NCBI GenBank assembly: GCA_030272155.1
Contig: CP126192.1
Span: forward strand, 3,878,501-3,942,500
DNA length: 64,000 nucleotides
Direction: 5' to 3'
Source: Tetradesmus obliquus
Taxonomy: Eukaryota; Chlorophyta; Chlorophyceae; Sphaeropleales; Scenedesmaceae
Below the pieces are notes generated by a model that was not told where the DNA came from, searched no databases, and worked only from the letters and a program-made list of their open reading frames with translations. The position numbers and the translations under genes were made by a program. Shown in pieces: positions 1 through 64,000 of this stretch (within the stretch, counting starts at the first letter, position 1; each line of letters begins with the position of its first letter).

Positions 1-10
1 CAATCTGCAG

Positions 11-186
11 GGGCAAGCGCGTCATGTTTGACTGCGGCATCCACCCCGGGCTGCAGGGCGAGAACAGCCTGCCCTTCCTCACCAATGAGGACCTGGATGA
101 GATCCATGTGGCGCTCATCACACATTTTCATCTGGACCACTGCGCGGCAGTGCCCTACCTGCTGTGCCACACCACGTTCAAGGTGC

Positions 187-222
<36 letters not shown>

Positions 223-599
223 GCAGCAGCAGCAGCAGCACCTGCAGCAGCAGCGACGGCAGCAGCAACAAGCATGGGGTTTGGTTTGTGTTGTTTGTGT
301 TGCATCCTCATGAAACAGCAGCGGGCGTGCTGCCCGTTAACTAGTGCGCACGCAACTCTATTGCCCAGCAACTCCTGCCCACTCTATTGCCCAGCAACTC
401 CTGCCCACTCTATTGCCCAGCAACTCCTGCCCACTCTATTGCCCAGCAACTCCTGCCCACTCTTCGTGTTGACTGCCAATCCCGGCCCTGCTCCCCCTGC
501 TGCGTCTCACTGCTTCCCAATACTTGCCATCTGCTGGCAGGGGCACATCTTCATGAGCCACCCCACCAAGGCCATCTCCCCACGCCGACCTTGCCCCGC

Positions 600-631
<32 letters not shown>

Positions 632-3600
632 GCTGCTGCTGCTGCTGTGAACTGCGCCTGCTGCTGCCGCCGCCTGGCAGGGCCGCATCTTCATGACGCA
701 CCCCACCAAGGCCATCTTCCACACGCTGGTCTCCGACTTTGCCAACCTGAGCGGCGAGGACGCGCTGTTCAGCAAGAAGGACGTGGAGGCCTGCATGGAC
801 AGGATCGAGGTCATCGACTTCGACCAGACACTGCTGGTGGACGGCATACAGGTGGGTGGTGAGCAGCGGGAGGTGATGAGCCAGGGGGTGGCTGCGCCTG
901 CCTGCCAGCGTGTTGGCTTGTCTTGCCTACCTGCCTGCTTGCCTGCCTGCCTGCCCGCCTGTCCTAATGGGTTCAGGGTTTTGCATGCATCATTTGGCGC
1001 GGTATATGTTCTGTACGTACTGTTGGCAAGGTGCGGTGCACACGGCGTGCTTATGAAGTGCCAGCAGTTGCTCACGTCCTTGCTTGCTTGCTGCTTGCCT
1101 GCGCGTGCCGCTGCAGATCACACCCTACAGGGCTGGCCACGTGCTGGGTGCTGCCATGTTCATGGTCACGGGCAGCACCGTGCGCTGCCTGCTCACATGC
1201 CTCCCTGCCTGCCTGCTTGCTGTCTCGTGCCGCTGCAGATCACGCCCTACAGGGCTGGCCACGTGCTGGGTGCCGCTATGTTCATGGTGGAGGTGGCCGG
1301 CATGCGCTGCCTGTACACGGGCGACTACAGCAGGGTCACAGACAGGCACCTGTCGGCAGCAGACACGCCGCCAGTCACGCCACACATCGGTGTGTAGTGT
1401 TTCCAGCTCTATGTTTTGGTGCTCAGCCAGGCTCCGGCATGTTGTTGCAATCCCGCAATGATGTATGCGACGCTGGTGGTGGGGCAAGGCAGCAGGTTCT
1501 CACCAGCCAGCAGCAGACGGATGAGGCCAACCATACTCATCATCATTGGCCGCCTTTGTGTTGCTGCAGTCGAAACAGTTGGCACCGACACAGTGTGCCA
1601 ATGCCTGCTCTGCCATGCTGGTTGCCGATGCTGCCGCTTTGCGCAGTGATCGTGGAGAGCACGTACGGCACGCAGCTGCACGGCCCCAGGGAGACGCGTG
1701 AGCGGCTCTTCACGGAGAGCATTTCGCGCACCGTGCGCGCCGGCGGCAGGGTGCTGCTGCCCATCGTGGCCATTGGCAGGGCACAGGTGCGGGCAGATTG
1801 CAGCAGCAGCAGCAGCAGCAGCAGCAGCACATTGTGTAAGGTTCACCCGGAAGCAGTTGCTTTGCTTCTCGTGTGGTCCAGAACCAAGTGGCAGCTCACT
1901 ATGCTCTGCATGTTTCAGCTGACTGCCTTGCATTTTGTCACGCGTACAACGAGCATCAACCAGGTTTGCTGCATGCCTTGACGGCCAGGTGCTGCTAGGC
2001 TGTTAGCGCGTGTTGTGCGTTGGATGCGTGTCCGCTCTTGTGTTTGGGGTCTCCTGGCTGTGCATTGAGTCCAATGATGAGTCATTCTATATGTCCAATT
2101 GCTGGCTTACCAAACCACTGGTGACAACCTGATTGGCTGAGGACGCATGATCAGTACACACCTCCATAGCTGCCTTCTTAGATGGCTGCTTTGGGTGCAT
2201 CATGACACATTGTCTTGCATGCAGCGCACATGCACCCCGCGCGTCTTGTAACACAACCCTCAAGTTTGGCCTCACTGCTGCTGCTGCTGCTGCTGCCTGC
2301 TGCTGCCAGGAGCTGCTGCTGCTGCTTGATGAGTACTGGGCGCGCCACCCGCAGCTGCAGGGCATCCCCATCTACCAGGCCAGCGGCGTGGCGCGCAAGG
2401 CGCTCAACGTGTTCGCAACATACGTGGCCATGATGAATGCAGACATCCAGAAGGCCATCAACCAGGTGCGGCAGGGGCTGAGAATTGGCACTGCCAGGGC
2501 GAGGAGCAGCATTTGGCGTGCCTGCATGTTGGCGGCAGAGAACACATGTCGAGAGAGGAGACTGGGTGCTCATGAATGCTCACAGGTGTTCTCTGTTTTG
2601 CCTGCGCTGCATCACCTTCTGCTGACTCTCACGTTGCTGCTGCTGCTGCTCCTGCTGCTTGTTCCCTCCCTCCCCTGGCTGCCTCTCCCGCCGCAGTACC
2701 ACCGCAACCCCTTTCACTTCAAGCACGTGCAGGTGCTGAAAGGTGGCGCTGCAATTGATGACTGCGGGCCCTGCGTGGTCATGGCCACACCCTCCATGCT
2801 GCAAAGTGGGCTCAGCAGGGACCTGTTTGAGGCCTGGTGCGAGAGCAGCAGCAACACGGTCATCATCGCTGACTTTGCGGTGCAGGGCACGCTGGCACGG
2901 GACATCCTGAGCAGCCCTAGCCACGTGATGAGCAGGCAGGGTGTCAAGGTGCGCGCGGCGCTGCTGTGGAGGTGCTGTGGAGAGCCAGTATTCAAGTTCA
3001 TGTTTCAGTAGGCATGTCAGGCCTCTGCTGCCCCGGCTTCCTGAGCTGCTGCCTGCTGTGTATTGCGCTGGCTTCTGTGCGCTTATGCATCGCACTTTTC
3101 GTCAGCTGCCATGCACCCTTGGCAGGGTGTCGTGCCGTGTGCTGCGGCTGCAAGCTCACATCGCCCCTGCATGCTTCACACCGGCCACCTCTACTGCTTC
3201 GTGCTGCCTGCTGCAGCTGCCGCTGCGTGCGCTCGTCGAGGCCATTTCCTTCAGCTGCCTGCATTGTTCAGCTGCTTGTGTTTATGCCTTGCACTGCTGC
3301 CTCACATTGCTGCTTTTGTGCTGTTTGTGCATTGCAGCTGCCGCTGCGTGCGCGCGTGGAGGCCATCTCCTTCAGCGCGCATGCCGACTTTGACCAGACG
3401 CGGCAGTTCCTGGAGCAGCTGGCGCCTCCTCACGTGGTGCTGGTGCACGGCGAGTTCAACGAGATGATGCGCCTGCGCACGGTGCGCCACACAGCTCGCA
3501 CTGCACATCCTCTGCATGGCATGCGGTGGCGCGTGGCAGGACTCGCGGTTGTGATGGAGGCAATAGCACTTTGGTACTGCAAATCCACACAACTTTGGGT

Positions 3601-4963
3601 GTGGCACGCTCTGCACCCAGCTGTGCAGACTGCTGTTACCCAGCACTGCGCGGCGCACCCTCAGCCTGCCTGTGCACTGCCTCGGCCGCACTGGGCTGGA
3701 GCAATGAAAAGGTTTGAGGTCTTTAGCAATCAATTCTATTCGAGGCCTCTATGACAGCCCTACGGCAGGGCAGCACTTTTCACTGCATGTGTACACATGT
3801 TGTGTGTGCATGTGGCCCTGCAGGCGTTGGAGCGAGAGGCAGCACAGAAGGGCTGGACTCGCACCCTGCACACGCCCAAGACAGACAGCTCCATCTTCAT
3901 CCCCTTCACGCAGCAGCACACCGCAGCAGTGCGGGGCAGGCTAGCGGAGCAGCCCGCCAAGGCAGGCCAGGCGCTGCGGGGCGTGCTGGTGCACCAGGGG
4001 GCTGCTGACCAGATCTTGCACCCTGAGGACATGTCCACATTCACCAAGCTCACAGTGGGTGAGTGGCTTGAGTGACGCTGCTTGCCAGGAGGTGTACATA
4101 GATGTGGGGTGAGCACACCGCGTAAGAGGTGCGGAAATCAAAATCACACTGGCTTATTATCGGCGGTTGCCGTTGTGCATGCATGGCTGGTCAATGAGCT
4201 TCTGTCAACCGTATCTTTAGCTGAGCAGCAGCTGTGTGTGCAGTTTGGGTGGGGATATCTGACGATGCATCTGCCGCTTGTTACCTGGCGGCCTCCGTTG
4301 CCCGCTGCAGGCAAGGTGATGCACAGGCAGGCCGTGGCCATGAGCAAGCCCTTCTCAGAAGTGCGGCTGGCGCTGGAGGTCATGTTTGAAGGCATAGAGG
4401 GCAGCGGTTGCCTGCCAGTCAAATCAGTGCATCCAGCAGCAGCAGCAGCAGCAGCAGATGGCAGCAGCAGCAGCAGCAGCGGCCAGCCGCCGGAAGGCGA
4501 GCAGGCGGTGTGTGTCGGCGACATTGTCATGGTGCGGTACCGCCCCGGCAATCCCGCGCTAGGGTACGAGTCCCATGTCGTGCTAGAGTGGGCTGGCGGC
4601 TCGAAAGGCGATGTCGTGGCAGATGCTGTGCTGGCAGTGCTGCTGCAAGCTGCTGGGGAGCCCAGCGGCGCTGCGAAAGCAGAAGCAGCGCGGCAGGCGG
4701 CGCTGGCGGCTGGTGATGTTGCTGGCGCGCTGCATGCGGAGATGCAGCTTGCAGGACTTCTGCTGGCTGCGCAGTTTGGGCCTGTGGTAGTGAGTGAGGC
4801 TGCGGGGCAGATCCAGATGCAGGTGGATGGTGTAGAGGTGGTGGTGGATCACGTGCATGGCAAGGTTGCGTGTGATGCTGAGCCGTTGAGGCTGCGTGTG
4901 GAGAAGGTGCTGCAGCGGATCACTGAGGCGCTGCGGCCGTGTGCACTGGACTTTGAGGATTGA
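11..4963 (+). CDS. CPSF3: CPSF3 (CPSF73) pre-mRNA 3'-end processing endonuclease, 5' end cut by window
   Basis: Metallo-beta-lactamase/beta-CASP nuclease of the cleavage and polyadenylation complex; it cuts pre-mRNA after the poly(A) signal in the nucleus. Nine exons are visible: 11-182, 681-851, 1239-1389, 1647-1786, 2310-2465, 2697-2948, 3338-3481, 3824-4058 and 4311-4963. They close to one frame of about 690 codons, near the usual family length of about 684, so only the extreme N-terminus should lie off-window. Zinc-site motif HFHLDH is in the first exon, GDYS at about 1320, the beta-CASP acidic motif VIVESTYG after 1647, the His motif ISFSAHADF after 3338, and [10 protein letters not shown] at about 3440. 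All catalytic motifs look intact. The last exon carries a polyalanine/polyserine insert (about 4435-4485) before the CPSF73 C-terminal domain. Three of its exons have intronic echoes. Confidence 0.95.
188..241 (+). repeat. (CAG)n run just after the donor of CPSF3 intron 183-680
   Basis: Nearly pure CAG units with one CGG-type interruption begin five bases after the exon end at 182. The complementary (CTG)n run lies at the other end of the same intron (600-648). Confidence 0.9.
355..458 (+). repeat. 26-bp minisatellite, four tandem copies, in CPSF3 intron
   Basis: The unit starts ACTCTATTGCCCAGCAACTC and repeats with a period of 26 bases, starting at 355, 381, 407 and 433. The copies are essentially identical, so the array is young or kept uniform. 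It sits between the CAG and CTG runs of the same intron. Confidence 0.95.
535..583 (+). repeat. Exon-edge echo of the CPSF3 exon starting at 681
   Basis: This segment matches 675-723 over about 49 bases with a few substitutions, including the AG before the exon. It would encode [12 protein letters not shown], compared with [12 protein letters not shown] in the real exon. The family sequence is matched by the downstream copy, which also leads into the rest of the exon. Confidence 0.88.
600..648 (+). repeat. (CTG)n run just before the acceptor of CPSF3 intron 183-680
   Basis: About 15 CTG units with one CTA interruption end some 30 bases before the acceptor at 680. The run is complementary to the CAG run at 188-241. 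Confidence 0.9.
1104..1167 (+). repeat. Exon-edge echo of the CPSF3 exon starting at 1239
   Basis: Offset by 122 bases from 1226-1289. The acceptor CTGCAG is kept, and the translated stretch [17 protein letters not shown] is identical in both copies. The three differences within it (ACA/ACG, GCT/GCC, GCC/GCT) are all synonymous. Confidence 0.93.
1797..1829 (+). repeat. (CAG)n run after the donor of CPSF3 intron 1787-2309
   Basis: Roughly 11 CAG units begin about ten bases after the exon end at 1786. A CTG run lies directly before the acceptor of the same intron (2275-2304). Confidence 0.9.
3213..3256 (+). repeat. Exon-edge echo of the CPSF3 exon starting at 3338
   Basis: Matches 3334-3377, including CAG at the splice site. 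The echo would encode [13 protein letters not shown], compared with [13 protein letters not shown] in the real exon, then diverges before the catalytic histidine. Confidence 0.88.
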
Positions 4964-7337
4964 GAGAGAGCTGCTCAGGTGTATGTGTGGCAGGGCATCT
5001 TGTGTGGAGTGTAAAACCTTGATGGCTTGCAACCTCAAGTTGATTGCAATATTGACACATTAATGTGCGAGATGAGGGTGTGCGTAAGCGCTGTAGGTGT
5101 TGCACAGCACCAGCGTCTGCTGACCAACGTGACGTCAGACTGGTAATGCTGGCCCACCTGCAGAGAGTTTGCACTGCACTAAAACCCCCCTGGCGTTTGC
5201 AGTACTGTGTTGGGTTGATGGGTGGCAAGTGCGACTGCAGGCACCCTGAGTGCCCCAGCCCATGGTTTAGGTGTTAGGGTTTAGGCTGCAGGCGCACTGA
5301 GCCCCCAAGCCATGTCCGCTGCCGCATGCATGTTTTGCTGTGCAAATTGCCGGATGTCTTTGCTTAAAAGAACTCACCATCAGCTTTCGGCAGGGTTGCA
5401 ACTCATGCAAGATGAGCATGCGCAAGCAGCCGCGAGCCAATGGTTTGGACAGAAATGTTAAAAGGGTGTGGCTCTGGAGGGCGCTTGCGCTAGCAAAGCT
5501 GCTTGTGTTGCCAGCTGCTGGAGCACATCATGTGCGCACGGCGCACCTGTCAATGCGCACGGTGCACCTGTCAATGCATTGGGGGTATGTAACCGAGCAC
5601 TGTGGGTGTCGTACAAGGTATCAATTAAGCAAGACATACTGCTGGATTAGCCTCACCAATTTCCACGGTGTAAGTTGTGATGATAGCTATAGGCTCATGT
5701 GCATGGAAAGACTTGTCGACTGTACAGTTACAAAGCAGGCCGAGGACCCGCTAAATCAACTTGCAGCCTCTGCCAGCACCTGCCATACAGGCTGCTGCAT
5801 ATCTGGCGGCTGCAGACCTCTCCTTCTCGCACGGCTGCATGCAAAACCTTTTCAGGAAAGCACCACCATGCCATGATGACCACAAACAAGGACACGTTTG
5901 TGTCCTGTTCTCAACTTCCGATGTTGGCATTCAAACCAAGCGCTGTTCAGGCACTGCCACAAAGACAGTGAGGCGCACGAGACCAAACTCTTTCCAAGTG
6001 CAATTCTCTGCCGATGCCGCAAGAGCAGCCTGGTCATTTCAGAGCCAGTACACAATTTGGCATTGCTGGCAGCATCCATGCAGCAGAACAACAGCCAGCA
6101 AACCACACAATCCAAAAGAAGCCTACGACCTAGGCAGCAGACTGCCCTCCTCACGGAGACCTGAACATAACACACATTTTGAGGCGCAAAACATGCGCCG
6201 TAAGGCATCGAATGAATGATAATCAATCAGTGTGTGAAGCAAATGACGCGCAGACTGATTCCTGGTGGGGTAGCTCTCTGGACCCAGCTGTGCAGAGTGC
6301 AGTGGCTGTGAAATGCGCGGGGAAAACCTGTGAAGCAATCCACAACCACTACAGCTGCCAAGTGGCCTGTGCCTGCATGCATGCCCATCCAGGGCTGGAT
6401 GGTGCACAATGCTAAAAAATCAATTCTGTGGAGATGTGTGAGCAGCATGCAAATGCTGCTAAGGACCTACGGGAAGGGCGCATGCTAATTCAAGCCAGCG
6501 GTGTAACTGCAGAACCATCAAGGCGGCATGACAGTGCACAAGAATGCAACGCGCCTTCGGGCAACCTAACAGCTGTGGCGCAACAGCACACAGCATCCCC
6601 CAGCTGCTAACCCCTGAAGGGTTGCAACACAACACAAAACACAAAGAATGTAACATGCCAAAAGCAGCCTTTCTGCCTAGCACGCAGCAGGCATTGTACT
6701 AGACTATCAGCAGCATCGCTGTTCTGAAAACTAGCCACCAGGTAATAGGGAGCAATACCAGAGCCCAGCATAATCCGATGCTAATTGCTGCGCACCAACG
6801 CATGTTGGTGACACAGCATTCACAGCAAATCGCATGTGAAGTGCAGAGGTGGACCTGTGTAGTCGTCCGCTCTCTGCTATAGCCCATCGCGCTAAGGAAG
6901 GCAAGTATGCTCTAAGCAAAGCAAAGCACAGGGCATGCGTAAGCATGCACACAGGAATACTGCAAGGGCTCAACATGACAAGACATGCCTGGCAGGCTCA
7001 TCTTACATATGCTCATGCAAAATGTAAAATGCATGTGACACCTGCACTTCTGAGGCCGGCACACCACATCTCAGAAAAAACTCAAGAGGCATCATAACAT
7101 GGAACTCAGCACACAGCAACAGACCGCTTGCCTGCATGCAGTGCGTGAACGCATACATACGCCCAGCCGCACAACACACACGCTGCGCACATCCTGCTAC
7201 TCAGGCACCATGCACGTGTGCATGCCTGCAGCAGCAGCAGCAGCCACGCGACCTGGCCATTGGACTCACGCGCACATGTTGCCAGCACGGCAGTGCAGTG
7301 TCAGCTGGACCTCAGCCTGGTGCGCCTCATCGGGGAC
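4964..7337. other. Convergent intergenic spacer between CPSF3 and the Cys-rich gene
   Basis: No coding region resembling a known family was found on either strand. It holds a 21-bp tandem doublet at about 5533-5574 (GCGCACGGCGCACCTGTCAAT type) and a short telomere-like TTTAGG/TTAGGG cluster at 5266-5285. The rest looks like unstructured spacer. Confidence 0.6.
5010..5014 (+). terminator. Possible TGTAA poly(A) signal of CPSF3
   Basis: TGTAA lies about 47 bases after the CPSF3 stop. Green algal nuclear genes commonly use this motif, but it is short and can occur by chance. Confidence 0.4.
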
Positions 7338-10300
7338 TTAAATGGCGAACAGGCTGGGCTTGGCGCGGGTCAAGGAGCGCTTGGCTACGTCTGCACCATC
7401 AGGGGCTGTGGCTCCTGTAATGAGCAGGCACTTCTTGTTGACATTGCCAGGATCGTTGTTCTTGGAATTATCAAACACAACACCGGCACAGCTGTCCAGG
7501 GCGTCGCATGCATCAAAGCAGGCAGCCTTGTCGCCGGCATCTGTACTTGGAGGGGTCCGCACACCGATGTCAGAGCCAGCATCCAGCCACTGTGTGTACA
7601 TGCCTGTGGACACGGCCTTGGGCTTGGCGGCCTGCAGCTTGCGGGACTGGCTCACATCAGAGGAGGGCACGGCCTTGAAGGCGGTGACGACAGTGCTGCA
7701 GGGAGAGACAGCAGCAACAGTAGCAGCACAGCAGCAGAGCACGCAGCGAAGTTAGCTTGCAGTCAGGCAGTCAAGACGGGGCTGCTTACCCAGAGACTAT
7801 GCAATCACATGCCATGAAAACGGCCATGCCAATATGTTGTAGCTCAATGCAGTCTGCAGTGTGCCGACTGAGTCACAGCTGCAGAGTGGGCAGCAGCAGC
7901 AGCGGCACTCACCCCGAGTTCGATGCCATCTTGACTTTGCACTTGTTGGCATCGTCCGTTGCATTGTAGTCGAATGTGGCAAACATGCATAGTTGTTCAC
8001 CCAGGCAGTAGTCAGCGCAGTCTTGAATGGAGGTTTTGACTGGGTCCGATGCTGCGTTCGCTCCAGCCAGGTACCACAGGCCGTCCTCAATCTGGGCCAT
8101 GCCAGCCACGCACTCAGCTGCATCCTGGGCACCTTGGATAGCCCTGGCGGGAGACGTGTAGTTTTTGTTGTTGCCTTCGTACCAGAACTGGAAGCCAATG
8201 ACGGATGTAGGGCAGGCAACACATGAGAGTTCGGTGTTGTCCCTGCCTGGCGGGCCGTAGCTGCCTGCTGCGGCATCGCCACCGCACGCGCTACAGGCTC
8301 CTGTGTTGGGACCACCATAGCCAGGCTTGCAGACTGGCAGATGGTGGAAGGGAGGGATACAGGCCAAAACAGCAGCAAAGCAGGGCAGAAGAAAGTCAGC
8401 AACCAGTCATCCCACCACAGTGGAGCAGTTTGCCTGCCGGCGCAGCTCTACAAACAGGCGTAACAAGACAAAAAAACCTTACGCAAGGACTGCTCATCAC
8501 GCTGTGCGCCGCGTTATCATGAACGCGCTGCTAACATGCTTAGACGATGTCTGCTGGTGTCGCCTTGATGACCAAGTCACTTACTTGTGCAGTCAGCTTC
8601 GGCGTCAGAGCCCTCCTCTTCAGTCCAGGAGTTGCCAGGGCAACTAGTACACTCTGCTGGAGTCTTTGTTTCATTGTTATAGGTGCCTGCAGCAAGGTGC
8701 ACACGGTGGTTTGTCAGGGCTTGGTGCTCATGCTGGCAGTAAGTTATACGTGCTGATCAACAGTCGTTTCTCACAAGCTGTCCAAATGAAAGGCATTCCA
8801 CAGCAGCGAAGTTGATGCGCATTAAACAAGCAACAGCTGCGGCAGCAGTGGTCTCACCAGCTGGGCACTGCTGCATCTTGCCGTCTCCTGTAGCCCAATC
8901 CGTGCCGTTGTAGTAGCCGAAGCCTGGAGCGGATTTGCAGGTGGTGTTGGCGTTCTGGCCGGGTGCGTTAGTGGTCAGGCCATAGCCGCATTGCGTGCTG
9001 CAGGACGATGTGCAGCAATGGCGCAAAGCAGAGCACGAGCGTCAGCAGCAGCCCAATGTTTCACAAATTATACTTCCTGGCGTGCGCCACGTGGCACACA
9101 AACTGTGAACATCTCTGACAAGCAGCCTCTTTTAGTTGCTGATGCTGGGCCGGGGGGGGGGGGGGGGGGCGGGCGGGGGATGAGATGGGCTGGCTGCTGC
9201 CACATGATGTGCATTGCGCTGTATGTTGCTCGACATCTGTGCACTAGCAAGCGTTTTGCGGTGTTTTGCTCACCAGGCAAGGTAGTTGTTGCCTGCGTTG
9301 TACCAGCCCTTGGCGCACTGTGTGGCAACACGCCCATCATAGCCGTAGCCGGGCACCGTCACGCATGCCAGGGGGTCGAAGAAGCCGTTGGTGGTCTTGT
9401 ATTTGGTGTAATCGGTTACGTTAAGGTCGGTTAGAGTATCATCTACCTTCATGCCGGCAGGGCAGAGCTTGCAGGGGGTCTGCGCAAGGCCGTACACCTT
9501 GGCGCTGGACACGCCGTAGGAGTTGGCCACAGGATTGGTGCCTTTGCCGCAGTTCCTGGCCTTGTAGACCATGATGCTGGTGCCATTAGAAACGTAGTAC
9601 ATGCCCTGGCCCTTCTCAATGTCTGCAAGGAGCAGTGGCACGTGGTAGGCACATGATGTGTCAGCAGCCTGTCAAGATCAGGTAGCTCCTTGCAGCATAT
9701 TGTGTGCGGCTTTCACAGTAGCATAAGACAGATCCACACTGTAGCTACTCATGCTTTGCAGCGAGCACTTCCGCTACGATGTTAGGGAAAGGTGCATGCG
9801 ACTGCAACACACAAAGACATGTTGTGCTTGGCACTTGTGTGAGCAGGAGCCACTCTGCAGCAGTTCGTGCATCAAAGAGTGCTTGCTGAAGCCAACCCAT
9901 GTGTAGATGTACAGCGTAGCGTGCACATAAAGTCTGCAGCAGACTGCAGGTTACGCCGCCATGCACAAGCAGCAACTCACAGCATGACTTGGAAGATGCC
10001 TTGACCATGGCGCTCAGCACACTGTAGTCCGTGTTAGCGCCTGCTTCTGCAGTCGTGTTCAGGGAGTACAGGGTGATTGGCTCAATTGCCTCGGCATTGA
10101 TGTCCGTGCCGCAAGCAACGCATGGCTTGCCAGAAGCTGCAGCAAGAGCGATCCAGTCGCTCCTGTACTTGTTGGTGCCGCATGCAGCGACGTTACCACC
10201 GCTGATGTCAAAACCGGGCGGGACCACTGCAGGCACAGTGTTGCAGGAGCAGGGCAGAAGGCAAATCAGGTGCTGGAATCGAATATGACCTTTGAGTTCT

Positions 10301-13077
10301 TCTGGCGCTGCACGTGTCTCGGCAGTGGATGGCCAGCTTGGACACCTGCCCACAGTGAGAACAAAACTGTCACATTGAAGTGCTGGATGGGGGGGGGGGG
10401 GGGGGGGTTCTCCTGGTCCAGCAACGCTTGCTGGTGCGCAACTTTGCATTCATCCTGGTGCTGCAGAGTCAAGCAGCCGTATGTCCTCTTCATCAAATGC
10501 CCGCGGTGCAATGCGGCATTACTGCAATCTGCAGAACTATCGCCATCAGCAGCATACGTTTAGCATATACGCCCCTCCGCTGTCAGCAGGCTAGCTTGCG
10601 AAGCATGACACTTACTGCATTGATCAACTGCAGTGGCCCCCACGTTCTTGGTCCATGCAGATTTGGTGCATGGTTTGATCAAGGCATCGTCAGTGCTCTT
10701 GTCAACAGGCTTGGGTGTGACGGTTGCAATGAAAACACCGTCGGTGACGTTTGCTTGGGTCAGCTCTGATATTTCGACGTACGCTGCGACAGCCGAACCC
10801 CCAGCTGTAGACCCAGGACTGCATTCATTAGCGCAGCAGCAGCAGGCGGCGGCGTTAGAACACTGCAGATCTGGGCCTGCTGAGCTGGTGGGCTAACCAA
10901 CGTCCTCATAACGTCCTCATAGACAAGTACAGTGGACACAACACTGTGGGGACTTAAGGACACCACAGAACCATCATAAGCTGTGCAGCGCGACACATCG
11001 CAACAAGCACACCTATTGAAACCAGCATACAAGGGTGCACAACGCAGCAGGCCTGAGTTACTCACCAGTAGTAGCCCTGGGGGCACAGCACAGCAGTGGT
11101 AATGGCTCCACCACTGAGGGCTGTGGCGACGTAGCCAGGCTTGAGCACTGCAGTCAGTCAAGCAGGTGCAATACACAGCAGATGGTCACGCCCAGGTAAA
11201 GAGTGCACCTGGCTGCGGCCGGCTCAGCGTACTGGTGGGCAAACTTGCTGCTGTGATGTACATCTGCACATCAAGACAGGGCACTGCTTCGGGAGCAGCT
11301 GTGCAGCACCTATGATGCTGCTGGCGCATATGGTGCTGATGTGTGTCGCAGCATGGTGCACCCTGTGCCTCACAGAAGGCAGCAGTGGCACTCACGGTTG
11401 CAGTCGGCCAGCGCGTCGGATGCCTTGTCCACAGTGGTGACACCCTCAGGGCAGGCAATGCAAGAGCCAGCAGCAGCCTGATCAGCGGTCAGGGCCAGGG
11501 GCTGGTAGGAGCCTTGGTCGCAAGGCGCGATCTGGCCGGGAGACTTCATGAAGTAGCCGGGGGGCACCTTGCAGGAGGTGGGCTTGTCACGGGCATCAGT
11601 CTCGTTGACTTGCATGCCTGCTGGGCAGGGTGTGCATGCCGACTGCTTGCTCTTGGCGATGGCGTAGGTGTTGCCCGTGCATGCCGTAGCCACGGGGCCT
11701 GTTGCTGTGTTGTTCTGGTAGTAGCCACCCTTGTTCACTGCAATGCAGCGGAAGGGCAGGCAGCAGCAACACGTCAGACTGTTTGCTGGCAGCGAGCTGA
11801 AGCCAAAACAGCAGCAACAGGATGCTCACATGGCCGGTGGTGCTGCCACCCTAGCAAGTGCGCACATGCGTCAATTGCTGTGCTGCACTGGCATGCTGCT
11901 GCAGGCAACCGTGCAGGGATGGCATGCATGCAGAAGCCATGATGAGAAATGCCGTGAACAGCCTGCTGGAGCCTGAGGATTGCTGAGGCATGAAGATCAG
12001 TGTGGCAACAGCTGGCAGCCACTCACCGCAGTCCCACACAGAGGTGGACCTCCTTGCCCTGGTGGTGAGGTGGTCAGCACATTGAGTCCTGCCTACGGTG
12101 GTGCCTAGTTCGCCGTTGGCCACCCACGTGAGCTGCTTGTTGCAGTAGTAGCCAAACTCGCAAGGGATGCAGTTTCCAACCCCATCATTAGTAATAACCT
12201 CGGGAGCGGTCTTGTCGAAGTACGTGCCAGCGGGGCAACCTGCATGCGTAACACAGGTGACACCTGGGTTAGACCGCGAGGAGCAAACAAATAATGCCAT
12301 TTGTTGGCGCTATGAAGCGCAGCACACAAATGCAGACTGTTGTGCAGCAGATAGCAGCCTGCTGCGCACATACGACATAAGACAAACACACACGATAATC
12401 GATTCAGCTCACAAGCAGTAGCTTGCCCACCCCTGTAACAGACCTCTCTCGCAGTCACAGCACTGCGCTGCTTGCCTGGAGGTGCTTTGCCAGGCAGCTA
12501 TGTGTTGGATAGGGAGCTGTGACGCTGCTGCTTGTCAGGGCAAACAGTTGCACTGCTGCTGCTGTCCTGCATGCCAGGGCATATATGCCTTCTAGGTGGC
12601 TGCTGCTGCTCACCGCACTGGCCCATGTTGACGCCGGACAGGATGGGCTTCATGTTGTTCTTGCACCTGTTGCACTTGGTAAGGCCGGTGGTGCCGACAC
12701 GGATGCACTGGTTTGGTGCGCAATGGGTGGAGCAGATGTAGCGGTTAGCCGTTGCCAGCAGGCTGCGGCCCGTGGCTGCAAATACAGGCGGAGATGAGCG
12801 GGTGGCAGCAAACACAAGAGTGTCAGTTGTGGAAAGTCGACAGGAAGCTCGCACAAGTGTGGTCATGGCTCAGCAGAGTAACAGCAGAGTAACAGCAAGG
12901 CACCCCAGCTTGGAGGGCTTTTAAGCCACTGCCTTGACAAATGTCGCGATGTCGAAATCGGAGATCAACAGCACTGCGCGAACGCTCACCAGCAGCATCG
13001 TCCTCCAGGATGCGGGAGGCAGCAGCGCAGCTGATGACCGCAAAGGCCACCAGCGTGATTAAACACGCTCGACTCAT
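7338..13077 (-). CDS. Secreted cysteine-rich protein with ephrin-receptor-like repeats and PAN-like C-terminus
   Basis: Function unknown. Twelve exons (13077-12990, 12775-12614, 12239-12027, 11737-11396, 11147-11066, 10818-10616, 10226-9981, 9622-9274, 8997-8858, 8686-8585, 8333-7913, 7695-7338) join in phase to about 901 codons. The start ATG gives a clear signal peptide (MSRACLITLVAFAVISCAAA). The body repeats short modules such as CPAGMQVNETD, VPPGYF, CPAGTYFDK and CKPGYGGP. This CxxC/PGY pattern is typical of ephrin-receptor-like (GCC2/GCC3) domains in algal surface proteins. Near the end two Cys modules, DCADYCLGEQLCMFATFD and ACFDACDALDSCAGVVFD, resemble PAN/apple domains. No transmembrane segment was seen after the signal, so it is probably exported to the wall or matrix. 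Several Asn-x-Ser/Thr sites fit secretion. The last 12 residues, from RSLTRAKPS on, are basic. Confidence 0.85.
9153..9169 (+). repeat. Poly-G tract (17 G), poly-C in the sense intron
   Basis: Seventeen consecutive G followed by C and further G runs, in the intron between exons ending at 9274 and starting at 8997 of the minus-strand gene. It may form a G-quadruplex on the plus strand. Confidence 0.95.
10389..10407 (+). repeat. Poly-G tract (19 G), second one in the same gene
   Basis: Nineteen consecutive G in the intron between exons ending at 10616 and starting at 10226. It is the second long homopolymer in this gene; none was seen elsewhere in the window. Confidence 0.95.
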
Positions 13078-13245
13078 GACTATGGACGGCAATTTGTTGT
13101 GATTCAGTAGGTGTAGGCCTTCTTTAGATACACAGGAGACTTCGGTGTTTGAGCGACGTCTACTTGTATATCTATTTACGTTTTGTTTGTGGTGTATCGA
13201 TGGTTGGAATCAGAAAGCTGATGATTGTCTAGACATGTCGTCCTT

Positions 13246-13263
13246 GCTTTATATAGGCATTGG
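13246..13263 (-). promoter_or_regulatory. TATA box and CCAAT motif of the Cys-rich gene
   Basis: On the minus strand the sequence reads CCAAT, three bases, then TATATAAAG, about 170 bases upstream of the start ATG at 13077. Position and spacing fit a strong core promoter, though the transcription start is not known. Confidence 0.55.
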
Positions 13264-14801
13264 CCGCATACCCGGGATGGCTTTTAGCACAGTGCTAATC
13301 GGTCAGCGTCTCAGAGGGCGAAACTCACAGTGAAGTTCGCAACTCACTGCTCATGATTCCGCGCTTTGCACTTTGAAGTTCGTCGCAGATTAGCACTGCT
13401 CGGTTCCTGCTGCAGCTCAAGTCAAGCCAAATATGTACTCAGACCATTCCGTCCTTCTGCTTCCAGGAGATAGTGCACCCAAACGCCGCAGGAGAGACTA
13501 AACTGTGTGACGTCACCAGCTCAAGCGACTACGTGTCTAGATTCGCATGTAAGAAGTCATCATGCAATTGAAGGGCTTTCTTAAAGTGAATGTGCCATTC
13601 TTTCAGCGAAATGCAGCTCGCCCAAATCTTATTACGAGGTAGTGACAGTGCAAGTACCCAAACCCATTGATAATATATAATATATATAACAAATCCATAC
13701 CATAGCCAAGTCAATTAGTCCAATAATCATCTCCGAACCTCAGTGTTCCGTCGACATCTCGTCAACATCTTCACTGCGAACAAACTGCTGTCAATGTAAC
13801 AACTCATGCATGTCTGCCAGGGCAAGCGTTAAAGCCATGCATATCAGAAATGCACTCCACCTGTTGGATCTGCAAGTCAGAAAGCCAGCATCGCCTATGC
13901 AACTGTAAAAAATGCTGTACTAAAAGCGGCAATTACAGCGAACAAAAAAGCCACACAACCTGCTTGGATCAGCGGCAATCACCATGGCAAATGTGGCACG
14001 CACCCTCGTCGCCAGGTACAGGGCCAGTGCGCCGCGAACTGCAAGGCATTTGTTAATACAGCTGCACAATTATAGACTAAGAATGCCAATGAAAAAGTAA
14101 TTATGCGTTGTGACTCTTGACATCTGAACATGCGTGGCAGCACCACACTGTGACAGTAGAGCAGGTGCCACAACTTCCGTGGACATGCAGAGCAGGTTGG
14201 TTGTCTTTATAGCAGTACATTTGGGTGATCTATCAGCAAGACAGCAGCAAAGTCTCTATCATGTTGCGCAACAAGCCCTGTGACGAGTCCACTGTCTGCT
14301 GCCTTGTTCCTCAAGCATAGCGTGTCACCTGCCCTGCTGACCACGGAGCAACTCTATTAAGAGTTTCAACACTGCGTTCTCGTGAATTCGATTTTTCCTT
14401 TCACATGTTATATTGCTGCTGCCCTGATATGCTTGATCCCTATCAGTCCGAGTCCTGATGAGCCGCTACACCCCACCAGCGCCTGCGCTTTGTCGGCACT
14501 GCCGACAAGTGGCACTACTGTGCAAGTCTGTGTGCGCACTCATGGTGTTGGTACTGTACAGTTGCACACCAATGAACAGACGAGCTGCTGTGCAGTGTGA
14601 CCTGCTGACAACGTGCTTGATAAACCTGTAGCAGCTATATCTGCTACACTGATGCGGCAGTCGCAAAGCCAGATGGGCCCTAGGCCATCATGGCTGCGCA
14701 TCCTGTCCTGTGCCCCCGCCACAATTGTGAAGGATGCAGCAGTGCCATTCATCGCCGATCTTCCGTGTTGTGGGTCCGTTGAAAGCTAAGCAGCAGTAAC
14801 G

Positions 14802-14806
14802 TTACA
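14802..14806 (-). terminator. Possible TGTAA poly(A) signal of eS17
   Basis: TGTAA on the minus strand about 56 bases beyond the stop codon at 14862, a typical distance for green algal genes. Confidence 0.45.
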
Positions 14807-14861
14807 AGCATCTAATGTGCTGTCATGCACCGCTCAGGCGCGTGATGCGGCTGCGGCTGCT

Positions 14862-17231
14862 TCACTTGCGGAAGCCGCCCTTGAAGCCGCCAGCAGGGGC
14901 ACCACCACCAGTGGCGGCCTGAACGCAGCAGCAGCAGCAGAACAACTGTAAGATGCAGCGTAATTCCCCCTGGTAAGAACAAAAGCAGCAGCAGCGTACA
15001 GCATACATGTTGGGATTGTAAAGCTGCACAGATCCGCCACTTGAACGCATGAACAGAAAGTGCCTAGCACATTTGGGTGCACTTTCAGGCAACCCCACCC
15101 TGCACGCTGCCAACGTCCGCCAAGCACATAAGCGACTACACGTGTTTCGTGCATAAGAGTCAAGGACAGCGTGCCTAGAACCTCCGCATGCACGCAGTGC
15201 TGTTGCTTTTGACTGTGCGAGACCGATAATGCTGAGCTGCCGACAATTCATTCTCACTCCCACACACTGCCTGCCTAGTGTTACGTTATACAAAGCATGC
15301 GCTGCCGCAGCGCGCGCTCACCTGCTGCATGGTCACGCCTGGCAGCGAGGCCATGTTGATGGCCTTGAGCATGTCCAGGGTGTCCCTGTCAACCTGCAGC
15401 AGCAGCAGCAGCAGCAAACCAGATAAGCTGTACAAATGAAACAATGCGCTGAGAAGCTGATGTGTGTGTCAGGACATGTGCGCTGCTGCTGTGCCTGCGC
15501 TGCCAGTTCTGCGGCCTCACCACACTGCTGCCGCGGCTGCCAGCTAAGACGCTGCTCCACCACGCACTGCTTTAGGGCTTCAAGCCATAGCACAGCTGCA
15601 GGTCGCCTGCTGCCATTGCATGCACTGTTTGTTGCAGGCGAAGCCACATAAGTGTGCGCCGCTGCATCTATCTGCTTGCTGCTGGCCCGCTAACTGCTGA
15701 CCAATGCTGCCGCAGCTGCAGCCGCTGCCGCACCTCGATGGTCTCTGTGTTGACAGCAGACTCCTCCGGCACAAAGTCCATGCGCCTCTCACGCTCCTCC
15801 TCCTGCAGCGGCAGCAGCAGCACGCAGGTGTAAGCCGATTGCAGGGGCAGAGCAGCAGTCAGACACGCGCGGAGTGAAAACAGCACTGCATACAGACTTC
15901 GTTGCTTTGCTGCAACTGCGCTTGCTGATTATGCCTAACAGCAGCAGCAGTACTGCACATGTCATAGCAGGGACGTGCACTGACCGTTGCTTGTAGGGTG
16001 CCGACAACCAGGCAGCACTCTCAGGCTTTGGACAACTCGCTAGTTCTGCCTGCTGCTGCTGCTGCCACGCTGCTTTGCATAAAACCATCCCATGCCGCGC
16101 ACAACGCGCTGTTGCCTGCCTGCTGCTGGCTGTACATTGCTGCTGCAGCGAGCCCCGTTCGCAGCTGCCTGCTTGTTCTTGACGCATAACATCACAGTTG
16201 ACGCAGCAAGGCGTGCAAATCTTGGTGCTGCTGCCTGTTGGTATTGCTGTTGCCTAGCGCAGTCCTGCTGATACTGCTGCTGCCGCCCTGCTACTGCAGA
16301 TGCTGTCCTTAGCAATTGCGTAGGTGTTGCAACCACCATCACCACTCGTCTTCCAACCGTGGCGCGCCTATGCAATGTGCCACATATCACCAGACATATC
16401 TGCTGCTCAGCTGCTGCCCATCCTGTCTGCTGCCGCCTACGCCACTGCTGCTGCTACTGCCGCCACTGCTGCTGCTGCTGCTGTTGCTGCACGCACCTGC
16501 AGCTTCAGAGAGATGCCGCGCACAGGGCCACGCTGGATGCGCTTCATCAGGTGCTGCGCGCAGCAATGAACACAAAAGCACCAGGACAGAAGCACACTCT
16601 CTTGTGTAAGGGTGCAAGACGGCAGGCTTGAGCTGCAGCAGCTACAAGGACTGAAGTAACTAGATGGGTATGCAGCTCATATACTGACGATAAGCGGTGG
16701 CTTCCTGCTACCTGATACTGTGCACACATAGGTTGATGTGGCTGCTGCTGTCCCTGCCGCTGCTGTTGCTGCTGTTGGTTTGAGGCTGTTGCTGAAGCCC
16801 CAGCTGTGCAGCTTGGCCCGTGGCCGGGCCTAAGCTTTGTCCAGTTCGCATGATCCCAAAAGCATGCAGCATACCGTGGTGAAGCCTGCGATCTTGTTGC
16901 GCAGCCTCTTGGACTGAATGATGGCAATCTCCTCACATACTCGCTTGTTGGTGTCAAAGTCGAGTGTGAGGCGGTTGTAGTACTTCTCGATGATAACCCG
17001 AGAAGCCTTCTTCACGGTCTTGGTGCGCACGCGACCCTGCAGCAGCAAGGGCGAGTGCCATCGATGGTGAGCCCACCACAGCTCCTAGCCTAAGACGACC
17101 GCAAGACGCAGGCTGCCTGTTGAAGCTACAGTAAGCATATTCCACTGCTCCTGCACCACCCAGCCACCGCTGCAGACTGCTGCTACTGCTGCCTGGCTGC
17201 CGGCGATCAAGCCCGCCTATGTGCCCACCAT
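14862..17231 (-). CDS. RPS17: 40S ribosomal protein eS17 (RPS17)
   Basis: Small-subunit cytosolic ribosomal protein. Exons 17036-16875, 16553-16497, 15802-15734, 15393-15322 and 14918-14862 encode [64 protein letters not shown] and a C-terminal GGFKGGFRK, in the order and spacing of the family. No in-frame ATG precedes GRV in its exon. The best candidate start is an ATG at 17231-17229, immediately followed by a GT donor, so exon 1 would contribute only the initiator codon. The total is then 139 residues, which fits the family. Its promoter is shared with the divergent eIF3e gene. Three introns have sense-strand CTG runs before the acceptor. Confidence 0.93.
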
Positions 17232-17510
17232 CTTGAACTCCGCTGAATTCAGTCAGGAACGCACGAGAGAAAAGAGGGAGTTCGAAGCAGCAGGCAAACG
17301 CCTAATAGGCAGCAGCACATTGAGTTGTTACCTGGCGTGTTACTGGCCAGAGTTCTGTAGGCTGGCGCACGAGGATACAGTGCGTGCAGAACAGTGTTTC
17401 CTTCAAAGCAGCGATCAGTTGATCGAGTGTCCTAGGCTGTCGCTGCCAGCCGTCTTCTCACCCCGCGCTCGAATTCGTTCACTGCACTGTTTCTGAAGCA
17501 GCTATCAGCC
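17232..17510. promoter_or_regulatory. Bidirectional promoter region of eS17 and eIF3e
   Basis: The 279 bases between two divergent start codons must hold both 5' leaders and core promoters. No TATA box stands out. The pairing of two translation genes suggests co-regulation, which is inference. Confidence 0.6.
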
Positions 17511-20367
17511 ATGGCTAGCTACGAGTTGAGCAGCACGCTTGCACGCTTTTTAGACAAGCACCTGTGCTTTCCTCTGCTCGAGTTCCTGCAAGACAAGGGC
17601 GTGTACAATGAGGAGGACATCATGCGGGCCAAGATAGCGCTGCTGCAGAACACAAACATGGTGGATTTTGCTATGGATATCCACAAGGAGCTTTACCAGA
17701 CAGACGAGGTGCCAGCAACGATGATGGAACGCCGCACAGAGGTGGTGAACCGCCTGCGCAGCCTGCAGAAGGCAGTGGATCCGATCATTGGCTGCCTCAG
17801 CAACTCCAACGTGATCCGCAACTTCAGGCACGTGTGGGCCAGCTGGCTGGGCAGGCTGCAGCTATGTCAGGCCTGGGCAATCCCTGCTTGCTGCTGCTGC
17901 TGCTACTGCTGCTGTTGGCGGGTAGATTGCGCATACACCTGATGCCGTACTGTTGACAGCACAGATCATTGCCGTCATTGTCAAAGCGTTCAAGCGTGCA
18001 ATAGCTTGCCACACCCGCATCGCCAGCTGCTGCAACAGCCTCTTGTATGCTATGCCGTACGCACTGCAGCCAGCAGCACGCCACGCAGCGGCCACCGCGG
18101 TGCGCTTGGCACAATACAGATGTCACTGCTCTTCATCCCCACACACACCAGAGGCTCATTGCAGTCAGGCTTGCTGATGCGCAGCACTATCCTTCGCGGC
18201 CTGTGCTGACCTTGATAACTCATTACGCCAACTCGCTTCATGCTCGCAGGCAGGACCGCGCCTTCAACCTGCAGTTCCTCAAGGAAGAGTTTGACATCGG
18301 GCCGGAGCAGATAGAGGCGCTGTACCAGTTCGCCAAGTTCCAGTTCGACTGCGGCAACTACAGCATGGCCTCGGAGCTGCTGCAGGTGGGGACTGGAGCA
18401 GCGAGGGCAGCAAGGGCAGGTGTAGTTGCAGCAGCAGCAGCATGCAGTAGCAGCATGCGGTGGCAGCTGCAGTGCTGCGCTGAGGAGATTGGCGTTTGGT
18501 GGTGCGGCAGGTACAACAGCAGCAACAGGCAGGCACGGCAGAGCAGGAAGTGCACAAGCAGCAGTACATGCAGCACGGTGCTCGTCTGGGGACAGCAGTG
18601 TCAGGCCTAAGTACAGGCGCAGCACCATCTCCAACAGTAGCTGCTACACACTGCTCTATGACTTGAATGATGGCACATGCCCACAAAGGTTTCGCCTGGT
18701 GTCACAGCTGCACAGCGTGGGCAGTTGCAACATTGCAACAGTGCAGCACAGGCAATGCAGCCAGTGTACTGGAGGGGTGCAGCAATCTCTGTGTACCGGG
18801 CTTTGGCAGCAACCTTGGAACCATGAAGTAGCAAGTTTCGGCCCACGCCCAGCAGCAAGCTCACCAAGCGTAGAAGGGAGGGCTGCGAATTGTGCTCATG
18901 CCGGCTCACGAACAGCAGCAGCAGCAGCAGCAGCAGATCGGCGCGCCTGGATGCACATTTGCAGGCAGCTGCGTCGCCAGCAAGTTGCACACCTGCATAT
19001 CTTTCGATCGTGATGTTGCCGCCCGCCTGCGCGCTGCTCGCTGCTGCCGCTGCTGCAGGCCTACAAGCCGCTGTGCACCACCAGCGAGCGCAACATGAGC
19101 GTGCAGTGGGGCAAGCTGGCGGCCGACACGCTCACGCAGAACTACGAGGCAGCCACAGAGGCGCTGCTGCGGCTGCGCGAGTCCCTGGACAACCAGTCCT
19201 TTGCCACGCCGCTGATGCAGCTGCAGCAGCGCACCTGGCTCATGCACTGGAGCCTGCACGTGTTCTGGAACACAGAGAACGGCAAGAACGCGCTGATCGA
19301 CCTGTTCCTGCAGCCGGCGTACATGTCGGCGATCACCATCAACGCGCAGCACCTGCTGCGGTACCTGGCGGCTGCCGTGGTGGTCAACCGCAAGCGCCGC
19401 AACGTGCTGCGCGAGCTGATCAAGGTCATCCAGCAGGAGAGCTACGAGTACAGCGACCCCATCACGCAGGTGCGGCTGGAGTACTGTGTAACATGTTATG
19501 TTACCTTTTTGCGTTATTCTGTGTGGTGGCTGGATGGGCGCGAGTGTGGCGACCGTGGCGGGGAGGTTTCGGCTGCACCGTTCTTGCTTGCTGCATGGTG
19601 CTCTGTGACCAACACAACGCACAGCAAATTGCATATACTACGTTATAAACAGATGCCGTCTTCCATGTGTGCGCTGTCTTTCCCTTGCTCCTGCCTGCGT
19701 GTCAACGTGCCTTCTGCTGCGGCGCTCGTCCCTCACCTCCCACCCACGCGCTGCCGGAATTCCTGGAGTGCCTCTTTTTGCACTACAACTTTGACTGCAG
19801 CAATCGTACTTACGTGCTGTTGCCTGCCTGCTTGCACGTATACTTGCCGCCCACCTCGCTGTCGCAGTTCGTGGAGTGCCTGCTCGCGCACTACGACTTT
19901 GATTGCAGCCACTGCACTCACTTTCTGTTGCCTGCCTCATCCCCCCGCTGCCGCAGTTCCTGGAGTGTCTCTTTGTGCACTACGACTTTGACGGCGCGCA
20001 GCAGAAGCTGATCGAGTGCGAGAGCGTCATCGAGCACGACTACTTCCTCACCGCCATCAAGTCCGAGTTCCTCGAGTCTGCGCGACTGTTCATCTTCGAG
20101 ACCTACTGCCGCATCCACCAGTGCATCAACATCGACATGCTGAGCGAGCGCCTCAACATGGACAAAGAGGCAGCAGAGAAGTGGATCGCAAACCTGATCC
20201 TGTCCGCGCGGCTCAACGCCAAGATCGACAGCAAGGCGGGGACAGTGGTGATGGGCATGCAGAGCAGCAGCATGCAGGAGAGCCTCGCGGAGAAGGCCAA
20301 GCAGCTCAGCGTGCGCACCTTCACGCTGGCGAATGCGGTCGTAGGCGCGCCAGCAACCAAGGCATAA
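17511..20367 (+). CDS. EIF3E: Translation initiation factor eIF3 subunit e (INT6)
   Basis: Subunit of the eIF3 complex that scaffolds the 43S pre-initiation complex. Exons 17511-17831, 18254-18385, 19059-19469 and 19957-20367 give about 424 residues, close to the 445 of human eIF3e. The N-terminus is MASYELSSTLARFLDKHL. Family blocks such as EQIEALYQFAKFQFDCGNY, WGKLAADTL, HWSLHVFWNTENGKN and the PCI domain (FIFETYCRIHQCINIDMLSE) are present in order. The first junction is ambiguous: a GT donor after 17831 gives FRHD, while a GC donor four bases earlier paired with an acceptor four bases earlier gives the family-like FRQD. The last exon has two tandem echoes in the preceding intron. Confidence 0.94.
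18429..18460 (+). repeat. CAG-rich run after the donor of eIF3e intron 18386-19058
   Basis: Interrupted CAG units lie 44 bases after the donor. The same intron ends in CTG-rich sequence (about 19032-19058). Confidence 0.75.
19751..19907 (+). repeat. Two tandem exon-edge echoes of the last eIF3e exon
   Basis: Copies at about 19751-19799 and 19859-19907 match the true exon start at 19950-19998. They would read EFLECLFLHYNFD and QFVECLLAHYDFD, against QFLECLFVHYDFD. Each copy then runs into TGCAG and a TGTTGCCTGCCT-type stretch, so the repeated unit is about 90-110 bases and spans intron plus exon edge. Confidence 0.92.
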
Positions 20368-21739
20368 GCGGTGGCTGCGGCGGGCGGCGGCGGTGGCGTC
20401 GGAGAGGCTAGCGGCAGCAGCAGCGGCAGTGGCTGCGGTTGGCTGCTGCTGCAGCAGGAGGTGGTGGTGGTGGCCCTGTTTGTGCATCTGTGCTAGCGTT
20501 GTGGGCTTCTGCTTGAAGCCTGGCGGTGCCACAGCGTGTAGGCCTGGGTGTTGTGAGGAGGCTTGCAGGAATACCTCATGAGGCCAGGCGGCCTGGGTTG
20601 TCAGGCCGTTGAGGCTTGAGCAGGTTGGCTGCTGGTGCGCCGGTTCATGTTGCGGCGCTGACATGGGGTGAGGCACTGCTGCTGGATGTATTGCCATGCA
20701 GAGGCTGCTGTGCATGCAGCAGCGCAGGAGGCAGGCAGCCGTGCAGCGCAAGCAGCAGGCACCAGTGTGCTCAGCAGGGTGCTGCTGGCCGCTGCACCAG
20801 GCATGTGCAGCAGTTTCTGCACTGCCTGTGTCGGCATTTTTGGTTTCGACGGCGTGTGCAGCAGAAGGTGTGGCTCTGCTTGACACTGTTGACGTCGTGC
20901 AGCAGACTGGCATCCACCCTGCCATTGTGTGCTTTGTCACACAGGCAGGCCAGCTGGCTTTCGTGTTGTGTTGAGAGTACAGCTGGTGCAGGCTCGAGTT
21001 GATGCTTACTTATGGATCATGGCATGGCGGCGGCGGCCCGTGCTTTGTGTTTGTGTTTGATCGCCAGCTCCCTGCAGCAAGGGACGCTGAGCGGGGGTTT
21101 GTCAGGGGCAGAGGCAGGGTTCTGGGAGTGGGCTAGTACGCCTAACGTGTTGCGAAGGGCTTGCAAGTAGGGGCACATAATGTGCTGACGTCAGCACAAA
21201 GTCGACTTTGAAAAGTAACAGAAGTATACCTGCGTGACGATTTCAACATCACCAGTGTGATCACCAGTCTGAACAGCGTCAGAAAAGCCCCTTCTGCAAG
21301 ATGCACAGGGTGTTAAGCTTGGGGAGTTGCATGCAGGCGTAGCTGGACAGCCCTGCTTCAAATTGTTACAAGACTGCTGACAAGCTGCAAGCTGCTGCTG
21401 AACACATGTTTGCTCGCGGCACAGTTGGGCCCCAAGCACGACGCACTGCCATCAGATGCCCGCCACAGCAGCGCGTGTACACTTGCTGTTGCAGCGCCAA
21501 GGCCTGATAACCACAAAGCATCAAAACATTGGTAAACCTCCAACCAGGAACCGCCGTCCAAGTGCAGGGCAGTGGCGCAGGAGTACAGCCAGTACTCTAA
21601 CGGTTGGACATCTGCGCCATGTCACATCGGTTCCCCGCCAGCCTGGCCTTTCCCCGCCAGCCTGGCCTGGACTGAGTCCCTACGGCTGCCCTGCTGCCCA
21701 GGCGCCTGGTCAGCCGCTGTCCAGCCGCTGCGGCAGCCA
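20368..21739. other. Convergent 3' spacer between eIF3e and the Gemin5-like gene
   Basis: Probably holds both 3' untranslated regions. A 19-base direct doublet (CCCCGCCAGCCTGGCCT type) lies at about 21640-21672. No coding sequence is recognised. Confidence 0.6.
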
Positions 21740-22797
21740 TCATGCAGCCCACTTGGTGAGAATGATGTCAGCATCTGACTGCCGTTGTGCCCGCCTGCAG
21801 ACACATGCCACATCAACACGAGCAGTCCTTGAAAGTCACCCTAGACTAGGAAACCAACAGAGCAAGGCTGGCTGGCTGGTGATGCCGCCAACTACGGGAA
21901 AATTGCACTCAAGCGTCGCATGATGCACAACTCAATGCCAGGTGCAACAGTGCACGGTTATGACACTTTGAAACATGAAGCATGCATGGCATGCGGTCAG
22001 ACATGCGCTCCACCTGAGCTCACCTCATCACAGCAGCAGCTGCCTCCACCTCCCCAGCAGCCAGCAAGTACACTGCAGCAGCATCCACCTGCCCAGCCCC
22101 CTCCAGCTTTGCTGATGCCAGCTTTGCAGCAGCAGCCCAGGCAGCACTGCCGCCAGCTGCTGCCAAAGTAACAACATCAGGCGTTATGACGTCAGCTGAC
22201 ACAGCCGCGCGTAAGAAGCCCCCAACGTCGCCGCACATGTAGCGCATCATTGCTGCCTGGTTGATTGCAAGGCTGCCTGGAGAGGAGCCCGATGCAGCCA
22301 TGCTGCTACTGCTGCCGCTGTTGCTGCTGCTGCTGCTGTGTGGCTGCTGCTGCTGCTGCTGCTGCTGCAGGGCCTGCTTGTGCTGCAGCAGCAGCTCTGG
22401 CACGTCTGCTGTCATGTTGGGCAGCCAACTGCCCACACTGTAGCTGCTGCCCACAGCACCGCACAGCTGCTGGTGGAAGGCATCCGACACGCTGCTGCTG
22501 CTGCCTGCACCACCATCATTTGGCACCTGTCCCTGCTGCTGCTGCTGACCAGGTGCACCCAGCCGTACACTGTGCTTAAACAGTGCAAAGCGGCCAGTGC
22601 TGCCACTGCTCCTAGCTCCAGCAGTAGCAACAGCCTGTGCTGTCAGTGGCTGTGGAGGGTACAGCGCTTCAGCAAGCGCCACTACATCTAGCTGGGCCTG
22701 CTGCTGCACTGCAGCACTGCTCAGGTCTGGCAGGGGTGGCAGGAAGCTGCGGCTGCCAGGCACTACAAACTGCTTCCAGTGGCGCATGCCGACCGGT

Positions 22798-22828
<31 letters not shown>

Positions 22829-24790
22829 TGCCAGTGCTGCGGACGGTGCTGCTGCTGGTGATGGTACTGGCAGAGGTACCAGCAGCGCTGGGCTTGGGGG
22901 CTGGGGGTGGGGCTGTGGCATCAAGTGAGCCCGCGAGCGGCTGTTGTGCTGCTGCTGCTGCTGCTGCTTGATCTCCAGCACTGTCAACTGCACCTTGCAC
23001 TGCTGCTGCTGCTGCTGCATCACCACTAGCTGCGGCAGCTGCTGTATCAGCACCTGACGCAGTTGTCAAAGCCGCGGCTGCCACTTCAGCAGCGCGCTCA
23101 TCCTTAGCGACTGCAGCCCTCCCACTGCATGCCTCGCCAACAGCAGCAGCTGCACTGCCGGCTGCCTCTGCAGCAGGCAGCAGCAGCAGCGCTGCACTGC
23201 CGGCCTCTCTGCCTGGCTGCCAGCTGCGTACTGTCTGGTCCAGGGAGGCAGACAGCAGCAGGCCTCGCCAGCCTGGGACGGCAGACAGGCAGCTGATGCC
23301 GTGCATGTGGCCTGCTAGGCGCCGCAGCGGCAGCAGGGCCTGCTCAGCCGTCACCTACAAATCCAGGGGCAGCAGCAAGGTGGAATTGCAGCATGCATGT
23401 TGCACAACACACTCAGCAAGCACATACGCCGTATGCACAAACAAACACCCAAGCAGCCGAATGCTGCGTGCAATCCCTGCAACTGCTTGCCTGCTGCAGC
23501 CAAGCCCTGCCTGCACACAAAAGCTGCACACGCAGCTGGCAGGCCCACCTGCAGCACCTGGCAGCCGCCCTCACTGTCACCCACACACACAGTGCCAGCG
23601 TCACTCCAGGCCACACTGGCCAGCTGCAGCTTGCTGGCACCTGGTACAGTGCAGCTGCTGAGCAGCACTAGCTGCAACCCAGCAGCACTGCTGCCGGCTG
23701 CTTCGCTGCTGCTGGTGCTGCCTGCCACTCCTGAAACATGCTGCTGCTGATGGTGATGTGAAGTTGTGCATGCTAGCAGGTATACATTCTGCCTGTCTAG
23801 CACAGCTAACACGTGGCCACCTGGCGCCGCAGACACAGCACTTCCTGCGGCTGCTGCTGCTGCTGCTGCTGGGTTAGGTTGCCAGCCTGCAGCTACCAGC
23901 GGCAAGCCTGCAGCAGTTGTTACGCTGTCTGCTAGCAACCATGCACTGCTGTTGATGCTGCTGCTGCTGTTGCTGTGCTGCCGCTGGGAGTCACCACTGC
24001 GCCGCCAGCTTGCAGCATTGCTGCTAGCACCAGCAGATGCTCTGCTGCTGGTTGCAGTTGCTGCGGCACTGCCGATTGCTGCTGCTGCTGCAGGGCCTAT
24101 CAGCAGCAGCTGGCCACGTGTTGTGCCTGCGACCATCAGCTGCCCCTGCCCATGCCATGCACAGCAGCTCCAGATCACATCTGCACCACCTGCCCCTGCT
24201 GCTGCTGCTCCCATTCCTGCTGCTGCTGCTGCTGCTGCTGGCTTATGCGCTGCCAGCAGCTGCTGCAGCTGCGCTCCAACATCGCGCGGGTGCGCTGCAG
24301 CTGCAGCAGCATCGCTAGCCGGGCTTGAAATGCACGGCCAAGACAGCAGGCAGCCCTCGCCACCAAGAGAGTACAGAACAGCAGGCCCCACTGGCTCAAG
24401 TGGTGCATCCAACTGCTGCTGCTGCTGCTGCTGCTGCCACTGCTGCTGCCAGGCAAGGTGAGTGACGGGGCCTCCGTGGCGCCTGCTGTAGATGCGTGAC
24501 TGATCAGAGGCCACGTCAAACACACCAAGCGTGCCGTCAGCACAGCCATAGGCCAGCAGGCCTGCAGCAGCACAGGGGTGGGGCAATACATAGTGTGGGT
24601 GGTTGCAGGGGTGCCTGGGCACAGGTGCACCCGCTGGCCATACGTTGGTGCAACATGGACGAATGCAGCTAGAAATAACTTACGTCAAAATGACACAAGG
24701 TGCAAGCAATATTCAGCTTGAGACACCACCAGAAACGACAAAAGGTTGAAGCCAGCCAACTAAATCGGGCAGTGCCTTGCAGTGCTCCCT

Positions 24791-24822
<32 letters not shown>

Positions 24823-26558
24823 CCATGCAGTGCCGCTGCAGCTCACTCACGAGGGTTGGTGGGGTGCCAGGCCAGTGCCAGCACCTTGTCCTGCAAGTTG
24901 CGCCACAGCAGCTGCGCCTGCTGCACGCCAGGCTGCACCTCACTGCATGCTGCTGGCACTCTCTGGCCCCATGCCACTGCACTGCCGCTGCTGCTGCTGC
25001 TGCTGCTGCTGGCTGCTGGCGAATGTTGCTTGGCTGCTGCATCGAGCCCAGCAGTGGCTTCTGTGCTGTGTGCAGCAAGTGGCGCGTTACTGTTTTCAGA
25101 CTGCACGCCGTTGCAGCTGGCAGCCCGACCACTGCTACTGTGTGCTGCTGCGCATCCTGCCTCCGCGCTGCTGCTGCTGCTGCTGCTGCTATCCGGCTGC
25201 TGCCGCACTCCTAGTGTCAGCACTCTGATGGTTTTGTCCCCACAGCCCACAGCCACATTCACAGGTGTATGCTGTGGCGGTGGCCGCACCATATCTGGGG
25301 AGGGGTACTGAGCTGCCACAGCATATGCATAGCCCCCCAGGCCCTGACAAGACCACAGCACCTTGCAGCCTGATGCTTTGTAGCCCGCTGGTGCTGCTGC
25401 TGCAGATGCACCACCTAGGCTTGGGATGAGGGTCTCTCCTGCCCCTCCTGCTGCTGCTCCTGCTTTGCCGCCCTTCTTCTTGCTAGCTGCTTTTGCGCCA
25501 GGCGCAGCAGGCTGAGCAGCAGCAGAAGCAGCATCTGCAGCGACGGTATCTGCTGGTGTAGCTGCAGGTGCATCTACAGTTCCTGCTGCTTCACCTGCTG
25601 GGCCTGCTGCTGCTGCAACTGCTGTGTGCGGCGCCGCTGATGTGCCTGCTGCTGCTGCTGGCACCTCTTTTGGCTGAATGGTCAGCTCTGACACAGCCAG
25701 TGACCTGTCCATGGAGATAGACAGCACCGTGAACCTTCCAGGAAACAACTGCTGCTGCTGCTGCTGCTGAACAGTTTGCTGTGCAGGCAGCACAGCAAGC
25801 TGGTAGATGGTGCGGCTGTGTGGCGGCTTCAGCATAGCTGTGTGGCACGCCATGTTGCCTGCAGAACAGGACCAAGCACAAGTGCAGCCTGGTTCAGCTG
25901 TGAGCGTGCCAGATGCTGGCGGGCAAGCGATTGTGGCACTTGCTTTACACAGGCGTGCACATAGTCATCATGGTGTGAAGGATCAGCTCACATATGAACA
26001 GCTTCTTGACAGCATTTCCATGTCAATTGCAGTGCAAGGCCAGACGCAACCCGATTTCACCAACACACAGCCGCCGCAGCGCACGCATGTGTACACCATT
26101 GCAAGAGACAACAGACAGCAAGCTGACCTAACATGACCCCTCACCTGGCACCACTGCTGCCAGCAGCACCCCACCAGCCATCCCATTCATCAGCACCAGG
26201 CAGCTGCCATCAGCCATCATGCTGCCAGGCACCAGCGCTACAGCCGCATAGTACATGCTGCTGTGCTTGCCCTGCTGCCAGCCGCCGCCCCCGCTGCTCG
26301 GCTGGCGTACTGCTGCAGCAGCAGCCAAGCTCACTTCTGGGTCTGGCACTGCAACAGCATCTGCTGCATTTGCTGCATCATCTGCTGCTGCTGCTGCTGC
26401 TGCAAGAAGAGGCGTGTCTGTTGGATCTGTGCTGGTGGTGGCATCAGCCTCAGTTGCGGCTGCTGCAGTTGCAGCGGTTTGCTGCTGCTGGGGCAGCCAC
26501 TGCAGCAGCTGCCACAGCTTCACAGACTTGTCAGCACCTGCTGTCACCACACACTGCC

Positions 26559-26599
<41 letters not shown>

Positions 26600-26803
26600 A
26601 TGCTATCTGCCGCACCCTCCCCATCACCAGCAAGGCAGATGTCACCGCAGCAGCTGCCGTTGGTGTTGTCACCACGGCTGCCGATGACCCCATTGCTGCT
26701 GCTGTCACCCGCAGCAGCTTCCAGGCCATTGCGGTGCTCCTGCTGCTCATTGGCTACCCCAGCATTTGCTGCATCTGGCGGATGCTGCAGTGGCGGTGCT
26801 GTT

Positions 26804-26838
<35 letters not shown>

Positions 26839-27983
26839 TGTTAATGGGGCCCTCCAAAGCATACTCTGCACTGCTGCTGTGTGTGCTGACCATTTGAGCA
26901 GCTGCCCGCCGCTGCTGCTGTCCACAAGCACACAGCTGCCGTCTGCACAGCCAGCTAGCACCTGCAGCAACGCAGCGGCGCACAAGTGGGCACGACTTCA
27001 AGCAGAACCAGCAATTGCCACCTGCTGTTTGTCAAAGCACCTCTTGACACGCAGCAAGCTTTTGATGCCTGCAGCTCTCACGCACACGCACCTGCTGTAG
27101 TTGCTGCTGCGTTGCTGCTGCTGCTGGTGCTGCGGCCAGGCAGCAGACCCTGCTGCCCAGCTTTGCCAGCAGCGCCAGCTTGGCATTGCTGCTGAAGCAC
27201 CAGCGCAACAACTGCCCGCTGGCATCACCAAACACTGCAAGCGCTTCGCCCCTGCAGGACATGACAAGCGCAAGGCACAATCACCATCTACGCATCAGCA
27301 CATGGTGTCAATGCCTTGAGTGACGGGGCAGCAGAGCTCTGTTGTCTACAAAAGCATACACAAAAATGCAGGACACACAGCAGGCAGGTGTCACCTGCAA
27401 GCATATGCAGGGCACCAGGGTCGTCTGCAGCTCCGCATGTGCACTGCCAACGCTTGCAAAGAGGAAGCACGGCGGCAGCACTCACCAGGCTGGCAGTGCT
27501 ACTGCTGTGAGTTCTGCTTTGCTCCTGGCTTTTGCAGCAGCCAGGCAGCCGCCGGCCTGCCAGTCCCAGCACCGTGCTGAGCCATCATCGCAACCCACAA
27601 CAAGGCGGGCAGCAGGACCGCACGGCACAAACCTGACGGAGGAAACCCTGCAACGCATCATTGCAAGGCACAAAGGTAGGTTCATGTGCACAGTGCACTG
27701 CAAGGACATAGGAAGTTGGCCGTGGCAGATGCTTGATGATGAAAGCTTGTAGACGTGCATTGGGTGGTCACGGTAGCAGTGGTGATGTGTGTGTGTGTGT
27801 GCACAGTTAGCTGCGCATGCCGCAATGCTCACCTTGCTTTGTGAGGGCCCAAGACCTGCAAAATGTGGTGCTTCCTGCTGCAGAGGACTGTCACGCTCTG
27901 GTGCCCAGCAAACGCGACTACGCCTTCTTGGGTAGCGTCTAAGGCATGGGACGACGACCTGCAGCCAGCAAGTGACAATGAGT

Positions 27984-28023
<40 letters not shown>

Positions 28024-28197
28024 CTGCTAGTGCTACTGCTGCTGTTGCTGCCGCTGCGGCCAGCCAAAGATCGCGAACGTAAGAGCGCGTTTACCAGTTT
28101 GGGCTCGATGATAAGTGGATGTGCATTGGTTGACCAGTTCGCCAAACCTAGACCTGACTACTTCGCCCACCAGGATGCTGAGCAGCAACTTGTTCAT
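21740..28197 (-). CDS. GEMIN5: Gemin5-like WD40 snRNA-binding/SMN-complex protein
   Basis: In animals Gemin5 recognises snRNAs and delivers them for Sm-core assembly, and it also affects translation. Exons (28197-28154 tentative, 27958-27833, 27647-27486, 27251-27092, 26961-26145, 25858-24851, 24561-23549, 23354-22024, 21794-21740) join in phase to 1571 codons; human Gemin5 has 1508. WD40 blades are visible: VAFAGHQSVTVL, VVGCDDGSARCWDW, VVTAGADKSVKLWQ, VAVGCGDKTIRVLTLG. LWRNLQDKVLALAWHPTNPR leading into LLAYGCADGTLGVFD is a Gemin5 hallmark block. Long polyQ, polyS and polyA inserts break the propellers. The first mini-exon (MNKLLLSILVGEVV) is supported only by phase and a GTCTAG donor. The C-terminus RRAQRQSDADIILTKWAA is set by a short last exon. 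The call rests on blade order and remembered similarity. Confidence 0.8.
27978..28030. repeat. CTG/CTA repeat at the 5' end of the Gemin5-like gene
   Basis: An interrupted trinucleotide run (CTGCTG..., with CTA units) lies about 20 bases before the acceptor of the second exon in gene terms. On the sense strand it reads CAG/TAG, the opposite orientation to most acceptor-proximal runs in this window. Confidence 0.8.
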
Positions 28198-28406
28198 TCG
28201 TATGGAAATTCCAACGGACGATGCAGTTTCGCATGCGTAGCACTACGAATTGACTTTGGGGAAATTCGAGCAGCAGCAGAACCACGTGTGACAACCTTGG
28301 ATTTCAGCCCTGTTGATAACTGCTGTTGCACCGGACGTGCCCACGTTCACGGTGCTGTCTTGCTGAAGCAAACCACCCCTTGTTGGCTGCTTTAGATTTC
28401 GCAATC
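28198..28406. promoter_or_regulatory. Compact divergent promoter of the Gemin5-like and SURF4-like genes
   Basis: About 209 bases separate the proposed start codons. No TATA box was seen. If the tentative Gemin5 mini-exon is wrong, the spacer is larger. Confidence 0.45.
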
Positions 28407-29432
28407 ATGGACGCTATGGCCGCCAGAGACCAGTCTGACAAAGGCAGTAGACACATCACAAGCAGCCTTTCAAAGAAGATCAGGGAAGTGAAACAGAACG
28501 CATCAGAAGTCAAAGAAGCAGCTCAGGAGTTTGCAACAGCTGGAGTGGGCCGGCGCCGCTGGGGTGCTGCTTCCAGGCTGCTGGATGCACTCTTCGCTGG
28601 GGAGGCAGCACGCATGCTTGCCCGTCTGCTCATATGCCTCTACTACGTCAACCTTGCATACGCTGACATTGAAATGTGGTAAGAAGCGGGAGCATTTCAG
28701 CATCAATTGAAGGAGAGAGGCAGAGCCTCTGCAGACAGCATGCAGATTGGCCTCCGCCAGCACATGTACAGTCGCTGTACTGCATGACAAACGTAGTGCG
28801 CGCAATGTGGACGCATAACGTCATTTTCAACGCTGCAGCAAACCCTTGCTTGCTGGTATCATCAACTGTGCATGTTCACCCTGCATTCTGCTAAGTCCTG
28901 GACCCGACCCTGCTGTGCTGCGCTGGCCCTTTGCAGGCAGCACCTACGCACGCCAGAGGCACAGGCACGCATGAAGCGCTGGCAAGATGATGCCCCTGCC
29001 AGCCACCTGCCCTTCCCCTACCTGTCTGTGTGTGGCCTGATGCCAGTTGCGCTGCTGGCTGCGTCAGGCCTGGGGCCCTCCTGGCTGTTCTGTGGGCTGC
29101 TGCTGTGCTACACGGTCTGCAATGATGCGTGGATGACGTGGGGCCACCTCAAGAACCTGCTGCTGCACAAGTGAGGGGAGGGAGCTTGAGCAGCAAATTT
29201 GTGACGTATAACACACCACTGTGTCGTGATAGCGGCGGTGTGTGCGTACTTGCAGCTGCAGGAATGCTCTTGTGCGCTGCTAAGTTGTCTGGTGGTTGGA
29301 TGGGTGGCTGTGTGTCACACGGTCTGCTTGGAATGCATGCATTAGCACCTGCCAGTGCAACAAGTACGCAGAGAATGCTGGAGACGTGACGCTCCCGTGT
29401 CATGCCTCTGCTGCTGCTGCTGCTCCTCCTGC

Positions 29433-29467
<35 letters not shown>

Positions 29468-30344
29468 CCTGCAGGGGCCGGCCCAGTGAGCTGCTCATGA
29501 AGCAGTTGGCCCTCATTGGCTCGGCAGCACTCATGCTGGCACACTCCATCAGGTAAAGTGACAAAAGTTGGCGGCTAAAAGCCTACAACAGCAACCAAGC
29601 GAGGATATATTGCTCAACTAACAATGCGTGCGACCAGCAGCGGCAGGCATGCGGAGCTTCTAGTTGCCTGCATCCCAGGCACTCTGTGCATGTCTGCCTG
29701 CTGGCCCACGTAGCTGCCTGCTGTGCTGCCGGTCATCTGCTGCTGCTGCTGCTGCTGTAGGGATGCGCCGCGCCTGCGCAGCGTGACGGCAGGGCTGCTG
29801 CAGGCCGCTGACGCGCCGCGCGTGCAGCCGGGCAGGGGCCGCAGCAGTGTGCTGCTGCTGGGGCGGCTGATGGTGGGCGTGATGCTGCTGGTGGCTGGCT
29901 ACATGCAGGTGGGGCTGGCTAGGGCTGGCAGCGCAGGGTGGTTGGTGTCACGGGCAGCGACAGAGTGTGCTGCTGTGGCAGCAGGCGGGGGTTTCAAGAA
30001 CCTTGCCGGCGTTTGTCACGCTCTGGGCATCATGGTGCTGCAGTTGTGTTTGTAAAAAGGACGATTCTAAGCATGGTGAAGGCATAACTGCGCACCTTCA
30101 AGCAATGCTGGTCCAGAAGCCCCCTGTTTGCGCTGCGGTGTTACCCAAGCAGCATGTTGTTGGCTTGGTCAACCAGCCAGCCATTGATGGTGGCGGCACG
30201 ACACAAGATGGCTGAGGTTAGTGCAGTCATCGCGTAACATACTCATCATCATGCCATGATGGCAGTCATGCTGTGGGCATGAAGAAAGCTGCAAACTCTG
30301 CGTCCTTGTCCCGCTGCCGCTGCACTACTTGCCACTTGCCACCA

Positions 30345-30382
<38 letters not shown>

Positions 30383-30762
30383 AGGCGCTCCGCATCAAAG
30401 CACGCATGGCTTCTGCAGCAGCTGCCGCTGCAGCTGGTGCAGCCCCGCAACCGGTGCTGCATCACTACGGCATGCCTGATGGCCATGACAGCAGCCTGCA
30501 GCTTGTTGAGTGCCTGCTGGCAATCCCGCTTGCCCTTGGGCTGTACACAGCGGGTGTGTCGCGGCTGCTGTGCCTGGTGCTGCTGGCTGAGGCTGCCACT
30601 CAGTGGGGGTGGTGGGGCGCTGGCTGGCCTAGCTGGCACTACAGGCAGCATGTGAGGGACCACTTCTTCACCAATGCTGCTGTGGCTGGAGGGCTGCTGC
30701 TGATGCAGAGCTTTGGTGCTGGCTTATTTACGGTGGACTCGCTGCTTGCCAAGCAGGACTAG
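28407..30762 (+). CDS. SURF4-like polytopic membrane protein
   Basis: Exons 28407-28678, 28937-29170, 29475-29552, 29761-29908 and 30385-30762 join in phase to 369 residues. After a charged N-terminus (SLSKKIREVKQNASEVKEAA) there are about six to seven hydrophobic segments, for example MLARLLICLYYVNLAYADI, LMPVALLAASGL, LMVGVMLLVAGYMQ and LGLYTAGVSRLLCLVLLAE. The ending HFFTNAAVAGGLLLMQSFGAG resembles the SURF4/DoxX-type membrane family, whose SURF4 members act as cargo receptors between ER and Golgi. The C-terminus LLAKQD lacks the di-lysine ER-retrieval signal of animal SURF4, so localisation and function are open. Three of its four acceptors are preceded by CTG runs. Confidence 0.72.
30348..30384 (+). 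repeat. (CTG)n running directly into a 3' splice site
   Basis: Eleven or so CTG units end in GCAG, which is the acceptor of the exon starting at 30385. The repeat itself takes the place of a polypyrimidine tract. Confidence 0.9.
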
Positions 30763-32235
30763 GCTGCTGCAGTGTCTTGCAGCTTATGCGGGCAGGGTGT
30801 GGATGCGGTGTAGTTGCAGCAGCTGCAGCAGACTATATCCCTGCGAGTTGGGGAGGAGGTGCAAGCTTAAGGCTCTGGACTATCCTGACTGCTTAGTGCT
30901 CTGGCCATGCATTAGATATCAGGCCGTTGATACTCAATCGTCTAAGTTTTCAGGGCCATGTTGCAGACGGTGGGGGCAAGCATGCCATGCACGTGCACAC
31001 ATCAGCGCATGTACGGGGTTGTCAGCTGGGCTGGTTTGATGTGCAGTAACAAAATGGCGATATTTTTGCTGCAGTTCCCTGTTGAAATAGGAGTTTGATT
31101 CATGCATGGCGGATGAGATGCTGAGATTTGATGATTTGACTGGATAAGGTGGTCTACACCTGCACCCTGCTGCAACGGTGCCGACAGTGCAGCGCGTAGC
31201 ACCTTGTGCAGCAAGCATATGTGCTGTATGCCCTAGCCTGTGCCTAGGATCCCTGAAGCGCGTTTACCCATGTCAAGAAGCTGCATAATGCCTTTTGGAA
31301 CGTTGCTAGAGAGGATCTCGGCCCCTACATGTTGGCGCGTCGACAAGTGCAGGCAACCTTGGCCAGCATGGGTTTTGGCGACATTCACTGCAACAGAGCT
31401 TTTGCGTTCCTAGTGAACTCGATTAATCATGTTTTGGATATATGTGGCGTACATGAGGCAGGACAGTCACACTCACCGTATTCATCTGCCCCTTGTCACT
31501 CGAGCTTTTGCCGGCTGAGGCATCATTCTGGGAGCAACCTCATAAGCCAGGCAGCTCAAAAACCTTTACTCAGTTGTATTTCATTCTTTAAAGTCATCAA
31601 TGAGTTGTTGACATCAACATTCGGACTGCAGCAGGCAGCGGTAAATACCGGTCGACACATCGGCCACCTGCTGCTCCCTCCAGGAGCTGGAGCTGCTTTA
31701 GGTTGCAGTAAAAGCTAAGGTACGTCCATCTAGCTGGTAAACAGCCTTGACTGCTGGCTTCCAAGGTGGTTGCGTACTGCTCACAAGTACACCACTTCAA
31801 GGATGGCACGGCGCTTGCAGAGCACAGTGATGCACAGCAATAGGTTATAAAGTACTTTGAACATCATTGTAGCAGCAGTAAGTGGCGTTAGGAGACATGC
31901 ACAGGCATCGTGCCGATGGGGCGGGAAGAAGCTTGCTGGCAGCGGCAAGCGTGGCAGCACTAATGACGTTCGACTTATACAGTCCAACCAGTTAGTTGAT
32001 GCTCACACGCATGCTTGCTGATGTGTCTGTGATGCAGGGGTGGCAGCTCCGCATACGGCCCGAAGCAGTCGCAGCTCTCTCGCAGCAAGAAGCTGCAGAG
32101 AATTGGATGCAGCCGCAGCAAGTTTAAGCAACTACCGAAGGACCAGAGCTCTTTCCTCTACAGCATCAGTGCCGGTCCTCAGCTCCCCTGTCAGCAGCTA
32201 CAGCTGCAGTAGCTAGCCAGTAGCGTGCCTGCACG
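30763..32235. other. Intergenic spacer upstream of the Aurora-like kinase
   Basis: Contains the 3' region of the SURF4-like gene and the kinase promoter. No coding block, tandem array or RNA gene was recognised on either strand. Confidence 0.55.
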
Positions 32236-35200
32236 ATGGCGCATGTTGACTCAGCAACTGGGCACCAGGCTGAGGCCCCTAGCACACCCAGTGGTGTGCC
32301 AGCAGGCCTGAAGAGCACTTTCAGCAAGATATTTGGTAGCACCTGGGGAAGCGACAACAGCGGCAATGCAGACAGCGGTGGTGGCCTGATTGCTGCGTTC
32401 AGGGCAATGATGCCAAAGGGCGGCAGCCTGTCTGGATCAGGTATGGCATGTGCCGAGCGCACAACCGTTCAGTTGTACCTGCTTAAAGGTGCACGAAAGG
32501 GCGCAGCACGCATCCCATATCCAGCAGTTGCTGCAGGAGCCAGCGGTGGAAGCAGCAGCAGCAGCAATGGCAGCAAGATTCTGTCCTGCAAGCATTTGTC
32601 AGGTACATTCCTTTACCAGAACTCCTGTCCTGAGTTGTCCTTGCTCAAACTTGTCTGTACTGTATGCTCTGCGCTGCCTTCATTTTTCTTTCTGCTGCTG
32701 CAGATGCCAGTGGTGTCTCGTCTCGCAGTGGCTGCGACTCCCCACTGTCGCCTGCCCAGAGCTACCAGGCCCCGCCACCTCCAAGCCCTGGGCGCAAAAG
32801 CACACTGCTGGCAATGTGCCCACAGCTGCCGCCCTCCATGCACCGCAAGGAGTGGTGCCTGGATGACTACATCATCACGGACAAGCTGTACAAGGGCTAC
32901 GCATCCATGGGTGAGCAGCAGCGCGTGCTTTGCAGGTCAAGTTGGGTTTCAACAAAGCAGCAGCGGCAACAAAAGCGTTGATGTGTCTGACCTGAAAACT
33001 TGCAGGCTGGCAAGCATGCTGCTGAGGCTGCCAACATGCTGCTCCAAATGCCTGTTTGTTTGCTGCTGGTGCCTTGCTTGCTGCCGCGTGCACTGAATTC
33101 CTGCAACCTTTGCCTGCCTGCTGCAGTGTACAAGGCCATCTGCAAGCGGTCACGGGAGACGGTAGTGCTCAAGTGCTACCTGATGAGCAGCATCTGCGAG
33201 CTGTACCAGCACCAGATCTACAGGGAAGTCCGCCTGCACAGCAGCTGTCAGCACGAGAACATCATCAAGCTCTTCGCGGCATTCCAGGTGAGCTGATGGC
33301 AGCTTCCTGCAAGCGTGGTCACGCCTTTGCGCGTCTTAGCTGTTCCTGGCGATACTGCTCGTGTCAACTGGCAGGCGTGATGTGCGCACATCACCTGTGC
33401 ATGCTGATGCTCAACACTGCCTCTGCGCTTGTCATCATCCTCCAACCTCGCTGCTGCTCCGCTGCTGCTGCTGCTGCCGCTGTGGTTGTTGCCCGCTTGC
33501 AGGAGGGCGACCGCGTGGTGATGGTGCAGGAGTACGCCGATGGCGGCGACCTCTTCAACCTGCTGCAGAAGTATGGCGGCTGCCTCAGCGAGCGCATCGC
33601 AGTGCAGATGGTGCTGGACCCGTTCCTGCGTGTCCTGCAGGTAGGAACAGGAGCAGCGGGATGGCAGCGACAGCATAGTGTGGCACATGCTGTTGTTGCA
33701 GGGCACTAGGCAAAGTTGTTGAGACATGCCAGGTAGATAGCTTGCCCATTGGCCGCACCCTGATCCTTGCACTCCTGTTTCTGCGCTGCAGTACCTGCAT
33801 ACGCGCGCCATCATTCACCGCGACATCAAGCCCGAGAACATCCTGTTTGCCGACAAGGGCAGCTGCCTCAAGCTGGCCGACTTTGGGCTGGCCATCGACC
33901 TGCGCGAGGAGCGCGCCGTCACACGCGCCGGCACGCTGGACTACATGGCGCCCGAGGTGAGACGGGTTGCTGGGCACTTCACACTGTGATCCAGGCTTGT
34001 GATGGTCTCATGGCACACGCATCGGCTTACAGACGTTTAGCAAGCTTGCTGGACGGAGGCCAAGTCGGCTGCTACCGTAACACCTGTGCTGCCTTTCTAT
34101 GAAGCGCTTTTGGCAGGTGCATACCGTCTATGCACTGCATGCCGCCTTCCCCAGCGCCACTGAACACCTCGTGCCTGTTCTGCATGGTTCCTGCAGGTAC
34201 TCAAGTGCCCCTACAAGAGCAAGCCAGAGGAGAACAAGGAGAAGGTGCACCTGCACTACAGCAACACGGTGGACAGCTGGGCAGTGGGTGTGCTGGTCTA
34301 CGAGCTGCTGGTGGGCTGCCCGCCATTCTACGACAAGAGCAAGAGCACCACTGAGGCGCGCATCGTCAGCGGGGTGCCGCACTTCCCGCCCACCATGAGC
34401 GAGGCTGCCAAGAACTTCATCTGCGCTGGTGAGCGGCGGCTGGCTCTCACCCGGCACACAGCTTGCCGTCGCGCCTGTCCTGCAAACATAGCAGTCAGCT
34501 GCCTGCCGCAGCAAGTGCTTGCACACCAGCGCTGCAGCAGGCCTGTGAGGTGCTGACGAGCTCCTCTGCTCTGCTGCTGCTGCTGCTGCTGCTGCTGCTA
34601 CTGCCTGCAGCCCTGCGCAAGAACCCGGAGGAGCGCCCCAGCGTGCTGGAGATGGTGCACCACCCCTGGGTGGAGCTGTACCGCGCACGCAGGTCCATGC
34701 GCCAGCTCAACATCATGGCTGGTGTGCCCACCTCTGCCACCAGCAGCTTCACCACCAGCCAGGTGGCTGCCGCTGCGGCTGCAGCAGGCGCTGCCACTGC
34801 CGGCATCTCCAGCGCCGCCCCTGCAAGCAGTAGCGCTGCACCCGCAGGCGCCCTCAGCGCGCATGACCATGCACACCACGGCGCTGTCGGCGCAGCTGCC
34901 GCTGTGCTGAATGCCGCCAAGAAGAACCTGAAGCACACTGTGACCAGCAAGGTGCTGGGTGTGGCAAGCCCACTTCAGCGTGCAGATGCAAAGATTGCAG
35001 CTGACAAGGACGGCCTGCTGCTGCACCTGTCAGCGGCCAGCTCACCCTGCCTGCTGCAGACTCCTGGCAGCGCCAACAAGCTCCTGAAGGCTGCTGTGAA
35101 CAGCAGCGCCATGGCAGCTGCAGCAGCAGCGGCCAAGGATGCGGCAACCGCAGCATTCCAGGAGCAGCAACTGCAGCAACAGCAGCTGCAGCAGCAGGCA

Positions 35201-35503
35201 CCGATGCAGGCACCACAGCAGCAGCAGCCACCTCAGCAGCAGTATGTGCCTGGCGCCATCACGCCGCTGCCGGCTGCAGCTGCACCGCCAATGCTCATTA
35301 AGGGCGGCAGCGTGAAGGTGGATGAGCAGACAATGTCTTTTCTGTTTGGAGGCGGCAGGGCAGCTGGCATGAACCTGGCCGGCCAGGTATCCGCCAAGCA
35401 TGCAAACCACGCAACAGCCGCAGCAGCACAGGCGGCAACAACAGTGCAGACTGCAGCTGAGAAAACAAATGAGTCCGACATGCTGATTCACGCGTGCTAC
35501 TGA
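32236..35503 (+). CDS. Aurora-like serine/threonine protein kinase
   Basis: Seven exons (32236-32602, 32704-32910, 33127-33287, 33503-33640, 33792-33956, 34197-34428, 34611-35503) join in phase to 720 residues. The kinase domain starts at [18 protein letters not shown]. It has the catalytic-lysine strand VVLKCY, the catalytic loop [16 protein letters not shown] in KLADFGLAI, and the activation segment [13 protein letters not shown], where GTLDY is typical of Aurora kinases. The Gly-rich loop is atypical ([12 protein letters not shown]), as in algal Aurora-like kinases such as Chlamydomonas CALK. The N-terminal 200 residues and the C-terminal 260 residues are low-complexity, rich in Ala, Ser and Gln. 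Roles known in the family are mitosis or flagellar signalling; which applies here cannot be read from sequence. Confidence 0.85.
34569..34600 (+). repeat. (CTG)n before the last kinase 3' splice site
   Basis: Nine or so CTG units with a CTA, ten bases upstream of the acceptor at 34610. Confidence 0.9.
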
Positions 35504-37595
35504 GCTGCTTGAAGTGAAGCTTGGCACAGGGGATGACAGCGTAAGAGGAGGTGTGCGGCCGCCTGCATCAACAGGCTGGTGTGTTCTCCTGTGAATTGAC
35601 GGGCAAGCTAACACGATACAGCTGCTGTGTACAGTTTGTTTGGTGGGTGCAGCTGCTGCTCAGCCTTTTTGGGTGCCAGGCTGCCCACCCTCTGAATTGC
35701 ATGTGACAGAACATAACCCAGCATTGGCAACCTGAGCAATGGGCGGTTTGAGAGAGGGCAAGTGTATCAAACGACAAGCTGCACTGGCAGTGGGCAGCTA
35801 TCTTTGTGTGTCTGTGTGTGCGTGGCAAAGTGCAATGCAGGCTGGTTGCTGTCAAGTGGTGTCTGGATATTGTTACATACCTATTTACGTATCTGCAGCT
35901 TGAGCTGGTACATACATGCGAACGAGCGCTGGAATAGGTAGTGGATGGTGACACGGTGCGCAGCTGGGTTAGTTTGCTTTTTGGTGGCTTGCTTGCCTTG
36001 GGTGACGCGTGCTGCAACAAGCCTTGTAGGGTTTGGCGCAGCACGCATATGTACATTGTCACTGTGTGGCTGCACCTGCCAGGATATGGCAACATGTGAG
36101 TTCCTTGCGGCACGTCAACCGCAATAAAGTAGTAGCTCTGCCTTGTGAGCACTGTAGCAATAGGCAAGGGCCCAGTGCTGCCCCTTTTTTCCATGTGTGC
36201 CGTACGCAGTGCTCGCAATCAAACTTATGCCGTACCAAGTGTGTTACACCAAGATCTGCAGCGTATACGTTGGTTCTTTCACGGCATTAGTTGGTGTTGG
36301 TTGGATCACACTGTCAACGCATCTGGGGGCTTTGGGTGGGTTGAGCAGAGAGTCTCATCTGCAGCAGCACAGGCTGAACCAGCGTGACATCACAGCCAGG
36401 TCATGTACATTGCAGGTAGTCTGCACAAAGTTGCAGTTGCCTCACACTTCACGGATGTACACTTTGTGCACTACACCCAAACTTGCTGGCATCTGCTGCT
36501 TGTGATGCCACGGCCTGGTCACGTGCAGGGCAATGCCACCGCCGCTGGAGTGTAGGGGTCCCACACAGAGTGCCCACGCACGCCTTGCTTGGCTGCAGAC
36601 AGCCTGCTTACTTAGGTCGCCTTGCTTTTTACATACCATGCACTGCAGCTCGACGAAGCCTGGGAGGTCCTGGGTTTGTCTCGTAGCTTGATTTGACATG
36701 GCAGCGGCTGCCACTGAGCGGCACGCCCGGCTGCAATGCTTGCTGTACCATGGTTAATGGGCTGTTGAGGAAATCATGTTGACGGAACATATGTCAGTAT
36801 GACGAGCTGACGTTGACCAGCACGCCTGCGTTGCATAGAGTCATCAGCTGCAAGCTGTAAGATACTTTGTTGTGATCTGGATCACCGGTCACTGTGATTT
36901 AATGGTAACATGCTGCCATCTGATCTGCACTAGTCAACTGAGATCACATTGCAACCCCATAGCCAATTGTATGTCCTGCCACAACCATCCACATACTCGT
37001 TGACACGTTACATGATAGGGCCCGCATGCATATGGTTTGAGCAGACCATGGTTACAACCACAGGTGGTGCCATCTACTCAGCTTACAATACAGCCAAGTG
37101 CATAACATGGATGCACAAGCAAGCGTCAGTCACAGGTTTGCCCACTTGAAAGTCAGTTGGTCACAAGCGCTGTCACAAATACTCCTACCTCCAACACCAA
37201 AAGGCCACCTGGTTACTTGGCTGACTGCTAGAAAGCCAAAATCCCCCTCAACACAGCACATTCCTCTTCATGCATTTGCCACTGCTGCCCACAGGCTGGC
37301 AAAGAATGCCTACATGTCCTCCACTCTCACTTTTGCCCTCGCACACATCAGCAACAAGGATGCAACTGCAGCAGTTGCACATATACAACCTGGCTGTATA
37401 GTAGCTGTACAGGCAACTGCCTGACTAACTGCAACAAGCCTAGCTCGTACCACTGCGCCGCACAACCGCAGCGAAACCAACCACTATCGCCGTCAAGGCA
37501 ACCCACAACTGAAGAAGGCTAGCATCATGTACCGACACAGCCGCAGCACACACTGCGCTGTGGAACGGTGCTGGCAGCAGATGTAGGGGTACCAT
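35504..37595. other. Convergent spacer between the kinase and RNR2
   Basis: About 2.1 kb with base composition nearer neutral than the genes and few trinucleotide runs. I see no gene, array or mobile-element signature. Both neighbouring genes end here. Confidence 0.55.
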
Positions 37596-40041
37596 TTAGA
37601 AGTCGGCGTCCAGCTGGAAGCTGTGCAGGTCACCCTGCAGGCCTGCCATCACTCCTGACTTCTGGTACTCGCCCACGCGCTTCTCAAAGAAGTTGGTCTT
37701 GCCCCTGCACAGCGGAACAGCAGGAAGAGCACCAGGATGAGCACAATGCATGCCGCGGAGTGGCAGCATTACACCCAATGTCACAAGCAAACTGCCCACA
37801 ACCTGCGCAGGTAATGCCAGACCATTTGCAACGTGCATGCCCTCATTGTACAGCGCGTGACAACGGTTTTGGCCGCTGGGCGAGTTGCTGCGTAAGCACG
37901 AGCACCAGCATCAACCAGCCACTCACTGCAGGCTGATGATCTCCATCCAGTCAAAGGGGTTGGCGGTCTTGTAGTGCCGCTCGTTGCCCAACGCCGCCAG
38001 CAGCCGGTCTGCCACAAACTCGATGTACTGGCTCATGAGCTTGCCATTCATGCCGATGAGGTCCACGGGCAGCGCGTCGCACACAAACTCCTGCTCGATC
38101 TCCACTGCCTCGGTGATGATCTCCAGGATGCGCGACTTGTCCAGCTTCTGGTTGAGCATGCTGCGGCGGCAAATGGGGAGGATAAGGCAGGGCAGCAGCA
38201 GCAGCAGCAATATGAAGTTGGTGAAGATTCAAAGCAGGCAGCACTAGGCATGCCAGCAGCTATGTCAACACGGGGAGCTGTGACACAGTTACATCAGTAC
38301 ACAGCTCATGCCAGTGCACAACAGGCAGCTGAAGTCACCAACATAAGCGGATGCAGCTCAAGGCTGGCTGCAGCGCAGCAGCAGCAGAGCAGCGCCACCA
38401 TCCCTCACCTGTACAGCAGGCAGCCGAAGTCTGTGTGCAGGCCCTCGTCGCGGCTGATGAGCTCGTTGGAGAAGGTGAGCCCGGGCATGAGGCCGCGCTT
38501 CTTGAGCCAGAAGATGGCGCAGAAGCTGCCGGAGAAGAAGATGCCCTCCACGGCGGCGTAGGCCACCAGCCGCTCCGCAAAGCTGGAGGAGCTGCGGAAT
38601 TGAAGCGCCAGCAGTGGCATAATGCAGACGGCACAGCAGCCAGCGCGCAGGGCAGGGTAAGCTAGTTGTGGTGAACAAGTATCACAGCTTGTCATAAGAG
38701 TGCAAGTACTGCTGGTTACATTCACACATGCGCAGGAAGAGTGCTGCCGTAGCTGCTGAGTCACCCAGCCTGTGCATCGTGCAATACACACAGTGCTCCT
38801 CCAGCACATGTTCACAGAGTCCCACCCCATACGCTGCCGCTGTTGCTGGCCAACGTGCAACGCGCCAGCCGGCCCACCTGTTGATCCACTTCATGGCCCA
38901 GTCTGCCTTCCTCTTCACGCAGTCCACGGTCTGGATGGCGTGGAAGAGCTTGTCCTTCTCCACGGGGTCCTTCACGTATGATTCCAGCAGCAGGCTGTAC
39001 ATCTCTGCGGGAAACAACCGACAAGCAGCAGCAGCAGCAGCAGCAGCAGGAGCGTGTTTAACGATGTGCCAGGGTACAGGCATATACATCCAGCAGCCTG
39101 GATAAGAGAGCCCAGCGTGTGACAGCATGCGCAGTGAGCATGATTGCTTGGCAAACATGGTGGTTGTATCATGTGAGGAGCAGCTGCGACTCGCCGTGGT
39201 AGGTTGCAGCACAGCAGTGACCACGAACCTGTGCCAGAATCAAAAAACAAGCAGCATGGGGCCTATCAACTGCAGTACAATGCATATTTACCTGAGTGGA
39301 TGTTCTCAATAGCAATCTGGAAGCCATAAAAAGCGCGGGCCTGCAAGAAGACAGCAGCAGGGACCACAGCATGCACAGCGCACTGTCAACAACGGAGTGT
39401 ACACCACAGATTGCTTTGACCAAGCCATTGACCCACTCTATCAGCGCCCAAGCTAGGAGTTCATGCACTCATACAATGACAAAAGTGTGCATGCAGTAAA
39501 TGATGCTTGCGAATCGGCTGCCGAGCAGGCAGAGGAAGAGTTTCGACTGCTGCAGGCAGTGGCCAAGGTAGTTGTGCCCTGAGAGGCCTTGGAACAGCAG
39601 CCTTACCTCAGGCAGCTGCACCTCCTTCATGAAGCGTGCGCCCAGGTTCTCCAGCACAATGCCATCGGAGGCAGCGAAGAAGGCCAGCACGTGCAGGATG
39701 AAGTGCTTCTCATCGGGAGTGAGCTTCTCCCAGTGGCGCATGTCGTCGCCGAGGTCCACTTCCTCAGCTGCGAGAGCAAACATCAGCAACTATCGTTGAC
39801 ATGGCTGCTGCACAGGACCAGTTGGCTTGTGCACTGCCTGATCATGCGCCTGACAGGCGTGCGACTGCTGCTGCCTTGCGACACCTTCAGCAAGGGCCTC
39901 ACCTGTCCAGAAGCTGGCTTCGGCCTTCTTGTACATCTCCCAGATGACTGGATAGTGGATAGGGAACATGCAGAAGCGGTCTGGGTTCTCATCCAGCAGA
40001 GGCTCGGGCACCTTGCCCTGCTTTGCAACGATCTCTGCCAT
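37596..40041 (-). CDS. RNR2: Ribonucleoside-diphosphate reductase small subunit (R2)
   Basis: Class Ia R2 subunit; its diiron-tyrosyl radical drives reduction of ribonucleotides to deoxyribonucleotides for DNA synthesis. Seven exons (40041-39903, 39767-39607, 39340-39292, 39004-38878, 38591-38409, 38160-37927, 37704-37596) give 333 residues, the usual size. Visible: [33 protein letters not shown], the metal-ligand block [19 protein letters not shown] carrying the radical tyrosine, [16 protein letters not shown], the ligand pair in [14 protein letters not shown], and the C-terminal FQLDADF tail that binds the large subunit. The start chosen is the ATG at 40041, giving [16 protein letters not shown], because homology begins just after it. 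An open frame continues upstream. Confidence 0.96.
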
Positions 40042-40620
40042 GTTGCTGTGATCAAGGACTTGCTGCGAGAATAAGGTGGTTCGTTGCTTCACGCTAGTGT
40101 TGACTTGAAGCGAACAGCACACGAGGGCGAAGCCACAGAAATAGTTTGAATGCACGGCAGAGAGAAAACTGTACTCGGGAACTAGTACACGAGAGCTGCT
40201 AGAACTGAGAGATTTATGAATGAGACGTGCGTGGCTATCCTTGAAAGCTGTCAAGCTAATCCCTTTCCCTGTTAGTCCCAGATACAAATTTGTGACAGGC
40301 GGGAACCCAAGTCGCGGACCCATGGTGGATAAGAATGTAGGAAAATACGCCGCATATTTTTTGTTTTGTTGCATCAATGCTTTCGATGATGCTCGTGCGT
40401 CCAGTACCACACTACCGACACCTGATCGGGCTGCTGTGTCGCTGTTGCCACGTTCTACTTGTGCTTGCAGTTTAGAGAATTTTCTTACTATGGACATTGA
40501 ACATCCGCAGCAGCGTGCGGCACCCCGCGTGGATCTCGGCAGCCGGGCCAGTACTGCCGCATCCTGTGGCCATAACAGCAGTACTGCCTGTCTCATATAA
40601 GAAAAGTTGCCGAATTGCAT
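40042..40620 (-). other. Stop-free in-frame extension upstream of RNR2
   Basis: The RNR2 frame stays open back to an ATG at 40620, adding about 193 codons. The extra stretch (for example [17 protein letters not shown]) has no similarity I recognise. It most likely covers the promoter and 5' leader. An alternative N-terminus cannot be excluded without transcript data. Confidence 0.4.
40298..40305 (-). promoter_or_regulatory. E2F-like site upstream of RNR2
   Basis: The minus strand reads TTCCCGCC about 260 bases upstream of the RNR2 start, close to the E2F consensus TTTSSCGC. RNR2 genes in plants are S-phase genes controlled through E2F sites, so the placement makes sense, but a single imperfect site is weak evidence. 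Confidence 0.4.
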
Positions 40621-41244
40621 TCATTACAAGCATCAGCATCATGCAACATAATGCGCACTCTCATGTTGACTCAGCAGGTGCTTGGCATCTGCCACGCACC
40701 TGCATATGCGGCAACAACAGGCTGCGTATTACAGAGCTTTTGTGCAAATTTGACAGCACTGCAAGCATGCACATGAGTCAAACAAACACTACAACACTGC
40801 TGTAGACTCTACCACTGGCTGACGTCATGGCTAGTGGTGGCACCACTGGCCACACCATCAAAGTCCCCAGTTGGTACGTCAAAAGCTCACATTTGCTTAC
40901 AAGCATGCATATGTTGGAGTGCTGGCAGCAAGTAAGACATACAGCAGCCTTGGCAGCCAGCTAGCAGCCAAATCTTGCCAGCATATCAGCAATTGCTTGC
41001 AAGCATGCCCGGGTCACAACAGCTTCAGGCCAACAGCATAAAGAACGCTGCCGATTGCATCTGTTACAATCATAAGCATTATGCAACATCATGCGTACTC
41101 ACACAGCCAGACCACATCATGCATACTCACACAGCCAGACGGCTCCCCAGGCCATCATGGCTGCTTCAGCTTCAGACTCTAACGGCGCTGCTGACTCGTT
41201 TGCGTACGTCGCATGCCCTAACTAAAGTGCCGTTTGCGCATGCC
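40621..41244. other. Spacer with dispersed direct repeats
   Basis: A stretch of about 55 bases near 41045-41105 (GCCGATTGCATCTGTTACAA...) resembles 40612-40670, with about three quarters of bases matching. A shorter doublet (CATACTCACACAGCCAGAC type) lies at about 41093-41141. No gene is seen. Confidence 0.6.
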
Positions 41245-44200
41245 TTAATCAGAGTGATCATCATCAGAATCCGACTCATAGTCGTCATCATCCTGCTCCT
41301 TGAACACACCGTCATCACCATCAAAGGCTGCAAAGCCAAACAGCTGCTCATGCAGCTGCTTGTAGTCCACCTTAGGACCCCGCTGCTGCCGCCGCCGCCG
41401 CTTGCGTGCACTGCCTGTCGAAGCTGCTGCTGCCTTCTGCCGCTTGCTGCCCTTCTTGCTGCCACTGCCGCGCTGCTGCTTGCGGCTGCCCTTGCCAGCT
41501 GGCTCCTCACTATCTGAGCCGCTGGTGTCGCTGCCGCTGCCGCTATCATCTTCGCTGCTGCCGCTGCTGCTGTCTGCATCTGCATTCATACAAGCAGCAG
41601 ATTGAGGGCGAAGGTCAATGAACTTGGTAGCTGCCATGAGTCAATGAACTTGCTGGCACGATCAACGCAACAAGGTTCAGCAGGTGATGCACACGCTGAC
41701 AATGCATCACTGACAGTGCTTGCAGTGCAGGTTCCTGCTGTGGCAGCAGCTGCTGCCCCAGCAGTGCCGGCTCAGCTGCCCACCTGAGCTTGGCCGCCGC
41801 CGCTTCCACGCCTGCTGCTTTGCGCTGCTGCCAGACCGGCCCCCAGACGCCTTCGCCGCAGCCCTCCTGCGCTTCTTCTGCGCAGCGGTGAGCGGCGTTG
41901 CACCAGCAGCAACGGCAGCAGCAGCGACAGCGTCCACAGCGCTCTGTCGCCGGCTCCTGCGCACTGCTGGCGTTCCCTCCTCTTCCTCCTCAGATGACTG
42001 CTCCTCCTCACTGCTGCTGCTCCCGCTGCCTTCACTGCCGCTGCTAGTGTCGTTGCCACTGCCGCTGCCGCTGACGTCATCTTCATCGCTGCCGCTCTCT
42101 TGTGCTGCTGCTTGCCTGCGGCCAGAAGCTGGCCTGCCTCGCTGCCGCTGCTGCTGCTTCCTGCTGTGTGGACGGCGCTTGCCCTCTACTTCGTCCTCAT
42201 CTGCAGCAGCAACCATGCCAGCATTAAACAACTTGTTTGCCACACGCTGTTCTCATGGCTCGATCAATAACGTGATGATGAGCATGCATCTTGGAACATT
42301 ACCTAATGATCCACAAATGGCATGCGGCCCCGCACAACCTCAACCCCTCTCTTCATCCCGCTAACTAGCGTCTGGGCCGAAAGCAAAATAAAGCATGGCA
42401 TCAGCGCACCTGGCTCGCTGTAGCTGCCATCATCCTCATCTTCAGATGGCAGCTCGGCATCCAGCCAGTTCAGCCCACCAGCAGCAGCAGCAGCCCCTGC
42501 CCCTGCACCATTTGCTTGCTGATGCGCAGCAAGTACAGCTGCGAGTGCTGCGCCAGGCCCTGCTGCTGCTGCTGCGCGTGGGCTCTCCAGGCTGCGAAGG
42601 CGCTGCAGGCGCAGGGCTTCCTGCTGCTGCTCAGGCTCAGCAAAGAGGTCCGTCCAGGGCGTGTCGATCTCGTACTCTGTGCCAAAGTAGTCGTTGACTT
42701 GCAGCAGGATGTCCATCTGAGTGCAGGGATCAGCAGTGCAGGCAGGCGATGACATCACAGCGGTGGTTGAGTGGAGGAAGCAGCAAGACAAGAGCGACAT
42801 CCTGGGCATGGATATATACAAGAGTGCTGCTGAGGCAGGTGATGCATGTGAGACACTTGCTGGCCTGTTTACATGTCTAACAGCCTGGCATACTACACAC
42901 CCGCCACGGGCTGTGCTGTTTGAGCTAGCACACGCACCTTTGCGTCGCAGGCGGGGCACAGCCAGCCTTCATCCTCCGGGATGTCTGCCGCCACCAGCCT
43001 CGGGCTCAAGCAGCACTCATGGAAGGCACGGCTGCAGGGCCCATCACACAGCACCAGGTCGTTGTCGTCGCTGCTGCTGCCGATGCGGCACTTGGCGCAG
43101 AAGATGTTATCCACCTCCACCTCGCCCTCGCTGTCAAAAGCGTCAGCTGGGATGGCCTCGTCTGGCGGGCGGCAGACATGGGTGCAGCAGCAGGGACGCA
43201 ACAGACGGGGCACCGCAGCAGGGACAGCAGGGGACACATGTTGTTTCGGACATGGCAGCTCGTGCAGTGCATGACGGCAACCAGCTTGCATGCAACTGCA
43301 ACTGCAACCCGGCATTCATGAACATCCCAGCGTGTGCAGCGGCAGTGATGAGCGCGTGATGATTGCTGCTGATGCTGCTGTTGGTGCAAGCTGCACCTCA
43401 TGGAGGTCATCCTTGCGTGTCCCACAAGCATCACCTGCAGGCACCTCCTGGCAGTAGCGCGCTGCCTGGCGTATGACCTCCTTGCAGCGCGCTACGGTCA
43501 GCTCGGCGCGCTTCAGCTCATCAGTCAGCCGCACCTTCTCACGGCTGGCAGCAGCAGTTTGGATTCAGGCGGGCAGGAGCAGCAGGCAGGCACGGCATGC
43601 AGGGGATGGTATGTGCAGTACAGTGAGCGCGCTGCAGCATGTGTCAGGTCGCAGGGTGGGAAGGCTTTCTCACACCTGCAGAGTGCCAGGTGATCAGCGG
43701 CCGGCCAGGTGTGCAGCGGCGGCAAACAAAGGCAGTAGCCTGGTGCCTACGCAGCTTGAGGTCAGCTGGATGCAGTGCATCAAGGTCTTGTATGTGCAAG
43801 CATGTTGACCCAGCCACCCTGCTAACTGCCATGACCCTTGTCACCCTGCCCTGGTAGCGCAGCACCTCAATAATCCGTCAATCCTTCAACCACTGCTAGC
43901 GAGCTGCTCACCTGGCGCCCTTCCAGCCGTCAGCCGCATACGTCTGCAGCAGGTGCTCCTCCGTGCTGATGCGCTGGATCTGGTGGTTTACGCGCCGCAC
44001 CGCTTGCTTGAAACTTGTGAGCTCAGGGATGGGCCGGTTGGCGCCACCATAGCGCGTGCTGGTGGTGGCGGTGTTGCTGCTGCTGCCAGGCCCGCCCTCT
44101 GCTGCCAGCACCGCAGCAAGTGGCCCCTTGCGGCGGCGCTGCTGCTGCTGCTGCTGCTGCTGCTTGCGGCGCTTGGCCCCTGCTGCTGCCGCTGCTGACT

Positions 44201-45785
44201 TTTTGGATGCTGTCTGCTTGGGCTTGCTTTTCGTCTGCTGCTCAGTCTTGCGCGGGCGGCCACGGCCCCGCTTTGCTGCAGGTGCTGCTGCTGCTGCTGC
44301 CTCTGGCTCTGACTCGCTGCTGCCATCAGGGCTGTCACTGCTGTGCTGCTGCTGCTGCTGCTGCTTGGGTGGCCGTCCACGCTTGCGCTTCGGCTCTGCT
44401 GCTGCCTCGGCTTCTGGCTCACTGCTGCTCCCGCCCTGCTGCGGCGGCTGCTGCTTGCGCGGGCGGCCACGGCCTCGTTTCACTGCAGGTGTTGCTGCTG
44501 CTGCTGCTGCCTCTGGCTCTGACTCGCTGCCACCGTCAGCGCTGCCGCTGCCACTGCCGTGCTGTGGTTGCTGCTGCTTTGCTGGCCGTCCACGCTTGCG
44601 CTTCGACTCCGCTGCTGCCTCAGGTTCAGGCTCACTGCTGCTCCCTTCCTGCTGCGGCTGCTGCTGCTGCTGCTGCTTGCGGGGACGGCCACGGCCGCGC
44701 TTCTCAGCAGGTGCTGCTGCTTGCTGAGGCTGGCTGTTCTTAGGCGGGCGGCCGCGCTTGCGCTTTGCAGGAGCAGCAGCAGCTGCCGCCTCCGGCTCTG
44801 AGCCACCGTCTTGCTCCTGCTGCTTCTTTGGCGGACTCCCACGCATGGGAGCAGCAGCAGCTGCTGATGGCTGCCCTGCCTTGGGCTGCTGCTGCTTTGG
44901 GGGCCGCCCACGTCGCTTGCGCTGCTCAGACTGGCCCTCCTGCTCTTCCTCACGGCCAGAGCCTGCTGCTGCTGCTTTTTTGTCTGAGCCTGCCTCATTG
45001 CTGTCATCCTCCTCCTCTGCCTCAGAGCCGCTGCCGCTGCTGTGCTGAGTGGAGCCAGCCGAGCCATCTTCTTCTTCGCTGCTGCTGTCCTGCTGCTGCT
45101 GGCGCCTGCCCTGCAGCTGTTTACCCTGCTGTAACTGCTGCTGCTTGGCTTTCCGCTTCTGTGGTTGCTGCTGCTGCTGTGACTGCGACTCCTCTTCTTC
45201 CTCTGACTCATCCTCTTCACTGCTGCTGCCAGCCTCATTGTCTGCATCATCCCCGCTGCTGCTGCTGCTGTCCCTGAGCCTTGCAGGAGGCCTGCGGGTG
45301 CGTGTGCTGCGCTGCCGCAGCTGCTGCATGTCACTGTCACTGTCGCTGCCTGCTTCTGCTGCTTCAGCTTCCTTTGCAGCCCGCTGCTTGCCACTGCCAG
45401 GCATGGCAGCTGCTTGCAGGACCTGCTTGCTGGGCTGCTTCTGCCGGTCAACCTCCTGCTGCTGTTTCTGGCTGCTACCTTGCCCCAAACGGGAGGGCTG
45501 GGGTGGCAGGTTAGCTTTCCTTGCAGCAGCATGACTCCCACCATTTGCAAACGGTGTGTGCTGCCGCTGCTGCAGTTGCGGTTGCGGCTGCTGCCCTCTG
45601 CCTCCAGAGGCAGGTCTTGCTGCTGCTTGGCCGTTTGCTAGCTGCTTGGGGGGGCTGGTGCCTGGCTTGCTTGGAACCCCTCCTGCAAGGCCTTCCTGCT
45701 GATGCTGCTCAGGTATGTTGGATTTGTCATGTTCCACTCCTGAGCTGCTTCGCCTGGTAGAGGGACGACCTGCTGCTGCGTCCAT
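41245..45785 (-). CDS. AT-hook and PHD-finger chromatin protein (HAT3.1/PRHA-like, no homeodomain seen)
   Basis: Nuclear DNA- and histone-binding protein by domain content. Exons 45785-43912, 43544-43426, 43161-42938, 42716-42410, 42200-41784 and 41579-41245 close to 1091 residues; the 43426/43161 junction is chosen mainly by phase. The first exon (625 codons) carries seven AT-hooks, alternating KRKRGRPPK and KRGRGRPRK types, between polyQ and acidic Ser-Glu stretches. The third has a PHD finger, NIFCAKCRIG...DLVLCDGPCSRAFHECCL...EGWLCPACDAK. NDYFGTEYEIDTPWTDLF and PKVDYKQLHEQLFG follow; in plant HAT3.1/PRHA proteins the matching blocks flank the PHD finger and precede a homeodomain. No homeodomain is visible here. 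The C-terminus is very acidic (EQDDDDYESDSDDDHSD). Confidence 0.85.
44250..44775 (-). repeat. Coding tandem repeat of paired AT-hook modules
   Basis: Modules of about 35-45 codons alternate KRGRGRPRK + polyQ + SSSEPE + polyA with KRKRGRPxK + polyQ + SESEPE + polyA. The two-module unit occurs at least twice, indicating duplication of a pair rather than single hooks. Confidence 0.8.
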
Positions 45786-47388
45786 GCTGTTATGACTGCA
45801 GGACAGCCACTGCTTATGTTGCAGCTTTTAGGCTGCCACAGGTGCTGACTGCATGACCAGGGACTGCAGCAGTCAGGACAGCACAGCATGAGCAACAGTA
45901 CATGTGTCAACAACAGCAAGCCTACATAGATCGTTAATGAACGATACTTGTTCTCCTGCACTCATGGTGCAGCACGTAGCATCAACAGCCGGTAGTTGAT
46001 CAAGAGCTCAGCCTGCTGACTCTAAATCACGCAGGCAGTTGCAGCGCATAAGCTGCAGTGCACCATGTGCTGCAGTCAATGATAGCCATCAGCCACATTG
46101 TATGTACGTATACGCACCCTACAAGCCCTGTATTGTGAAATGCCGGGCGTCAACTCAGGCCGGTCCGTGTACTGCCGTTGTGGTTCTCGTGCCAGCAGTT
46201 CCCTGAACAAGAGAAGTATAAATGTGCGATCGGTTATTTATGCCTGCCAAATCACCGAGCTGAGCAACAACGTGTCACAAAGGGTTGTGGTTGAAGGACG
46301 GTACCTTGGGTTGTGCCACCAGGGCGCATGGGTGAGGCTCGCTGCCTTGTCGCGTATGCTCTGCTGATTTCCGTCAGTGAATGGCAGTTGAGTTGGTGCC
46401 ACATCTATAGTGTGGCCCGCTACTATAACCGTTCAGCTGGCCAGCACCATCCGCTTTAACACGTGTGTTACTGTTGCAGCACTATTGCAGCAGCGATATA
46501 ATTGCAGCAGTAGTACTAGGCTACTATGCTCCTTGTACCACACCACCACTGGCAGCTCTCGATTTCACATGAAAGGGTTCAGAACTGAAGTGCGTGACAC
46601 GACGAGGGCAAGCTTCCTCCAGCCACCCCATTGTGCTGACCAGACAGCCGCATGCAGCAGACACGCATGTGACCAGCTTTGGCTGCTGATCCCTCATCAA
46701 CAGCAGCCAAGTAGCCCTGATTGTGTCAGGCTTGCACAGCAAGCACTTCTTCATGGCAAACATCCGCACTCACATGGCAACAGCAAATGCCAACCAAGCA
46801 CGCCGGTTAGCAGCCTGGTGCCTGAGCAAGCTGCCAAGTAGGCGGCCCCCCCTGCGGCAGCCACTGGTTGGGTCAAACGGCATGCAAACACACGGCTAGG
46901 CTTCAAGTCAACCTCCACACGCGTGCATATGCCATGTGTGCAACACGGGCGCCTGGCGCCTCAGCGTGACCTCGCCCGCTGATCATACATGGCGTGCTTT
47001 TGGCGTGCTGAGCAGCACCCATGAACATGCCAGCACCCAGCCCTGGCCTTGAGCTATGCACCACAGGCTGTCCCATCACGCCGCGACAGCAGCAAGCAGA
47101 GCCAGGCTGTCCCTTCACGCCGCAACAGCAGCAGGCACACCTGACGCACGGAAATTTGCTTCCCGACGGCGATGCTAGCCTATGTCGCCAAGCACGGCTC
47201 CGTCGGGCACCAGCTGCAGCACGCACAGTGGCAACGGCAGCCTCGATGCGCTGAGCAGCTGAAGCAGCAGCAGCAGCAGTAGCCAACCACCATACTCAAC
47301 TCAAACAAACCCGTACGTCATGATGATCACCCTATTCCCAGTAGTGCAGAGTCTGCGCTGCATGCCATCCCTGCAGCTCCCCACTCGA
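45786..47388. other. Spacer between the PHD gene promoter and the PPIL1 3' end
   Basis: Holds the upstream region of the PHD-finger gene and a 39-bp tandem doublet at about 47064-47141 (CAGGCTGTCCCATCACGCCG type, two copies). No gene was recognised. Confidence 0.6.
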
Positions 47389-49017
47389 CTAGTCCACGGG
47401 CCGCGCCCGAAGGATCTTGACGTCCGTGGTGGGCCGGTCTGTCGCGTCCGTCTGCACGTTGCCCAGGCGCTTGACCACGCCCATGCCGCTGGCCACGCGC
47501 CCAAACACGGTGTGCTTGCCGTCCAAGAAGGGCGTGGGCGCCAGCGTGACAAAGAACTGCGGCAGCAGCAGCAGCAGCCACCCTTGTGCACATCAAAGAC
47601 GGCAAAGTTCAACCCTTTGCTTGTGCATGGAAGTCCGCCAACCTGCCTGCAGGCTTGCCAGCCTATGGTGCTGCTGTTGCAAAGGTGATGCCGCAGCTGC
47701 TGCAAAGCTGCTGCAGGTGTGCAACTCCAACTGCAATGCTGCGCATTCACATGCGCATGTTCATACAAAGGCACCGCAGCTGTTGCCGGCCACACGGCCA
47801 GCAGCGCACACAGCAGCGCGGCCCGCCCACCTGGCTGCCGTTGGTGTCGCGGCCCGAGTTGGCCATGCTGAGGATGCCTGCCCCAGTGTGCCGCAGCTCC
47901 GGGTGGATCTCGTCCTCAAACTATGCGGCAGGAAGAAGTGCAGTTGCAGCAGGAGGGTGCGGATGCGAAGGGAACCGCTGCAGTACATGCCTGTGAAAAT
48001 AGCTGACCTCATGTGCAGCGTTCACAGCATACGTGAAGTACGATTTATGTGTTGCTGTGTGCGTGCTGCTGACAAAAGTGCATGCTGTCAACGTGGTCAT
48101 CATGTGCGTTAGCACGCATGGTACGCATGGTACACGGCATCATGCCGCCGAGCAACATGCAGCAAGAGCATGTGTGCTGTGCCAGTCCTCACCTTGCCGC
48201 CGTATATCGACTCGCCGCCGCGCCCGGTGCCTGTGGGGTCACCGCCCTGAATCATGAAGTCACGAATGATGCGGTGGAACTGCAGCCGGGCGCAGGCACA
48301 GATATGACTTCCTTGGTGAGTAGCTCCGTGTGTTCACACATGATATGACACAGTGCAGTGCGTACACTGCAGCCAGGCGCGGTTGCGACGTTGCAGCATG
48401 TGTCGCCATAATTGCGACACGTCAACCTTATGCACATCAGTGTCCAACGTGCATGCCGGTTGAAGCATACTCCGTGCCACAGAGTGAGGAGCAAGCTGCA
48501 TCAGCGACATGCTGATGAAGACGACAGGCAACCTCCACTGGAGCACAGCAGCAGGCACCTGCGTTGGCATTGGTGCTGCTGACCTGCTGTGGTACTCTGC
48601 TGTATGTGCTGCTGTACCAACTACTATGTGCACTGCTGCATGCGCTGCTGCCACCACCGCTGAACTACAGCACTACAGCCCATTTGGATTTATTTTGCTG
48701 CTGTAGCTGCTGCTGTGTGCTTTCACAGCGCCACACATCTGCTGTTGGTCTGCACTGCAGCTGCCTCTACGACAACCTTACGTTGCTGGCCCAGCAGTTG
48801 CCAGCCTCAAGTATTTGCTTTCGTCTGCACTGCGGCTGTGCTGCGCCGGCCCTCTGATGCTGGCCTGTAGGTACCTCAGCCTCACCTTGACGCCGTCATA
48901 ATAACCTCTCCGCGACAGCTCCAGGAAGTTCTTCACTGTGCGTGGTGCATGCTTGTAGTACAGCTCCACTTTGAAGCTGCCCATGCTGGTGTCGATCTGC
49001 ACCTGCGGCGCCTCCAT
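47389..49017 (-). CDS. PPIL1: Cyclophilin-type peptidyl-prolyl isomerase PPIL1
   Basis: Prolyl cis-trans isomerase that sits in the activated spliceosome, bound to SKIP/SNW1 in other eukaryotes. Exons 49017-48886, 48279-48193, 47920-47831 and 47556-47389 give 158 residues; the family usually has about 166. Visible: [40 protein letters not shown] with the catalytic Arg, [20 protein letters not shown], and [19 protein letters not shown]. The ending [19 protein letters not shown] is diagnostic for PPIL1 rather than general cyclophilins. The gene is divergent from the CLASRP-like splicing factor. Confidence 0.95.
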
Positions 49018-49851
49018 GGCTGCAGGCAGGCAGCCGAGCCCCGCTGCTGCTGCTGCTGCTGCTGCTGCCGCCGCCGCTGCTGCAGCTGAGGGTGGCTGCT
49101 GACAGTGCTGATTTTACCCACTGCTTTTCCACCAGTTCTCCACCAGACAACAGGTCAGCGTGCTGGTTGCAGCTGGGGTAGAGGATGCTGAGCTGACTTG
49201 AGTGTACAGGCTGCTGCACCGAGATGACCTGATGCTGTCCTGTCAGCTAGACGGCTTCTGCAGATGCCAAGCAGCAACAGTCTATTGTGCAAATGCAATG
49301 ACAGATTATACCTATCGTATAGCCGGCACCAGACAGAGATGCAACTGCAGTGCAGCAGCAGTACTGTATGGCAGAAGCGCTGGGAAGTCAGTCCCGATCT
49401 CGTATACTCAGCTACATTCAGACACTGAACATTTGACTGTCCAGGTTTGGTTGCTTTGGCAGCTGCACAGACGGCGAAGCAATGTCATCCAGCCAGTGTT
49501 TTGTGTTTTGCGCCTGCTGGTGCCCCCCTAGCCGTCAAGTTGGCTTGCAACCAACAAAAAAACATCGCACGAAACACATTTCTTTCTACTGCGTGCGTAA
49601 GTGGAAGCAAGGTTGCGTCCAGCGCTTACAGCTGAGAAGTTTTTGATATCGTCCGTTGTCTCTCTTCTTTCAGCTGCTGCACGCATGATATTGCAAACTG
49701 GTGTGACTGTGTCCACGCTGAACGCCTACCTTAACCTCTTCCAGCCAACCAAGACGTAGCAGTGGACCATCGGCAGCAACTTCAGCTGCAGCAGCAGCAC
49801 TAGCTGGTGCTGCTTCTGAAGTGCTGGGTGCAGAAGCCCTAGCCAGCCAAG
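49018..49851. promoter_or_regulatory. Divergent promoter region of PPIL1 and CLASRP
   Basis: An 834-base spacer between two start codons of splicing-related genes. A (CTG)n/CCG run lies directly upstream of the PPIL1 start (49045-49085). No clear TATA box was found. Confidence 0.5.
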
Positions 49852-52800
49852 ATGTCTAAAATGAACAAGCCCCTAGCAAACTACTATCATGAGGCCCGGG
49901 CTCAGGTCAAGAAGCTCAAGACGATGCAGGAGGAAAACAAGAAGAGGGCAGAGCGCCGCGCAGAGATAATTGCTCCAGTGGTGAGCAACAGCAGCAGCAG
50001 CAGCAGCTGCACCAGGAGCGGCGGGGTTTTTGCAGAAAACAGCTGCAGCCTCTCAACCTTACTGCTCTGTCTGAACAGTACTTCTGTTTTGCCGGCGGGC
50101 TGTCCAACAGCAGCACGTGTGCTGTGATCTGTGTGGACTCCTCACAAGTTTGCGTTACCACAGCCGCCTCTGCTGTGTAATGAACACCGGCATCAAGTTT
50201 TTGTACTGGTGTAATGGTGTTGGGCCTGCAGGCTGCCGACCCGCTGCAGAACCTGTTCATCAGCGGCACTTCCTGCAAGCTGCTGCGTGGCGCAGAGTCT
50301 CACGCCATGAACGAGGCAGGAGAGAACCTGGTGCCCTGGAACGGGCAGCAGGACAACATGATTGACAGGTCAGCGCCAGCACTCCAGCAGCTGTAGCAGG
50401 CACCGCCAATTACGTACAGCCGCATGGCATTGATGGCAGCGTTGTCGCCTTGCTGCTGCATTCTTTGCACATGTCTGCATCAGCGTGGTTTTGATGTGGA
50501 GCCATGCTTCTGCATAGATGCCGCAAAAGATTCCTGCATTGCATTCTTGCTGCAGGTTTGATGTGCGGGCGCTGCTGGACTTCTACAAGGAGCCTGACCC
50601 GCGCGTGCTGGCGATGAGGCAGAAGAGCAGCGAGGAGCTGAAGCTGGAGCAGGTGGGGCAGCTGGCGCAGTGTTGTGGTGATTGCTTTGGACAGACAGTG
50701 ATGCATCTTGGTGTGTTATATGGTGTAGCGCAGAGTGGTCATCAAGTACGAGTTGCACAGCAGGTGTGCCAGTGTCGGGTTGCAAGTGTGTCTGAGCAGT
50801 GCACACCATGAGCTGCATCTGCGGTCTTCATTGCGTGTGCCTTGCTGTGCAGCCCAGCAGCAGCAACATTACCGCCGTGATGCTGCAGTGCATGACGGTT
50901 GTTTCCAGCACACCTTGCTGCCGCTGCGCTCACTCATATTGCCACACGCACCTGCAACACCGCAACCACCACGATCGCCGCATGCATGCAGACGCTGCGC
51001 TTTGAAAGCTACAGGGATCTGGTACGTTTGGCAGCCCGCGGCGTCAGCGAAGCGCAAGGCCTCGCAGCAGTAGATGCAGAAAGCCTCGACAGGCGCGCCG
51101 CGCAACATGCGGCACTGCAGGCAGCAACAGACGCAGTGTATTTCAACCCAAAGCCAGGAGGTGCAGCAGCATCAGGGCCAGGTTCTGCTGCACACGGCGC
51201 AGCTCCTGCTGGAACTGGGGTGTACAGCGCGATGGGGTTCAGCTATGACAGCAGCGCAGGTGGTCCTGCAGGAGCCGCGGCGCTTCCTGCAGCAGCTGGC
51301 GCAGGAGAGTCCTCAGACAGCAGCAGCGAGGATGATTCTGATGAGGACTCAGATGATGATGAGGATGCAGCAGCGCTGCTTGCAGGACAGGCTGCAGGTG
51401 GTGCTGCAGGGCCTGTGTCAGAGGCTGAGCTGGCACAAGAAGCAGAAGACGAGCGGGTTGATGACATGGCAGAGGCGTACGGCCTGGCTGACTTCTGCTA
51501 CCGGCTGCATCGGGCGCTGGAGAAGGAGGGAGAGGAGGAGGCGCGCATGCGCAAGCGGCCCAGGTGAGCGCAGCGGCGGTGTGCGGGGATGCAGGCAGCA
51601 AGTACTTGCTGTCGAGCGCGTGCAACTGGGAATGCATGCGGCAAGCAAAATCTTGAAAATTTGCGAGCGGCCCAGGTGAAGGCAGCTGCGGCATGTTGCA
51701 CACATGTACAGATGGCGGCACACTGCATACAGGCAGGCACACACACTTTCAGTGAGCTGATGCTGTTGACCTTGGTCGTGGTGGACTTGCGCCGACTGCG
51801 CTGGGGCGCTGCAAACGCTCTATTACTGTGCAGCTGAAACATCCAGCCACGCACCGCACCTCAATGTGCTCGCCTTGCTAGCACAATTCCTCCGCAACCC
51901 TTTCGGACACCCTCGCGCCCACTCTGCACGCCCACTCTGCACGTAACTTACATCTGTTGCTTTATTAACTCGCTGCTTGCAGGAAGAACATGAGCCGCAA
52001 GAAGGCGGCCAACCGCGCCAAGCGCATGGCAGGTATGGGCCTGGACCCCTCCACAGGGCAGCCGCTGACAGCACACAACCCATACAAAGACCCGCGCCAG
52101 CTGATCAACCCCTGGCAGGACAGCAGGGGCGGCGGCAACGCCTCGCCTGACAGGTGCGCAATGCAGCAGGAATGTGACAAGTGTATGGACTGCTACTGTT
52201 GCTCGTTGGTAGCTTTTTAATGATGCACAGCGGATGGGCGTGCTGACCTGCTGCTGCTGTGGTTCTGCAGCGCAGCAGGTGATGTACTAGCGCTTGCAGC
52301 GGCGCTGCTTAACACGAGTGCTGCCTCGTGTTCTGTTGTTGCTGCAGGCCGTACAACAGGCGCAGCAGCCCAGACTATGACGCAGGCGGTTGGCGCGTAA
52401 GGTGGGCGGCTGCAGCATGCCTCTTCGCATGCTCATGCAGGTTTGCTCTGCTTAGTACCTCATGTGACAGTCAGCCCATGCATGTTTGCAATGCGTGGAT
52501 GTGTGCTGGGGTGTTGGCAGCGCTGCTGCTGGCAGCACAAATGTATGTGATGGTTTTCTCCCTTACCATAACTGACTGGGCGCCGAACTCGCCTTCGGGG
52601 CTGTGCCTGACTCCAGCTGGGCCTCTGCATGTCTGCTTGGGGATGTTTGCGGGGACCGCTCGCCTACCCCGCCAAGGTGTGTCACTAGTTGCTGCTGCTG
52701 TGGCAGGCACTCCTTTGTGTGCAGCCCCGAACGGCAGCACTGCCATGTTGCCTGCCCCTCTGCCTTAAGCCAGCTGCTGCTCGTGCCGGCTTCACCCACT

Positions 52801-55410
52801 GCAGCCTATGCGCATTCATAGACTAGTTATCATAGTGTTGTCAACACTGATCATTTATGCACAGCAAGGGCCGCGTGCGAGTACTGTCTATGCTGTGCCA
52901 CGCAACAATGTGCCTTGCTTGCAGGCCTGGCGAGAAGCAGTACATCACAGAGTTTGTGACCAGCGATGCTGCTGCCTCTGCTGGCGATGACTTCATGGGC
53001 GGCAGCAGCGCTGCCAGGTGGGCATGCAGCGCGCTTTGCTGACTCAGCATGTGCTGTGCCAGCGCCCATGCATGCAGCTGCGAAGCGCCTGATGGTCGAG
53101 ACTTGCTGCACGCCAAGGGAGTGCGTGTGGCAGCATCTGGGGGCCGGGGTTGCCCAGCCGTGGTCGATGTGCCTGCACATCTGCACACGCTCTGGATGTG
53201 CTGCCATTGCTACAGCAATTAGGTATCATTTAAATGCACGTCTGTACAGTCTCAAGCTGATGTTTGTACCTGCTGCTGCTTCTGCTGCTGGCCAGGCTGG
53301 GCATCATTGAGGCGCTGCCTGACAGGCCCGACCCTGCCATGCTGGGCGGCATTCAGCCGGTGGCGCGCGGCGTCATGACGCTGCAGGGCATCAAGTGAGC
53401 GCTGCTGCTGCTGCTGCTGCTGCTGAACTAGTCAGGGAATGCAGAGCAGGCAGCGTCTGCAGCGTGCCCAATCATGTAGTGCTACAAGCAGGCTGCAGCA
53501 CTCGGTTGCCATCTGTTGCTGCATTGAAGCAGGCAATGCAAATGGTATCTGTTCAGGCACGCAAAGTATGCTGGCATCGTCTTCATCACTTCCAACCCCA
53601 GCTTGCCTCCGCACCCACTGCTGCCTCACCGCTGCCACTGCTTGGCCCACCGCCATACGCTTTGCCTTTCACTGCAGGCGTGAGGACCTGCACTCTCAGC
53701 TGAAGATGGCAGCAGACGAGGACGACATGCCAGCATACAGCTACAGGCGCAGGTCGCTGAGCCCACCTCGCCGCAGGGCCAGCAGCCGCAGCAGGAGCCG
53801 CAGCAGAGACAGGCGCAGGGCCAGCAGCAGGAGCAGAAGCAGGAGTGGCAGCAGGGACCGGCATAGAAGGGCTGTCGACAGGGACAGGCGTGGCAGGCGC
53901 AGCAGCAGGAGCCGCAGCAGAAGCAAGAGCAGGAGCAGAAGCAGGGATAGATACCGCAGGACGAGCGACAGGGATAGAGACAGGCGCGGCAGGCGCAGCA
54001 GCAGGAGCCGCAGCCGCAGCAGAAGCCGCAGCAGAGACAGGCGGCAGCGGCGCAGCAGCGACGGCGGCGGCGGCAGGCAGCCCGGCGGCAGCGGCAGCAA
54101 GGCTGCTGGCGGGAGCTACAGCGGCGGCAAGACAGCAGCAGCAGCTGGTGCGGGCAGCAGGGCAGGTGCATCGGTTGGTGGTGGTGGTAGTGCTGCTGCA
54201 AAAGTAAGTGCTGGCTGCTGCTGGTGTGGATGCTGGTGGGAACACTTGGCCCCGCGGCTGCTGCTGGTATCAAGGCGCAGCACATGCAAAGCAGCAGCTG
54301 AGCAATGTGCAGCTAGTAGCGTCCATGCTGTGCTTTCTGTGCTGTGAGATCTGGACGTGTTATTGGTGCTTTGCTTGGTGGCGGCCAGTCATGTGCTGAC
54401 ATGCTTTGTACAGCCTATTGTGTGCATGGCGTTATCTGCACCTAATGCTTGTTAGGACAGCATCCTCCTTGACTTGCATTTGAGACCCAGCTGGTTTGAC
54501 CTATGCGCCTTGGTCAGTGCACACAGCAAGGTAAGTGTGCCGCCGGAAGCAGCTTGCCTGTGCATGCATGTCAGCAGCTGCGCTGCGCCCCTGGCCCTTG
54601 CTGTAAGTCGCGTCTGTGCTGCAGGCCAGCGCTGCTGCTGCTGCTGCCGCTGCGCCCAAGGAGAGCGCCCAGGAGCGGCTGAAGCGGCTCATGCAGGCGC
54701 AGCTGAACAAGGCAGCGCAAAAGGACTCGCTGGCTAATGCGCAGAAGAAGATACAGGTCTGTACTGCTTGCGAGGCAGCACACGCAGCGCGCAGCAGGCG
54801 GTGTGCGGACGTGGCAGTGCCCGCTGCAGGCAGGATGGCTGGGCCGGGCTGGCAGCGCCTGTGTAGACTGGGCAGGCAGTGTGCGGGGTTGGCCAGCTGT
54901 AGGGATGCGTGGGATGATTAGGCGGCTGGTGGTTGCTGCAACGCTCTGCGGAGTGCACCAAGCATGCTTGAGGTAGAATTGCAGGGTTGCACTCCTGCAT
55001 GCTGTGCAGCTTGCGCATTGCATTGATGCAGCAGCAGGTGTTGGAATGCGTATGTGCACCTCAGAAGGCGGCGCTTGCTGGCGACGAGGTAAGCTGCGCA
55101 CATGCATTCAAATGCATGCACACTGGGCGGCATTCACACCGCCATTGTGTGCATACCTTTGCTTGTTGCAACCCATTGACGCGCTGCTTCTGCTGCTGTG
55201 GCTGCTCCCTGGCATCCCAACCTCCACATCACAACATCCCTTGCCGGCACCACACGGCTGTGCCATACATAGGCTGAGAAGGATAAGGTAGCGCGGCAGC
55301 AGATTGAGCGCGTGGCGAGGCAGCGCGGGCGCTCGCCATCGCCCAGTGCTCGTGACAGGTCGCGCTCCCCCACACGCTACAGGCCTGGCAGGCGCTCCTA
55401 CAGCCCCTGA
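49852..55410 (+). CDS. CLASRP: CLASRP-like SWAP/SR-rich splicing factor
   Basis: Homologue of CLK4-associating SR protein (SFSWAP family), a nuclear regulator of alternative splicing. Twelve exons (49852-49980, 50232-50368, 50556-50652, 50992-51563, 51983-52153, 52348-52401, 52925-53017, 53296-53394, 53678-54203, 54625-54756, 55065-55088, 55273-55410) join in phase to 723 residues. The N-terminal block has YYHEARAQVKKLK, KKRAERRAEI and PWNGQQDNMIDRFDVRALLDF, the hallmark of the family, then YRDLVRLAARGVSEAQ. An acidic SSEDDSDEDSDDDEDA stretch and YGLADFCYRL follow. The exon at 53678 encodes a long RS domain. The tail SAQERLKRLMQAQLNKAA and RQQIERVARQRGRSPSPS matches the family's end. The 24-base exon at 55065 is inferred from phase and splice sites. 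Confidence 0.92.
51662..51692 (+). repeat. Possible donor-side echo of the CLASRP exon ending at 51563
   Basis: AGCGGCCCAGGTGA is repeated about 108 bases downstream of 51554-51567, followed by similar GCAGC-GCGG sequence. The exact match is only 14 bases, so this is weaker than the CPSF3, eIF3e and CHLM cases. Confidence 0.5.
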
Positions 55411-56540
55411 TGATGATGATGCTGATGATGGTGCTTGCAGCAGGCTGTATCCTGCAAGCATGCAGAATGGCGTGCTGCCTTCTTTATCATCACAGGCAGG
55501 TATTCAACAGCCTCGAGTTGTGTGTGAGGTGGTTGTGCTGCTGGTGTCATAGAGTCTGCAGCCGCAGCCGCAGTGCATGTCTGCTGCAATGGTGATAGAT
55601 GGCTGCACAGTGCGCTCTGTGCTAGGGGATTCTTGTGTGGCAAGCATGTTTGCGTGGCTGTGCGTGATGGGTCGAGCGGCGCTGGCTTGCCTGTGCATTG
55701 CTGGTCCTCTCTGTGTTGGTGTGGCAGTGCGCGCTACAGCACTGTTGGGGCAGTACTTGCCCGCTGCACAGGTGTCGCTGAGTACCAGTGTTACATTTGT
55801 GGAACTGCAACTGAGCTATTGAACCATGGTGTTCACAGAGAGTTTGCATATAGCATGAAAGCATGGAAGTATCCTCAGCACGCTCGATCGAGAAGCGCGT
55901 CAAAACCTCCTTGTCCAATGCACATGACGTCATCCAGGCAGTGTCTTGCAACCGCAAAGGTCTCATTCATATGTTGGCCTGTCTCCTCAAACGCCACGTG
56001 GCACACCCGAACGTTGCGAGCAACGGCAGCTTGTTTGCGATTGCAACCAAATTGCAACAGGCAGCTGCCCGGACGTCAGTCCCGCTGGTTGACAGTACAA
56101 ACCACAAAACTGCGTTTATTCTGATGCCACATGTACATGTAAGGACAGTTGCTGTTACATGTGTACGATACAGAATGCATCCAGAGCTTCACCAAATGCA
56201 TGTGAACGTATACGTACACCATGCGCAGCCGCAAGGCTGCCACTCCAAGAGGAAAACTCATGTTGTACAGCAGGGCATAATGCTACTTCAGGGCTGAGAC
56301 AGAGAGCTTCACCGCTGCGAGCACCAGCTTCGACCACACCTCACACTTGCGCGCTGGCAGCTGCCTTGCCGCCCTCCCAACACCATCAAGCAGCAGCCAT
56401 CTTGCAGCGCGTCATTATGTTAAAGTCATCATACAGAACACTGCGCGCAGGGGCTTGCCAACAGCAGGCGCCTGCTAGCTAGCGCTGTAACGGGCAACAC
56501 CACATGGCTCCTGGGTTCCAGAGAACCGAGGCTGTGCCAG
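55411..56540. other. Convergent spacer between CLASRP and the acid lipase
   Basis: About 1.1 kb with no recognisable coding, tandem or RNA feature. It should contain both 3' untranslated regions. Confidence 0.55.
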
Positions 56541-59470
56541 TCAGCTGTCGTGCAGCTTTCCCAGCACCTCAAGCACGCTGCTGTACACGCGGTGCGCTGC
56601 ATTGATGCCCCAGATGAAGTCCAGGTGCTCGTAGTCGGGGAAGTGCTGGTGCAGCAGGATGCGGCGGCTTGACAGCACCTGCAGCATCAACTGCAGGTCC
56701 CTAGGGTCAGCCAGGCGGTCCTGACCACCTGCAGCCGCAGCAACAGCAGCAGCAGCAGTTGGTATAAGATGGAAGGACAGCAGCAGCGGCTAGTGCAGCA
56801 CCCAGAGTATAGCAGCAGCTGCCTGAGTATGAAGCCTGCACACCACATGCCAAAGCAGCGCTCATCTGGTACTTAAATTCATTGCGCCAATGCGTGTGCT
56901 TGACACTCTGAAGCCAGCCACCCGTATGGAGCCCTGCAAGCATATCTGAAGCAAACATCACAGCCCTGATCAGTGGCGGCTGCAGCTTCTCAGCAGCCTG
57001 CCTCACCTGTGAACAGCACCAGGCTGTTGTCTATGGCTGACAGGTTGTACTGTGGCGGCACCAGCTGCCCATACACCGCCTGGTTGCAGGGCCGCGGCGT
57101 GTCCAGCAGGGTGCGGCAGGAGGTGCCGTAATCGTAGTGCCGCATGACGGCCTCGCCAGGCTGGCGCACCGCCTGCGAGGTGGCAGTACAACATGCAGGG
57201 TGTAGCATGGCATTCAAAAGTTGCGCAGGGAAACATGCAGCAAAGAAGCAGCTGCGACCTTGTCGATATCAGAGAAAATGTGCAATGCCGCCTGCTCCAA
57301 CATGCAGCAACAGTACCTGCGGTTGTGTCACACAAGTAACAGCCGCTGGTTGTTTGCCCCCTGGCTGCAAATACAACAGCCGCACATCCCCTGCCTCACC
57401 TGCGACCAGTGCGCCATGTTCTGCACGCTGGTGCCACTGGGGGTATAGTTCACGTACGTGGGCAGCCTCGCTTGATCCAAATTCGAGGGGTTGTAGCCAC
57501 AGATTGCTGCCAGGATGTTCACACACAGCGCCGGCTGCAGCCTGCACAGCTGCCCCTCCAGCCGGGCCAGCACCTCAATGCTGGGCATGAACTCGTGGAA
57601 GCCCAGCAGCGTGAAGATCTGCGGGTTATGTTATGTAAAATGTTATGTAACGAGTGGGTTGTTTTGAATGACGGGTCAGCTGATGTTCTGTGCAGGGTCA
57701 GAATTTCCATATGAAGTTGGCTGCGTGAATTCAGCAGTGGGAGTTCCAGGAAGAAGAACGCTGAAGCCTGTGCAACCCGCACAGTACATCCATGCAACAT
57801 TGCCTGCACCAGCGCGTGGCCTGCTGGGACGCAGTACACGTTTGACATGCAGATGCCGCTTGTCCTATGTCTGGCAGTTGGTGTACACAAAAGAACGCAA
57901 GAACGCTAGAGAGCGTCGGCCTGCGCGCACCTGGTCTGTGTTGAGCTGCGCCAAGGTGAGCAGCGGAATGCTGTCAACATGCGTCACAAAGGCCACGGGC
58001 GCCAGCAGGATGGCAACCTGAGGCACACAGCAGCAGCAGGAGACGACAGCACATACACGGCTGCTTGTCATGGTATCCTCAGCATTGCACATGCAGATCC
58101 ATGGCCAGCCACACCCTGTGCAAGGAAACCTGCAAAACATTGCAATCAGCAGCACCCCTGCGCAGCAGCATGCACACTGCTCAACAGCATCGGCTGTCAT
58201 CCCCGGCATGCACAAACTCCTATCATCCTGCCTGCCATTAGGCAGGCAGGATGGCGTTAGTGCTACGGCTTCCGGTGATTTGCTGATGATCCTGCCTGCC
58301 TAACTGACTGCCGCCGCCGCACCTTCACGCGCGCTGCCAGCTCAGAGCCCGCGTGGCTTGCCAGGAAAGCCAGCCCCAAAGTAGTGCCCTGCGAGTGGCC
58401 CATATATGCAACTTCACTCGCCCTGCTGGCCAGCAGCGCATAAGTCAGCATGGCCGGCAGGTCACATGCTGCCATCTCGTCCCAAGAGAAGGCCCAGAAC
58501 TTGGGGTCCAGCAGCTGCAGCGAGGTGTGGTTGCGCGAGAAGATGTTGCCGCGCACGTTGCCAAACCACACATCATAGCCTGCACATGCAGCGCGGCGCG
58601 ACAAATCGAGTTTATGAGCTGACGCCTGTGAGGTTGCCTGTGAGGTTGATGGCTGCACTACGGCAGGCCGTGCAAGGATAATTGAGTCCACAAGATGGCT
58701 GAAGCTCATGGGAAGCTCTTACATCCCAGCAGCTGTGTTGGGCGCGGCTGTATTTGAGCACTTGCTGTGCTGCTGGCACAAGCATCGCACCCGCCAGCCA
58801 GATAAGCTTGCGCGCATGCTGCATAGTGCGCTATTACACATCCACCCAGTATAGCACACAGCTGGGCCCCTCACCTGCGTCTGCTAACAAGAAAGGCAAG
58901 CTGAAGCCAGGCCCATTCAGCACCCAATCAGTGGCACTGCCCAGCAGCCCATGCTGCAGGTGCACCACAGGCCGCATGGCTGCGCCTGCAGCTGCAGTGC
59001 CTGCTGCTGCTCTGCTGCTGCGTGCTTGCAGCCTGCTGCTGTGCCTGCTGCTCCACGGCCACGACAGCAGATGTCTAGCTGGAGCATGCGGTCGCTGCTG
59101 CTGCTGCTGCTGCTTGCCGTGTGGCATTCTGAACATCCGTAGTATGTAACCATCTACAGTTTCTACGAAGTGCTCTTCTAGAGGGTAGCCGTGAGATACA
59201 ACTAGGTCTTTGCCGCAGAGCAAGTCAGCAAGTTGGACAAACACAGCAGGTCAGAACTGTGCTGCTGCCGCACGTGTAGCGCTGCATGTTGCCGAGCTGC
59301 CTCACACCTGCCATGCGAGCGTACAGTCTTCCTTGTTCATCACGCGCTGGTGCAGTGGGAGCTGGCAAGTCTGCCGAGTACTGATGACTTGCCAGCAAAA
59401 GCAGCAGCACCAGGGCACACAGCACCACGGAGGCAGCTGCAGCAGGTCGATTCCGCATCATTTCTCCCAT
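56541..59470 (-). CDS. Acid lipase / steryl ester hydrolase (AB-hydrolase-associated lipase family)
   Basis: Alpha/beta-hydrolase related to lysosomal acid and gastric lipases, which hydrolyse triacylglycerols or steryl esters. Exons 59470-59308, 59207-58875, 58579-58323, 58017-57931, 57618-57400, 57172-57007 and 56728-56541 give 470 residues, against about 400 in animals. The N-terminus is a signal or signal-anchor (ASVVLCALVLLLLLASHQYS), so it enters the secretory route. The family start HGYPLEEHFVETVDGYILRM is broken soon after by a polyQ and Ala-rich insert. Then come VVHLQHGLLGSATDWV, the YDVWFGNVRGN block, the nucleophile elbow YMGHSQG, the acid in GGQDRLADPRDL and the histidine region YEHLDFIWG. 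All triad residues seem present. The acceptor of the second exon (GGCAAAG) is unusual. Confidence 0.9.
58224..58253. repeat. Perfect 13-bp inverted repeat with 4-base loop in a lipase intron
   Basis: CATCCTGCCTGCC, ATTA, GGCAGGCAGGATG. A further ATCCTGCCTGCC copy lies at about 58288-58299. It can fold as a stable hairpin in DNA or RNA. Confidence 0.9.
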
Positions 59471-60031
59471 GCTTATACATAAACTGAAATCGTGTGCAGT
59501 GTCAACATGATGCGCGCCGGTGCTGATGTATTGGTTCGGCAATTGCCTTGTTTTGCTATGAACAAGGCTCCATTGACGTCGAATGCATCTGTGAGACCAA
59601 ATAACATGCTCTGGTGGAAAGATCGGCAGCAATAGGTCGGCTGGTGCGCCGACCAGGGTTCCACGTCAGCTTTCTTTGAAGGTGACAGGTGACTAATATC
59701 AGCACGCTCTGCGGCGTACACCTTGCGAACGCAAATTCACGCATGCTCTTTTCGTAGAGGTATTGGTCACCTGTTAATCCCATGTGCCTTGCATGCTGCG
59801 TTGGGCATGCGCAATGTCGCAACGGTCGGCAGCAGGCTGCATGACAAAGGGGTGCAAGTTGAAGTTCACTGCAGTTCATGCCGCCATCACCAAATGACGT
59901 TTGGTGATTTCAGGCCCTGACGCCAGCCTCCTGATTCGTCGCCATAAGAAGGCAGGCTGGGACTGTCGCAATGCTCACAGCGCAAGACCTTTACAAACAT
60001 TGGACACCTGTCTGTGGCTGTTGAAAGCAGC

Positions 60032-60069
<38 letters not shown>

Positions 60070-60479
60070 TTCACACCAGAGTCTACGTGCAGCTGCCCAG
60101 ACCCAGCCTTTGTATGACTGGATTATCCACTCGTACATCATGCAAGTGTTACTCAAACCACTCCTCGCTTACGCAACCTGCTCGCTCTGCCCCGTCCCAC
60201 AAGATATGCACACTCACACACCGGCACCGTACTGCACCAGAGTTAATTTGACTGCCACCCAAGTAGGGTGTGGCAAGAAGAGCTTCAGAATGCAATCCCA
60301 GACCTGCAAGGCATGCCAACAAGTGCTTGTCAGCAGAGACTCCAAAAGCGCCACAGGTTCAGGCCCAGCTAGACCCCAGACGCAGGCCAGCCACCTGAAC
60401 CTCAGGCCTCTCTCTCCCTGCCACATCACCACAACATTCCGAGCCTGCTGAACCTCAGATCCGTTAGAACCTCAGGTTT
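59471..60479. other. Spacer between the lipase promoter and the CHLM 3' end
   Basis: Contains a (CAG)n run at about 60034-60065 and three GAACCTCAG motifs within about 70 bases just beyond the CHLM stop (about 60400-60475). No gene was recognised. Confidence 0.6.
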
Positions 60480-60625
60480 TCAGGCCTTGACCGCCTCCAG
60501 CAGGCGTGAGAAGTAGAACTTGGTGGCTGTCATCTCGCGCTTGACCACCTTGAAGCCAGCAGCCTGCAGGCTGGCCTCCACGTCAGCCTCAGCATGCAGG
60601 TACGCGCGCGTGGCCTGGCGCAGCA

Positions 60626-60667
<42 letters not shown>

Positions 60668-63330
60668 GTGTCAGCAACAGCTTGAGTAATAGATGTGTAG
60701 AACGACATCTGCAGGACGCTGCTGTGTTTGATGTGGTTATCATGAGCCTCCTCCAGACACAAGTCATCCGCACCTGCAGCACAGTGTACCCCCTATTGCT
60801 GTCCTATCCTGCTGTTGTGCAGCAGCGGCCAGCACCATAGACTGTAGAATGAGAGCTGACATTGTACATGTAAGCAACAGACTGTGAAACACACCTTGGA
60901 GGGGCCGGGGAAGAGCTCTCCAATGCGCTTGAGCACCGAGTAGTAAGGCGTCTTGGGCGCAAAGCTGATGATGAGCCGCTGCTCCGCGAGGCTGGCCAGG
61001 TGGCCGATCATGGCGTCAGCCTTGTCCTGGGGGTAGTGGATCATCACGTCCAGGCAGGTCACGGTGTGGTACTTGCCGGTCACAGACCTGCGGCAGCAGC
61101 AGCGAGCAAGGTTGGTTAGTAATGTTTGGTTACAGTACAGGTAGTGCTTTCACAACCAGCACAGCCACTAGTTGCGGAACAGCGTCTTTGGGACAACTCC
61201 AGCAGATTGTGCTGTAGCTGTCGCTGTTCACTCCAAGCAGCCAGCGCACTGCTGCAGCTCATGTTAACGGCACACCTTCATAGCAGCTGCTAGTTGCTAG
61301 TTTCTGCTGCTGCTGAAACCTTCCATTCCCTATTCTGTCCCCCAGCCGCCACTCACTCAAGGTCCATGGCCTCAAACTTAGGGGGCGTGGCTGGTGCAGC
61401 AGCGCCCGCAGCAACAGCCGCCTCGTAGCGCTTCTGCGCCTCTCCTGCCATGGCTGCGCTGATGTCGGAGGCTGACACGGCAGCGCCACGCAGCGCCAGC
61501 GGGATGGCCAGCGAGCCTGCAGGGTGACATCGCAGCGCAGCAACAGCAGCGGCGTGAGGGAGTGTAGCAGTGTGAAGAGCTGACCGTGCCGCACAGTGCA
61601 CTTTGACGTAGCATGTATCATCAAGCGAGGAGTGGCATACAACCCCAGGGCCTGTGGAGGACGCATAAGCAGATGGCTGGCCGCTAGCTGGTGTGTGTCC
61701 GCGCTACACTGTTCAGCACAGTCATTGCTCGCAACCCTTCAACGCCCGCTGCGCACCTGTGCGTTGGACAATGGTGTCTCCCAGCCTGCCCTCCGCATCC
61801 ATCCAGCACAGCACCCATTCAAACCCAATATCTACAAGCACACATCGACCCAGCCGCACCTGTGCCGCAGCCTGCATCGGCAAAGGATGTGCGGGCCAAA
61901 CCTCCCTCCGCATCTAGCCAGCCCAGCACGCAAACAAACACGCCACTTGTATTTACAACAATCACCGACAAGCCCACATCAACCCAGCCGCACCTGTGCC
62001 GCAGCCTGCATCAGCCACGGATGTGCCTGCCAGGCCTCCCTCCGCGTCCAGCCAGCCCAGCACCTTCTCCACGGTCTGCGCGTGGCCCTGCCTGATGTCC
62101 AGCTGCACCTTGTTCACCTCGTCAGTCTCGCCGTAGATCTTCTGCCAGCGGTTGAAGCCCTCGGTGTTGAAGTAGGTCTTGACCTGAGGGGGACAAGGTG
62201 AGGGCGGGAGTTGCATGCGTGAGGCGGGTGGGGTGTGCAGGTGTGATAATTGAGGGTTACAGGGTGACGGGACGCTGGTGTTGAAGTAGGTCTCGAACTG
62301 AAGCGTGTGGGAGGATTTCAGGGTGGGAGTGCAGGAACGCAGGCATGAGGGTGGAGGTGGATGTGTGTGCCGGTGTGAGCAAGTGGAGGAGTTATAGCAG
62401 ATGGTGGGATGCTGTGCCGGCACTGTCAGCATCACAAGCCAGGAAGCAGGGTTGTTGTGACGTGGTGAGACAGCTGGATGCTAGCAGGGCGCGGTGCCCT
62501 CCGCTGCTGCTGGCACAGTCGCTATCCAGGGCTGAAGCAAGGAAACACGAGGGGTTTGCCACAACGTTAAGCGCGGCGTCAGATGGCCAATCACTGTGCT
62601 GAGCCAAGACCTGAGGACAAGCAGGCTGATGGTGTGCTTCTGTTCTTGAACAACTGGCAGGCTGTCTGACCAAAGCAGCAAGCTACCAAGAAATACAACT
62701 CGACAGCTGCAGCTGTTGTGCTGGTGGTGGTGCTCACCGCCTCCAGCTCATCGCCATCTGTTGATGCCATCTGCTGCTCACGCCTGCAGCCAATACACCC
62801 GCACACAAGGGCCAATGAGCAGTTGAACCAACGTTTGCTGGCAGTGAGCAGGTAGCTCTGCTCTGTCCTGAAGTCCTGAGGTTTGGACGAGCAGTGCATT
62901 CTATCAGGCTACAGTGCAAGGACCAACAGCACCTGATTGGCGTGCATACAGCATTCAGCCTCTTTGAAGATGAATACGCAACAGCTTTGTGTGCTGTTCG
63001 ATGTACAAACATGTGCGCAGCTGCCCCAACCGCAGCAACCCACCTCTTCTGTGGGTCTGCTGCCACAAGCAGCGCTCCCAGGCCAACAACTGCAGCGCCG
63101 CTGCCAGCAGCCAGACCCATGTCCATGCCAGACTGGAGCACCTCTGTTGCTGCATGTGCTGCTGGTGCACACACGGCTGCTGCTGCCAGTACTGCTGCTG
63201 CCACTTGCTGCACATTTGAGGATTGCTGCTGCTGGGCCCGGCACTGCACTGCACGCACGCGAGGTGCCGCCCGGTTTGCAGAGGCAAATGCCTTCGTCCT
63301 GCCATTTGTCTTGTTTGCCAGAGCCTGCAT
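60480..63330 (-). CDS. CHLM: Magnesium-protoporphyrin IX methyltransferase, chloroplast
   Basis: Transfers a methyl group from S-adenosylmethionine to Mg-protoporphyrin IX, the step after Mg-chelatase in chlorophyll synthesis, in plastid membranes. Exons 63330-63044, 62783-62738, 62183-61994, 61516-61357, 61087-60895 and 60614-60480 give 336 residues. The N-terminus is Arg/Ala/Gln-rich like a transit peptide and is followed by a hydrophobic GSGAAVVGLGALLVAADPQKR, as in plant CHLM. The core is VKTYFNTEGFNRWQKIYG, the SAM-binding VADAGCGTGSLAIPLA, VSASDISAAM, TVTCLDVMIHYPQDKA, LIISFAPKTPYYSVLKRIGELFPGPSK and FYFSRLLEAVKA. A polyalanine insert sits in the fourth exon. The third exon has echoes of both its edges in the flanking introns. 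Confidence 0.96.
60631..60666 (-). repeat. (CTG)n on the sense strand before the last CHLM acceptor
   Basis: Twelve CAG units on the plus strand, hence CTG on the sense strand, end about 17 bases from the exon start at 60614. Confidence 0.9.
61751..61929 (-). repeat. Two donor-side echoes of the third CHLM exon
   Basis: The exon end plus donor (61982-62072) recurs at about 61849-61929 and, more diverged, at 61751-61816. The nearer copy would read GWLDAEGGLARTSFADAGCGTG, against GWLDAEGGLAGTSVADAGCGTG, with the same GGCACAG/GTGCGG donor. The farther copy keeps only WMDAEGRLG. Together with the exon itself they form three tandem units of about 100-130 bases. Confidence 0.92.
62279..62304 (-). 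repeat. Acceptor-side echo of the third CHLM exon
   Basis: About 26 bases match the exon start (62163-62187): the echo would read QFETYFNTS, against QVKTYFNTE, and includes the CAG splice site. It lies 115 bases upstream in gene terms. Confidence 0.85.
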
Positions 63331-64000
63331 GTTTGCTGGTGGCCTGGTGACTCTCGAATGGCAATCCGCACCACAAAGTCGAGCAGGCAGTCACGCAGGC
63401 GAATGAAGCAGCGAGTACTTGTAATGGGAAGCAGAAGGTGTTTCTTCAGGTGTGTAACCGAGAGCTCATGTGGCGTGTGCACGCAATTGTCATTCGAGTA
63501 ACACATTTTGCAGATCCCGGCGACTCAGACAGATCGGAATGCGCGCGGTACTGCAAATGCTCTCTTAACAACCGGATAAAGCTATTACAAGGCGCTAGCA
63601 CGAGCATGGTAGCACGCGAACTCTGAGCCTCTGCCGGTAGACTGGGGCCTCTCAGGCTTTCTCGCTGCAGAGGAATGAGCCACTCTGTACAGCTGAGAAT
63701 GTGCCAAGAATCATTCGAAACCCTTAACGCATAGTTCATCGGGGGGAAATGCCAAGCTGGACTGATCAGTGCAGAGACACATGCGCCATTGGTGCCTAGC
63801 AGCACCAATGTCACCCAGCAGATTTGAGCCATGGTTGATTACGTCTGCTGCACTGTCAAGAGACTCAGCAGCCCAACGCCTGAAGCACATGGTCAGCAGG
63901 CGCGCTGTCGCACTGCCGCACAAAGTGGCAACTTGCGCCACACCCCTTGCCAGCTGCACCAGTGAATGCGTTACGACCTTTCTCAGACTGTTACCCTGGA
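63331..64000. other. Upstream region of CHLM to the window end
   Basis: Should contain the CHLM promoter. No TATA box or light-response motif stands out, and no further gene could be supported. Confidence 0.5.

Follow-up and report, generated by a model that had tools for sequence, protein, structure and literature searches.

Tandem echoes of exon edges and their splice sites in introns of Tetradesmus obliquus, probably left by recurrent duplication across exon-intron borders

We describe partial copies of exon edges, together with the splice sites that bound them, within the adjacent introns of genes of the green alga Tetradesmus obliquus. The best reading of these echoes, to which we assign a probability of roughly 0.6, is that they derive from recurrent tandem duplications of about 80-145 bp that cross exon-intron borders and are tolerated by splicing. 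In the window, the whole 64-kb stretch of DNA presented above (C2:3878501-3942500, in a genome of 104.7 Mb and 17 contigs), nine echoes of about 25-120 bases fall at six exons of four genes: three exons of CPSF3 and one each of eIF3e, CHLM and a gene with a DRY_EERY domain. An earlier note on this DNA, made from its letters alone, had named the copies in CPSF3, eIF3e and CHLM and counted five affected exons. Reading of the sequence confirmed all the named echoes and provided their offsets, and the count proved to be understated: the DRY_EERY gene adds a sixth exon, and eIF3e and CHLM each have a second copy. This copying of border pieces lengthens introns and sets spare splice sites beside those in use.

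All exon edges used here come from predicted gene models. These were obtained with a hidden-Markov gene finder that took nine exons of CPSF3 and one of eIF3e as seeds and trained itself on an uninterrupted 264-kb stretch of C2, where it returned 54 genes (46 used in training) and 347 introns; some of its mini-exons were judged to be echoes misread as exons. The CPSF3, eIF3e, CHLM and DRY_EERY models contain the expected Pfam domains, and the names CPSF3, eIF3e and CHLM are those presumed to fit the genes identified through Pfam. The features of the predicted CPSF3 gene are as follows.

534..586, + strand: acceptor echo of CPSF3 exon 681-851 (junction 541, offset 140)
681..851, + strand: CPSF3 exon, first part echoed (gene model, continuous alignment to human CPSF3)
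1069..1191, + strand: acceptor echo of CPSF3 exon 1239-1389 (junction 1117, offset 122)
1117..1179, + strand: stretch of this echo called as a 63-base in-frame mini-exon by the gene finder (donor GTGCGC)
1239..1389, + strand: CPSF3 exon, first part echoed (gene model, human CPSF3 alignment)
3212..3255, + strand: acceptor echo of CPSF3 exon 3338-3481 (junction 3217, offset 121)
3338..3481, + strand: CPSF3 exon, first part echoed (gene model, human CPSF3 alignment)

The echo at 541 matches its exon block at 40 of 46 bases, has 7 intronic bases in common with the real border and contains one frame-breaking gap. The echo at 1117 spans about 48 intronic and 75 exonic bases, with 47 of 50 bases matching in the exon block and 38 of 49, with gaps, in the intronic part, and the echo at 3217 matches at 41 of 44 bases overall (36 of 39 in the exon block). 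In protein alignment, residues matching mini-exon 1117-1179 were not found in human CPSF3, and the CPSF3 model without this mini-exon has no additional residues relative to the human protein at the three echo sites. Endowed with its own acceptor and donor, the mini-exon could illustrate a path to a new exon akin to that described below for potato, or an annotation trap. At 355-463, an echo-bearing CPSF3 intron also contains 4.2 perfect copies of a 26-bp unit.

The remaining echoes of the window are located in three genes.

19749..19798, + strand: outer of two acceptor echoes belonging to eIF3e exon 19957-20367 (offset 197; AG lost)
19857..19902, + strand: inner acceptor echo of the same exon (offset 89)
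19957..20367, + strand: last eIF3e exon (gene model; Pfam eIF3_N, PCI)
51551..51579, + strand: echoed donor edge of the DRY_EERY-domain gene (donor 51563/51564; gene model, Pfam)
51663..51691, + strand: donor echo of this edge (offset 112)
61774..61824, - strand: outer of two CHLM donor echoes, decayed (offset about 249)
61834..61929, - strand: inner of two CHLM donor echoes (offset 134; exon block matching at 61 of 70 bases, with intronic bases in addition)
61994..62183, - strand: CHLM exon, echoed on both sides (gene model; Pfam Mg-por_mtran_C)
62277..62301, - strand: CHLM acceptor echo (offset 114)

The alignment between the two eIF3e echoes runs through their spacer, covering 164 bases at 69.5 percent identity. 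Among the best 120 of 2,152 matches to the CHLM protein, the top two are 99 and 93 percent identical and those listed include the green algae Gonium and Volvox near 70 percent; the echoed residues are absent from both of the relatives in this set that exceed 90 percent identity. The DRY_EERY donor echo is short, and its score of 29 lies under the cut of 40 applied in the systematic search.

For that search, exon edges, taken with at most 70 exonic and 8 intronic bases, were each compared with their own flank of at most 700 bases; low-complexity matches were filtered out and the score threshold was 40. The alignment of edges with their own flanks against shuffled sequence had been proposed in the earlier note, and its expectation was borne out on the 264 kb of C2 and ten loci on other contigs, with matches at 54 of 755 edges (22 of 619 on C2, 32 of 136 in the ten loci) versus none of 3,775 with shuffled flanks. 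Flanks of other genes (0/3,775) and reverse-complemented sequence (0/755) likewise returned nothing, and with zero matches in every filtered control an origin by chance or low complexity is rejected. With the filter off, 27 of 602 real edges matched, versus 20 of 6,020 with other introns, a background that stems from CAG/CTG repeats. Such runs are abundant, making up many of the 110 tandem-repeat entries of the 64-kb window.

Eight matched edges were then excluded by judgement, seven of them belonging to "exons" taken to be echoes and one to a 29-bp repeat. Of the 46 edges that remain, 20 are on C2, among 619 edges, and affect 20 of its 352 introns; the other 26 are in the ten loci, among 136 edges, and affect 24 of 77 introns. 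In this biased sample, 44 of 429 predicted introns therefore bear splice-border repeats. The excluded repeat, near C2 3800365 (L006, at -78135 in window coordinates), consists of three perfect copies of a 29-bp unit across a predicted donor; each copy repeats the exon end and GTGAGG, as a splice-border duplication with a smaller unit than that of the echoes.

The counted set spans eight contigs. Its ten loci constitute a non-random sample because they are centred on RMMBL or helicase matches: L002 and L003 were chosen around RMMBL matches, and the other eight from 92 helicase matches. Echoes per edge are far denser in seven of these loci (L002, L003, L030, L032, L033, L035 and L036) than on C2, and the other three (L029, L031 and L034) have no echoes. 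Four arbitrarily placed 10-kb pieces, kept outside the edge counts, contain few genes and 44 mostly doubtful predicted introns; they hold one likely donor echo (L027, on C7), at offset 141, that matches at 16 of 18 bases on the exon side and 25 of 34 on the intron side. Clustering of echoes by gene over the 264 kb is within chance (P 0.43), and the link of echoes with GC3 is weak (P 0.07).

The orientation of the copies was analyzed using 309 whole internal exons as queries and retaining copies within 600 bases in the adjacent introns. The 33 copies obtained comprise 16 of the acceptor edge lying upstream, 8 of the donor edge lying downstream, 9 classed as interior and none of the far edge. 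Under uniform placement, 6.4 near-edge copies would be expected (24 observed), 20 interior (9 observed) and 6.4 far-edge (0 observed), although the result is weaker than these figures because the uniform expectation takes no account of the bias of short offsets towards the near edge. Among the nine classed as interior, some are edge echoes shortened by model errors, for example those at -43357, CHLM and -13919.

Measurements on exon/echo pairs are based on 56 of an initial 65, after dropping seven whose predicted exons were themselves taken for echoes and two from the repeat at -78135; a reciprocal pair in L030 (3936 with 3838) was kept among the 56 and excluded from the edge counts. Their offsets fall into a narrow principal class of 78-144 bp (38 pairs), with 6 at 160-197, 9 at 227-287 and 3 at 378-408, and arrays reach four copies, counting the real edge. 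The earlier note had suggested that echoes may act as decoy or alternative splice sites. The AG is kept in 24 of 31 echo acceptors and the GT in 18 of 23 echo donors. Kept acceptors have a median score of 5.6, between those of real acceptors (7.1) and random intronic AG (0.3), and kept donors have a median of 5.1, identical to that of real donors and above that of random intronic GT (1.2).

Exon-block identity ranges from 47/47 to less than 80 percent, and this spread from near-identical to decayed copies speaks for the process being ongoing, as the earlier note had suggested; we grade this as plausible. The accompanying claim that reading frames are mostly kept holds in part. The 56 pairs contain 144 synonymous and 126 nonsynonymous differences (pS 0.237, pN 0.068), but four of the latter are stop changes (about 4.5 expected), 11 pairs have a frame-breaking gap, and the offsets are evenly spread modulo 3 (21, 18 and 17), thus providing no hint of in-frame use. 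The pN/pS ratio of 0.287 (bootstrap 95% interval 0.21-0.38) compares with 0.44-0.49 in codon-aware simulations where an echo that is not translated evolves next to an exon under constraint, and varies just mildly between pairs (P 0.03).

Homology extends into the spacers in a good part of the pairs, the intronic spacer resembling what lies beyond the echo, as duplication of a whole unit would demand: 11 of 54 exceed a z of 3 (1 of 54 control pairings) and 25 of 54 exceed 2 (2 of 54), with a mean z of 2.02 versus 0.46 in the control. The 11 pairs include CPSF3 exon 1239 and the CHLM donor, and the best spacer reaches 86 percent identity. At a distance of 24-36 bases from the junction, on the other hand, ungapped flank identity is approximately at control level in five of the six groups. 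When neutral duplication of the whole unit (acceptor type) is simulated, the mean extension of homology into the flank is 31.9 for exon identities of at least 95 percent, 23.8 for 88-95 percent and 14.8 below; the observed means for the matching groups are 4.1-9.2, 6.1-6.4 and 4.9-6.0, a contrast weakened by the indel rate of the simulation, which is an assumed one. Between echoes, copies 2 and 3 of L003 match at 30 of 32 bases in the exon block and at 22 of 40 in the flank.

Taken together, short flank extension and low pN/pS imply that the exon blocks of echoes are kept better than neutrality predicts. They may be refreshed by exchange with the real exon, sometimes copied without their flank, or partly under selection. 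Simple neutral duplication with equal decay is rejected, given that the simulation fails to reproduce the loss of intronic homology, and neutral duplication is therefore retained only with an added step.

The mechanism that we put forward, as the simplest that fits most of the facts, would start from tandem duplications that occur locally and often and span about 80-145 bp. One that crosses an exon-intron border would yield two copies of that border; running from the intron into the exon at an acceptor, or from exon to intron at a donor, it would leave an intact border at the exon body, so that the mRNA could stay unchanged. Since the right mRNA would come only from the copy attached to the exon body, the other would sit harmlessly in the intron and decay. 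Acceptor echoes would then be seen upstream and donor echoes downstream because duplications within the exon or at its far edge would alter the protein and be lost. Further exchange among the repeated blocks could extend them into arrays with a step of about 120 bp, and may also renew the exon sequence buried in the intron. The proposal of the earlier note, tandem duplication across splice sites, is supported on several contigs, with spacer homology in part of the pairs. Signs of the intron gain or splice-site movement that the note linked with such duplication did not appear: the echoes sit within introns longer than themselves, and the CPSF3 model gains no residues over the human protein at its echo sites.

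Repeats in the size class of the echoes also occur away from predicted exon edges, as a perfect 98-bp tandem duplication at C2:3968962-3969158 (L016) and as a repeat pair with a 138-bp offset and 91 percent identity, which argues for a general DNA process instead of one directed at splice sites. Copies away from edges are less numerous than edge copies, and we would provisionally attribute this to both copies decaying freely. Other repeats have different dimensions. At C2:3858672 onward (L012) there is a roughly 460-bp exact array in a 63-bp register, and at C2:4040460 onward (L023) there are near-identical repeats, offset by between 237 and about 1,400 bases, which may represent mobile-element copies. 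Within the window, a 213-bp unit present 2.2 times at 83 percent identity (44247-44726), in a long predicted exon (43912-45404, - strand), is apparently a coding repeat.

The sharp ends of some near-identical pairs, which coincide with the splice consensus, would be explained if blocks of 30-70 bases were copied from the splice site by template switching or end-joining, primed by splice-like motifs, with no duplication of the intron flank. In a helicase gene on C16, which we take to be eIF4A-like, a donor echo matching at 61 of 62 bases stops at +6 and an acceptor echo stops at -12; further pairs stop at -3 to -6, and the control-level flank identity described above points in the same direction. 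However, the excess of homologous spacers over the control pairings makes whole-unit duplication slightly likelier and block copying less likely. In the -43357 gene, moreover, similarity seems by eye to restart past an apparent sharp end, and block copying leaves unexplained why the source is almost constantly the adjacent edge. We consider it unlikely.

The deficit of nonsynonymous differences raises the prospect that many echoes are, or recently were, exon edges in use, as alternative or mini-exons under protein-level selection. Besides a pN/pS below that of the neutral simulation, this explanation has in its favor the 11 pairs whose spacers exceed a z of 3 (pS about 0.23 and pN about 0.05, summed by hand), the strength of the GT-keeping echo donors and the in-frame mini-exon of CPSF3. 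It is at odds with the even offsets modulo 3, the random share of stop changes, the frame-breaking gaps in 11 of 56 pairs and the lack of the corresponding residues in human CPSF3 and in the closest listed CHLM relatives. Furthermore, most echoes, judged by eye, have no splice site at their other end. Selection on used edges is in our view distinctly unlikely as the general explanation.

Unequal exchange between strongly diverged haplotypes could also have set two versions of an edge side by side, in which case exon blocks would differ mostly at silent sites and introns would be unrelated from the outset. This would account jointly for the silent-site excess and the diverged flanks, but pairs almost free of silent change still match poorly in their flanks (C16 and C14 loci) and an unusually high diversity would be required, making it very unlikely. 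Finally, assembly artefact or low-complexity coincidence, conceivable in a genome where CAG/CTG repeats are very common and produce spurious matches before filtering, is extremely improbable given the empty filtered controls and the variously diverged copies on eight contigs with coherent frames and splice sites.

According to a 2012 review, tandem duplication is the sole proposed mechanism of intron gain to have been demonstrated in vivo, and 188 gains by this route are listed there across several species (PMC3443670). A genome holding border repeats from near-identical to decayed would allow intron lengthening to be watched, would show how the spliceosome chooses between near-equal sites, and would reveal how often a duplication yields a new intron or mini-exon. 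The results also carry a warning for annotation, since echoes are readily miscalled as mini-exons. A stronger proposition, that a process recognising the splice border copies edges or that selection keeps the buried copies as working spare edges, we regard as doubtful; if true, it would represent a new genome-wide route of intron evolution.

Many intron-related events in one algal genome are familiar from introners, an insertion-type form of intron gain. An origin as introners or other mobile inserts was rejected, as comparison of the 347 introns with the 264 kb revealed no clear intron family: 45 introns were matched elsewhere, the top matches listed being mostly CAG-rich with a few dispersed repeats. 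A single spacer searched against the whole genome matched solely its own place. Mutually exclusive tandem exons likewise involve exon sequence repeated in the adjacent intron, but in the form described in PMC9013439 the exon is duplicated whole, whereas the echoes repeat one edge, about 25-120 bases. Whole-exon duplication was discarded, with no far-edge or whole-exon copies among the 33 found within 600 bases.

The echoes resemble the Rogers-type model in that a local tandem duplication interacts with splicing. As outlined in PMC3443670, however, that model duplicates an exonic segment containing AGGT, and the resulting intron is as long as the duplication; Drosophila cases of intron gain by tandem duplication are presented in PMC2891723. 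In the alga it is the border itself that is repeated, inside a longer intron, and the length rule fails, with CPSF3 introns of 498, 387 (taken between exon ends 851 and 1239) and 389 bases compared with offsets of 140, 122 and 121.

A closer likeness is provided by the potato RNA-dependent RNA polymerase gene, for which PMC4974935 describes a tandem duplication across an intron-exon border. By that account, one event gave rise to a new, RNA-supported intron and an extra exon, and a second duplication, of 83 bp in the first intron of the gene, left its structure unchanged. The duplicated segment, as described, likewise spans a 3' splice site with the intron tail and exon head, and parental splice signals are reused. 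The direct repeat of intron and exon sequence that characterizes the potato gene is found in the 11 of 54 algal pairs with z above 3, and the intronic part is weak or absent elsewhere. Unlike the single border event reported for potato, the alga presents dozens, at both splice sites and in arrays, and the two proteins compared, CPSF3 and CHLM, show no trace of alteration. We found no account of exon-edge echoes in any alga among the papers listed, judged mostly by title and abstract, and the density, size class and arrays of these border duplications look new. Set against known border duplications, the echoes are remarkable for their number, their narrow size and their arrangement in arrays.
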